Shown piece after piece: positions 1-64,000 of a DNA stretch of 64,000 nucleotides (positions are counted from its first letter, which is position 1; every line of letters starts with the position of its first letter). Where the stretch lies: the NCBI GenBank assembly GCA_032358165.1, contig JAALGY010000062.1, positions 496,001 to 560,000 on the forward strand, written 5' to 3'. Origin of the DNA: Diplosphaera chodatii (taxonomy: Eukaryota > Chlorophyta > Trebouxiophyceae > Prasiolales > Stichococcaceae). Below the pieces are notes generated by a model. That model saw nothing but the letters and a program-made list of their open reading frames with translations, did not search any database and was not told where the DNA came from. A program made the position numbers and the translations under genes.

Positions 1-963
1 CTGCCGCTGCCTACTGGCGCTGATGCGGCAGACGGATTGGCCGCCTCGTGGGCTGATCCTGATCGCCTGCTGGCACTGTCTCTGGCGTCCGCAACCTGCT
101 CGGTGCTGACGTCGTCGATCGCCGCTGCAGTGCTGAGCAGCCTGGCGGCTTGCGGGGAGCGCCGAGCTGCTGTGGCGGACACGGGCCAGAGCTGCCGAAG
201 CAGCTGCAGCGATGCCGTGGATTTGTATGCTGTAGGCGATCTGCTGCCTGCTGCTGCTGCTGCCGCTGCGCCGTGCTGCTGCTTTGAGTCTGCGTCAGGT
301 GCTGAGCTGCCGAGGCATGCGGTGGCTTCATCCTGTGAACTACCATGCCATCTGCATTACACATAGCAATGATTGCTCATATTTCAAGATGAGCAGCGCA
401 ATGACACCACTGGAAGTTCGAACAAGAACCAAATCAGCACTGGCGCATCACCGGAATGACGCTGCATGTTGCAGGAGTGCTGCAGACAGCCGCAAGGCCT
501 CTGACAGGCAAATGTCCGAGCCTGGCAGACGCCGCTGTACACGAAACATCGCCTGCAATCACGTGTAATGAAGTAGTCTACATGCATGACCGCCAGGGCG
601 CCAGCTGACCGTCTGCATGTTGGCACGTGAGCATCTCCCGGTGGTCATGCAGCTTGCCAGCCTTCCTCCGTTCCAGCTCCTTGGCTTATTGCCACATTGC
701 ACCGTGTATCTGATCCGGACCCTCGCTGTCCTTTGCTGCCGCTGAACCCCGTTGGCGAAATACAGTATCACAGAGCATTCCTTGTAAGCCGCTGAGCATT
801 TCGGCTGCGCCGCAGCAGGTGCATGCATCACAGAGACAGTGGATGGAGACCTGCTACAGCATGTAGCAAGTCCAACGTGACCCGGCAGAGACACTTGTCT
901 TGGGCCACCACGTCGTACCTACGGCTCTTAGGTGGCGCAACCACCACCTGAGAGCTGACAGCA
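1..963. other. Left edge, no gene supported
   Basis: Both strands have open frames up to about 120 codons at 11-366, but they are driven by a CTG/CAG-rich tract around 240-290 that reads as poly-Ala, poly-Gln or poly-Leu depending on frame. No conserved motif or splice pattern was recognised. It may be the end of a gene cut by the window edge. From 370 to 963 I see nothing beyond the promoter side of the TRAPPC2 gene. Confidence 0.4.
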
Positions 964-1854
964 ATGGCTGCGCCGGTCCTCAGCCTAGTCATTGTTGGGT
1001 ATGGTGGACTATCATGTACACGCGCGCTTGCTGTGTCAGCATGCTTGTGATCGCACAACGATGCAGCTGCCGGCAGCCAGTGACGGAGAACTTAAAACAG
1101 CTTTTCAAGTGCCGCAGGCATGAGGACCACCCCATATTCGAGGCGGACCTGAGCAGCAAGGGCACTGAGGGAGGCGTGCGAGATGTGAGCACCTGTACAC
1201 GGCAGCAGCACGCTGCAGCTTGCTTGTACTGGCACCCAGTGTCAGGCAGAGGGCGCCTGCTGCAGCGGGAGTGATGATTTGGCAATGTTTGCGTCTGCAG
1301 GAGCGGGCGCAGTACTTGCACCAGTTTGTGATGCATGCGGCGCTGGATGCGGTGGACGAGCAGCTGTGGAGCACGAGTGCCATGCATCTGGGCGTGGTCG
1401 ACCGCTTCAACAACTTGCAGGCAAGGCTGAAGTTCCAGCAGTGCAGCCTGGCTTTGCCCGGCAAACACATCTGCGGTTGCAGCAGCAAAGCGACCCCCAT
1501 CTATAGTGCTCTTCTTACAGGTTTCGGCCTATGTGACAGCAGCGCACATCAAGTTTCTGCTGCTGCACGATGGCCGCAATGAGGAGTCCATCAAGGGGTT
1601 CTTCCGCGACGTCTATGATGCTTACCTGCGGGTGGGACTCATGTGCCCAGGCATCAATCAATCTAGCGCACTCCACCCCTGATTTCGCAAGACATGATCT
1701 CATCATGCATCTCCAAGCCGTGCGATCATAGCATCACATATTGTGGATGAGTTTTCAGGTGATCATGAACCCTTTCTTCACGCCGACCACCCGCATTAAA
1801 TCGGCGACCTTCCAGCAGAAGGTCCGCACCGCCAGCAAGACGTACTTCCGGTGA
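964..1854 (+). CDS. TRAPPC2: TRAPP complex subunit 2 (sedlin)
   Basis: Small core subunit of the TRAPP tethering complex, which acts in ER-to-Golgi traffic. Five exons join in frame: 964-998, 1118-1184, 1301-1420, 1521-1631 and 1759-1854, giving 142 residues, against about 140 in animals. Diagnostic stretches are 'MAAPVLSLVIVG', 'HEDHPIFEADL', 'QFVMHAALDAVDEQLW', 'VVDRFNNLQVSAYVTAAHIK', 'FLLLHD', 'FFRDVYDAYLR' and the C-terminal 'MNPFFTP'. These follow the longin-fold sedlin order without gaps. Exon 1 is only 35 nt and starts at the only ATG that fits. Intron 3 must use a GC donor (AG|GCAAGG at 1421), because the frame across FNNLQ|VSAYVT requires it. A TGTAA lies 302 nt after the stop. Orthology is read from memory of the family and is very likely. 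Confidence 0.94.
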
Positions 1855-2140
1855 TGCAGCACGAGTCGCAGCATCTGCCGAAGAACGGATACCGGCAGCT
1901 GCTGGCGCACCAGCATGCATGTCGCATGACCTTGCGGTGAACGCAGGGTGCAGTCGCGGAAGCTTGCCAATTGGCGGCGAGCTTCTGCATCAGGATGGTA
2001 CGGCACCACATAGCTATACCACATCGTCGTGTTTTGTTGCACATATTGACATCAGGATACAGTTGCAACCACCTTGCGAACGATGCTCTGACTGCAGCAC
2101 CTAGCGGCAATCCCTACTTCCCCAGCTACAAGGGGAATAG

Positions 2141-2175
2141 AAGGGTTTCCCTTCTTGTAAGGGTTTCCCTTCTTG
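2141..2175. repeat. 17-bp direct repeat, two copies
   Basis: The unit AAGGGTTTCCCTTCTTG occurs at 2141-2157 and again at 2159-2175. Each copy contains the near-palindrome AAGGGTTTCCCTT. It lies in the 3' flank of TRAPPC2. The rest of 1855-2645 shows no supported gene. Confidence 0.8.
2156..2160 (+). terminator. TGTAA polyadenylation signal (TRAPPC2)
   Basis: TGTAA, the usual chlorophyte poly(A) signal, lies about 300 nt downstream of the TRAPPC2 stop. It sits between the two copies of a 17-bp direct repeat. The assignment is by motif and distance only. Confidence 0.45.
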
Positions 2176-2645
2176 CCAGCTACAGTGGAAAGGGGACTCA
2201 GAGCCCAGTCGACTCATGTACGGGCACATGCGGGCTGTGACATTCTGAGCTGCCAGCGCCGTTGCAGTTGCAGACCGATCGTCAGGTGAAACAGTCCACC
2301 TCGGTCAGACGCATCCGGCGACGCCCTCAGACTACTGCACTCTTGCCAACAGAGGTCGTGCCGCCAATTGGTTTCTACCACATGGAGCCATTGCGGTGCC
2401 GCTGCCACACTCGAACTTCAATGACAGCGGCATGCATGCTCCACAGACAGCGCAGCAGCGTTCACACAGGATGCAGTCGACGGCAGTTGTCAGCACATTT
2501 GCGTGCGCATGCCATCAGGCAGCGGCGCGGCGGCACATGCATACGGGTAAATCACCGTCGACATCAGTGATTGTGAGGACATGTCGCGTTGGACCATCAG
2601 GTTCTGTCATACATACAGCAACTCGCGCTGGCTACCTGACACTTC

Positions 2646-4120
2646 ATGGTCACGCTGCAGGCGGCCAGCGAGGTTGCGGAGTCGGACCGCATTGCAGCGG
2701 TGCGGGTGGAGACGACGCGCCGCATCACCCAGCTGGTGCGCATGATGTATGTGCGATGTCACGCACCTGCAATGGCCCGACTTGCACGCTGTCGAGCAGC
2801 CAAGTTGACGACCGCATGGGCAAGGTTCCGGCTGCCGGCAGGGGCATTTTGCCACCGCGCTCACACTTCTTGGGGTGCTGACCATGCGTCCCCATGTCGA
2901 CAGGGCCGCGCGGGGCGGCCCCGCGAGGCGACGCTGCAGCTGGCGGAGATGGCGCGGCTGGGGGTGCAGCCGGACGCGATGGCAGCCACAGCCCTGGTGG
3001 ACGCCTGTGCCCGCAACGGCAAGATGGAGATGGCGCTGTCGGTATTCGATGAGCTGTTTGGTGAGGGCGACCGTGTCTCAGGATTGTGCTGTGGTTTCAA
3101 CTGGATCGGTGTGTGTGAGAGACATGTTTGTGGCTGCTGCGGCGACATGTAGATGGCATTGCCGATCAAGCTGCTCATGCTGGATGCCACGGTAGCTTTC
3201 GGCCCCAGCCCCGCAGCACATCAAATGGCTGACCATGCAGCATACCCAGCCAGCCTGTGTACCTCAGCTTGCTGGCTGCGCGCGCCTGCCTCCGTATAAA
3301 CTGGAGTCTTGTGCAATGACGCGAGTACCTCTGCACCTGCAGGCGACTTCCTGCAGCCGGACGACATCACGTTCAGCACGCTGGTGCGCGGCTATGGCGA
3401 GTCGGAGCCGCCGCAGTGGGCGGGCATCAGCTCGGTGCTGGGCACCATGCAGCAGCGCTTCGGCATGCGCCCGGGCACTGGTGGGCCTGCCTGAAGGTCG
3501 CCTACATGTAGCATCAGAAAGCCGAATGGTTCCAGACGATGCTGTAGGACTGACCTATGGGCCTCCACAGCTTGCACAATGGCTTTTTCAGTATTTGAGC
3601 TCTGAAGCAAGTGCTGTTTGCCCTGCAGCGGTGTACACTTCGCTGCTGTCCATCTGCGTGCGGACCAAGGATGATGACAGGTGAGGCGGGGTGTTGCTGA
3701 GAGGGGTCAGGATGCAGCCGGTTGTTCATGCAGACCCGCGTGCACCACGGTCGAACCACAGCGCAGGATCATGCCCTCGTCTTCATATGTCGCAGGGGCT
3801 ACGAGATCATCGAGCGCATGGCACGCACCGGCGTGGAACCAGACGATCAGGTGAGGCCCCTGAGCCCTGAAGACTGCCCCGCATCAGCTCATACCACATT
3901 GCACAGCAGGTGGTGTGCTGCGAATCGTAGCCTGCCTGCCTGCCATCATGCCATGCTCCACAAGCTGCACGCCCACGCCGCACAGGTGCTGGAGGCGGTC
4001 AGGCAGCGCAAGTCGCTGCGCAGCCACCTGCGCCGCGTGTACACCAACAGCAGCGCCAGCAGCAGTGAGGAGGCCAGCACAGCAGAGGGCAGCGAGCCAG
4101 AACCAGACGAAGCCCTTTGA
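2646..4120 (+). CDS. Pentatricopeptide-repeat-like protein, 5' end uncertain
   Basis: Probable organelle RNA-binding protein of the PPR type. Helical-hairpin repeats are visible in successive exons: 'VQPDAMAATALVDACARNGK' with 'MEMALSVFDEL' (about 2900-3060), 'LQPDDITFSTLVRGYGESEP' (3343-3480), 'VYTSLLSICVRTKDDDR' (about 3630-3680) and 'GYEIIERMARTGVEPDD' (about 3797-3848). These have the PPR pattern of PD-xx-T/Y-xx-L(I/V)-xxxxxxG. The last exon (about 3987-4120) encodes a basic stretch followed by an acidic Ser/Glu tail ending 'EPEPDEAL'. Introns after FG, T, DDDR and DDQ have GTG(A/G)GN donors. The first exon shown (from 2646, 'MVTLQAASEVAESDRIAA') is Ala/Arg-rich and may not be the true start, and no transit peptide was located. 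It converges on the Ycf33 gene. Confidence 0.68.
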
Positions 4121-4264
4121 TGGCTGGCCTCCCGAGACTTTGGTGGATGCTTGACAAGGCAGCTGGGCATTGTCACAGCAGAGGTATTGGCCACATGGCG
4201 CTGCAACCGTTGGCAGCGCTGTGGGTGGGTGCAAGCTTATCATGAGCACAAAATTGGGGCCGCC

Positions 4265-4269
4265 TTACA
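4265..4269 (-). terminator. TGTAA polyadenylation signal (Ycf33 gene)
   Basis: TTACA on the plus strand reads as TGTAA on the minus strand, 149 nt past the Ycf33 stop. It lies in the 297-bp space between two convergent genes. Confidence 0.5.
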
Positions 4270-4417
4270 CATAGTTAGGGTGCCAATGGGCTGGTCCAAT
4301 AGCCATGCCACCATAGCATGGCCATAATGCAAAACATCACTCAAGCATTTGTCTCAAACACGACCCAGTTGCCAGTCTGCCTGTGTTGCTGCATGGACAG
4401 CAGCCACTGCTGGCAGG

Positions 4418-5582
4418 TCAGATGCCCCTCGTGAGGTACTCGAAGTCGGTATCTCCCATGCCGAGCATCGTCTTCACCGTGACCGCCATGAAGGCGAACA
4501 GCACGACGCCGCCGACCACAAGAGCAACCGCCGTCGCGGGCCGCTTGGCCGCCTGCAGCGCACAGCGGCTTCCTCAGCAACCAATCGGCCGCACTTCCGC
4601 CATGAATGATCCCAGTGCCTGAGCGTGCATACGTGCTCAGGCGCTTGCGCGTACGACAGCACAGCAGGCAGGTGGCGAAGTTCAGCTGGCAGGGCGCAGC
4701 GGCAGATCCACAATGTGTAGCTTGCCTTGCGGAAGGGCTGGGAGACGACGTTGACGGTGCCCAGCATCACGGTGACGAAGAAGCGGATGTAGGCGCCCAC
4801 ATTGCCCCAGAAGTCCTCCTCTCCTCCAGCAGCCAAGTCTGCACACAGATGTGATTCACACGCATTCTGACGCAGAGCAGTGGAACATCCGCATCGCAGG
4901 CATTCCATGGCCTGAACAGCCAGGCATCGCGGCGTCTGTTCAGCTGCGGCTGCTAAGCTCGGTATGTGCTGCGGAACGACGCACCAAACACCGCGTTGGC
5001 TGCATGATGGTGCTGGCTGAGGTCTGACGGCTCTGCTGCCGAGGCTGCACCGCTGTGCAGGAGCACGCCCAGCGCCGCCGCAACTGCCAGGCCTGTGCCG
5101 CAGCTGCGCAGCAGCTGGTGCTGCGTCTCGCCCCCGGCATCGGGACTGCTGCCTGCAGGCACATGCACTATGATTGTGATGGTTATAGTCCAACTGTCGC
5201 ATGCACTGCCCCGCCCTGCATGCGTGAGCATCACCAGGCGTAGAATGCACCCATAGCAGCATGCCCAACACGGCACACGTCCACAAATTTGAACGCAGGC
5301 TGCCTCACGTATACATGAATGCGTATGCACACGATTCACGCCGCCAATCTTTGCGGTGATGACGCAAGAAGAACGTCCTGCACCTGATGTGCTGGCGATG
5401 CCGCTGCCGCGCTCTGGCAGACTGATGTCAGCATCCGCTGGTGTGGCAGCGCAGACGAGGTGCCGCCGTTGCCTGGATGGTCTGTGCGATGCGCGCTGTT
5501 GTTGCTGCAGCTGTCGCGGGGTGTGCAACACGGCATGCGAGCTGCACATGTGCATGGTTGCTGCGACGTGTGTCCCGGCCAT
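4418..5582 (-). CDS. ycf33: Ycf33 / DUF751 membrane protein, nuclear-encoded and plastid-targeted
   Basis: Short plastid/cyanobacterial membrane protein of unknown function. Four exons on the minus strand (5384-5582, 4985-5152, 4726-4838, 4418-4552) join in frame to 204 residues. The first about 65 residues are Ser/Arg/Gln-rich, ending near 'HLVCAATPADAD', like a chloroplast transit peptide. A second Ala-rich hydrophobic stretch with 'SGAASAAE' could be a lumen-type cleavage region. The C-terminal about 85 residues carry the family signature: 'DFWGNVGAYIRFFVTVMLGT', 'VVSQPFRK', 'RPATAVALVVGGVVLFAF' and 'KTMLGMGD', with two membrane spans. In many algae Ycf33 is plastid-encoded; here it has introns, so it is nuclear. 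The third intron uses a GC donor (AG|GCAAGC). It is transcribed away from the carrier gene across 369 bp. Confidence 0.78.
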
Positions 5583-5951
5583 CTCTCAGCTTGCGCTGCA
5601 GGCGTGCTTGTTGATTGTCAGTGATGTTACGCTGGGTTTATTCACGTACTAGCCATGTGTTTATGGCTCCGGAGGGGTCGGTGCTGCCAAGATTTGCCAA
5701 ACCAGTGGGGGCGGTCAAGCGGGCAGGACGATTTGTACCAATCCTGCTCTTCACCAGTCATGTGACCTGAGGGCGCAAGTTCGTAATGCAGATGCAAGTG
5801 ACGAGCAGCGCTGGTCCATCACATGTGATCCATCAAAGCACGGGCAAATCGCATTCAAGAGCCTGTGTCATCCCGTTGCGATCCAGATCCTGGCCGCGGT
5901 CGCTTCGGTCCGAAGTTTGATCTGCCACCAGTTGCTCACGCATGGCTGTAG
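5583..5951. promoter_or_regulatory. Divergent intergenic region, Ycf33 (-) and carrier gene (+)
   Basis: 369 bp lie between two divergent starts, so both promoters should be here. No TATA box or named element was recognised. Confidence 0.35.
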
Positions 5952-8751
5952 ATGGCTCCTAAGCCGCGCAAATGGGAGGGCAGCGCCGCGAAGTCGAAGC
6001 CAGACAAGCTGCTTGACGAGACGCAAAAGGAGCCGGGGCCTGAGCCGACCAGAAAGGAGAAGCTCAAGGCCTTTTGGCAGGTGCCACTCGAGGCAAATTT
6101 GGGGGCAAGTTTCGCAGCGCCGTAACGCTTCGTTTCGAGTCTCTCGAACGGCCAAAAGACCTGGACTCTATCCATGCTGATCAGGGCATCATGACCGGTT
6201 GCATAATCCACACCTGAGGCCGGACGCCGTGCCGTCATGGTGCGTGGCGCCGCCGCCGATTGGGACGCAGCCAGCAGTGTGCCGCCGCAGCCGCCCGCCG
6301 ACAGCGGTGCGCAGTCCCCAGCATGTCGGGGCCGCTGCCACGGCCCGCGGCTGCAGCTGTTGGCCTGCGCCCCTTCCCTGCGGCTTCCGGGCGGCCTGCT
6401 GCCCACGCGACGGTGCATCTCCCGGCCGCCGTCGCCGGGCGCAGCGGCGAGGTGCTCACTGCCGGCGCGCTGCGCGGGCTTGTGCGACATCTGCGCCTCG
6501 ACCGCCATCCAGGACGTCGCCAAAAAGGTGCCTTGTCGACCATTGGCCCGTCGAGAGCTTGCAGCTGACCGCCGCCACTGGCACAACACGTTGGGCGATA
6601 CGCTGGGGCCGAGGCCCCTGGTCTTACGAATTGCTTTCTTTCACGGTGCGAGCCAGCTGTGGTGCAAGATAACTCCTGTCGCCAGACCCTTCTTCTGGAT
6701 GCTGCAGAGCTCGCCCTGGCGCCACCTTGTTGCGGGCGCGCTGGCGGGCGCAGCCTCCAGGACGGCCACAGCGCCGCTGGAGACGCTGCGCCTGCAGGTC
6801 GGCCGCTGTCATACTTGGAGACCAAACCGTCTACTGTAATCGCACGCAGTCGCGCTTGGGACATAATGAGCGTCATGCGCCGACGCTGTCCGGGTTAAAG
6901 ACCGACACGCATGCTGCAGGCCATGTGCGGTGCGAGTGTGGCGGCGGGGCCCGTGGCGGCGGCGCGGCAGATCGTGGCGGCGGCGGGGTGGCGCGGCCTG
7001 TTCAGGGGCAACGCCACCAATGTGCTTCGCTCGGCGCCGCAGAAGGCGCTGGACTTTTTTGCCTTCGACGTTCTCAAGGTGCGGATGCATGGCCGGTAGG
7101 GCCTGAACACCCAGTGCAGGTTGCCACTTCGGCAACCAGCACCACAACGAGCAGGATGAGTAGACGTGCGCGCTCGTCACTGTCGCAGCTGCTGACTTTC
7201 TTAGAAGCATGCCTCCTATGCCCAGCTGCACACCGGTCACGGTGCCCCTCTGGATGCAGGGCGTGCTGCACGCTGGCGGCAGCGGCCCGCGCGTCTTTGC
7301 TGCTGCGGGCCTCGCTGGGTGCACGACCAATGCGCTGCTGTACCCGTTGGAGGTGTTCGCCCTGCAGCTGCACGTGTTCCAAGGACGTTGCACTATCCTC
7401 CAATCAGGCTATGAGTACATGGTTAAATGCCACATGGTTTCATGTGCATCCCAGACCCTGCGCACACGGCTCACAGCAGACACGCGGGGTCAGTATAAGG
7501 GTGTGGTCGATGCCTTCCGTAAGGTGATCGTGCAATGAAATAACCTGCTGCATGGCAGTGCCACTGCTGTCAAACGATGTGCTGCTGCATGGTGCTGTCG
7601 CTGATGTAATCCACAGCGCCAAGGGTGGCTGCTGAGGTTCAGGCAACGATTCGGCGCAGGTTGCGGCTGCGGAGGGTGTGTCTGGCATGTACCGAGGGCT
7701 GCTGCCCTCGGCGATCGCCATGCTGCCGGAGGCTGCCATCACCTACGGTGGGCTCAGCACCGCGCAGCACATCTGCCGTGCACACGTGCATGCCCATGCA
7801 TGTTGGGCTTGTTGCCGCCCCATGGCAGCCTGGCAACCCGTGATTTGCCGCCTGCACACGCAGGCATGTTTGACACCCTGAAGGCGCGGCACCGCAGCAC
7901 GCATGGCGGAGCGGAGCCCGACATCGCGCGCGTGCTGAGCTTCGGCGTCGCCTCCGCCTTCTGCGGTCAGGTGCGGCTCGACGCCAGCATGCTGAGCCGT
8001 GCACTGCTTCCAACCGGGCGCACGCTGGTCTTACACATCAGCCTTGGGGGCCATGGCAGCTGCAGCCCAAAGTGCTCGCGGTGCAAGTTTTCGCTTGAGG
8101 CAGCGAACACTCAAATGCCGTCCACTTGCAGCATTTGACATTGCTGCCTACCAACACTTGGCGAGCATGCAAAACGCGTGACGGTAGATATATGTGTCCT
8201 GCAGCTGGTGGCGTTTCCGCTGGAGACGGTGGCGCGGCGGCTGCAGGTCAGCGGCAGCTCCAACTTCGCGGGACTGACGGCGCACATCCTGCGCGAGGGA
8301 GGGCCCGCAGCTTTGTACAGGTGCGCCTGCGTTCGCCTGAGCACTGCGGGGTACAGACGTGAACCCGGCACGTAGGTGGTGCCTGCCAGGCGATGCAGGG
8401 TGCTCCTGCAGACTCTGCAAGACTGTTGGGTTCAATGGTCCTGTGCTGTCAAGGCTGCCAGGAACAGACGGTGCGGTGGGGTGCAGGGGCATTGGCGCAG
8501 CCAGCTTGCGGGTGGTGCCCATGGCGTGCGTTAGCTTTGGGACGTACGAGCTGGCGCGCAACGGAATCGCACGGTGGGAGGACTCTCGGGACGCCAACAG
8601 CAGACGACCCAACGCGGCAGCTCAGCTGCCGCTGCAGCCGCGAGGCAAGCGGCGGCGATGCTTCCAGCTACCAGGGCACCTGCTGCCGCCGGCCCCAGCT
8701 GGTAGCGCAGTTGTGTCTGCGGTGAGCAGCGCCAGCCCCCCGCGGCACTGA
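5952..8751 (+). CDS. Mitochondrial carrier family protein (Brittle-1 / SLC25-like)
   Basis: Six-span solute transporter of the mitochondrial carrier family; the substrate is not determinable here. Three carrier repeats are seen, each opening with its signature: 'APLETLRLQ' (6708-6797), 'PLETLRTRL' (across 7260-7352 and 7455-7523) and 'FPLETVARRL' (about 8206-8320). Matching second halves are 'GWRGLFRGNATNVLRSAPQK' (6920-7078), 'GMYRGLLPSAIAMLPEAAIT' (about 7648-7751) and 'AASLRVVPMACVSFGTYELA' (about 8492-8560). The order suggests a plastid/mitochondrial nucleotide carrier of the BT1 class. After the third repeat there is an unusual basic, Pro/Ala-rich tail of about 65 residues ending at 8751. 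The 5' part is weaker: exon 5952-6080 ('MAPKPRKWEGSAAKSK...') and an exon ending at about 6529 with 'DICASTAIQDVAKK' are phase-compatible, but the join between them is a guess. Confidence 0.85.
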
Positions 8752-9364
8752 TGCAGTCGTGCGCTCGCTGCCTGTGTGCAGCGGCAGAGTGTGAGTTGCG
8801 TGAGGGAGTGACACACGGTGAGTGAGAGTGTGTGTACATCAGTTCAACGTTTTAGTACCCCTTAGTGATCCAATCATCTGCACATCAGGCCAAACTATGC
8901 TGTTGCAACACCGCCTCAGCTTTGTGGTTTAGTTAAAATGTAGCCGTTGCAGTGTAGGGCGTTGCCGTGGTTTCGTAAGTTGGGAACCCCTGAATGGTAC
9001 AGATCAAAGCGTGCATGGAGGGCTTCAAGTGTGCTCCAACCCTGTTGCTGGCTCTGTGTGCCAGGCATTGCCTTCGTCCTAAATCAGCTCTATGCTCATA
9101 ATGGGCTATTGGGCTGCCTTTATTGGGCCTTTCCTGTACATCGATAGTCCCAGGATTCCCCTAGCCAAGGGGCTCACCTGCCCGGTGCTGGGTGCCCTTA
9201 GTTGCACAGTGTTCAGCGGCGTTGTGTGACTGTTGGGAACTGTGCAGTGACAGCTGAGGGGGAGAAGTGCTGCAGCGCGTCGTTTCAGCATCAGGTCCGA
9301 CAAGGGTTGGGACTAACTCGGTGGCATTGCTGGTGCGCCATAGTAGCAGCGATCAGCAGCCAGC
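8752..9364. other. Intergenic, nothing recognised
   Basis: 613 bp between the carrier stop and the ATP synthase subunit start. Only short open frames without conserved motifs were seen. Confidence 0.5.
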
Positions 9365-10036
9365 ATGCCCAAGTTCCCGCCCCACCAGCTTGCCTCAGAG
9401 CCTGTGAGGACGACGGTTGTGCGGGAGGCGAAGAGCCTGTGAGTATTCTCAGTCATACTGCTCAGGCTCTGCCTCATTGCCACCCAACATGCTGTGGGAC
9501 CGCACCCCTGCTGGTCCGCAGAACAACGCCATGCCTGGCTTCACAGCTATGTGATGGGCCCGTCGGCGCATGCTGTCCAGTCTGGTTTTCGGGTGGCTGC
9601 GTATCGTCGCAATGTGGAGTGTGCCGCAGATCGCTGTGCAACTATCCCAACACGGCTACTTCTTTGCGCAGGTGGCCGTTCTGGGTCGGGTTTGCAGTGA
9701 CAGGCTCACTGATTGTGAAGATGACACTCGGCCTGACAGGTGTGCCGTTACATATTGCGCCGTTGCTGAGACAGCCATTCCGCACCATCTGCCGTCGGAT
9801 ACGGTACATATCATGTCAGCTTTGTCGATGAATCCTAACGTGTCTATTTTGTCCCTTGTGCAGACGAGGACATCAAGAACTCAAGTGGGTTGCGCAGAGT
9901 GTGCTGGCAAGCTGGCAGCCCAGAGTTCTATCACCTGCAGCATGTGCCTCTGTACTGTGCAGATGATATGATGCGCATGCTGACTGACTTGTTCCATTGC
10001 ACTGCAGAGTTCGCAAACCCCAACCAGAAGCATTGA
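9365..10036 (+). CDS. Mitochondrial ATP synthase 6 kDa subunit (plant type)
   Basis: Tiny membrane subunit of the mitochondrial F1Fo-ATP synthase known from plants and green algae. Four exons (9365-9438, 9672-9739, 9864-9884, 10008-10036) give 63 residues. The second exon encodes 'WPFWVGFAVTGSLIVKMTLG', the single membrane helix with the family core (plant WPF-GFAVTG-LI-K-T-GLT). It continues to 'LTDEDIKNSKFANPNQKH', matching the plant EEDAKNSKF end. The N-terminus 'MPKFPPHQLASEPVRTTVVR' is basic and could support import. The third exon is a 21-nt microexon; the NSK codon is assembled across its 3' junction, which fixes both splice sites. No open frame longer than about 25 codons is contiguous, so ordinary gene finders may miss it. 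Confidence 0.88.
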
Positions 10037-10276
10037 TAGGGGCCTGAACCACGCCAGGGCAGCAGGGGCCAACTGAGAGCAGGACTGCTGCTGATCAGTG
10101 GCGCCTGACGTGAGACGGCTGCCGTACATTGTCAGCATTGACACAATAGCAAATGTCGACGTCCATGTGAAAGTCACGTGCAAGCACACCTCATTGCGCC
10201 AAAGAATATGGTCACAGCGTCCTGGCACACACATACGCGCCCAGGTTGCACATTTCAGCGCCAACACCCGCCCCAG

Positions 10277-12839
10277 TCACTTTGTTGAGAAGATGTTCTG
10301 GATCATCCGGGCGTCGCAGTCATCGGCCGCGCTGCTCAGTGCCCGCACCTCCCCGTCTGACAGCCGCCAGCCCAGGGCGCCCAAATTGTCTTCCGCCTGC
10401 ATAGGCAAAGATCGCAGGCACCTGGGAAAGACTTCCACGGACTGCACACGCGCCCCGCATGGAGCTCACAGTCAGCGTCACGACCCTCAAGCTGCCCTGC
10501 GTGCAGTAATGTAGGTTGCAGCAGCTGGCCATGTCAGCTCTGAGTGAGGACGCGACTCGCCTGGCTCAGGATTTTGGCGCCGGGTATCGGCACCGTGCCC
10601 TGCGCCATGCACCAGTTGATGGCCACCTGCAAGCACAGCCACCAACACGCAAGGGTTGTGGTCGCACACATCAGCACCATGCACCGCAACACATTTCAGC
10701 AGACTGCATGACATCGTCAGCAGGTTGCATTGCATCAGTCAAACGTCATGGACATATCCTGACGCAAAAGTAGATCCCATCGGATGGACGGCACTCACCT
10801 GCGAGGGGGACTTGCGTCTGGAGGCCGCGACCTGCTGGATGGTCTCGGTGAGCGGCTCGATGCCGGGCAGTATCTGCCGGAACAGCACGCCCCGCGGCCC
10901 CTCGGGCAGCCGGTTCTTGCTGTATTTGCCCGTCAGCATGCCTGCAGTGCAGCGCACAGGATGCCCGCAAGCCCTGAGGAGCAACAAGCCATTTCGTGGC
11001 TCTTAGACGGTCACATCCCATGCAGGGGAGGGCCCCTGCGTGCTTGTTTTCGTTGCCGTGACGCACCAAGACCCAAGGGGCTGTAAGCGATGACGGTGAT
11101 GCCCAGGTCGCGGCAGACGGCGAGCGTCTCCAGCTGCTCGGGCCCCTTGCTGAGCAGCGAGAACTGCACCTACGGGAGCAGACAGGGCACATCCGGCACT
11201 GGAACCAGCGCAATGCAGTGCAGATGTGACAGGAGCTTCCTCCCATTCGCACAGGTTAGCACATGCTATTGGCCAGGCAGTGGAAAGCTCACCTGGGCTG
11301 ATGACAGCGGCACGCCTTGCTGCTGCAAGTACCTGATGCACAACACATTAAGTGATGACGGAAGCGTATTCGAAGCAGCAGAGATTCAGAGTGAGGGGGC
11401 ACTTCGTATTGTGCAGTGTGTACTACGAGACTACATCAAAAAGCACCATTAAGCACGTGCATCTGAGTGCATGTCCCTGACCTGTGTATCCGCTGCAACT
11501 GCTGCGGGCCGTAGTTGCTGACCCCTACCGCCTGCACTAAGCCCTGCAGCGGAGGACCGGCTCATCAGCAGCCCAGCCCAGGCCGCAACTGGTGTCACAT
11601 GGTGGGCAGCAATGACGTGCTTCGTGCGTATGCAGTGCACCAGTGAAGATGGCATCAACATGCCTCATTATGCATGGCTGCAAGGCCGTCCCACAGCGCG
11701 CGCTCCTGAAGTGGAGCATATCTGTGACACGGATCGGAAGCATGCTGCTGAATGCATACCAGTTTGACAGACGTCCATTTGCTTGCGAACACAGCTCCAT
11801 GCTCAGAATGAGGGCGACACTGCATCACCTGGCTGCTGACCAGTGCAGCTGCCCCAGCGCGAGCTGCTCGGCACCTAATCGCCTAAGCGAGCCCCGGCAC
11901 GCCGCCACCATCCGACCTGCAGCACAACACCGACGGCAGAGAGTGGCACCAGCACTTCCTGAAAGCTGGCACTTGACGGCAACAGCTTTCTTGTTTCTGC
12001 ACACGCACCTGCTGTCAGGCGCCAGGGGTACGCTGCAAACTTGCTGGCGACGAGCACAGGGTACTGCGCGCTGCTGCCCGCCTCTGCGATGAACTGGCCC
12101 AGCAGCTGCTCACTCCGTCCATTAAGCAACCCCGTCCCTGCAACGTCCAACAGCATCAGCATCGTGACCCTGTCATCGACGCTCGCATGATTTTGCTCAT
12201 GCTTCCAGCATTCAAGAGAACACCGCACCATACAGCATCCAAGGGAGCACCCGCACCATAGGAGTCTGCGGTGTCAAACAGGTTGATGCCACGGCTGACC
12301 ATGAGGTTGAACACCTGCTGCAGCTCATCGTCCATGCCTTTGTCGTACCCTGCAACAGGGACACCGACAGCATTCAGATGCCTGCTCAGATCCACGCACC
12401 ACTGCACCGGACATGTGAATGGGATGCACAGCTCAGGTGGCCATCTGGCACACCCCACAGGAACTGGTTGCCCCACGCCCAGGTGCCGAACCCCATCGGG
12501 CTGACCTGATGCATCAAGCATTGCGCCACTTCAACCAGCTGCACTTGAGCCTCCGTCAGCATGGCACTAAACGTACGTAATACCAGTAAAAATGCAGCAT
12601 GCATGCCGGTCCCAACGCCGCACCTTCAGAGGCCCCATCTGCACCAGGTCCCTCTGCTTGATCTTTGAGCTGCCAGACCATATGTCTAGTAAGCCCAAAC
12701 ACACGCACAGTTGGCCTCTGCATCGCTGCCGCCTGCTGCCGCTGCCCCAGGGCGCAGGCCGCACCGCTGGTGCATGCATGCAGGCCTGCTGTGTGGCCCG
12801 CAGGCGGGCGTGGCCATCATGTACGGCCCCGAACGCCAT
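10277..12839 (-). CDS. Plastid-type NADPH-dependent aldo/keto reductase
   Basis: TIM-barrel oxidoreductase that reduces carbonyls with NADPH. The exons spell an AKR in order: 'SPMGFGTWAWGNQFLWG' (about 12455-12510), 'YDKGMDDELQQVFNLMVSRG', 'INLFDTADSYG' (about 12260-12350), 'GLLNGRSEQLLGQFIAEA' and 'VLVASKFAAYPWR' (about 12020-12140), 'LALGQLHW' (about 11840), 'LVQAVGVSNYGPQQLQRIHR' (about 11480-11545), 'LETLAVCRDLGITVIAYSPL' (about 11080-11140), 'GMLTGKYS', 'AINWCMAQGTVPIPGAK' (about 10561-10625) and the last exon 10277-10396 ending 'DARMIQNIFSTK'. The catalytic tetrad D and Y (DTADSYG), K (ASKF) and H (QLHW) is complete. The first exon has a Met-rich, Arg-rich leader like a plastid transit peptide. 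The last intron appears to use a GC donor (CAG|GCGAGT). Closest in layout to the chloroplast oxidoreductase At1g06690 (from memory). Confidence 0.87.
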
Positions 12840-13262
12840 GATCAAAGCGCCTTCGATGCAACACTAAAGGAATTGCCTGATGTGACGGTGGTGCACCTGC
12901 ACTGCAGCTTGTCAGGTCTTTCTGCTCCAGGGCAACACCAGCAATGCTGATGGTGCATGATACACCATCCGAGTTCGGAACGCTTCACAACCTACTTGCG
13001 AGTCACAGTCGAGCTGCATCCATTCTGGTCGTTCCATCCTGCCATATGATAAGACTTTGAGTACCTGCACTCAAATTGCACGTTCGCCATCCTTCTCTGC
13101 CTGGTTCGACTAGTTGGGCAGATCAGTGGCCACACTATCACCAGCAGGCTGCTCACTCTCTGAGCTACTGCGTGAGACAGTACAGTGACATGTTGAGCAT
13201 GTGAACCGTCCAGACAGCGGTGCGGCGCGGGGCCTGCCGCAGCGGGCGCTGCCGCCGCAACC
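12840..13262. promoter_or_regulatory. Divergent intergenic region, AKR (-) and RPB7 (+)
   Basis: 423 bp separate two divergent start codons, making it a candidate bidirectional promoter. No named element was recognised. Confidence 0.35.
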
Positions 13263-14576
13263 ATGTTCTTCCACCTGATCATGCCCGCCGAGGTGGAGCT
13301 GCACCCGCGGCACTTCGGTCCCGCCATGCGCGAGACGCTGGAGCAGAAGCTGACTCGAGAGGTGCACCCCGCAGTACCACTCTGCTCACCTGCATGCGCC
13401 GGTGCGGGAGGCTGGATGTCTGGCTGCCAGCCCCGTGGCGTGGTGGCGTGCAGCGCCGCACTTCACACTCTCCGTCAGCGGACGCACGACAGGCAGCCTG
13501 CAAACTGTGCCGCGTCTGCCACAGCAAGGCCCGCCGATGCCCATCGCGCGCCACCAGGATGCTCATGCGTCTGGCACAGGTGGAGGGCACGTGCAGCGGG
13601 AAGTACGGCTTCGTGGTGGCAGTGACCGGCATCCTCGACGTCAGCCAGGCAAGCACATTGTACGCGGCCGGGTGGATGTATGGTGCCAGCATGCAGCGCG
13701 CTCCTGCGCCTTGCTCCCCCACTCAAAGCGCGCTGGCGGCTCACCAGGACCCTGCACGACCTCACCACCTGCGCACCTGCAGGGCAAGATCCGGGAGGGG
13801 ACGGGCTTCGCCAAGTTCGATGTGAAGTACACGTGCGTCGTGTTCCGCCCCTTCAAGGGCGAGGTGCTGGACACCGTCGTCACGCAGGTCAACAAGGTGC
13901 GCATCCACCGCACGGCTGGCTTGTGCAAGTCTATGCGGTCTGCTGTCGAGCGACGCCTCCTCTTTGAAGTGATTGCAACGCTCTCGGGTAATTGTGCGGA
14001 CCTTGCGCTTGATGGGTGCGTTTGTATCCTAGATCTGGCATTTTTGATGCAAATACGCACCTGCACACTGTCCACGCAGATGGGCTTCTTTGCGGAGGCG
14101 GGCCCAGTGCAGATCTTCGTGTCAAACCATTTGATTCCAGAAGAGTTTGAGTTCTCTGCGCTGGACGACCCCTGCTACGTGTCGCAAGATGAGGAGGTGG
14201 GTGGCAGCTGCGTCTCATGGCTAGTACTTGCTGCTCACCCCAACTACAAAAACGGTTTACCTGTGACCCATCCCATCTGCTTGAGGATGATAAAGGTCAA
14301 CTTATCCGGCTGGGTGGCAGGTGCGGATCATTGCAGGTTCGGAGGTGCGGCTGCGCATTGTGGGCATCCGGGTGGACCCCACAGAAATAGTGAGTACGGC
14401 ATTGCAGTGGCACCTCAAATACAGGACTCGTTGGAACTGTTGTCAGCCTGCAGCCTTTATAAGTGGCACGCAGCAGCAGCCTGCCGACGCCTCGCTGAAA
14501 TCATGTGTTTTCTGTGCAGTTCTGCGTGGGGACCATCCGGGACGATTACCTTGGCGTCATTGGGGACCAGGGTTGA
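13263..14576 (+). CDS. RPB7: RNA polymerase II subunit RPB7
   Basis: Stalk subunit of RNA polymerase II that pairs with RPB4 and contacts nascent RNA. Six exons (13263-13361, 13580-13648, 13783-13896, 14080-14196, 14321-14389, 14520-14576) join to 174 residues, against 172 in human. The N-terminal tip domain shows 'MFFHLIMPAEVELHPRHFGP', 'VEGTCSGKYGFVVAVTGI' and 'VVFRPFKGEVLDTVVTQVNK'. The S1/OB domain follows with 'MGFFAEAGPVQIFVSNHLIP', 'CYVSQDEE', 'EVRLRIVGIRVDPTEI' and 'FCVGTIRDDYLGVIGDQG'. Every junction keeps phase. Intron 2 (after DVSQ, 13648) requires a GC donor, CAG|GCAAGC. The 'HPRHFGP' and 'FRPFKGEV' signatures separate it from the Pol I and Pol III paralogues. Confidence 0.97.
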
Positions 14577-15283
14577 AGCCTTGCAGAGATGGAAAAAGGA
14601 TGCAGGCTTTCGGACGTGGAGGCGTGTGTCATGGGGCAACATCGCTGCACATTGCTTTCCCACCAGATCCTATAGTGCGGACATGCGTGCAAGTACATGC
14701 TGACACCGAGACTTGCAGCCTTCCGTTTTGCTTGCCGTGCAACAAGGCAATAGCAAACTGTCTTCAGAGACTCAAGTGTGTCGACCCTCGAGGGTGATCC
14801 AGTCACTGACAGCCCAATCGAAGCCAACTGAGCACTGCATGTTTTGCTGCATCCAAGAAATATCGACATCATCTTTCTTCCTACGTCAGCAACTGAAGAT
14901 GCCAGAACTGCAGAACACATTTGGCCGCTCTGCACCTTTGTCACAGCACCCGCTGGAATGCGAGTACATCTTGCAGCACCACTGTTGCCCGTTTCACCCG
15001 TTGCATATCAAAGTGCAACAGCTGCATTGCCCAGCACCATCATCCTAGCCTCAAGTGGCAACCATTGCGAGCAACGTACAAGTACACAGCCGGTTGTATG
15101 CATCCTCACCTGCCATATGTGCGGTCGGAGGCATGATCAGCAGGTGGCTCACACTTGATTCCAAATCAGACAAACACTGGCACATCGTGCGCTGTTCTGA
15201 GGCTGCAGCGAAAGGTTCAGTCTAGACGCATCGCTCGTTGCAGTAGGCATCGATGGTATTTGATGAGCGTTGAGAGCGTCATC
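14577..15283. other. Intergenic, nothing recognised
   Basis: 707 bp between RPB7 and the alpha-galactosidase, in tandem on the plus strand. It holds the RPB7 3' flank and the next promoter. Open frames of about 100 codons here lack conserved motifs. Confidence 0.5.
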
Positions 15284-18233
15284 ATGCGTGCTGTCGTTTT
15301 AGTGGTCACTGCTGTTGCGGTCTTCCTGGCAGCACCGTGCTATGGCCTTGACAACGGCTTGGGGCTGAAGCCACAGATGGGGTGAGCTAACCTGCGATCC
15401 TCAACCATAGTTATCCTCCCGTGTAGCTGCAAGTGTGTGCAGCTGGCCCAAACATTGCTGTGTACCTCCGGTGCAGCTGGAACAGCTGGAATGCATTTGG
15501 CGTCCGGAGTGCGTCCGCTTTGCCCTTAGTACAGCATGTTTATATGTGCGTACAGCTGTGATCGAATTGTTCGTCTATCAAACTGAGCCGTGGATCTGAT
15601 GGACGTCTGCTGCAGTCGATGAGAAGTCCATCAGACAGATGGCGGACCTGTTAGCGAAGGATGGCTACCTGAAAGCAGGCTACTCCTACCTGAATTTGGA
15701 CGGTGTGCCACAGTTGTCACTCGAATACTCGTCTGTAAAAGCATAATTGAACGTACAACATTTGTGATGCTGCACTGGGTTTGTGATGCAGTATGCTACA
15801 GATTGTTGCTTTGTTCTACCCGCAGATGCATGGGCTGAGATGCGCCGAGGGCGGGACGGCAAGCTGCGAGCCAGCTCCAACCGCTTTGGCGCCGGCATTG
15901 CAGACCTGGCAGATTACGTGCACTCGAAAGGTGGGTCCGCCGTGGGTTTTGTATCAGCTGCGCCGTTCTGGCCATACTGCAGTGACATGTTACATGCAGG
16001 AATGCCGAACTCTGTTGGCTGCCTGACGCAGGCCTTAAGCTGGGCATCTATGGAGATGCCGGCTATTTGACCTGTGCTGGTTTCCCTGGTAGCCGCGGCT
16101 TTGAGGCTCGTGACGCCGCATCATATGCCGAGTGGGGCGTGGACTACCTCAAATACGACAACTGCTGGTGCGCCCACATGCTCACAAGGTTGCAATGTTG
16201 CCTCCGACTGGCTTCTGCAGCAATGCAACCAACACTGAATGACCATCTTGCCGCCTATCCCCCTGTGCCAGCTCTGCTGATGTTGTGTCTAAGCCTGTGA
16301 GACCCCTGCACCGCAGGGCAGACAAGGGGGACTGGGTGGTTGACAGGTGACTGTTGCTGTACTCTGGTGGCCCGTAACAGCGAGCATCCGGCTTGTGCTG
16401 AGCTGTATGATGACCCACGCTCGATGGGCTGGGTGGCAGGTACACGGCGATGCGGGATGCGCTGAACGCGACGGGGCGCCCCATCCTGTACTCCCTGTGC
16501 GAGTGGGGCGTCGCGGACCCCTGGCTGTGGGCGCCCGCGGTGCGGCCCTGACCAGGAAACGTAAAAGTTATGCCAGCTGGCGACCCCTAGCATCACGACT
16601 GGCAGCCTCCATTGGCGGTCTCCTATGCCAAGCCAGCTGTTTGATTGGAAGGCCCCCCAGGCGCACCCTAGGATTGCAGCACAGTGCATGTCCTTGCAAG
16701 GTAGCAACCATGCACGTGCGTACGGAGTGGCGCTCGGCGGCATCACCCTGATGGCGGCGCCGCCCCTGGGTGGGCAGGTGGGCAACAGCTGGCGCACGAC
16801 GGACGACATCCAGGCCAACTGGAACTCGGTGCTGGAGTGCCTGGACAACACGGTGGGCCTCGCACGCTTCGCGGGCCCCGGCGCCTGGAACGACCCCGAC
16901 ATGCTGGAGGTCAGGCCAGGGTTTTGGGGTTTTTGGGTCAGCCGGCGCGCAGGAGCATGCTGGCACCATGTGACCCGCAGCACACTTATGTCAGCTCGCG
17001 CACAATGTGGGGCTCTCAGCCAGCTGAGCCGTGCACGAAGCCGTGAAGCCGAGAGCAGCAACATGATGCGGCCATGGGCAGCATCCGGAAGCGGTAGACC
17101 GGAAACGCTCTGTATTCCACCCGACAGGTCGGCAACGGCAAGCTGACGCTGTCGGAGCAGCGGGCGCACTTTGCGCTGTGGGCGCTGCTCAAGGCGCCGC
17201 TGCTCATCGGCACCGACCTGCGCACCGCGTCAGCAGGTGTTGTGCACCGGCAGCTGCCACTTGCTGTCGCACATCCTCAGGATGCCGTTCATGCGCGTGA
17301 GTTTTGCCTGCCAGCAGCAACCTGAAGGTCTCAGGCTGTGCTTGTTCACATTGTGTCATGGCCTGTGGTGCAGATGTCAAGGCGATACTGCTGGCGGAGG
17401 AGGTGATCGCCATCAACCAGGACCCGCTGGGCGTCGCGGGCGACCTGATCTGGAAGCAGGGCCCAAACGAGGTGTGGCATCTGACCCCAGTGTCTTTCTT
17501 TACCGGGTGTGGCAGTTTGATATCAGGATGTCCCCCTTCGCTGTGTGTGGCACCTGCTGCACGATCCACAACGATTGCAGAAGCTGTGGAGCCTCTCATC
17601 AGGGTGACGCCCCGCGGCTTGCAGATGGTGCCGAAGAGGCCAGCTGCATCTGGCGTGCGCGCAGGTGTATGCGGCGCCGCTGCAGGGGGGCGGGCGCGCG
17701 GTGGTGCTGTTCAACCGGCACCACCCCGAGTACCCGCTGCACGACGTCACGGTCACCTGGGACATGCTGGGCTACGAGGGGTGCGAGGAGGCGGTGGTGC
17801 GGGACCTGTTTGCCCGGTCGGACCTCGGGAGACACGCAGGTGAGAACACTCCCCACTATGTACTGACACCTGATGTGGCACCCATGGACAGGTGCTCACC
17901 GCCTGTTGTGTACAAGATCTGTTGCAGAGTGACAATACCCTCATAGCCTGATGTGCACTGTGCACAGGTGGCTTCACGGCAGCAGTGCAGGCGCACGGCG
18001 CTATGGCGCTGCGCATCACACCGGTCAACGCTTCAGCATCGCACGAGGCATGGCGCCCATGGAATGGCAGGAGCGTCACAGCACATGGCCACCAGAGCAG
18101 CGGGCGCAGGCGTTCAGCGGGTCGCATCGCCAACAGGAAGCGTAGCAGTCCGAAAGCAAGCAGGATCGGAGGGAAATTACAGGAGGCTCAAGTGAGCAGC
18201 GTTGCTGCTGGGCAGGTGGCGAGCGTGGAGTGA
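15284..18233 (+). CDS. Secreted alpha-galactosidase (GH27)
   Basis: Hydrolyses terminal alpha-1,6-galactosyl residues, probably in the wall or vacuole. The start at 15284 gives a clean signal peptide '[20 protein letters not shown]'; an in-frame ATG at 15263 is possible. GH27 landmarks follow in successive exons: 'WNSWNAFG', '[20 protein letters not shown]', '[14 protein letters not shown]', 'ADYVHSK', '[20 protein letters not shown]', '[12 protein letters not shown]' (nucleophile Asp in KYDN), '[16 protein letters not shown]', '[14 protein letters not shown]' (acid/base Asp), '[13 protein letters not shown]', '[16 protein letters not shown]' and '[15 protein letters not shown]'. The C-terminal beta domain runs to about 18030. 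It is followed by a basic Ser/Arg/Gln tail ending at 18233 that is not typical and may be partly mis-spliced. The usual DDCW motif reads DDAW here. There are at least ten exons. Confidence 0.93.
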
Positions 18234-18527
18234 GGAGGAGCTGCCGATGTGATGCACCCCAGTGCATTGTGCAATTGGTCACAAGATGGAAGCCGAAGTT
18301 GGCTGAACATTGCTACCTTGTCTCAGACTGTTGCTGGTTGCTTTACTTCAACAACTGTGGTGTGCACCCACAGACATAATGATGAGTGAACTTGCGCTGT
18401 GCTTGTGCTTTAACAAGGCAGGCAGGGCAATCCTGCAGCTTGGCAAGATCTTCCAGTAAACCGATGTGTTCAGCAGGCTGATGGCACACAACTAACCGAC
18501 TCGCTGTATGCGCCCCTTGCAGCCACA

Positions 18528-18532
18528 TGTAA
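18528..18532 (+). terminator. TGTAA polyadenylation signal (alpha-galactosidase)
   Basis: TGTAA lies about 295 nt beyond the alpha-galactosidase stop, just short of the end of the convergent zinc-finger gene. Confidence 0.45.
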
Positions 18533-18545
18533 CTTCAAACTGTCC

Positions 18546-21113
18546 TCACTTGCGGGCCTGGCATCGGAAGCACTCCGCACGTGAGGCAAAGTTGTGCGCT
18601 CCGCAGTCCCGGCAGTTCCAGTCGCCAGCACGAAACTCCTGGCCACCACCGCCGCCGCCGCCATAGCCCCCATAGCTCCCGCCGCCTGTTGCCAGCACAG
18701 CACAGCAGCCACAGGCTCACCCACCCTGTGCTGTGCACAGCTGCTGCTGCCAGACGCGGTCGTGTCGCGACGCCGCTGGTCAGCGGCGAGAGGCTGTTTT
18801 CCCCCCTTGGCCTGTGGCGGCCTACTTGGACGCCCCGCACTTGAAGCACTCGTTACGGGACGCAAAACAGTGCGCCCCGCAGTCGCGGCAGTTCCAGTCC
18901 CCAGCACGGAAGTCCTGGCCGCCACCACCAGCACCGCCGCCGCCGCTGCCACCACCTCCACCGCCGCCTGAAGCAGCGCGGGGGAGTGCAGCGTGCAAAC
19001 CAAAGTGCATGAGCGGGGGCCCGGCTGGTAAGGAGCGCAGCACTAGAGGGTTACAAACAGCCGGCAGCTGCGCATGCCACAGAGCAGCAGGCCGGGGAGG
19101 AGGACCGCAGCGATGTCGCGGAAGTGCTGCTTGGATGGAGCAATGGCACACAAGACACTGTTGCATTACTGGACGCAGCACTGCTCAGAGGACCAAAAGG
19201 TCACCGTATCCGCCGCCGCCACCGCCGCTGCCACCATAGCGTGGCTCCGAGTAGCTTGAACGGCTGCCTCCTCCATACCCGCCTCCGCCCCCGCCGTAGG
19301 AGCTTCCTCCTCCCCCTCCACTGTAGCCACCGCCCCCTGTGCGTGATGATGTGGCAGATGAGTGTCACAAGTAAAGCTGGAGCACCAGCATGCTGAAACA
19401 CTTGATGTTGCAGTCCCTCTAGGATGGCACAGGCTCTCTCTCCACTCCCTACGCCTCAACAGACCGGGTACGTGTGGTAAGAACCGCGCAGCGCACCAGG
19501 CTTGTCAGTGTAGCACGAGTAGCAGCGGTCGCGGCTCTGAAAGTTGTGGGAACGACACCTGCGTGAAGCCACCACTAGCACGTTTGAGCCCACCGTACCC
19601 AGCTGCTCCTACAGCTTTGACAGTGTGTGGCTCAGCAGACTGTCACAGTGCGCCATGCTGCAAGACCTTATTCACAGCAAGAGGACAACAACAAAGCGTA
19701 CTTGGGGCACTCCCAGTCGCCAGGACGCCAGGACTGGTTGTTGAAGCCGCCAGGCCCGCCGCCGCCCCCGGCGTACCCGGCGCCGCCGCCGCCGCCATAG
19801 CCCCCTGGAGAGACGCCAGCCCAGCCACACGCCTCGCTTTGCCCTCACCCCACCGAACACCACACCAGCCATGCCGACACCAGGAGACACCCCCATGCGC
19901 TGGTGCCAGCGGCGAGCCGCAGCCCCCCAGGCCATGCCAAGCAGCCATGCTGTCAGTTCCCTCTGCCCCTGCTGTCCCAGCGCTGGTCACCCCATCACCG
20001 ACACAACCGGGGACCAACCTGGAACGAGCGGAGCAGCAAGCATGAGACAGGGCGCAGCACGACTGTCCAGTGCGGTCAGCAGTCGAACGACAAGGCCTCT
20101 GGGGGTTTGGGTATGCCCATCAGCACTGGGGCACGCACCGCCGCCGTAGCCGCCGCCACCTCCGTAGCCCCCACCTCCGTACCCGCCGCCGCCGCCGTAG
20201 CCGCCGCCGCGGGACGACCCATAGCCGCGGTCGCGGTCATCGCGGTCGTCACGCCGCGAGTACCGGTCGCGCGAGCGGCTGCGGCTGTACGACCGCCTGC
20301 GGCGGCCCCTCGAGCGCGAGCGGGACCTGCCAGCACGGCACAATCCAGTGAAATTGCACTTGCAGTTCACGCACAAGAAGGTCCGCTGCTGACCTGCACG
20401 ACCTGACAGACCGGTTGCATCACTGGTGAGCAGGCTCGCAAAGTCCTGGCTTGGCGCATGAGCAGGACGCTATGATGTGCCAGTGTGCTCAACTCCATCT
20501 GAAGCAACTGCCGGAGTGTGCAACACACCGCACCAGAAGCAGGAGACACTGCAGCAGAGAGCGAGCAAGCAGGCAGGCCTGACGCAGCACCTGCTGGAGG
20601 AGCGGGAGCGGCTGGAGGACCGGCTGCGGGAGCGGCTGGAGCGGCTGCGGGAGCGAGAGCTGGCGCTGCGGGAGCGCGAGCGGCCGCCGCGCGGGCTGGG
20701 CGACCGGCCGCCGTCCTCCGCCTTCGCCCCGTCGCCCTCCTCCGCCTTGGCGGCCTCCTTCTCCAGCTCCTGCAGTGTTGGACGTCGCCGAGGTTGCCAT
20801 CTGATGGTGGGCCGCATCTTGCGGGGCAAAGATGGCCCGGCGCAGCGAGCACAACAGCCTGATCGGGTGCCGGGTGCGCAGGCTGCGATACTATGGAGAG
20901 CGCCACAATGGCAGCGTGTGCAACACGCCGCGCAGCCATGAAAACTTGCAGGGCAACCGGTAAAGGTTGGATCAGAGGCAACCTGTGGAAGCATGTGATG
21001 CAGACAACATGCAAGCCAGCTTGCGTGTAGCGGCTGGTGCTCACCTGCACGTCTTCAGCAGGTGCATCCTCGCCGTCCATGGCGGGGGCAACGGTGACAC
21101 CCTCGTCGCTCAT
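18546..21113 (-). CDS. SR/Gly-rich RNA-binding protein with three RanBP2-type zinc fingers
   Basis: Likely nuclear RNA-binding or splicing protein. The N-terminus 'MSDEGVTVAPAMDGEDAPAE' (first exon to about 21045) is acidic. Next come a Glu/Ala helix 'LQELEKEAAKAEEGDGAKAE' and an RS domain ('SRSRSASSRSRSRSSRSRSR', about 20600-20790). A second RS/RD block ('SYSRSRSRDRYSRRDDRDDR', about 20215-20300) precedes Tyr-Gly repeats. Three RanBP2 fingers follow: 'PGDWECPKCRSHNFQSRDRC' (split by an intron, about 19720 and 19550), 'AGDWNCRDCGAHCFASRNEC' (about 18850-18905) and 'AGDWNCRDCGAHNFASRAEC' (about 18560-18620). Each has W-x-C-x2-C-x10-C-x2-C, the pattern that binds GGU in single-stranded RNA in ZRANB2 and FUS relatives. 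Gly-rich linkers separate the fingers. The two last fingers are near-identical, a recent internal duplication. It converges on the alpha-galactosidase. Confidence 0.86.
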
Positions 21114-21804
21114 TGTGGGGGAATGCAATTGGCGGTGTCAGAGGCTGTGTGAATTGGCCACACGAGGGTAGACACGCCACTGTCCCACGGTATGACGCTC
21201 TTCTGACGCACGCTGCTGGTTGCAAGCGCTAAGTGCGCCGCTGGGCAGGGAGGGCAGGCTCTGCTGCCGACAACCTGAAGGCGGCCATCTTGCCTTTCAT
21301 CATAGAAGGGGGCCTTTCAGCAGCTCGATCTACTCCTGCTCGAAATGCCAGCAGTTCGAGCGTGGTTGGCAGTCGGAGCGTTAGCGTGCTTCAGGAATTG
21401 CTGTGAATTGCTGAGAGCGCTGACGCTGGCCGCTCGGCTTGACGTCACTTGGCCGACTGGCAGGGATAGGGTTTAGCCTCTGCTGACTCCGACTGTTTCT
21501 GACTTCGTGTCGACTTCGGGTGTGCATGCGGGAGCTTGATCGGGGGCCGTCGCACATTCCGGCTTGGTGAGACAAGGCACTTGAATAGGCAAACGTTGCA
21601 GGGGTCGCGAAAGTGCCGGCAGCGGCGTCCAAGTCTGGAAAACTGGCTTTACCAGCAGTACCGGCAGCGCCCATCGCTTGCTTGCCGGCGCGCGCGTGGG
21701 TCCCCTTTCGACGCTGCGACCGCTGCAGAGGCGGCCGGCTGCGAGTCACTGCAGCCCACACGCACCTGACACCGGTGACGCCGGCATTTCGGCAGCGGGG
21801 CGTC
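21114..21804. promoter_or_regulatory. Divergent intergenic region, zinc-finger gene (-) and ACS (+)
   Basis: 691 bp between divergent starts. The plus-strand frame of ACS stays open upstream to an ATG at 21613, so the right part may be a leader coding region. No named promoter element was recognised. Confidence 0.35.
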
Positions 21805-24800
21805 ATGGGTGGCGATGAGGAGGGGCCCCTGCAGGCCTTCAAGAAGGGCGGCGACCACAGGGGGCAGAAGCACCAGGCGGTGGCCAACTACACGCCGCCA
21901 GACGAGCTGCGGCAGAAGTGCCACATCAGCTCCAAGCAGCAGTATGACGAGATGTACAAGCGGTCCATTGATGACCCAGAGGGCTTCTGGGGCGACATCG
22001 CAAACCAGTTCCACTGGGAGAAGAAGTGGGAGGCCGGGCACTTCAAGTACAACTTTGACGTGCGCAAGGGCGAGATCTTCACCTCCTGGTTCAAGGGCGC
22101 GACCACCAACATCTGCTACAACTGCCTGGACAAGAACATTGCGGAGGGGCGCGGCGACCAGACGTGCATCCTGTGGGAGGGCAACGAGCCTGGGCGGGAC
22201 CAGGAGATGACATACCAGGAGGTGCTGGACCGGACGTGCCGCCTGGCCAACTGGCTGCGGTCGGTGGGCGTGAAGAAGGGCGACGCGGTGTGCATCTACA
22301 TGCCCATGCTGCCGGAGCTGCCGATTGCGATGCTGGCGTGTGCGCGCATTGGCGCGGTGCACTCGGTCGTGTTTGCCGGCTTCTCTTCGGAGTCGCTCGC
22401 ACAGCGCATCGAGGACTGCAAGTCCAATGTCGTCATCACCTGCAATGGTGCGCTATATGCACTTGTGCAGTTGGGTGTACTGAGAGTCTTTGGATGTGCC
22501 TCGAGTGTTTGGTGTAAGGGGCGTCTGCCCAGCGTGCCATTGTACTGACGTCCTGCAACTGGTGGACAGGCCTCATATAAATAGGCAGCTTTTTGCTGGT
22601 CGTGCATTCCTTGCCTGTGTATCGTGTGCTGAGGTGGTATCTTCATCTTGCAGCGGTCATGCGCGGCCCAAAGCGCATCGACCTCAAGAAGATCGTCGAC
22701 AAGGGCCTGGATCTGGCCAAGCGCTCAGCTGAGGTGAGCGCCATATGATGCACGGGGGCTTGTCCATCATGCGCCCCTGTTGCAACTTGTGAGCATGCAG
22801 CCTCGTCGTGATGTGAGCAGCCTGGCGTCTGAGATGAGCACTACATCTGCATTCGCTCTGAGATGTGCCACCGTCTTTTGGTGACCCATCGGGCAGCTGG
22901 ACACCAGCAGCAGGCAGCGCCGGCAACCTGTTGTGCACGCAGCCTGCACCTGCAACTGCAGGTGGAGCACTGCCTGGTGTACGAGAACAAGGATGCGCTG
23001 TCGGCGGAGGACACGCCCTGGACGGACGGCCGGGACCGCTGGTACGGCGAGGAGGTGGCGGCGCAGGACACGAAGGCCGACGTGGAGTGGGTCGACGCCG
23101 AGGACCCGCTGTTCCTCCTGTGAGCCGCTGCCACTGGTTGCACCTGCACCTTACGGGCTTGGAGCTGATGATGTTGGTGTGGTGTGGTACCTAGTCGTCA
23201 TGCTGCTGGACTGCCCTTCCAGTGTGGGGTGGCTAAGTACTTGATGCCCTCAGCTTGGTGTGCATGTGGAACTGTCCCTCTGCTTGCATCCAGGTACACA
23301 TCAGGGTCCACAGGCAGGCCGAAGGGCGTGCTGCACACGACAGGTGGGCAGCGTGCACTACCCTCTTGTGGTGCCTGAGGATGCAGCTGCCGCTGCTCGA
23401 GCGTCTGGCGGTACTGCGCAGTTGTAGCTGACAAGTTGTATAGGAAGGAAAGTCTGAATGCTTTGCCCATGCTGCAGGTGGATACATGCTGGCGGCGGCC
23501 ACGACCACGAAGTATGCTTTCGACATGCGGCCTGGCGACATCTACTGGTGAGCCCCTGCCTGCACGGTGTGCTGTGCAGGATTGCCCCACCACCTCGATC
23601 CAGGTGTTCGTGCAGACTGGCTCTACCAGGCAGGTGCCCAGGGCAACGCCGCTAACTGCTTGGCGAATGAGATGCAGGTGCACCGCCGACTGCGGGTGGA
23701 TCACCGGGCACACGTACCTCACCTACGGCCCCCTGCTGAATGGCGCTGTCAACGTCGTGTTTGAGGGCGTGCCGACGTACCCGAGCCCCTCCCGGTGCTG
23801 GGAGATCGTGGAGAAGTACAAGGTGCAATGGCCGCCCTCTTTCGAAATGCCTCTCGCAATCCGCCAAGTATCCGACCCAGCTACAGGGCCAGAACTTGGC
23901 CCTGGAGCTGGGCTTGCTTCTGCAGGGACGCCACCTACTGCTGCTACATCTGCAGGTGCAGCAGTTGAGGGACACATTCGCTCTGCTGATGCTGCGCTGC
24001 TCCCTCGTCCGCAGGTCAAGCAGTTCTACACAGCGCCGACGCTCATCCGCAGCCTCATGGGCGCGGGCGCGAAGCACGTGGAGAAGCACGACCGGTCGTC
24101 GCTGCGCATTCTGGGCACCGTGGGCGAGCCCATCAACCCGGAGGCCTGGCGCTGGTACTTCGAGGTGGGCGGGGGACGCGGCTGCCGTGCCAGCCAGGCT
24201 ACTCCAGAGACTGTGCGGGCATAAGGAGCAAAGGACGCTGCGCATCCCCTGATATCTACCTCCATGGCTATGCCAGGTGGTTGGCGAGAAGCGGTGCCCC
24301 ATCGTGGACACCTGGTGGCAGACGGAGACGGCGGCGCACATGATCCTGCCGCTGCCCGGTGGCTGGACAGAGGTGTGCCCCTGCCCCCCTGACCGGCCGC
24401 CCCTTGTGCGCCAAGTGCATATGTGCATGCCCGTCTGGCTTCCTCATGACCACTTGTGCGCTGCCTGGCTGCCTGCGCACGGCATCAGCACGGTCCCAAT
24501 TACTTCAGAAGTCCGTGCAACCGCACGGCACCGCTGACCGAGGTTGCTGCTGCGCTGCGCTGCACAGAAGCCAGGCTCCGCGACGCTGCCGTTCTTCGGC
24601 GTCGTGCCTGCGGTGGTGGATGAGAAGGGCAACGAGCTGGAGGGCGCCTGCGAGGGCTACCTATGCATCAAGCAGGTGCTTGCGATAATACGAAGCAGCT
24701 GATGCCGACTCAACTGTGCCACTGCCACCGTGGCACCAATGGGCAGCCATGTGCTTTTCCCGCCTTGAGCAGTGCCCTGCAACAGCCCGTTGGCCAAACG

Positions 24801-26324
24801 TGTTGCTGGTCGTAATTGCAGGCGTGGCCATCCACCATCCGCACTGTGTATGGCGACCAGGTCAGTCTGCATGGGCCCATCAAGTGTCACAACTGCAGGC
24901 CTCTACCTGTCGCATGGCACACAACCAGGCGGATCCATTCTCTCGTGCTGATGTGCGCTGCAATCACTGCAGGAGCGGTACGAGACCACATACTTTGCTC
25001 CTTTCAAGGTGGGGTTTGGTGGCGGCATATGCGCAGGCCAGTACTACTGTACCATCTGTACTTCGTTGAGACAGTATATTGCAGAGATGCTCTTGATGAC
25101 ATGTTGCAGTCGTTCCCTCTGCAGGGCTTCTACTTCTCAGGCGACGGCTGCCGCCGTGATGAGGACGGCTACTACTGGATCACAGGCCGCGTGGATGATG
25201 TGAGTGGAAGCTGAGCGTCTGCAGGCAGTGCACGCATGCTGTGGCGGCCAACAGCTACTGCATAGAACGCTGCTCTGGCGTAACCATGTTTGCTGCTGCG
25301 TCCCACCCACATGTCAGTGTTCTCGTGGCCCCTGTGCTCAGGTCATCAACGTGTCTGGCCACCGCATTGGCACAGCAGAAGTGGAGTCCGCGCTGGTGCG
25401 GGCCTGCAACTGTGTGCATATCTTGACGCAGAGCTGCAAACGATGTATAGAGGCTATGCTGCGACCTTCCTGCTATGCCTGAACACGCCAAATGCTTCAG
25501 ACCCTCTAGCCACCTTGCAGGTCGGCCACTCTCACTGCTCCGAGGCAGCTGTCGTGGGCTTCGAGCACCCTGTGAAGGGCCAGGTGTCCATCTCCTCGCG
25601 CTGTGAATGTTTCACTTCTGCTCATGTCTAGCACCTTGTGTTTACTGCTGGGGCAGGAGGACGAGCCGTCTGTTTGCGGAACTTGCTGCGTAGCCAGTGG
25701 GCATGCCAGCAGTCGGTATTTCTGCAATGGCTTGGCTGCACAGCTCGGCTGGCGTCAGCCACCACTGTGTGCATGGCCTCAAGCCGCCAGGCCCTGAGGC
25801 ACAACATCACACACACCTCAGCCCTCGACTGCCCTGTCAGGGGCAGCAGGGGCCATCCAGATGCCTGTGCGGCGTTGCCATGTAACCTCCAAAAAGATGT
25901 TTGACTCTGGTCGTGCCGGATGGCAGGGCATCTACGCTTATGTCACGCTGGACGAGGGAGTGGAGACATCTGAGGAGCTGCGCAAGGAGCTGATCAATGC
26001 TGTACGCAATGAGATTGGCGCATTTGGTGAGCGTCTGAGCGCTACTTTGCAAGCTCATTGCACTGAGGTGTCCCACAAGGGCGATGCTTGCTGGGCAGCG
26101 TGTAGAATAATGCGAGCGTGTACATGCAAATGACGTCCCTGGTGACTTGCCTGCAGCTGCGCCGGACGTCATCCACTGGGCCCCAGGTGACCGCCTTCGT
26201 CTTGAACAACCTGCAGCAGGGCCTTGTGTGTCACGCACATGTCGATGACATGCTGGCCTGCTGCTCCTCATGCAACCAAAACGCATGTTGCTGAGGCTGG
26301 CAGTGTGGGGCGCATGTTGCAGGG

Positions 26325-26356
<32 letters not shown>

Positions 26357-27085
26357 GCGGGTGCTGCGCAAGATCGCGGCCTTCGAGGAAAGCGAACTTG
26401 GCGACACCTCGACCCTGGCGGTGAGCACCCTTGCCCATAGTCCTCTGTGCAGGTGTTCTGTCAGGTAGTCGCAGCATGTCGAGCAAAATCACGCTGCATC
26501 TAATGATGTGCATGGTGACATGTGGCCGCTTGTGACATGCGGCCTGCATCAAGGAGGCAGCAGCTCGTGCACAATGCAGCCATCGTGCTGTTGGACCGCA
26601 CTGCACCTCTGGTCTGAGGGCTGCAGCAGCATATCCCCGCTGTTGTGGTGACTCAAGGGGCCATTGCATAAGTAAAGGCCATGGCCCTATGACCGCAATT
26701 GGGACCAACAACTGGCGGGTGCCACATGTTCTGAGTGAGGCATACGGGTGTGTCGACACCCTGCATGCAGGAATGCTGCATTACTTTTCCTGGTCGTTCC
26801 GAATACTTCGCTGGTGCAGGCAACATCAGGGCCACCAGCTGTCTGCCATCCCGACAACCCTTTGCGCGTGTCGGGCTGATCAGCTTCCCATGACCTACGC
26901 TAGCTGGCAGGAATCACGCGACTATTGCCCAGAGTTGATTGTGTCGTCCTCGGCCTCTACTACACTGCAGTCGAGCTGGTGTGGCTCGCTCAGGTCAATG
27001 CTGGCACCAACTGTGTCATGCATTGGTGCAGGACCCCTCGATTGTGGACCAGCTGCTGGAGAACAGGCCACCAAAGAAAACATAA
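21805..27085 (+). CDS. ACS: Acetyl-CoA synthetase (AMP-forming)
   Basis: Activates acetate with ATP and CoA to acetyl-CoA. The first exon (21805-22447) holds the N-terminal ACS domain: '[20 protein letters not shown]', '[10 protein letters not shown]', '[20 protein letters not shown]' and '[20 protein letters not shown]'. Later exons give '[20 protein letters not shown]' (ATP-binding loop, from 23294), '[19 protein letters not shown]' (from 23678), '[12 protein letters not shown]' (from 24015), '[17 protein letters not shown]' (from 24276), '[20 protein letters not shown]', 'WITGRVDD', '[19 protein letters not shown]', '[20 protein letters not shown]' with the conserved acetylatable Lys, and the last exon '[17 protein letters not shown]' (27032-27085). 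All key A3, A5 and A10 motifs are present. The start at MGGDEEGP is chosen because conservation begins there; the in-frame upstream ATG at 21613 would add 64 Arg/Ala/Ser-rich residues that could be an organelle targeting peptide. There are at least 14 exons. Confidence 0.96.
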
Positions 27086-28328
27086 GACCAACGTGTAGCG
27101 GCGGCGCCAGATGCAATGGGGTGGCAGCTCTAGACTGTCAATGACAGGGCTGTTGACCATACATCGTGCCGATGTTTGAGCTCGATGGTGGGCATCTGGC
27201 ATCCTCGATGGCAAGCGCCAGGGGGGCTAGAAGCAGATGCATGGTCCCTTATTTGCCACAACAAGCGCAGTTTGCGCAGGGTGACACAGCAATGCGAAGT
27301 TGGCGAAGTGGGCAGTTTCATTGGTTTGCAGCTGTCCGGCTGGACGTGCATGTCGAACAGCAATGCATGTCCTCAGCCGTGATTTACACTGAGCAGCAGT
27401 GTGCACTGGTCGATGCAATTTTGACATAAGGACCTGGCATCAAGGCATTGTCTGCATTGCTAGGACTACTCTGCAGCAGTAGCACTGCTATAGCCATCGC
27501 ACTGCGCATTGGAGGTGCCATCGTGCTTACACAAGCGGCAATGTTGGTACCTCGGTAACAATCCTAGCTGCGAAATCAACCTGGAACACAAAAGTCGTCC
27601 AGCAATCACAAAACACAGGCACGTCACCCATATGCAGCAATGCGGCGGAGACGTTTCGACCAAAAGTGTGGCTGGCAGCAGAGGCTGAAGCAATGAGGGT
27701 GGAGTTGGATGCATCACCTGCGGGCTACCCCAAGCCCAGCCCCTGGAGTAACAATCATAGCAACCTGCAGTGAATAAACGGCCTGGACGGCTTGCGGCCG
27801 CGGCATGTTGTGCAGATCCCTGAAACCTCACCCTCTATGTGTCCAGTGCTGCCTGACAGTGCTGGCGGATCACAGATAAGGTGCCCAGTCATGTTGGCTC
27901 GTGAGCCCGCCAGCGGCGCCAGCAGGCAAGCAGAGATGCGACCCCAGGGGATGTTCAAAACCCTGAGGGTTTTGGGTCCGATGCCTTGGTCGCCCTCCAA
28001 ATCACCAGCCCGCGCCACAGCAGCTCACCGAGCCGGCCATCGGAACAGTGTGTTGTGTATGTGTTGTGCCGCTGGAAACGTTCAGCGGGGAAGAATATGT
28101 CTGGGGCCATGCTTCAGCCCGCCAGCAATGGCTGTCCCAGTGGCGCAGCGTCACTCTTGTCTTGCCGGGCTTCGTCTCCTTTTCTTGGTTGCAGCAAAGG
28201 GCTCAGCCACTCCTGCAGACAGATACCAGCCTGTCAGCCGTCTGGTCTGCATGCGCTGCCATACCATATGCAGCTCCCCGATCGCTCGTTTCTGGTCGTT
28301 CCTGCTTACCTCTGCACTTGATAGTTTT
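27086..28328. other. Intergenic, no gene supported
   Basis: 1.24 kb between the ACS stop and the end of the first wall-protein gene (convergent). Minus-strand frames at 27466-27831 and 27755-28018 and a plus frame at 27792-28514 are open, but none shows a recognisable domain, splice support or start context. It should contain the 3' ends of both neighbours. Confidence 0.45.
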
Positions 28329-31300
28329 TCACGCCAGCGCGCGGCGACGGCCGCCGCCGCCACGCAGCAGAGCCGCCTGGACAGCATCCTGCACCATGAC
28401 AATGAGCCAGATTTGAAAGATGCGCTGCAACTCATTGGCTCTGCCAGACGGCACGTCCAGATGGCTGGACCCTCCCCAGGTAGCATGCCTGGCAAAGGAG
28501 GCCGTGGCTGCTGACATGCAGTCCTTGCACATCCCGTGGAACTGTACTGTGGGACGCAGGGCAGGCTGCCACTGCACACTCTGCACAAGCGCGCACCTGC
28601 AGCTGCGGGATGTTGATGGTGATGGAGCCAGCGCTGTTGCTGTCAGTGGAGTTGGGCGTCAGGCTCAGGTTGAGGTTGATGACGTTGATGGTGGAGTTGC
28701 TGATGGATGTGGCGCCACCGCAGCCGCAGCCGCAGCCGCAGCCCGATGTCTGGGGGCACGACACCGGCTTCTCGCAGGGGCAGCCAGTCGTGTTGGTGCC
28801 TGCGGGCAGGGGGCCACGGCGACGCATGTCAGCGGCAGATGAGTGTCGTGGGAGAAGCACAGCTCATGTGCGATGACAACAGGCAAGGTGCGCCCCTGCG
28901 CTGGGGCACTAGCACAGTCCCCAAACCACACCAATGGTCCTTTTCTGTGGGGAGCTGCATGTTGCTGCCCACCTGCGACAGCCGGGAGCGTGCTGCTGGG
29001 AGTCTGGGACACGCCGGCAACCTGGCCGGGAGTTGGGGTGCCCTCGCCAGCCACGGTCTGTCCGGAAGGTGTCTGCGCAACACATGCAGGCGTATCAGCA
29101 GCTGGCAATGCGCAGGGCTCGAGCAGCCCAGCTGCTTCGTGCGGAACACTGGCATTGCAATCCTAGCCTCCCTGCTTTCTCCCAGCAGGCCAGGCGGTAA
29201 CGTAACAGCCCCTGGACACACCTGAGAGACGCCCGCGACGCCTGTGGGAGTGGGGGCGCCGCCGCCGGGCACGCCGGACACAACGCCGCCAGAGGGGGTG
29301 GCTGAGGGGGTGCCTGCTCCAGGGAGGCCAGACACCTCGCCGCCGGAGGGGGTGCCGGAGGGGGTGCCTGCTCCAGGGAAGCCGGAGACCTCGCCGCCGG
29401 AGGGGGTGCCAGAGGGGGTGCCTGCTCCAGGGAAGCCGGAGACCTCGCCGCCGGACGGGGTGCCAGAGGGCACTCCGCCTGCTGACGGCACGCCCTCGCC
29501 AGCCGTGGTGACCTCGGACGGTGTGCTGGATGGGAAGCTGACGCCAGCAACCTGCACAAACGACCATCACATCGAGCATGCACTGCGGGCGACTGAAAGC
29601 ATGATGCACGCATGAGCCGATGGCAACCGCCATGGCCAGCAACATTGCCTCGGCCTGAGGTGGGTGGCGAGGACCTGAACAGGTGGCTGCGAAGGAGTTG
29701 ATGCCATGGGGCAGAGCCCACCTGGCCTGGGGTTGGGCTGCCAGCGCTGCCGGCAGGTGTGGGCTGGTTGACGAAGACGGTGATGCCCGATGGGGTGGGG
29801 ACGCCCACAGAGGAGACGCCAGTGGGGGTCGGGACGCCGAAGGTGGCCGTACCAGTGGGAGTTGGCCCACCAGGGCCTGCAGTGGCATGGTGTGCATCAA
29901 TGTCAAACCCAGAAGGGAGTGATTGAACTTGGTGTCGAGGAAACACCCACAGCACAGTGGGAGCCCTGCTGCTGAGCAGGCCACAATGCGGGCAGTGTGG
30001 GCACCAACCTGAAGGCTTGAAGCCACCAGATGGCTTAAAGCCGCCGGACGGCTTGAAGCCGCCGGATGGCGTGGGTGCAACGTTGTTCTCTGTGGGTGTG
30101 GGTGCAAAGCCCGAAGGCTTGAAGCCTGACGGCTTGAAGCCCGACGGCTTGAAGCCCGACGGCCTGCAGGTTGGAGAACCGATCCGCATCAGTGTTTGAC
30201 TGCATATATGCTACCGCATTGCAATGCGGCCCATAATGCGCCATGCACTGCCCTTTGGCAGTTCCCCGGTGTTTGCAGTCAGGTTGTCCTTCGACCCATC
30301 ACATTGCTGCAGACCCGTCACATGCACTGCCTCTTACTTGCTGGGCCTGGTGGGGAAGCCAGCGGGCGTAGGCGCAGAGGGTGTGGTGGGGGTCGTGGGT
30401 GCCGTTGGCCTGGTGGGCCTCGAGGGCTTCGACGGCTTGGTGCCGGGTGGCGGCATGCCGACTCTGGTCTCAGTCGGTGTGGGCGCGGTGGGGGCGGTGG
30501 GGGCGGTGGGTGCGGTAGGGGCGGTGGGTGCGGTGGGTGCGGTGGGTGCCGTGGGTGCTGTCGGTGCCGTCGGCTTAGTGGGCTTTGTCGGCTTCGTGGG
30601 GGCGCCGGGAGGCGGCACTCCAACCCTGGTCTCAGGCGGCGAGAACGGCGGTGGCGAGAAGTTGGGGAAGGTGTTGGACGGCCCGGGCGGCGGGCTTGGC
30701 GGCGACACTTCAGAGGGAGTACCTGGTGGTGGCACGCCGACGCGCATCTCAGGAGGCGAAAGTGGGCTGGGCGGTGGGCTAGGTGGTGACACTGCAGAGG
30801 GATTACCTGGTGGTGGCACGCCAACACGCATCTCAGGTGGCGAGAGTGGGCTGGGCGGGGGGCTGGGGGGTGATCCTACAGAGGGAGTACCTGGTGGTGG
30901 CACGCCGATGCGCATCTCGGGTGGCGAGAGTGGGCTGGGCGGGGGGCTGGGCGGCGGGCTGGGTGGCGGCGATGGCGGCGGGCTGGGCGGTGGCGAGGGT
31001 GGCGGGCTGGGCGGAGGGCTAGGTGGGGGGCTGGGTGGCGGGCTGGGTGGTGGGCTGGGCGGCGGCGATGGAGGCGGGCTGGGCGGCGGCGATGGAGGCG
31101 GGCTTGGGGGTGGCGATGGTGGCGGGCTGGGTGGTGGCGATGGCGGCGGGCTGGGCGGTGGCGATGGTGGTGGGCTGGACAGCGGGGTACCAGGCGGTGG
31201 TGGAATGGTATCCCGGAACTCCGGCGGGGTCAGGGGTGGCGGTGGGACAGCAGCGGACACTGGCGGCGGGCCAGCCGGCGGGATGCAGTCACACACCTGT

Positions 31301-34300
31301 ATGCATGGAACATCAAGCAAGCGGTTACAAGGGAACGGGGTTGAAGGTTGCTGAAGGGACCGCTATCCAATGGCAGCAAAGGGCAGGCAGCAAGCGCCAG
31401 CTGCAGGCTGCGGCAACGATGTTGTCAGCTTACCACAGGGAATTTGAAGGGGCCGCAGGTCTTGCACAGCTTGTAGCCGGGGATCTTCTTGCCGCAGGGG
31501 CCAGTCACCATTGCTGGGGCAGTGCCATTGTTGGGCACATACTTGTCGTCAATGAAGTACAGCGTAACGGTTGAGCCTGCAGACAAACCCAGCAACAGTA
31601 TCCCCGAATTGCTCTCAGCTGACGAAGGCGAGCATATCCCACACTTAGCAACAATGAAGCAACGACATGACATTGCATCAGCAGTGCAGCACGCACCGCA
31701 GGGGGCATCAAAGTAAAACAGAGCCTCGTCCTGGCCGCACTGCTCCCTGTAAGGCGAGGTCAAAGGGTCGGCCGATGTGCTATGGTGGGTTTGTATACTG
31801 AGCATGACGACAGTAAGAACCAGGGCCGAAACACATGCAGGGCACCCCATATGTATGTAAGACGGCCAGGCATGGGTGGTTGGCAGCTCACCGCTCCTTG
31901 TTGCAGACCTCCATGCCATGCTTGTCGGTGTAGGATGCCAGGACCTTGGTGATCTTGTGGCCGAAGCAGTTGCGGACGGTGACAGAGGCGAAGCCGGGCT
32001 TGTACGGGTTGCACTTGCTCTTGACGCACTTGCCGGGGTACTTGGGCGCCCAGGGGCACGGCTTCTTGTGCTTGTAGGGGCAGACCTTGGGCGGCGGTGG
32101 CACCATCGGAGGCGGGCTGCTGCCCCTGAACTCGGGGGGTGTCAGGGGGGGCGGGCTGGGCGGCGGGCTGGGTGGCGGGCTGGGTGGTGGGCTGGGCGGG
32201 GGGCTGGGGGGCGGGCTGGGTGGCGGGGATGACGGCGGCGGGCTGGGAGGCGGCGACGGCGGGGGGCTCGGGGGCGGGCTCGAGGGCGGCGGGGTGGCGC
32301 CACGGAACTCTGGCGGCGTCAGCGGCGGCGACAGCGGCGGCGGCGCGGCGCAGCAGGGCACCGGGAAGGTGAATGGGCCGCACAACTTGCACAGCTTCTT
32401 CTTGGGGATCTTGCAGGTGGAGTTGCCCAGGTCCAGCGGGAGGCCGCCGGGGGGGTAGTACATGTTGTCGCTGATGAACAGGCTCACGGTTGTGCCGCAC
32501 CTGCAGGCGGGATACGAGGGAGGCATGGGCAACAGCGGCATTGACAGTGATGCGGCAATGTTCAGCTGACGAAGCTTGGCAAAGCTGTGGGCAGACGAAA
32601 CAAGCTCACTTGGCATAGAACTCGAACAGGTCCTCGCCCTGGCCACAGCTCTCCCTGCGTTGATGATCAACCTCGATTGAGACCAAAACTGCAGCAGGTC
32701 CGCACCAGGAGGTGCACAAGAGGGCAGTGAAGACTGTCCTGGGAGAACGCGTGACTGCATCTGGTGTGTCACATTGCAGCATCTCAGCCAGTGGCCCGGG
32801 CCACTCTGGGTAAGCTTCTGACTATGCAACCTAAGAGACACACGTCTTGTCGCAGGCAAGGTTGCGCACTTGTACTTGTCGCAGGTTTTGCCGTAGTAGC
32901 CATCGTATTCGGCCTGAATGGAGCCGATGGACTTCTTGAAGCAGTTGCCGACAGTGACGTAGCTGTAGCCCGGCTTCTTCTTGGAGCACTTGATCTTCAC
33001 GCAGTTGTCGTTCTTTGGCTTCATGGGGCAGGGCCACTTGTCCTTCATGGGGCAGGTCTGCAGCAGCACAAGCCACTTCACTGTCAGCACTCCGGCCGCG
33101 CGGCTCTGGCAACGCACACAGTCAGCGACGGTGGCTGCTGCAGGGCCGCTGTCAGCACTGGCCAGCAAATAGGCAGCCACAGCATGCAGCTGGTCGACAC
33201 AGAGCAGGCACGGGTGATCCAGATTGCCATGCACGAGCTGCCGTCAGGGGTCAGACCTGTGGCGGCGGCGGCGTGAAGACGGCTGGTGGCGGGATCGCCG
33301 TACGCAGCTCCGGTGGGCTGCTCGGCGGCGGGCTCTCGGGCGGTGGGCTGCTGGGCGGCGGTGAGGATGGCGGCGGGCTGCTGGGAGGGGGGCTTTCGGG
33401 AGGGGGGCTTTCGGGCGGGGGGCTTTCAGGCGGGGGGCTGTTCGGTGGAGGGCTGCTGGGTGGCGGGCTCTCTGGCGGCGGGCTCTCAGGCGGCGGGCTG
33501 CTGGGCGGCGGGGTGGCCTCACGGGTCTCCGGCGGGGATGAGGGCGGCGGCGATGGGAGCGCCGCTGGGCTCGGCGGCGGAGACTTCTTCGGGCAGTTGC
33601 AGTCCTGAATCGGATGCAGCACAGGCATGTCACCATCAAGCACGAGTCAGAGAGGCCGTGCTACAAGTTGGCTGTGGTTGCGACACCCCCGGTACAGAGC
33701 AAACAGACGCCGCACAGCAGGTGGAGGGAGGATAGCGGCGGGCATGGAGCACTGCTGACGCCTAGATGATGGTGCTCACCACATGGAACTTGTAGGGGCC
33801 GCAGGTGTTGCAGCGCTCCTTGCCCTTGAAGACGTCGGAGCACACGCCGCAGTCGCCCAGCGGGTTGCCGCCCGAGGGGCAGTGGCTCGAGTCGGTGAAG
33901 TACAGCACCACATCAGTGCCGCACCTGCAGAGCGCGGACAGACCCTGTCAGCGCCCCGTGTCTGGGTGTAAGGGGAGTGCGGCGAAGCGCCTGTCCAGGT
34001 CAGTAGCGGCGCCACCAAGTGCAGCAGGAGGAGAGCGGGCCCAATGCATGCCGATGTAGAGCACATGTTAGTGGACAGCAACATACTTGGCCTTGAAGGT
34101 GAACGCCTGGCTGCGGTCACCGCAGTTTTCCCTGCAGAAAGTGGGTGCATGAAGTGCTGTTGGACAGTGACTTGAACTGCAGGCCGCTCCTCTTGCTTGC
34201 TCGACGACCTTGCAGAGGCACAGGAGAGGTGCACTGGATGTGCCTTGCGGCACGCAATGCTGGCATGTCAGACACGGCGTGGTGGAAAGACTCGCACGTG

Positions 34301-34939
34301 GACTTGTCGCAGACTTGTTTGCCATACGAGTTGGTGTACTCGGCGGCGATGTAGTCGATGTTTGCGCCAAAGTAGTTATTCACAGTAACCTCGCCGATAC
34401 CGTCATACTTGGTGCACTTGGTTGTCACGCAGCCTGCAGCAGAGGCGGCACCATCAGCACCCTTGCAGGCGGGCAGCGCAGGGCATGCTGCAGGGGGGCT
34501 GCCGCCGTGTTGCGCGAGATGCAGTTGAGCAGCTGAGGAGTCGCACCTGGGAACATCGGGCCGCTGGGGCATGTACTTTTCCCGCCTGTGGGGCAAGTGT
34601 CCTTTGGAGGCTTCGGCTGGCCAAACTTGTTGGCCTCGGCACCGCCCAGGCCTGCAGCAGAACAGATGCACAGGGTTTGACAGCGTGCTTCGGCTGGTAT
34701 GATGCCAGCGACGAGGCCGTCAAGCAAGTGTCCTGCAGGTATGGTGCATGGTACACTGCTGGCCTCCAGCTGTGCGCGCAAAACCTGCATCATCTTACTC
34801 AGCGCCACACAAGCTGCCCCAGCAGGATCGGCGTGCATGCTTGTGCGTTCAGACAAGGCAGCTGCTGACGCGCGCCTGCAGTCAGGATCGTCAGCAGCAG
34901 CAGGCCCAGCGTGCTGCGGCGAGCCCATGGCGCCGCCAT
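28329..34939 (-). CDS. Modular hydroxyproline-rich wall glycoprotein, gene D (18 exons)
   Basis: Predicted secreted wall protein of 1281 residues. All 18 exons close in phase: 34870-34939, 34547-34651, 34298-34433, 34087-34131, 33780-33924, 33257-33604, 32870-33057, 32610-32654, 31892-32500, 31697-31746, 31434-31576, 30338-31296, 30009-30163, 29722-29876, 29222-29551, 28973-29072, 28597-28799, 28329-28388. Order: signal '[14 protein letters not shown]'; A/B pair 1 (an extra intron splits module A); SPPPE rod beginning 'DCNCP'; pair 2; short SPPP rod; pair 3 ('[10 protein letters not shown]', '[11 protein letters not shown]'); a long rod of SPPP, '[13 protein letters not shown]' tags and a TAPTAP tract; a KPSGF repeat; TPTG/TPSG mucin-like blocks; and a Cys-Gly domain '[19 protein letters not shown]'. 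Pro would be hydroxylated and O-glycosylated. Exon 1 could alternatively stop at a GC donor. The last exon (19 codons) is the least certain. Family name unknown to me. Confidence 0.85.
29280..29500 (-). repeat. 54-bp coding minisatellite (18-residue [13 protein letters not shown] unit)
   Basis: In exon 15 of gene D the block '[18 protein letters not shown]' recurs about four times with small changes (SGFPGA, SGLPGA, SGVPGG). On the plus strand this reads as GGGGGTGCCTGCTCCAGGGA copies. Confidence 0.85.
30009..30163 (-). repeat. KPSGF / KPSGGF coding repeat
   Basis: Exon 13 of gene D consists almost only of four 'KPSGF' copies, then '[17 protein letters not shown]', then three 'KPSGGF' copies. 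The first Lys codon is built across the upstream splice junction. Confidence 0.85.
30930..31190 (-). repeat. SPPP coding repeat (gene D)
   Basis: About twenty SPPP tetrapeptides in a row, encoded by 12-bp units, in exon 12 of gene D. Confidence 0.85.
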
Positions 34940-35220
34940 GTTTGCGCAGCGGTGTGCCGCCCGACGCCCTTGTACACAGCTCCGCGCTCACGCCTGCGGG
35001 GTTGCTGAGAAGGTCGCCTGCATTGCAGAACGCTGCATGTCAGGAAGCCGCCGAACAGGCAGTGTTCAAAGCCTCAAATCATTCAGTACCCTACCGACGC
35101 ACGAAGCGACAGGTTGTCTGTTGTCGTCTGCAGCAAAGCCGCTGCAGAGCTGAAGATAGATATAATGCCCACGGACAACGGCAACTGAAACGTTGGGCAC
35201 CATCCACGGCGCGGTTGCCC

Positions 35221-35258
35221 GCCGACCAAAAAGCCGCCGACCAAAAAGCCGCCGACCA
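35221..35258. repeat. 15-bp short tandem repeat
   Basis: GCCGACCAAAAAGCC repeated two and a half times, about 280 bp upstream of the gene D start codon (minus strand). Confidence 0.85.
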
Positions 35259-36639
35259 TGACGTTCGCTGTCCGCCATGCATTCGCAGGTGCTGATGCAG
35301 GGGGCAGCCAGCGGGAAACGGCGCCATGATCGTGACGCAGCAACATGTTGCCGACTGACCTCCTACGACTTCCGATGCTCTAGCTACGTCCGAGCGCGCG
35401 CTTGGTCGCCGAGCAGGACTCTGTGTGCCGGGGCTGGTCAGCCGAAAGTCACCCGCAGGGCAGTCACGGCGTCACACTGCGTCCCACACACTGCATTGTG
35501 CGGGTCTCGGACGCCGTCAGCCATCTACGAGTCCTTTCGTAGCTTGGGGCCCAGCTAGATCTCAAGTGCCATGAGATGGAGCCGGGAAGGAAACGGGACA
35601 CTGCACTCGTACACCCCGGCAGCGTTGCGCGCAGGCCGCCGGCGGGCAGCCGACGCGTCTGCTGGCGGCTGCTAGCTCCTGTGTGGTTGCCACAGCAGAA
35701 GGGCGGGGGTACCTAGCAGCCCCGGCCTTCATACCCCTCCGTTCGCATGCCGCTCTATCTCGGGCCTCGTCCGCCGGTGTTCAGACGCCGCCCCTCAACC
35801 GTAGGCAAGCTTTTGCCATTGAAGCATCGCTCAACGGGCGAGCCCGGCACAACATGCGCCCGCGCGGCCAAAATTCACGGTGATCCGGGCCAAAGGTTTA
35901 CACATGCATATGCACACTGGGAGCGGAGAGACACGCTGTCCGGCGAGAAAGGCACGCGCCGCTGCGGAAATGCAGTACTGAAGCTGTGCTCAGAGTACGC
36001 TGCGCGCCGGCCGCAGCGGGCCCGCAGCGGGGCGTCAAACAGATAGGCGGTCGGTGCCCAAAACCACGGACGCCACCCTGGTCACCGGAGCGCGCCATGC
36101 TGCCGCCCCCACCACAATGGACGTCCCAAATTTGTGCCACAGCGCCGAGTGTGTGGCCGGCCGGCCTGATCTGCGCGCTCCCCCGGGCACTGCACGCGGG
36201 CAAGGCAAGCGTCGGCAGCGCAGGGATCCGCTCACCTTCAGCGCTGCAGGCTCCGCGCTGTGAGCCCGAACGCGGCACTCTGAACCCTTGTGCCCTTGTG
36301 CGGCGTGTTCCAGCGCCCGTGCCTGTGTACTGCCAGCGCGCAAGTGCCGAGGCCTGAGCCGGTTGCATGTCAATAAAGGTGCCAGCTCAGCTCACCGAAA
36401 GGCTGGCCACGTGACTGCGGATCCAAAGGAAGTCGAGAACCGCAGCTCACCTGCAGCTGCTTCCATGCCCCGTAGCTTCTTCTGCATGATGCTGGGATGA
36501 AGCTGGGCCGTGGTTTTGGAGAAAAATGAAAGAAAAAGTGTTATGGAGAGCGATGGCATCATGTATTCGTTTTGGCACCGCTAGCGCTGGGCCTGTAATG
36601 GCCTGGAAAGTTACTATAGGTCGTTACTATTATGTGTCT

Positions 36640-36644
36640 TTACA
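36640..36644 (-). terminator. TGTAA polyadenylation signal (gene C)
   Basis: TTACA on the plus strand, 280 nt past the gene C stop, within a locally AT-rich stretch. Confidence 0.5.
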
Positions 36645-36923
36645 GTTCTCTTTATGGACACCCATTGTGGTGTAGGCTCAAGATGAGCAAAGCAAATCAG
36701 TGCAAACCAAGCAATGAAACCACAGCTCAACGGTCGAGTTGTCAATTTTATCAGATGTGCAAGCTGGTTGACACACCATCATGAAGCGCACACTCTCTAT
36801 ACTGGCTGTGCTGCCCACACGAATGTACGGCCTTTCATTCCCGCCGAAAGCACATCTCGTGACAATGGTTTAGATCTGCCCGTGCCTGTGGAGCATTGCA
36901 GACTGCAACCCCAGGGGCTGACT

Positions 36924-39900
36924 TCACGGCAGCGTGTCTGCATGGGCGCCCGGACCGCCGCGGCTGGTATGACCGTGGTCAAGAGAACCGAATGCAAGTG
37001 CTTCGGCAGTCGCTGCGCCAGCGTTGACCATCTGTCCACTGGCACTGGCCGTGGCACGCGCCCGACTGTTGCCGCGCTGCAGCGCCCTCGCAGCACCACC
37101 CTGTAGCACCACCACCTCATTGCCGCTGCCGGCTGCAAGGTTCTGCAGCCAGAAAGACACGCAGCAGGTCAGACTGTGCCCAACGCTCATGCTGAGTTGA
37201 TGCATGGCCGGTGGCGCGGGCAAATCAATCCACCGTGCCATGCTGCATCATCGTTAGGCAATCTCAGACTTGTGGCCATGTCACATTCTGGTCCCAGTAC
37301 TGACCTGGAGTGCAGACAGGTCCAGGTTGATGCTGCCCCCGGCCGCCGGCTTCTCGACGTTGATGTTGATGACCGTGATGTTGCTGTCCTTGATCGTGAG
37401 GCCGCCGCAGCCGCAGCCGCAGCCGGCCGACTTGCAGTTGTGCGCTGCTGCGCAAGGCGCCGTGGCGTTGGCACCTGCAGTGCAGACTTGGTGTCAGCAA
37501 AACCACATCCACCTTCCGCACACGGGGCCTTGATCCCACGTTCATCTGCAGCATGCAGACAGCACATCAGGGGTTACCAGGAAGCTCATGGCACGACATG
37601 CCGCTCACCCTTGGTGACAGTTGGCGGGGCGCTGCCGGCTGGAGTCTCAGACGGCTGAGAGACTCCAGCGACACGGCCGCCGCTGGGCGCCTGCGAGGGT
37701 GTGGCCTCCGCTCCAGCCGGCGACTCGTTGCCCAGACCCGCCACGCCTGTGCTGCCGCTGGGGGCGCCCGCTGGAGTCAGGCCCGTCGCCGAGACGCCGG
37801 TGGGCGTGCTGCTGGCTGAGCCGCCGGCCGGGGTACCCGATGGCACAGTGCTGCCGGGCTCGCTGCCGGCGGGCGCGGCCTGCGAGGGCATGGGCACCGC
37901 CTCGCCGGAGGGTGTGAAGCTGACGCCTGCGACGCCTGTGGGGGTGCCGCCCTGGGTTGGCGCTCCGCTGGGCGTGCCAGGTGAGGATGTGCCGCTGGGG
38001 GTGCCGAAGGCAGATGTGCCGCTGGGCGTGGGGCTGCCGGAGGTCGGGGTGCCGCTGGGGGTTGGGCGCCCAAAGGAAGATGTGCCGCTGGGGGTGGGGC
38101 TGCCGAAAGAAGATGTGCCGCTGGGGGTGGGGCTGCCGAAAGAAGATGTGCCGCTGGGGGTCGGGCTGCCCCCGGGGGTCGGCTGGCCGAAGTTGAACTC
38201 CGTCGGGGTGCCGCGGGTGGTGGGCCTGCCGCCCGGGGTTGGGCCAGAGCCAGGGGTAGGACCACGGGGCGAGCGGGTGGGCTGTCTCCGTCGAGAGGGC
38301 CGCGATGGCTTGCTGGGCTTTGTGGGCACGGTAGGGCTGCCGCTGGGCGTCGGCGAGGTGCTGGGGGTGGGCGAGGTGCTGGGGGTGGGCGAGGTGCTGG
38401 GCGTGGGCGAGGTGCTGGGCGTCGGCGAAGTGCTGGGGGTGGGCGAGGTGCTGGGCGTCGGCGAGGTGCTGGGCGTCGGCGAGGTGCTGGGCGTCGGCGA
38501 AGTGCTTGGGGTTGGGGAGGTGCTGGGGGTAGGCGAGGTGCTGGGGGTAGGTGAGGTGCTGGGCGTAGGAGTGGCAGGCGGTGGGACGCCCATCCTGAAC
38601 TCCGGCGGCGACTGCTCGGCAGGCGGGCTGTAGGTTGCGGGCGGGGAGGTGCTGGAGGGTGGCGTGTAGACTGATGGCGGGGCATTGGCAGGCGGTGGGA
38701 CGCCCATCCTGAACTCCGGCGGGGACTGCTCGGCAGGTGGGCTGTAGGTAGCGGGCGGGGAGTTGCTGGCGGGTGGCGTGTAGACTGATGGCGGAGCATT
38801 GGCAGGCGGTGGGACGCCCATCCTGAACTCTGGCGGGGACTGAGTGGCAGGCGGGCTGTAGCTTGCTGGCGGGGTGTCAGCCGGCGGTGGATTGCTGGCA
38901 GGCGGTGGGACGCCCATCCTGAACTCCGGTGGGGCCTGCTCAGCAGGCGGGCTGTAGAGTGTCGGCGGGGTGTCAGCGGGCGGGGAGTTGCTGGCGGGCG
39001 GCGCGAAGGCAGATGGCGGGGTGCCAGCTGGCGGCGTGTTGCCAGCCGGCGGCGGGATAGCACTGTTGAACTCGGGCGGCGTCAGCGGCGGTGCGCAGGG
39101 GCATTCCTGCAATCATTGCACCGACTCAACCTTAGCAACATGCTGAGATCGCAACAGCTGTTAATGTCATCGTGGAGGACACTTCAGCAGCTGCAGCATC
39201 TTGCAGCAGATCCCATGTCCGATGTAGTGAGCATCAACACTCACCACAGTGAACTCGAAGGGGCCGCAGGTCTTGCACAGCTTGTACTTCGGCAGCTTGG
39301 ACGCACAGGCGCCCGCCACCGCCAGAGGTGCAGTGCCGTTGTTGGGGACGAAGTCGTCGTCAACAAAGTACAGCGACACTGTGCTGCCGCAGGGCGCCTG
39401 GAAGTAGAACAGGGGGCCGTCCTCGCCGCACTCGTCCCTGCAGGTGGCAGCAGGTGGATGGTACGTCACCTGCATCTTGTGCCTGATCGGCAGGGGTTGT
39501 GACCACTACGACTGAGGAACAGCAAGGCATGGCATGCTAATTGTGCTGCCGCTGTGCAGCAAAACAGCACTGGCCACTCACCTGTGCTTATCGCAGACCT
39601 CCTCGCCAAACTTGTTGGTGTATGATGCCAGGATCTTGCTGATCTTGCGGCCGAAGCAGTTGCGGACGGTGACGGAGCCGAAGCCGGGCTTCTTCACACT
39701 GCACTGCGTCTTGACGCACTTGCCAGGGTGCCTGGGCTCCAGCGGGCACTTCTTCTTGTGCTTCGTGGGGCACATGGCGGGCGGCGGGGGCACAGCCCGC
39801 CGGAACTCCGGCGGCGGCTGCAGTGATGGGGGCGTAGCCTGCCGGAACTCAGGCGGTGTCGCAAGCGGCGGGCTGGGAGGGGGGGCCGGCGGCGGGCTGG

Positions 39901-40282
39901 GGGGTGGGGATGGTGGCGGTGAAGGGGGTGGTGAAGGTGGCGGTGAAGGCGGTGGGCTGGGCGGCGGGCTGGGGGGCGGCGAAGGGGGTGGGCTGGGTGG
40001 AGGTGATGGCGGCGGCGAAGGTGGTGGGCCGGGAGGCGGGCTGCTGGGGCACTGCACCTCGAACTCGTAGGGGCCGCAGGAGGTGCACAGCTTGCCGCTG
40101 AACTTGGTGGCGCACTTGGACTGGCCCAGGTCCAGCGGCGTTGAGCCGTTGTTGGGCACCAGTTTCTTGTCGCTCAGCCACAGCGTGACGGTCGAGCCGC
40201 AGGCCGCCTGGAACTCGAACTCAGCTCCCTCGTCGCATGACTCCCTGCACAGCAGCAGCCAGTACCATGGTCAGGCGGCGGC

Positions 40283-40313
<31 letters not shown>

Positions 40314-43000
40314 CAGATGCTCCTGACTGGCTCAACAGCACAAGTTGAACGATGCAACATGGCCATCCACTACATACGCAGCCACAAGGCACCCCACAAG
40401 GTCGCAGCCAGCAGGAAGAAAGCGCACATCTCCTGGTCGCACACGAGCTTGCCGCGCTTGTTGGTGTACTCAGCCGCCAGGTGGTCGATGTTGCTACCAA
40501 AGCAGTTGCCGACTGTGACGGTGGCGATGCCCTTGTCGCTGACCTCGACAGTCTGGACGCACTCGTCAGGGTGCTTGGGCTCCGCTGGGCACGGCTTCTT
40601 GCCCTTGGTGGGGCAGGCCGGCTGCGGCGGGCTGGGGGGCGGCGAAGGGGGCGGCGAGGGGGGTGGCGCGGGCGGCGGGCTGCTGGGCGGGGGGGTGCCA
40701 ACGCGGAGCTCTGGTGGCGGCGCGGCATTGCAGGTGACCGGGAACTCAAACGGCCCGCACGACTTGCACAGCTTGTTCCTGAACTTGTTGGCGCAGGTGG
40801 AGTTGCCCAGGTCCAGCGGGGAGCTGCCGTTGTTGGGGTAGTACTTGTTGTCGGACAGCCAGAGCGTGACGGTTGACCCACACTCGGCGTCGAAGCCGAA
40901 CATGGGCCCCTCATCGCAGGTCTCCCTGCAGACATGTAGATGAAATGGTGCGTCAAGCGTGCTGGTCGTTTTCTGCGCTGGCACCAAAGATGCTCCGATC
41001 GAACAACAATGGCAAGTTCTTACAGCTCCATGAGCAGGCAGCCTTCAAGAGAGCAGGTAGGCAGAAGAGGCGCACTGCTGCTGGTCGCAGACGAGGTCGC
41101 CGCGCTTGTTGGTGTACTCCGCAGCGATGAAGTCGATGTTGCGTCCGAAGCAATTGCCGACCGTGATGCTGGCGGTGTTCTTCTTGCTGTCAGTGTCGCC
41201 GATCTGCACGCAGCTCTTGGGGTGCTTGGGCGCCAGCGGGCACGGCTTCTTGTCCTGTGTGGGGCAGCCCACCGCCGGCGGCGGCACGCCCTGGCGGAAC
41301 TCGGGGGGCGGGCTGGGCAGCTGTTGCGGTGGGGGGCTGGGGGGCGGCGCCGGGGGAGGCGACGGCGGCGGCGGGGGGGGAGGCGCAGGGGGCGGTGACG
41401 GAGGTGGGACTGGCGGCGGGCTTGGAGGCGTGGCAGGTGGCGGGCTGGGCGGCGGGCTGGGCGGCGGGCTGGGCGGCGACGAGGGTGGCGGGCTGGGGGG
41501 ACTGCTGGGGCACTGCACCTCGAAGTCGTAGGGGCCGCACGATGTGCACAGCTTGCCGCTGAACTTGTCGGCGCACTTGGACTGGCCCAGGTCCAGTGGC
41601 ATTGAGCCGTTGTTGGGGACGAGCTTGTTGTCGCTCAGCCAGAGGGTGATGGTGGAGCCGCAGGCCGCCTGGAACTCGAACTTCGACCCTTCGCCGCAAG
41701 ACTCCCTGCACAACAGCAGATGCATGGCATGGTCAGGCAGCAGTACCACGAGCGTAGTGATCCATTGGATGTACGTCCAGAGATGACCAGAGCACACATA
41801 AGTACAATCAGGTGGGAAAGGAAGCGCACATCTCCTGGTCGCACACGAGCTTGCCGCGCTTGTTGGTGTACTCGGCAGCCAGGTGGTCGATGTTGCGTCC
41901 AAAGCAGTTGCCGACCGTGACGGTGGCAATGCCCTTGTCGTCGACCTCAGACGTCTGGACACAGTCGTCAGGGTTCTTGGGCTCCAGGGGGCACGGCTTC
42001 TTGCCGTTGGTGGGGCACGCCAGCTGCGGCGGGCTGGGGGGTGGCGAAGGGGGCGGCGAGGGGGGTGGCGCGGGCGGCGGGCTTGAGACTGGGTTGCTGG
42101 GCGGGGGGCTGGAGACGCGCAGCTCCGGCGGGGCCGCAGCGTCGCAAGTGACCAGGAACTCAAACGGCCCGCACGTCTTGCACAGCTTGTTCTTGAACTT
42201 GTCGGCGCAGGTGGAGGAGCCCAGGTCCAGCGGGGAGCTGCCGTTGTTGGGGTAGTAGGTGGTGTCGCTCAGCCACAGCGTGACGCTGGAGCCGCAGGCA
42301 GCCTCGAAGGTGAAGGTGGACCCCTCCTGGCAGCTCTCCCTGCAGGACATCGAAGGTTTCGTGTGTCAGAATGAGCGTACGTTGATGCAGGACCAGACCG
42401 GCACCACCACCACATTGACTCAGAACAGGCAGCTGCGCGACCAGAGACAAGGGCAAACGATCCCAGCAGCCGTATTTAACAGGAGGACGGTCAGACGCAC
42501 TGCTGCTGGTCGCAGACGGTGTTGCCGCGCTTGTTGGTGTACTCCGCCGCCAGGTAGTCGATGCTGCGGCCGAAGCAGTTGCCGACAGTGACGGTGGCGG
42601 TGGTCCCCTTGACGCTGGCGATCTGCACACACTTGTCAGGGTTCTTGGCCCCCAGCGGGCACGGCTTCTTGTTGTTGGTTGGGCAGCCCATGGCCGGCGG
42701 CGGGCTGGGCAGCGCCGTGGGTGCCGGCGACGGGGGAGGCGACTTTGGGTTGTTGAAGTGCGCTGCAGCTCCTGCAGTACCCATGCAGGCAGGAGTTCAG
42801 TCTGACCGCTCTCGCCCGTGCAGGACATGATACATGGTACATGCTACATGCTATATGGTGCAGGACGGCACGAGCCGCTGCACGGCAACAGCCTTCAGAA
42901 CTGGGTGTCGCAGCTACGCACCCTGCAGCATGGTCGCCAGCAGGAGCGCCAGGCATGCGAAGGCGCCTGCGGCGGGGGGTGCGCCACGGCGAGGCGCCAT
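36924..43000 (-). CDS. Modular hydroxyproline-rich wall glycoprotein, gene C (10 exons, five A/B pairs)
   Basis: Predicted secreted wall protein of 1576 residues. All exons join in phase: 42922-43000, 42501-42771, 41830-42339, 41076-41705, 40428-40925, 39582-40244, 39245-39437, 37609-39106, 37305-37474, 36924-37142. Signal: 'GAFACLALLLATMLQG'. Exon 2 ends with module A ('CPTNNKKPCPLGAKNPDKCV', 'ATVTVGNCFGRSIDYLAAEY'). Exons 3-6 each contain module B, a rod, then the next module A. Exon 7 is the fifth B ('CGSTVSLYFVDDDFVPNNG'). Exon 8 begins '[20 protein letters not shown]' and carries PPEFRMGVPPPA tags, about a dozen TPSTSP hexapeptides, a basic '[17 protein letters not shown]' tract and TPSG blocks. 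Exon 9 is the Cys-Gly domain '[18 protein letters not shown]'. Exon 10 carries 'GNEVVVLQGGAARALQRG'. Most Cys sit in A and B, suggesting disulfide-bonded beads on a glycosylated rod. The family is not recognised. Confidence 0.88.
38330..38580 (-). repeat. 18-bp coding array (TPSTSP hexapeptide)
   Basis: About a dozen near-identical 18-bp units (plus strand GGCGAGGTGCTGGGGGTG with synonymous changes) encode consecutive TPSTSP in exon 8 of gene C. Differences between units are almost all silent. Confidence 0.9.
40274..40314. repeat. CAG/CTG microsatellite in an intron of gene C
   Basis: Four CGG/GGC steps followed by about ten uninterrupted CAG triplets (plus strand), inside the intron between exons 5 and 6 of gene C. 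The paralogous intron at 41706-41829 shares the flanking GCATGGTCAGGCAGC but lacks the expansion. Confidence 0.9.
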
Positions 43001-45285
43001 GGCTGAGGTGACTGCTGCGCGCCGCCACTACCGCAGCATGCACGGGAACGGTGCTTCGCTGTAGGCCTGCAAGCAACGGTAGAAGCAGCAGGTCAGCAGG
43101 TTCAGTGTGCAGTTTTGAGGGGGCACCAAGTAGGCCACCAGCAGTGCTGCACATGCTGCGCTGCACCTTTTGGGTGCAAACATGCTGCAGGCGTGTGCTG
43201 CCGGCATGGATCGCACTAGCCCCCAGTATGGGCGCAGCAGTAGCACGGCGCGAACGGGTGGACTGTCCGACGGCTGCCTTTGGGCAGCCTGTCACATGGC
43301 CGACACACTAACGTGACCCGAGCGTCGTCTGCAGAGCTGTGAGACTGGGTCTGCAGCACGAACGGTGACAAACGTGCATGCAGAAGGCCGGGACACGGCG
43401 GGCGGCAGTGCTCAAGGCTGTTTTGAGCACTGCCGCCAGCTCACTGTGACGCCCCACGCACGTGAGGTCAAAACCAAAGGCATTTGGGTTGGGCATCGGT
43501 GCGCCCAGCTGTTGCCCGTCCGCTGCAGACCTATGATCAGCGACGGGCAGTGTGCCATGTGTACTGTTGTTGCCCCGCAAGATATTTTCTATCCAGGCGC
43601 CAGGTACCCCACAGGTGCAGGCAACGCAACCTCCAATGCCAAAATGCGCTCAACCATGCACAAGCCTCGAGAGCAGCTGTAACGAATGAATCGCTTTCAA
43701 ATGCCTCTGGTGTGCGAGCTATGGTGAAGTGTGGTCATTGGGGCGCTTGCACCCCACCCCCTCGACGACGGCAAAGCCGAACCGCCCGCCGGCGTGGGTC
43801 TGCACGAACTTGGCATAGCCGCCGCAATTGGAATGCATATGGCTGTAATGCAGCTATACCAAGCATGTGTACAGGTCGCGAAGTGCTTTGAGGGTGGTCT
43901 ACACGGCAGGCTTGGTGCCGATAGCTGACAACTTCGCGCCACCAGGAGATTGGTGTGGGCCCTGGCCCGCCACCAGTGATACACACGGGCGCGCATGCTG
44001 TGCCTGAGTGCAAGCGCGACATCCAGAGGACAAGCGCCCGCCCGGGGCCTTGTATCTGGCGCGCCGGTGTCTAGATTTTTACACGAGTTGAGCTGGAGTG
44101 CCTTCAAGCAAATGCTTCGACGACAACATCGTCACATGCAAGCTGTCGTCAGCTCTAAGCCAGACCTTGGACGCTTAGGCCGCATTTGACAGCACCACCA
44201 CTTGCAGATAGCGGACTGCACCTGCGTGCGGAGTCGGCGCGGCTGTCGGCGCTGCCTTGTAAGGCGCCGCCTGACTGGGGGTGGTAGTCCTTGATGTCGG
44301 CGGTGAAGGAGTGCTAACGCGGCAAACTGACTCTGAGCGAGAGGACGACAATGGTCATGAAGTGAGGGCAAGTGGGTGATGTCAACTATCTCGCGCTCCT
44401 TTGGTTCTAGCTGCACACCTTGCGTCTACTTGCAGGCCCTGGCACGTGCGAATTTAGAGGTACAGCCACGTCAGCAGGAGTCATCGTTTTGGTTGGCAGT
44501 TACGCCTGGGTGCGTGTCAGGCGCAGTGGAGCTGTTGTTACAAAGCTCCCCTTGACAAAACTCTGCGTCAGGAGCATGTGATCAGAAGCTGGTGCAACTG
44601 GCGCTTTACACCGGAATTTATTTGGCAGAACAGCTGCTTCTCGACAATGGAAGCACTGGACGGAGCCAAATCATCTCAAAATTGTTGTCAGCGGAAGTCC
44701 GACCAGGGAACGGTAATGACAACCAGTGAGGTCCTGCGCGAACCGACAACCCGTGCAGTGCAAGCAATCCGCGAAACGAAAGTAACGTTCAAAAACAAAG
44801 ACAAAGAGTCGCCTACTCTATCGTATGGCACTTCGGCAGCATGCTGCCACATGCAGCAGCCTCGGCACCCTGCCCCAGCACACAGGCCAACAGCAGTCTG
44901 CAGCTCCTCCTGCATTGGGGTTCATGCCCCTTTGGATTGAGCAGCTGCTCGACACGTAGGGTAAAGCCTCCGCAGCCGTCCTGATGACTGTCTTTGCTTC
45001 ATGCACATAGTGCGTAGGGGTCACTGCTGAGCTGGCTAATCAAAGAATGTGGGCTGCCCATGCAAAGCCAACGCCAGCTGCGGGCGGCGGCATCTGCAGG
45101 CGTACTGCAGATCAGCACCACCTGCAGAGCGTGCGGATCGTAATTCAGCAGATGTCTGATCCTTATCGTCGTCACTGCATGCCATGACAAGCTGAAGTCA
45201 ACAGCAACGTCACACACCCTCAGATGTGCCATGCAGCAACAGGTGGCAGGCTGTAGTTATCAGGTTGGACACCACCTGCATGCTC
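43001..45285. other. Spacer between wall genes C and B
   Basis: 2.28 kb that must contain the gene C promoter and gene B 3' end. Several short open frames without recognised domains. A perfect 15-bp inverted repeat lies at 43401-43437. The stretch 44400-44830 is less GC-rich. Confidence 0.5.
43401..43437. repeat. Perfect 15-bp inverted repeat (hairpin)
   Basis: GGCGGCAGTGCTCAA at 43401-43415 and its exact reverse complement TTGAGCACTGCCGCC at 43423-43437, with a 7-nt loop. It lies about 400 bp upstream of the gene C start codon (minus strand). Confidence 0.9.
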
Positions 45286-48200
45286 TCATGGTGTGGCTGC
45301 AGCCTCGACCGCCTCCACGGCGACTGCAGCAGCCTCGGCAGCTACCGCGTCGTGCACGCCAGCCGCAGCAACATCAAGGCCGTTGCTGCTGGCTGGCAGC
45401 TGCAGGCGGCTGCCCGGCTGCGCTGCATGGCCGGCACGCAGCCTGGCGTGCGTGTCAGCGCCAGCCGCAGCAGGGTCGATGCCGCTGCTGCTGGCGGGCA
45501 GCTGCACACGGCCGCCCGGCCGCTTTGTTTGGCTGCCCCGCAGCATGGCGCGCGTGCCCGCGCCCCGCAGGACGACGATGTCGTCGTTGCTGCCAGACGA
45601 CAGCACGGCCTGCATATGGGCAGTTCACCTGCCAGATCCCGCAACCAGGCATTCACGTGCAACACCACGAAGACAACCTTTCCCACGTCGCTGTGCCAGG
45701 TTCTGCGCAGCAGCTGGCTGGCAAGTGCACCACATGGCATCTCCGCCTGATGCAGCATACCCACCTGAAGCTGGGCCAGGGCATCGCCGACCGTGCCGGC
45801 TGTGCCCTGCAAGTTGATGGTGCTGTTGGTGATGGTGATGCCGCCACAGCCGCAGGGGCAGTTGCCTGATGTGCACTTGCTTGCTGCTGGGCATGGCAAA
45901 GCGGAGCTGACGCCTGCAGTCAGCAGCACGTCTCAGTGCAGTGGCGCTATGTAGCCCTTCAACGGCAAGCATGAAGGCACAGCACATCAGATCGTGAACT
46001 GGAGTTGTGCGTAGCCAACCCTGTGAAGGCAGCATGGCAAAACTTGTAGAGTTTGAAGAACTGGCTGGACCTGCACCTGTTAGCGAGCCGGAGGGCTGGG
46101 CCAAGGTACCATTGCCGGCTGGGGTCTGTGAGGGGGCACCCTCGCTGCCTGATACTGCTGTCGGCGTGCCAGCTGGCACGCTTGCACCTGTGACGGTTGA
46201 TGTCGGGCTGCCTGAAGGCACGCCAGCAGCTGTTGCGCTGCTGCCCAGCGATGAGATGCCGCTGAGGGTGGGACTGCCGCCCAAAAAGCCCTGGGTTGCT
46301 GTGGGACTGCCAGCGGAGCCTGTCGGGGTTGACCGGCCCTGATTGAGATCTGTAGGAGCGCCGCCAAAGGTGGAGCCGCCCTCAGACGATGGCATGCTGC
46401 CACTGCTCAGCCTGCCGGGCAGTGGGAATGACGACGCAGCCGATGGCTGGCCCCCATTGAACTCAGTTGGTGTGGCAGCTCCCCCAGATGTGGGCCTGCT
46501 GCCGGATGTCGGCCGTCCCTCAGCGGCTGGGCTTGGATGCAGCGTCGGCCTGCCACTGCGGGTTGGTGTGCGTGGCGTGGGGGCCGAGTTTGAGGGGGCT
46601 GGCTGGCCTTGATTTAACTCGGTGGGTGTGGGAGCTCTACCCAGCCTGGGTCTGCCGCCAGATATGGGGCGGCGCCCAGATGTTGGGCTTGAACCCGACG
46701 TCGGCCTGCTGCCGCGGGCGGGGGTGCCTGGTGTGGGAACCGGAGTGAAAGGCGTCGGCTGCCCCTGGTTGAACTCTGTGGGTGTAGGAGCTCCAGCGGG
46801 TGTGGGGGACGTGGGAAAGCGTGATGGCCGGTTCGGACGCGATGGCCTGCTGGGCTTGGTGGGCGAAGCTGGTGTGCCAGCAGGCGTCGGGGTGGTGGGA
46901 CTGGATGGTGTTCCTGCTGGGGTTGGACTGCTGCTTGGGGTGGGAGACGTGCTGGGGGTAGGGGACACGCTTGGCGTGGGCGAGCTGCTTGGCGGCGGCA
47001 CTGCTGCCCTGAAACCTGGTGGGGAGCGCAGCAGGTGTGCGCTGGGCGTCACCGGTGGGGAAGTTCCAGGGGGTGGCACTGCGCCTGGCGTGGGCGACGT
47101 GCTCGGAGGTGGCGATGTGCTTGGGGTAGGGGGCACGCCAGGTGGCGGCACTGCTGCCCTGAAGTCTGGCGGGGGAGGCGTGGCAGTAGGCAGCGTCGTT
47201 GGAATGTCTGGCGGAGGAATTGCACTTCTGAAGTCTGGCGGCGATGCCGGTGGTGTGCATGAACAATCCTGCAACGAAGATGGCTCAATGTCACTAGTAT
47301 CACACCATCTGCTTGTCAACGCTGCATTCATCAAACAGGACGCGAGTTTGTGACTTGCATCATCAGGCACTCACGACAGTGAACGTGAAGGGGCCGCAGG
47401 TTCTGCAGCGTCTGCGGGCTGGAATCTTGGCAGCACAGACGCCAGCCAGCTCCAGCGGGGCAGTGCCATCGCCAGGGTAGAAGCTGCCGTCAATAAAGTA
47501 CAGCATCACCTCAGAGCCTGCAGCATGAACTCGGTCGTTGCATCAGGTCAACTGGTGAAAGCACCAGTCGAAACATGCGCATGACACACGTTGCTGTGGA
47601 TATCAGGGTTTGTGAAAACGCACAAATGGAGATCTGGACTGAGCGCAGACACATACCACAGGGGGCGGTGAAGGTGAATAGTGAGCTGTCATGCCCGCAG
47701 TGCTCCCTGTATGTACGATGATGCATGTGGCAATGGCAGTAACAGCTTCTGCACCAGGGAGAACCTACTTGCCATCAGCCACACTGCAAGGACTCGTGCT
47801 GTGTGATGGGCCCACCTGTGCTTGTCGCACGACTGCTCCCCGTAGTGGTTGGTGTACTCGGCCACCACCTTGTCGATCTTGCGGCCAAAGCAGTTCTTGA
47901 CGTTGATGCTGCCAAAGCCTGGCTGGCGCTTCAGGCACTGCACCCTCACACACTTGCCCGGGTGCTTTGGCGCCAGCGGGCACTGCGTCTTGCCGTGGGT
48001 GGGGCAGACCCGGGCCTTGGGGGGCGGCGAGGGGGTCAAGACCCGAGGTGGCGGGCTGCTGTCTCGGGACTCGGGCGACTGGGGCGGCTGGTTGAGGATC
48101 AGAGCCGGCGGCGGCGACGGAGGTGGCAGGACGGCTGGGGGCGGCGGTAGCAGCTCGCTGGGCGGTGGGAAAGGCAGCGACAGGGGGGCCGGGCTGGCGG

Positions 48201-49052
48201 GTGGCGGGCTGCCGAGGCGGACGTCGGGTGGCGAAGGGGCCGCGCAGGGGCACTCCACCGTAAAGGTGTAGGGGCCGCAGGACCTGCAGCGCCGGCTGGC
48301 CGGGATCTTGGCGGAGCAAGCGCTGGCGAACAGGTCCAGAGGCGCAGTGCCGTTGTTGGGGTGCAGGCTGCTGTCCACGATGAACAGCGTCACGCTGGAC
48401 CCACAGGGTGCCTCGAAGTCGAATCCTGAGTCCTCCTCGCAATCCTCTCTGCAGCACGGCACCCAACAGCGTCAATCCTGCAATCACAGCTGCAGCAGCA
48501 CAGGCATGAGCAGCCAGCACCCATGTGCCTTCAACCTTGACGGTCATCCCCATGTCACAACGTGTGGCGCAGATACAGCAACACGCCACACTCCGTCGGA
48601 CACCTGTGCTTGCCGCAGGTCCGTTCGCCGTACGAGTTCGTGTACTCGGCCAGCAGCTTGTCGACCCTGCTGCCGAAGCAGTTGCCGACGGTGACATGGC
48701 CAAACCCATCCTTGCCGCATCGCGTCTTGACGCACTTGGCAGCATGCTTCGGCTCCAGCGGACAGGGCTGCTTGCCCTTTGTGGGGCAGCCATCATGTGG
48801 GGTAGCTTGAGGAAGTGGACTGGATCCGGGAGTGTGGCCGTTGGCACCTGTGCGTGAACCAGCAGCTGCAGGTTGCACTGCAGGGTGCCCTTTTGGAGCA
48901 ACAAGCAATGCGACAGTGGCACTGCACTTCAGCTTCGGGGCCGCCTGCCGGGCCGATCGACGAGGGCCACATCGTGCACCTGGCAGCGCGGCGGTCAGCA
49001 GCACCGCCACCAGCAGCGCCAGCGCTGTGCCCCGGGAGGCGGCACCCGCCAT
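45286..49052 (-). CDS. Modular hydroxyproline-rich wall glycoprotein, gene B (8 exons, two A/B pairs)
   Basis: Predicted secreted wall protein of 935 residues. All exons join in phase: 48980-49052, 48604-48847, 47816-48448, 47657-47706, 47375-47517, 46077-47268, 45765-45913, 45286-45609. Signal: 'MAGAASRGTALALLVAVLLT'. Exon 2 ends with module A ('CPTKGKQPCPLEPKHAAKCV', 'GHVTVGNCFGSRVDKLLAEY'). Exon 3 is module B ('CGSSVTLFIVDSSLHPNNG'), a mixed PPP/SPP rod and the second module A ('GSINVKNCFGRKIDKVVAEY'). Exons 4 and 5 are the second B, split by an intron inside CGS. Exon 6 starts 'DCSCTPPASPPDFRSAIPPP' and becomes TPSTSP, a basic KPSRPSRPNRPSR tract and four PTEFNQGQPTP-type tags. Exon 7 is the Cys-Gly domain 'NCPCGCGGITITNSTINL'. 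Exon 8 has 'NDDIVVLRGAGTRAM' and an Ala-rich tail. It shares its last two exon types with genes C and D. Confidence 0.87.
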
Positions 49053-50919
49053 GCTGCGGCGGCAGCGCGGCTACCGCGTGCAGGCCGCCGGCTGTCGTGA
49101 GGGCCAAGTCAGCTCCTTCTAGTTTCTGCATATAAATACCATACGTCTCATTACAGCCGCAGTGTGTGACGCCGACGGCACTCAGGTTTGGCAGCGGGGG
49201 CTGCGGTGCACGAGGGACAGTAAAGTCATGCTGATACGCCGGACACACATGCCGCGCATATGCAGTACGTGTTTTGGAGTGTGCAACATCAGGCTTGCAT
49301 GCTGCTGCAGGCATGCTGATCAGGTCTCGTGCCATCTGCCTGAGCTGGGTCCAGCAGTGAAGGGTCATCCGAACGAAGCATTCTGTGCTGGCCACAGCTG
49401 CAGCACAAACTTGCGTACGTTCCAAGCGCGGCACCAGCTGCAAGCGAGCGCTCGACTAACTATGTCACAGGGCTGCCGTCTCATTACGCTGCCAGGTACA
49501 TGCCACGCACCGCCTGTTGGGGGTTAACAGCGGCTTGTTGAGACCGCGATTGTGCGTGTTCGAGGCTTTGCCAGGCATGCAATACGTCTGGCTCTCCTGA
49601 TCTACCATCTGAAGGCAGCGAGGTCCAGGCGTGCGGCCCCAAAAAGTGGGTAAGCGAGGGTTTGATGCTGCGTCTCAGGCGATGCATGGTACGCTGGACG
49701 TTGGGCCGCCTCCACTGCTTTGATGGAACCATCTGTGACTCCCGTGGCAGTTGATCACGCAGGTATACAGACGCAGTGTCCTGGGCGTCCAAGTCGACAG
49801 GCGCTGCAGCGCTTGCGAGCACACTTCACGCTCGCGTCGTGCCACAAATGCCAAGTAGTAGTCAAGTGCATCGGCTCTGCGAGGTACGAATACATGCGTG
49901 CAGCTGGTCAGGAGCCCCGCGATTGGCGTCAGATCCAGTTGACGGCTGGTCAGCACGGTGTCCGTGCCCGTGCATGTAAGATTGGGGGCGCGCTTGATGC
50001 CCACCCATGCGCCTATCTGAAACTGCGATTTCGAGTACACATTTTTGGCACGGGGCGAGTTCTCGACCTGCTCTGGGGAAAGATGCTGGTGGTGAAAAGG
50101 ATCGAGGCTCGAGCCGTGCACCTACCGGCTGGCTGGCGCCGGATCTGCGTTTCTGTCCGGGCGGCTTGTCGCCGCCCGACTGGGCCCCAATCTGCCGTGC
50201 TGTGGGTCGAGCCGAGGCGCAGGTCGGTGCCGAGTCTGTACACAGGGCGGCGTACAGCCTTGCCGAGTCAGGAAGGACGCCGGCACGGCCGCAGTACTCG
50301 GCGCAGCTGATTCCTGGTGACTGAATTGAAAGGTTAATTCCTTTGGGTCAGCACAGTCCGGGACGGCAGGCAGCTTCCGTGGAACAGGGTTCCCCATGGA
50401 AGCCATGTGGTGTGCCAGCGACGGTATGGGAGGCATAGGTAGGCCTCAGCCCCCCGGCCACGCACTGAGTGACCCTTTCCAAGCTGCAACTGGGTGTGGC
50501 CATGACGGAGCACTTCGTTTACAGACACGTGAAGGCCAAAGCAGTGCAGTCAAAAGAATAAGCAGGTCGTAAAAAGAAACTGGACGTAATATCAGAATCA
50601 CGTGCAAAATCTAGATGATTTGCTTCCTCTGATAGTCTGATTCCGTCATGTAGAGTCCTAGCTGGATTCTGCCAAGTCGATTACGCAGCCCAGCAGCAGG
50701 CAAAACTGCCCGCTGCTGAGCTGATGATCTAGCTAGGTACAACCCCGATTAATCCGCTTGCCTCCACCGCCGCCGGTGCTTCCACTGCTGCCGACCATTG
50801 CAACAGCACTCAGCGGCGGCACAGCCAGCCAGCACGATGTGGCCGGCGCTGGTGGCGGTCTAGCCAGGCGGCAGGGGCGGCGGTGTCAACGATGGGCCAT
50901 GACGAGGGCGGCAGGCTGA
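49053..50919. other. Spacer between wall genes B and A
   Basis: 1.87 kb holding the gene B promoter and gene A 3' end. Overlapping open frames of 100-196 codons occur on both strands at 49.5-50.3 kb. A minus-strand frame with 'ALDYYLAFVARREREVCSQA' looks protein-like but matched nothing I know. A TATAAATA string lies at 49131-49138 on the plus strand. The stretch 50540-50760 is AT-richer. Confidence 0.45.
50519..50523 (-). terminator. Possible TGTAA polyadenylation signal (gene A)
   Basis: TTACA on the plus strand, about 400 nt past the gene A stop. It is further than usual, so only a candidate. Confidence 0.3.
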
Positions 50920-53900
50920 TCAGCCGAGGACCTTCCGCCCGCAGCGGCACTCAATCGTGAAGGTGTATGGACCGCAGGCATTGCAGCGGCGCTTGGCGGG
51001 AATCTTTGCGCCGCAAGTGCTGGCGCTCAGGTCCAGTGGCGCGGCACCCTTGTTGGGGTACAGTTTGCTGTCCACGACAAAGAGCGTGACCCTGGAGCCG
51101 CACGGCGCCTCGAAGTCGAACGCTGGACCCTCATTGCAGTTGTCTCTGCAGCACCACAGCAGGAGCCGTCAGACTTGGAGCCACTTCGGCAGCATCAGCA
51201 ACAGCCTGATACAGCACAACACCCTGCTCATTGCAACATTGGTGCTGGTACGCTATAGCATGGATCCCAGGCGGACTTGCACCTGTACTTGCCGCAGGTC
51301 TTCTTGCCGCGGGAGTCTGTGTACTCGGCCAGCAGCTGATCCACCCTGTTGCCAAAGCGGTTGCTGATGGTGACGCGGCCCATGCCGTTCTTGCTGCACT
51401 GGGTGCTGACACACCCGGCGATGCGCGTCGACTTCAGCGGGCAGGACTGCCTGCCCTTGGTAGGGCACACTGGCGCGGGCGGAGGGCTGCTCCTCCTCAG
51501 GTCAGGCGGCGGCGGGCTGCGCTGCGGCGGGGGCGGCGACCTGAGCGGGGGTGGGGGCGGCGAGCGCGGCGGCGGGGAAGGCGGCGGCGAGTGTGGTGGT
51601 GGGGAGGGTGGTGGCGGGGAAGGTGGCGGCGGATGTGGCGGCGGGGAGGGCGGCGGCGACCGTGGTGGTGGGGATGGCGGCGGCGAGTGTGGCGGCGGGG
51701 ACGGCTTGCTGGGGCATGTGACCGGGAACTTGAAGGGGCCGCACGCCGTGCACAGCTTGTTCTTGAACTTGGGCGCGCACACGGAGCTGCCGAGGTCCAG
51801 GGGGGAGCCGTTGCTTGGGTACACCTTTCCGTCTGCCAAGTACAGCGTCACGACCGAGCCACACAGTGTGTCGAAGCTGAAGATGGGGCCCTCGTCACAT
51901 GATGTCCTGCAGGGTTTGCATGACAACGTCAGCAGCAGGCACCAGCTGCAGCAGGTGGTGTTCGGCGCTGTCTCCGGTTCAGATAAGTATCTGCTACAGA
52001 CAAGCAAGTGCAGTAGGCAGGCGGACCAAGATGGGGGCTGCCTACCTGTCCTTGCCGCAAACCATCTTGCCGTCCTGGGTCATGTACTCAGCCGCGATGT
52101 AGTCCACCTTGCGGCCAAAGCAGTTTCCGACTGTGACAGTTGCGGAGCCGCCCTTGCCTGGCTTGACCTTCGTACAGCTGCCGAGGTCAGGTGGCTGCGA
52201 TGGGCAAGGCTTCTTGTTCTTCGTGGGGCAGCTGGCAGGTGGTGGGACAGCCCGGCGGAAGTCAGGAGGCAGGCTAGGTGGCTGCCGAGGCGAGGCTGGT
52301 GGGCTGGAAGCAGCCTGTGGTGGTGGCCGGGGGGACAGTGCCGGCGGGACAGATGGCTGGCTTGGCGGGGGTGAGGAAGACGGGCTCTGTGGCGGGCTGG
52401 GCAGCGGAACAGGTGGTGGCTGAGGTGGTGGGCTCGGGGGTGGTGAGAAACTTGGCTGCGCTGGCGGGTCCCGAGGCATTTGTTGTGGCGGCCTCGCGAC
52501 CCTGAGGTCTGGTGGCGTCTGTGGTGGCGGCTGCGGGGGCGGCTGAGGTGGTGGGCTGAGTGGCTGCTGAGGTGGCGGCGAGGGTGGAGGCGCAGGTGGA
52601 GGGCTGGGCGGTGGCTGGGGAGGCGGAGATGGCGGAGGAGCAGGCGGAGGTGAGGGTGGCGGCTGAGGTGGCGGCTGAGGTGGTGGGGACGGAGGCGGCT
52701 GAGGCGGCGGCTGTGGTGGCGGGCTGGGTGGCGGCTGTGGTGGCGGCATGGCAAATCTGAGGTCGGGTGGAGTCTGAGGTGGTGGTGACGGCGGTGGGTT
52801 GGGCGGCGGTGATGGCGGAGGCTGGGGTGGTGGGCTGGGGGGCGGCTGAGGCGGTGGCGATGGCGGCGGGCTGGGCGGAGGGGCAGGTGGCGGTGATGGC
52901 GGTGGCTGGGGTGGTGGTGAAGGCGGAGGTGCAGGTGGCGGTGATGGCGGAGGGGCAGGTGGCGGTGATGGCGGAGGGGCAGGTGGCGGTGAAGGCGGAG
53001 GGGCAGGTGGTGGTGATGGCGGCGGCTGGGGTGGTGGTGATGGCGGAGGGGCAGGTGGCGGTGATGGCGGAGGGGCAGGTGGCGGTGATGGCGGAGGGGC
53101 AGGTGGCGGTGATGGCGGAGGGGCAGGTGGCGGTGATGGCGGCGGCTGGGGTGGCGGTGAAGGCGGAGGGGCAGGTGGCGGTGATGGCGGAGGGGCAGGT
53201 GGCGGTGATGGCGGAGGGGCAGGTGGCGGTGATGGCGGAGGGGCAGGTGGCGGTGATGGCGGCGGCTGGGGTGGCGGTGAAGGCGGAGGGGCAGGTGGCG
53301 GTGATGGCGGAGGGGCAGGTGGCGGTGATGGCGGAGGGGCAGGTGGCGGTGATGGCGGAGGGGCAGGTGGCGGTGATGGCGGAGGGGCAGGTGGCGGTGA
53401 AGGCGGAGGGGCAGGTGGTGGTGATGGCGGCGGCTGGGGTGGTGGTGAAGGCGGAGGGGCAGGTGGCGGTGATGGCGGAGGGGCAGGTGGCGGTGATGGC
53501 GGAGGGGCAGGTGGCGGTGATGGCGGCGGCTGGGGTGGCGGTGAAGGCGGAGGGGCAGGTGGCGGTGATGGCGGAGGGGCAGGTGGCGGTGAAGGCGGAG
53601 GGGCAGGTGGTGGTGACGGCGGCGGCTGAGGTGGTGGTGAAGGCGGAGGTGCAGGTGGCGGTGATGGCGGAGGCTGGGGCGGTGGGCTGGGCGGAGGTGC
53701 AGGTGGCGGTGATGGCGGTGGCTGGGGTGGTGGTGAAGGCGGAGGGGCAGGTGGCGGTGATGGCGGTGGCTGGGGTGGTGGTGAAGGCGGAGGTGCAGGT
53801 GGCGGTGATGGCGGCGGCTGGGGTGGTGGTGAAGGCGGAGGTGCAGGTGGCGGTGATGGCGGCGGCTGAGGTGGTGGGCTTGGGGGCGGCTGAGGCGGTG

Positions 53901-56767
53901 GCGAAGGCGGTGGGCTGGGAGGGGGCTGAGGTGGTGGCGATGGCGGTGGGCTAGGCGGAGGCTGGGGCGGCGGCGAAGGCGGTGGGCTGGGAGGCGGCTG
54001 AGGTGGTGGCGATGGCGGTGGGCTAGGCGGAGGCTGGGGCGGCGGCGAGGGCGGTGGTGCAGGCGGCGGTGATGGAGGCGGGTTCGGTGGCGGGCTCGGC
54101 GGTGGGCTGGGCGGAGGCTGCGGTGGTGGTGATGGAGGTGGGTTCGGTGGCGGGCTCGGCGGCGGGCTGGGAGGAGGCTGCGGTGGTGGTGATGGAGGTG
54201 GGTTCGGTGGCGGGCTTGGCGGAGGGCTGGGAGGAGGCTGCGGCGGCGGTGATGGAGGCGGGTTCGGTGGCGGGCTGGGTGGGGGGCTGGGAGGAGGCTG
54301 CGGTGGCGGTGATGGAGGTGGGTTCGGTGGCGGACTTGGCGGCGGGCTGGGTGGTGGGCTGGGCGGAGGCTGGGGCGGCGGCGAGGGAGGTGGGTTTGGC
54401 GGTGGCGACGGCGGTGGGCTGGGTGGTGGGCTGGGCGGAGGCTGCGGTGGTGGTGACGGAGGTGGGTTCGGTGGCGGGCTGGGCGGCGGGCTGGGTGGTG
54501 GACTGGGCGGAGGCTGCGGCGGCGGCGATGGAGGCGGGTTCGGTGGCGGGCTGGGTGGGGGGCTGGGAGGAGGCTGCGGTGGCGGCGAGGGAGGTGGGTT
54601 TGGCGGTGGCGACGGCGGTGGGCTGGGTGGTGGGCTGGGCGGAGGCTGCGGTGGTGGTGACGGAGGTGGGTTCGGTGGCGGGCTGGGCGGCGGGCTGGGT
54701 GGTGGACTGGGCGGAGGCTGCGGCGGCGGCGATGGAGGCGGGTTCGGTGGCGGGCTGGGTGGGGGGCTGGGAGGAGGCTGCGGTGGCGGTGATGGAGGTG
54801 GGTTCGGTGGCGGACTTGGCGGCGGGCTGGGTGGTGGGCTGGGCGGAGGCTGGGGCGGCGGCGAGGGAGGTGGGTTTGGCGGTGGCGACGGCGGTGGGCT
54901 GGGTGGTGGGCTGGGCGGAGGCTGCGGTGGTGGTGACGGAGGTGGGTTCGGTGGCGGGCTGGGCGGCGGGCTGGGTGGTGGGCTGGGCGGAGGCTGCGGT
55001 GGTGGTGATGGAGGTGGGTTCGGTGGCGGGCTGGGCGGCGGGCTGGGTGGTGGGCTGGGCGGGGGCTGGGGCGGCGGTGATGGAGGTGGGTTCGGTGGTG
55101 GGCTTGGCGGGGGGCTGGGGGGCGGCTGGGGCGGCGGTGAGGGAGGTGGGTTCGGTGGCGGGCTTGGCGGCGGGCTGGTTGGCGGGCTGGGCGGAGGGCT
55201 GGGAGGAGGCTGCGGTGGCGGCGATGGAGGTGGGTTCGGTGGCGGGCTGGGCGGAGGGCTGGGAGGAGGCTGCGGTGGCGGCGATGGAGGCGGGTTCGGT
55301 GGCGGGCTGGGCGGCGGGCTGGGCGGAGGGCTGGGAGGAGGCTGGGGCGGCGGCGAGGGTGGTGGGTTTGGTGGTGGCGATGGCGGTGGGCTGGGAGGAG
55401 GCTGGGGCGGCGGTGAGGGAGGCGGGTTTGGCGGCGGCGACGGCGGGGGACTGGGTGGTGGGCTGGGCGGAGGGCTGGGCGGCGGGCTGGGTGGCGGGCT
55501 TGGCGGGGGGCTGGGCGGGGGGCTGGGCGGGGGCGGGCTGGGTGGCGGGCTTGGCGGAGGTGATGGTGGCGGGCTGGGCGGAGGGGGCGGGCTGGGTGGC
55601 GGGCTTGGCGGAGGTGATGGTGGCGTGCTGGGCGGCGGCGGCGGGCTGGGTGGCGGGCTTGGCGGAGGTGATGGTGGCGGGCTGGGCGGAGGCGGTGACG
55701 GTGGCGGGCTTGGCGGAGGTTTCGGTGGTGGAGACGGCGGCGGAGGGCTTGGTGGTGGTGATGGTGGCGGGCTTGGTGGAGGGCTGGGCGGCGGTGGCGA
55801 AGGAGAGCAGCTGTCTCCACCACCGTTGCAGTTGACGGTGAACGAGTAGCCTCCACAACAACTGTCGCACAGCTGGTTGTTGGCGAAGAAGTTGTCGCAC
55901 TGCGGACTGCTCAGGCCTGGTGGCGATCCGGTTGTGGCATAGCTGGCATTGTACAAGTAAAGGACCACATTGGTGTTGCACTTCGCCACGAAGCTGAGCG
56001 CCGTTGCACCAGCACCCACGCTGTTCCCCCTGCAAGGCACATGTGTTCGGAGGTGATGTACAGGCGCTAACTCTGCTGCGCCTGAAAACACAGCATGTTC
56101 CTCGCGGACTGGAGCATCTGCACTCGCGGCTGCTTTGTGAAGCGCGAAGGCCGCTCATGCGAGCGCTCAAGAGCGAGAGCTCAACAGCACCAGATTGCTG
56201 AATAGGGGCATGCGGACGGCAACTCACGATGATTTTGCGCAGGTCGTTGACGTCGTGCTGCCAACCAGCGTCATGTACTGGGCGGCGATGAAGCCCAGGG
56301 ACCCGCCAAAGCAGTTCTTGACGGTGACTGTTGACGTTGTCCCGCCAGCGGTGGTTGCGCCGCTGCTGCATATGCATGGCGCACTCTGAGCGGGTGCGGC
56401 GGGGCATGCCGCCGTTTCGCCAGCGGCGGCTGAGCATGTGCAGGTGCTCCGGCCGCTCCCCGAATTTCCGCCCTTCGGATTCACGTCATCGCAGCTCACG
56501 GCGTCGGCACCTGTAAACGACAGCGACTGCGCTGGGTCGGTTCTGTGCACCACCCTCACTGCAGGGTGCCCTCACGTCAGGCTGCTGCGCTGGGGCCTGC
56601 CCAGGGGGGTGTGGCACCACGTCACAGCAACAGATGTGCCACCCCAGCTGCTGTCTGCGCAGCACACAGGCTGCAGATGAACCTTCACCTGGCAGCGCGG
56701 GGCCCAGGAGCAGCAAAAGTGCTGCCACCAGCAACAGTGTCGCCGACCGCAGCGTGACACCAGCCAT
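50920..56767 (-). CDS. Giant SPPP-repeat wall glycoprotein, gene A (5 exons, three A/B pairs)
   Basis: Predicted secreted wall protein of 1731 residues. Exons 56689-56767, 56228-56510, 52046-56029, 51283-51906 and 50920-51145 join in phase. Signal: 'MAGVTLRSATLLLVAALLLL'. Exon 2 ends in a divergent module A ('TSTVTVKNCFGGSLGFIAAQ') that lacks the CPTK opening. Exon 3 (3984 nt) begins with a divergent module B ('VAKCNTNVVLYLYNASY', 'LCDSCCGGYSFTVNC'). It then runs through about 1100 residues of SPPPxPPP, with x as N, Q or A, three 'PPDLR/PPDFR' tags and a canonical module A ('CPTKNKKPCP', 'ATVTVGNCFGRKVDYIAAEY'). Exon 4 has module B, a 60-residue SPPP/HPPP/RSPPP rod and a third A. Exon 5 is the last B, ending '-TFTIECRCGRKVLG'. 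Unlike the other three genes it has no TPSG block or Cys-Gly domain. The SPPP rod would form a polyproline II shaft after hydroxylation. Confidence 0.88.
52290..55800 (-). repeat. SPPPxPPP coding mega-array with higher-order units
   Basis: Twelve- and 24-bp units encode SPPP with N, Q or A variants. The N-terminal half (55.5-54.0 kb) is mostly '[20 protein letters not shown]'; the C-terminal half (53.9-52.6 kb) is 'APPPSPPP'. Larger duplications sit on top: 53101-53220 is identical to 53221-53340, and 54301-54480 is identical to 54781-54960. Confidence 0.92.
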
Positions 56768-58611
56768 GCCGCGGCGCCGCAAGATGCGCCGAGCCTTCAG
56801 CGGCCGCCGCAAGCCTCAGGCTAACTCGCAGCAGCTCCTGCATGGCACAAATCTCTTCTTAGTTGACAAAGTGTGCGGTGTTGAATCGAACCGCTGTAGG
56901 TGGAGATGAATCCCCTGCCTGCTTAGACCGCTGGACAAGATAAAACCTCACGTCCAAGCGCGTCAGCAAGCTGATAGCGCCCAGCTGCGCCACTGGAAGT
57001 ACAATGCGGTCGGCATCTGCCGCCTGAATGGTGCTGTACAGCGTCGAGCGGTCAACGGCACGTCGTCCAGCTAGCTAGGGGCACTTTTCGGCACATTCTG
57101 ATGCAGGTGCAGCAGGCGTGGGCGCCCGCGAACCCAAGGTTAACAGCTTGCATGCGTGGAAGCGCTTGAGACCGTCTGTGTTTGAGGCGCCGCCGTGTCT
57201 TGCACCGTCCAGCAGCCCACATGACTACTATCGCCTGTGGTTGCGTCGTCGGCAGCTCATGAGGTTTGTGCGTGCAAGCGCGTGCACTGCTGCTTCGAGG
57301 TGGGAGGCACAAGACTGTTGCTGACTCTGATGCTATCGAGCAGCGCGACCCGCTGGTGTGAAGTTCCGCGAAGGGTTCGGCGGAAGGTTTTCGTGCAACC
57401 ATCGCATCTGGTTCTCTCGCGGGCTGCGCCGACCCAAGATACGGGGAGGCTGGGCCCGGTGAGACAGATGCTGCCAGTTCGCGATCACGGTGCCGCCCGT
57501 TGTGCGTGCTGGATCTGGAGCACCCAGCCTGTGCGCTGCCGCTTTTTGGCCGCGTCGAGCGCATGCAGGACACCCAGATAGCTATCAAGTGCACCGGCGC
57601 AGCAGCGCACAAACGCGAGCGTGCACCCTCGAAAGCACTGCACCGGTGCTTCAGCGTTGACTTACATCTGTGCACACGCTGCTGTCTGCAGTCCGCAGGG
57701 GCGCAGCACCGGCATGCACCTCATGTACCTATCTGGTAACCGAACTGGCTCAGAACAGCGCAACGCGAGTCCGGCGCGAGGCCCGGCAATCAAAGCAGAT
57801 AAGCATTCCGGCGTGCGGCTGGTAGGGGGCTGACCTCAGGGTGTCGACGTCCAGCGCAACGGACGTGGCGAGCTGGTGTCTTGGGGGCAGCACTGCCGCC
57901 GGCCCCGGCCGGGCAAAATTCTGAAGTAGTGGCCGCAGACTGCACAGGGATGTGCGCGCTCAGTAGCTAGAAACAATATGGGTAAACAAGCTGCCGCCCT
58001 TCGTGGAAAGCGGCTGCTGTTGTACACGGCCCCCGGCTGAACGCGTGCTAACATTTCAGGGCGGGATTCCATTATTGCGTCAGCACAGCGAGGGGACCAG
58101 TACCACCTTCCTCAATTCTAGGGTTCTGCCCCGAAGCTACGCGGTGTTGCCCGGTACAAATTGCTGGGCGAGCTGAGCATACCGATGTCATGTCCTCCAA
58201 GATGAAGTTGCTTGAGACGCAGGGCCCAGGCGGCCAGGAGCAAGACAGTACGCGTTCTGTATGGAATTTTGTGCTGTGAAGTCAGGTTTGCGCGATCAGC
58301 CGGGGGACTTGATCTGGTTTTACCCACGTGGTGTCACAAGGCAAACCTCAAGGTGCAAAAGTTCATCATCGCGTTACAGACTCGGTGTGCGCCATTTTCG
58401 TGGCGGTGACACACCGTCTGAGTGGTGCATCTGCAGCGCTGCGCTGCTCAGACGTGCACACCAGATTGTAGCTAACATCCTGCGCGGCGGCTGCAAGCAA
58501 CACTTCATTGATAGGCTGCCATGCTGCACAGCCATTTGCCAAGCAAACCCGACGACCGCTCGCCAGGCGGCTCGGCAGACTGCGGGCAGGAAGCCTCGGA
58601 TGACACAAGGC
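56768..58611. other. Intergenic, no gene supported
   Basis: 1.84 kb between the gene A start and the NKAP stop. It should contain the gene A promoter (right of 56767) and NKAP 3' flank. Long open frames at 57052-57675 (-) and 57237-57581 (+) have no recognised domain. Confidence 0.45.
58374..58378 (-). terminator. TGTAA polyadenylation signal (NKAP)
   Basis: TTACA on the plus strand, about 235 nt past the NKAP stop. Confidence 0.45.
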
Positions 58612-61206
<2,595 letters not shown>

Positions 61207-61793
61207 GGTACTGCTGTTCGATCAGGCGGCCGGGTCGCTAGCCAAGCAGGCCGCAAGGACCGGTCGGGACAACAAAATCACATTCCAAGCTGGTCTGCAG
61301 ATGCACAACAGTCAAGGATCTGACACCACCCCGCTGTCCGTGCACGTTTCTGCGCAGTGTATTCTGAAAAGTGTCCTGACAGGTCGGTGCAAACTCCTTC
61401 TGAGCGGACTCCTGCACAGCATTCACAGGCAGCAGGGATGCTAAGCATGCCAGCGTGCAACCTGCAATCTTGGCAACGCCTGCGGCCTGCTATTTCCGCT
61501 CTCATCATGAGTAAACCATCGCAAACATGCTCTGTCGGTGTACAGATCAGTTGCGGGGTATTTGATGCCACAGACCGCAGGTTGCAGTGATTCAAACATG
61601 GTCGGATGTTCCGTCTGCAGGCATACCATTGGCACCTGCATGTATGATGACAGCGCCTCACAGTCATCATGATGGCCACATATGGGTGTCACTTCGACCT
61701 TGAGCTTACGGCGGATTGCACGCTGGTCCTCGTGCAAAGCTGCACAGCGCATCCAGCCTCAGAGCCAGCAGTGGCAACTCAAGCGACACCAGC
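61207..61793. promoter_or_regulatory. Divergent intergenic region, NKAP (-) and RING gene (+)
   Basis: 587 bp between divergent starts. The RING gene frame is open upstream to about 61716 ('SSLRASSGNSSDTSMKPNAW'), so its true start may lie inside this region. Confidence 0.35.
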
Positions 61794-64000
61794 ATGAAGC
61801 CGAACGCGTGGACAGGGTCGGCCTGGGGCAAGGGGTCAGCGAAGGCCAGCGACGAGCAGGATTATGAGGGCGATGATGCGTGCGGGATCTGCCTCAATGC
61901 GCCGGAAGCGGTGTCCCTGCAGCCCTGCAAGCACAAGATATGCGAGAGCTGTGTTGATCGCCTGCGCTACCAGCTCATCTCCACGGTAGGCTGTCCCTCT
62001 CTCAAAAATAGAATCGCCACCCTCGAAGTATGTGCAGGACCGCTGGGTCAGCTGACGGCATGCATGCTGACGGAATGCTGCAGGCGGAGAGCGGTGTGAA
62101 GTGTCCTTTCTGCCGCGGCTTTGTGTCGGACTACAAGAACGCCGCAGAGTGAGCGCCACGTATCGCAGAAGCATGCATACAGCATGCAGCACAACAACAT
62201 GCCACCACCTGTTGTCCAATACACGCAGCATGTCACGCGCATCCTGTGTGCGTCCTCCCACAGTGAGGGCGACTCCTTTGCTCTGTCGGATGCCAAATCC
62301 GCAGCCCGATTTGCGGCAAAGGCCCGCGAGGCAGCAGCCCGTCGAAAGGTGGGCACGAAATGCCGGGTCTGCTTGGAGGTGTCACAGTGTCCGGGCACCA
62401 CAGGCGCAACCAGTACAAGGCCGCACGCCGTGTGGGCAATCTGACCACCTGGTTTTCCGGCAGTCTGCGCTGCTCTCCATTGCCATTCTGGTCTGCTGTG
62501 GCACCCACAGGCTCCCGCACAGCCGCCGCCGGCGGTGGCGGCGCAGCCATGGCCGCAGCCCCGGCCGCAGCACCAGGCGCCGCACGCCGCGGGCGCCCAA
62601 GCCAGCCGCTACTGGCACTGCCCCAAGTGCCACATCACAAACGCGGTGGAGCAGCGCGAGTGTACCCAGTGCAACACCAGCGCAGCCAGCGGGCTGCCGG
62701 TCACGCTTGCCAGGGTTGCGCCGGCGGCTGGTCGGGTGGGTGGCCGGGCTGCCCAGTGCCGGCCCTGTCCCTGTCTCACGAGCACACCTGCTGCACTGAT
62801 AAGCACGCTGCTGGCAGGGGGCTTCGTGCACTTGGTCCGAACTGGTCGTGTGCCTGTACATTGCTGCTGGTGCGCAGGATCCGGTGGCGGGCAGCCGTGC
62901 GGGCGACCTGATCAAGCTGTGCAACGAGCCGCACCACGGGAACCTGAACCAGGCGTTCCAGGCGGCGGGCACCCCGGCTCTCGACGGCGGCGGCGTCCTC
63001 TGTGAGTCGGCGCCACGGCAGCAGCCTGTCTGCTGCCAGCCGCACATGCCATGCGCGGGCTTGCTTGGCGGTGTGTGCGGGGGGCGATGGGGCGGCGGAC
63101 CCTGTGGCATCAGCCTTGTGACATGCTTGGATGGTCTGTGTCGCAGATGAGAGCCGCGAGGCGGTTCTGGCGGCGGTGAAGGTCAGGGGGCAGGCGCGGC
63201 TGGTGCACTTGATCAGCACCGTCTCCGGTGCGCCCATCGCATCGTGCGGAGCTGCATGCACATCAGTGATGACTTCCAGAGCAGCAGCGCTATGCACATG
63301 CCGAATGTGTTGGTCTCAGGTCGGCATCCCGTCATGACAGAAGCCACACGTTGCCTATTCGTTGCATACTTGTGACGCTGCAGCTGTATTGCTTGCAGAG
63401 TCGGGGCGGTGGCAGGAAGTCATCCAGCACCCCTTTGGCAGTTACACATACCAGGATCTGCTGCTGGCGGCTGCTCACTTGCGGGCGCACCTGACTGCGC
63501 TGCACCAGGAGGTAACATCGTAAGGGCCACAAGCATGCGCATACCTGCCATGCACACCTAACCCGAGCAGCGCATTGCAGCCTGGGTGTAGGCCCGTACA
63601 CCGTCGTCTGCAATGGAAGTCACCTTGCATGCGACACGATCTGTCTGTGGAGGAAGCATGCCAACGCTTGCCTGTCTGCGGGTAGGGCGTGGTGTCTGAG
63701 GAGGCCATGCTGCGGGCCCTTGGCGGTCGCCCGCCACAGGGCGACATGCTGGGTGAGATATCTGCCTGCCATTACTTTGCCACCACCGCCACCCAAGCTT
63801 GCACTTGCGCTGGCTTCTGCAGACGGCATGCATGCGGCCGCTGCCATCGCGCTCCCCAGCGTGGGTGGCATTAACTCCTGACTGTGCGCCAGTGCCCCAG
63901 GGGCACTTTGACACCCCGTAAACTTACCCGTCCGCACAGGCATGCTGGTCAAGCCGCTGGTGGACAACGCCTGGGCCCTCCTGCAGCACGAGAAGGGCTG
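61794..64000 (+). CDS. RING finger plus RanBP2 zinc finger protein, 3' end beyond window
   Basis: Probable E3 ubiquitin ligase or RNA-linked regulator. Exon 1 (61794-61985) has 'CGICLNAPEAVSLQPCKHKI' then 'CESCVDRLRYQL'. Exon 2 (62084-62149) supplies 'VKCPFCRGFVSDYKNAAE', completing a C3HC4 RING split by one intron. A later exon has an Ala-rich helix 'SDAKSAARFAAKAREAAARR' (about 62285-62345). A Pro/Gln/Ala-rich exon follows, with a RanBP2 finger 'YWHCPKCHITNAVEQRECTQ' ending 'CNTS' (about 62613-62690). Further exons read 'AGDLIKLCNEPHHGNLNQAF' (about 62905-62960), 'DESREAVLAAVKVRGQARLV' (from about 63148), 'WQEVIQHPFGSYTYQDLLLA' (about 63413-63470), 'GVVSEEAMLRALGG' (from about 63688) and 'MLVKPLVDNAWALLQHEKG' at the edge. 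These look like helical repeats, type not determined. The start is the ATG nearest the RING; an upstream extension is possible. Confidence 0.78.

Follow-up and report, generated by a model that had tools for sequence, protein, structure and literature searches.

Four tandem genes for probable chimeric hydroxyproline-rich matrix glycoproteins in the green alga Diplosphaera chodatii

What do four neighbouring genes that combine long proline-rich rods with cysteine-rich modules make in a green alga, and how are they built? Most of what is known about wall proteins in green algae comes from Chlamydomonas and Volvox. We analysed a 64,000-nucleotide stretch of the Diplosphaera chodatii genome (85.6 Mb, 55 contigs), corresponding to C52:496001-560000 and termed the window here, for which a preliminary description had proposed four modular cell-wall glycoprotein genes. 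The answer that we regard as likely is that the four genes, arranged in tandem, code for secreted, chimeric hydroxyproline-rich glycoproteins of the wall or matrix, which are pherophorin-like in build but should not be filed as pherophorins.

Four complete genes and their collinear copies

Gene models were read by hand from the minus strand, with exons set from splice sites, and were then checked by script. The genes are numbered G1-G4, equivalent to A-D of the preliminary description; A and B denote here the two parts of its cysteine-rich A/B pairs. The twelve window copies of the B/A pair that were aligned with one another are termed type II domains, and the first, divergent copy in G1 is termed type I. 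Positions are those of the window.

G1, 50920-56767, minus strand: 5 exons, 1731 aa; after the hydrophobic N terminus, a type I domain, an SPPP-rich stretch of 1192 residues and two type II domains separated by a rod of 82 residues, the second followed by the stop
G2, 45286-49052, minus strand: 8 exons, 935 aa; two type II domains, then a TPS-rich tail and a C-terminal module
G3, 36924-43000, minus strand: 10 exons, 1576 aa; five type II domains, then a TPSTSP/TPSG tail and a C-terminal module
G4, 28329-34939, minus strand: 18 exons, 1281 aa; three type II domains, rods of SPPP and KPSGF, and a C-terminal module
C-terminal module of G3, 36924-37474, minus strand: Cys-Gly repeat, N-glycosylation sequons, conserved RG-containing tail
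C-terminal modules similar to that of G3, 45286-45913 in G2 and 28329-28799 in G4, minus strand

All four genes are complete from start to stop, spanning 3767-6611 bp each, with spacers of 1867 bp (G1-G2), 2285 bp (G2-G3) and 1984 bp (G3-G4). Every one of the 37 introns is GT-AG (106-218 bp), and frame 0 contains zero internal stops, against 6-21 in each of the other two frames. Together with the copies on contig C35 described below, these models bear out the earlier claim of four intact head-to-tail genes on the minus strand. The coordinates, spans (3.8-6.6 kb) and spacer sizes given in the preliminary description were reproduced, and the 13 B/A pairs of the window agree with its counts of 3, 5, 2 and 3 from gene D to gene A. 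It had also assigned the same module set to all four genes, which holds for the domains common to G1-G4 but not for the TPS-rich tail and the C-terminal module. Both are missing from G1, which stops after its third domain on C52 and C35 alike, and the cysteine-glycine module with its N-glycosylation sequons and conserved tail is common to G2-G4.

When 6.4 kb of flanking DNA was used as a query, contig C35 proved to be collinear (73% identity over 4.8 kb). The cluster itself also aligns along C35, where the same four genes occur in the same order and on the same strand. The C35 genes were found with a spliced protein-to-DNA aligner, checked first on G2; C35 G4 was modelled with extra flanking sequence, and C35 G2 was rebuilt by hand. 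Exon phases are identical between the two contigs in G1 (5 exons) and G4 (18 exons), and G1 ends in CRCGRKVLG and a stop on both. Domain number differs in G2 and G3. C35 G2 (13 exons as modelled, 3′ end not closed) begins with a type I domain and a rod that the window copy lacks, and the domains of C35 G3 are one of type I and three of type II; one rod intron in the C35 G3 model may be a product of the alignment. The dN/dS ratio between window and C35 was 0.06-0.54 in 13 of 13 comparisons (11 domains and two C-terminal modules), with a pooled value of 0.265 (dN 0.10, dS 0.38). The coding sequences of both clusters are under purifying selection. One possible reading of the paired contigs is that the genome comprises two diverged subgenomes, the alga being a hybrid or allodiploid.

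Rods are expected to undergo frequent unequal exchange. This expectation, and the long low-complexity repeats of the locus, would suit a reading of the four genes as pseudogenes or repeat debris, which is nevertheless extremely improbable given the absence of internal stops, the 37 consistent introns, the conserved phases of G1 and G4 and the pooled dN/dS of 0.27 against C35. The earlier preference for intact genes over repeat debris is upheld by the same observations. A further argument of the preliminary description, that spacers of similar size are a sign of tandem duplication, proved weak: in six of six gene pairs, similarity over the 400 bp that precede the start codons did not exceed that of shuffled sequence. 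Better evidence for tandem duplication comes from the domains shared by all four genes and the C-terminal module common to G2-G4. Downstream of the stops, TGTAA words number 2-3 per 1.9-2.3-kb stretch versus 0.9-1.35 in shuffles, a difference too weak to use.

A single split domain and its relatives

The division of A and B into two types of module was not sustained. They are two halves of one domain of ∼127 aa, split by a phase-2 intron, so the proteins carry 3, 2, 5 and 3 beads in G1-G4. In 13 of 13 window copies B runs directly into A, the only interruption being a phase-2 intron where they meet, never a rod, and the adjacency and junction phase recur in 13 of 13 C35 copies. At C50:921843-922226, a paralogue contains B and A unsplit in one open frame. 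Aligning 12 of the 13 window copies, with the divergent first domain of G1 excluded, showed ten cysteines to be invariant, of which B holds four and A six. The view of A and B as separate but related modules was rejected, as a comparison of the profiles of the halves produced no alignment of any meaning (probabilities of 0.3% and 0.1%).

Structure prediction was carried out on one exon of the window:

Exon 5 of G3, 40430-40924, minus strand: example of a cassette exon, A half-rod-B half, phase 2-2

With a 7-row alignment, AlphaFold2 modelled this A-rod-B exon with seven strands, of which the A half has three and the B half four (pLDDT 70.4, pTM 0.61). The A half alone (8 rows) yielded a poorer model (pLDDT 60.9, pTM 0.45), from which strand 9-14 was absent and in which strand 55-62 was reduced to 59-62 and a new short strand appeared at 27-30. 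Comparison of the two models lends modest support to the unity of the domain, bearing in mind that the exon carries the halves in permuted order, with B from the next domain, and that a shorter chain may score lower anyway. The domain is predicted to be all-beta. Structure searches returned insignificant, mostly immunoglobulin-like matches in the PDB and no match of note among viral models.

Single-sequence searches of the alga's own genome (E ≤ 0.001) located at least 44 places for the A half and at least 34 for the B half, with family places on contigs C52, C35, C50, C33, C19, C25 and C15. A second cluster of the same family is found at C52:245-276k (plus strand) and C35:230-253k (both strands), with tandem units at the C52 site ∼1.88 kb apart and 93% identical. 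Long rod-rich paralogues occur at C19:1853-1863k, C25:2804-2814k and C15:2833-2840k. Among five scanned paralogue frames, one, on C19, contains a PA14 domain above the cut-off (42.3 bits).

Outside this genome, no PDB sequence matched the B/A profile at E ≤ 10, and NCBIfam gave only chance-level aconitase matches (best E 0.052). A protein search with residues 40-384 of G2 found none at E ≤ 0.001 among 8000 scored candidates, in a collection that may hold few or no algal records. Pattern searches returned 30 stretches in viral contigs and five in bacterial and archaeal genomes, again from a collection with possibly few or no algal records; none of either set was confirmed. The portions of the open-licence literature covered contained no description of the B/A domain.

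In the parts of the cluster tested, only one Pfam family, PF17390 (Bac_rhamnosid_C), scored above its curated cut-off of 22.1 bits, in one of eight window pieces and one of four spliced protein parts (26.2 and 30.4 bits), and the match in the spliced part runs from B into A. Seven of 12 type II domains matched it at E ≤ 10 (best 0.0002; the tabled member, at 13.3 bits, is below the cut-off), and a genome search found four weak places at E ≤ 1, all below the cut-off. The apparent similarity of PF17390 to the B/A domain is patchy, and G1-G4 differ from PF17390 proteins in that no glycosidase part was seen in them.

Pherophorins share the overall plan. In a published account they resemble dumbbells, with a proline rod whose length varies strongly (PMC9818292). 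Like the pherophorins of Volvox and Chlamydomonas (PF12499), G1-G4 place globular cysteine domains on variable proline rods and form a multigene family, here in tandem, as would be expected if they were true pherophorins (DUF3707/PF12499) that had diverged strongly in a different green lineage. We consider such an origin quite unlikely: PF12499 had no match at E ≤ 1 in eight window pieces, none at E ≤ 10 in 12 of 12 type II domains, and none at E ≤ 1 in the spliced N-terminal parts of G1 and G2 or the C-terminal modules of G3 and G4. The build differs as well, with 2-5 beads per chain versus the typical two of pherophorins and a bead cut by a phase-2 intron, giving an A-rod-B exon cassette.

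Cassette exons and domain history

Because the phase-2 intron cuts the B/A domain, the intervening exon reads A-rod-B with phase 2-2 ends. Of the nine A-rod-B linkages that the window contains, eight are each carried by one such exon. One of these eight, in G4, has the first ∼15 residues of A on an exon of their own (45 bases), and the sole exception, likewise a G4 linkage, is split by further introns. As modelled, five of nine C35 linkages lie on one exon (two in G1 and one each in G2, G3 and G4). Symmetric phases are not general, being found in 13 of the 33 inner exons of the window. With A-rod-B on single 2-2 exons, beads and rods can therefore be duplicated or lost in frame. In C35 G2 a rod exon and its intron are repeated together; the final model gives the two intron copies lengths of 143 and 142 bp, and in stretches of 147 and 146 bp, of which 4 bp are exon, 137 positions are identical. 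Exon copying probably accounts for the differences in beads and rods between the C52 and C35 clusters.

Domain relationships were examined in a tree of the 26 cluster domains and three distant domains, in which long branches were flagged. Type I domains form a clade (support 100/99) comprising the first domain of G1 on both contigs, the first domains of C35 G2 and C35 G3, and copies from C19 and C25. Nine of 11 positional pairs between C52 and C35 are sisters with starred support, the exceptions being the first domain of G2 (d1) and the fifth of G3 (d5). The remaining domains of G3 have a structure of their own:

G3 domains d1-d4, 40049-42685, minus strand: two paired units, d1-d2 and d3-d4, resembling an internal duplication

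Within G3, d1 is most like d3 and d2 most like d4. In the tree, d3 and d4 each pair with their C35 partner (96/95 and 96/91), and the window copies of d1 and d2 lie outside these pairs, d1 joining the d3 pair with weak support (82/63); the duplication of d1-d2 and d3-d4 therefore looks older than the contig split. Synonymous distances, at 0.24 and 0.32 between the duplicates and 0.22-0.33 across three G3 domain pairs between C52 and C35, are too close to date one event against the other. On the simplest account, C35 G3 would have lost d1-d2, and the G2 and G3 genes of the window would have lost their type I domain.

Rods, secretion and a probable matrix role

The rod types named in the preliminary description (SPPP, TPSTSP, TPSG and KPSGF) were all recovered by motif counts in the spliced proteins. 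SPPP occurs 263 times (178, 5, 30 and 50 copies in G1-G4), G2 being poor in it. TPST is found 12 times in G3 and twice in G2, TPSG nine times each in G3 and G4, and GFKPS, with six copies, in G4 only. A rod motif, PP[EDGS][FLVMTS]R, recurs in 26 copies (4, 4, 9 and 9 in G1-G4); its forms PPDFR and PPDLR occur in the second same-family cluster too. The longest rod is that of G1:

SPPP-rich rod of G1, 52231-55806, minus strand: within exon 3, protein residues 196-1387, from the exon table

SPPP repeats are a likeness to extensins and other plant hydroxyproline-rich glycoproteins, from which G1-G4 differ in possessing cysteine domains. YXY, the extensin cross-link motif, occurs only twice in G1-G4, both times within cysteine domains and never in or beside rods. 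Tyr-X-Tyr is named in the abstract of PMC4769139. In the mastigoneme proteins MST1 and MST3 of Chlamydomonas, SPPP-type rods, also present in G1-G4, are described as helices of glycosylated poly(hydroxyproline) with a possible function as rulers, with printed rod lengths of 22 nm for 79 residues and 133 nm for 429 residues (PMC11015965). Scaled from these values, the 1192-residue rod of G1 would measure ∼330-370 nm if fully extended. G1-G4 are set apart from MST1 and MST3 by the lack of a PDB sequence match to the B/A profile at E ≤ 10 and of a second strongly hydrophobic stretch that might be a membrane part.

The most hydrophobic stretch is the N terminus in four of four proteins (15-residue means 1.87-2.79), in agreement with the signal exon earlier assigned to each gene, and such signal-like termini suggest that the products are secreted. 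Hydropathy revealed no second strongly hydrophobic stretch, with none above 1.4 past residue 40 in G1-G4, which makes it probable that the proteins are released and become part of the matrix.

The role in wall or matrix assembly proposed in the preliminary description is still, we infer, the likeliest reading, in keeping with the mastigoneme-like SPPP rods and the PA14 domain of the distant C19 paralogue. Each chain would alternate compact, cysteine-rich B/A beads with proline rods that are presumably hydroxylated, glycosylated and extended, and that would act as spacers or rulers setting distances. The beads may be contact points. After secretion and release the chains would be incorporated into the matrix, in a putative wall location, and bead number and rod length could change as A-rod-B 2-2 exons are copied or dropped in frame.

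The beads could instead bind glycans, making the products surface adhesins or lectins for mating, aggregation or symbiosis and not structural wall parts. The PF17390 similarity and the PA14 domain on C19 suggest carbohydrate contact, and the differing bead numbers of G2 and G3 on C52 and C35 would fit such a function; the Pfam-scanned parts, which took in the rods and TPS-rich tails only partly, contain no known lectin domain, and hydropathy indicates no membrane anchor. We therefore judge adhesins or lectins unlikely and retain the matrix glycoproteins.

The general kind of protein is already known; what is new is the B/A domain and the exon design. Tentatively, and with slightly less than even confidence, we propose that B/A is an undescribed extracellular domain family within an independently built, pherophorin-like matrix whose phase 2-2 A-rod-B exons serve as cassettes. 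In its boldest form, which is speculation and far less likely, the A of one chain would pair with the B of another, with domain swapping via the rod producing head-to-tail fibres. Orthology of the parts outside SPPP repeats has been described as difficult to establish between such wall proteins (PMC3797821). The cluster provides a well-defined domain to trace across wall proteins and a simple exon rule for change in modular matrix proteins, and the two collinear clusters in one genome form a natural comparison.

Some observations concern other genes. The chlorophyll a/b-binding family gave 56 exon-wise matches in the genome, which mark the alga as a green phototroph, and among PDB sequences two Lhca queries matched antenna chains of photosystem I. 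Two Lhca pairs, C17/C45 and C26/C27, share 97.8% and 95.6% protein identity, an observation that also bears on the possible presence of two subgenomes; three further pairs, at 29%, 41% and 41% over 79, 27 and 223 codons, probably reflect wrong frames or non-partner loci. A scan of 10 flanking frames gave matches in three, and the window contains, on the plus strand, a frame matching alpha-galactosidase at 16565-17143 (Melibiase_2, 34 bits) and an acetyl-CoA synthetase frame at 21589-24221 (ACAS_N and AMP-binding).
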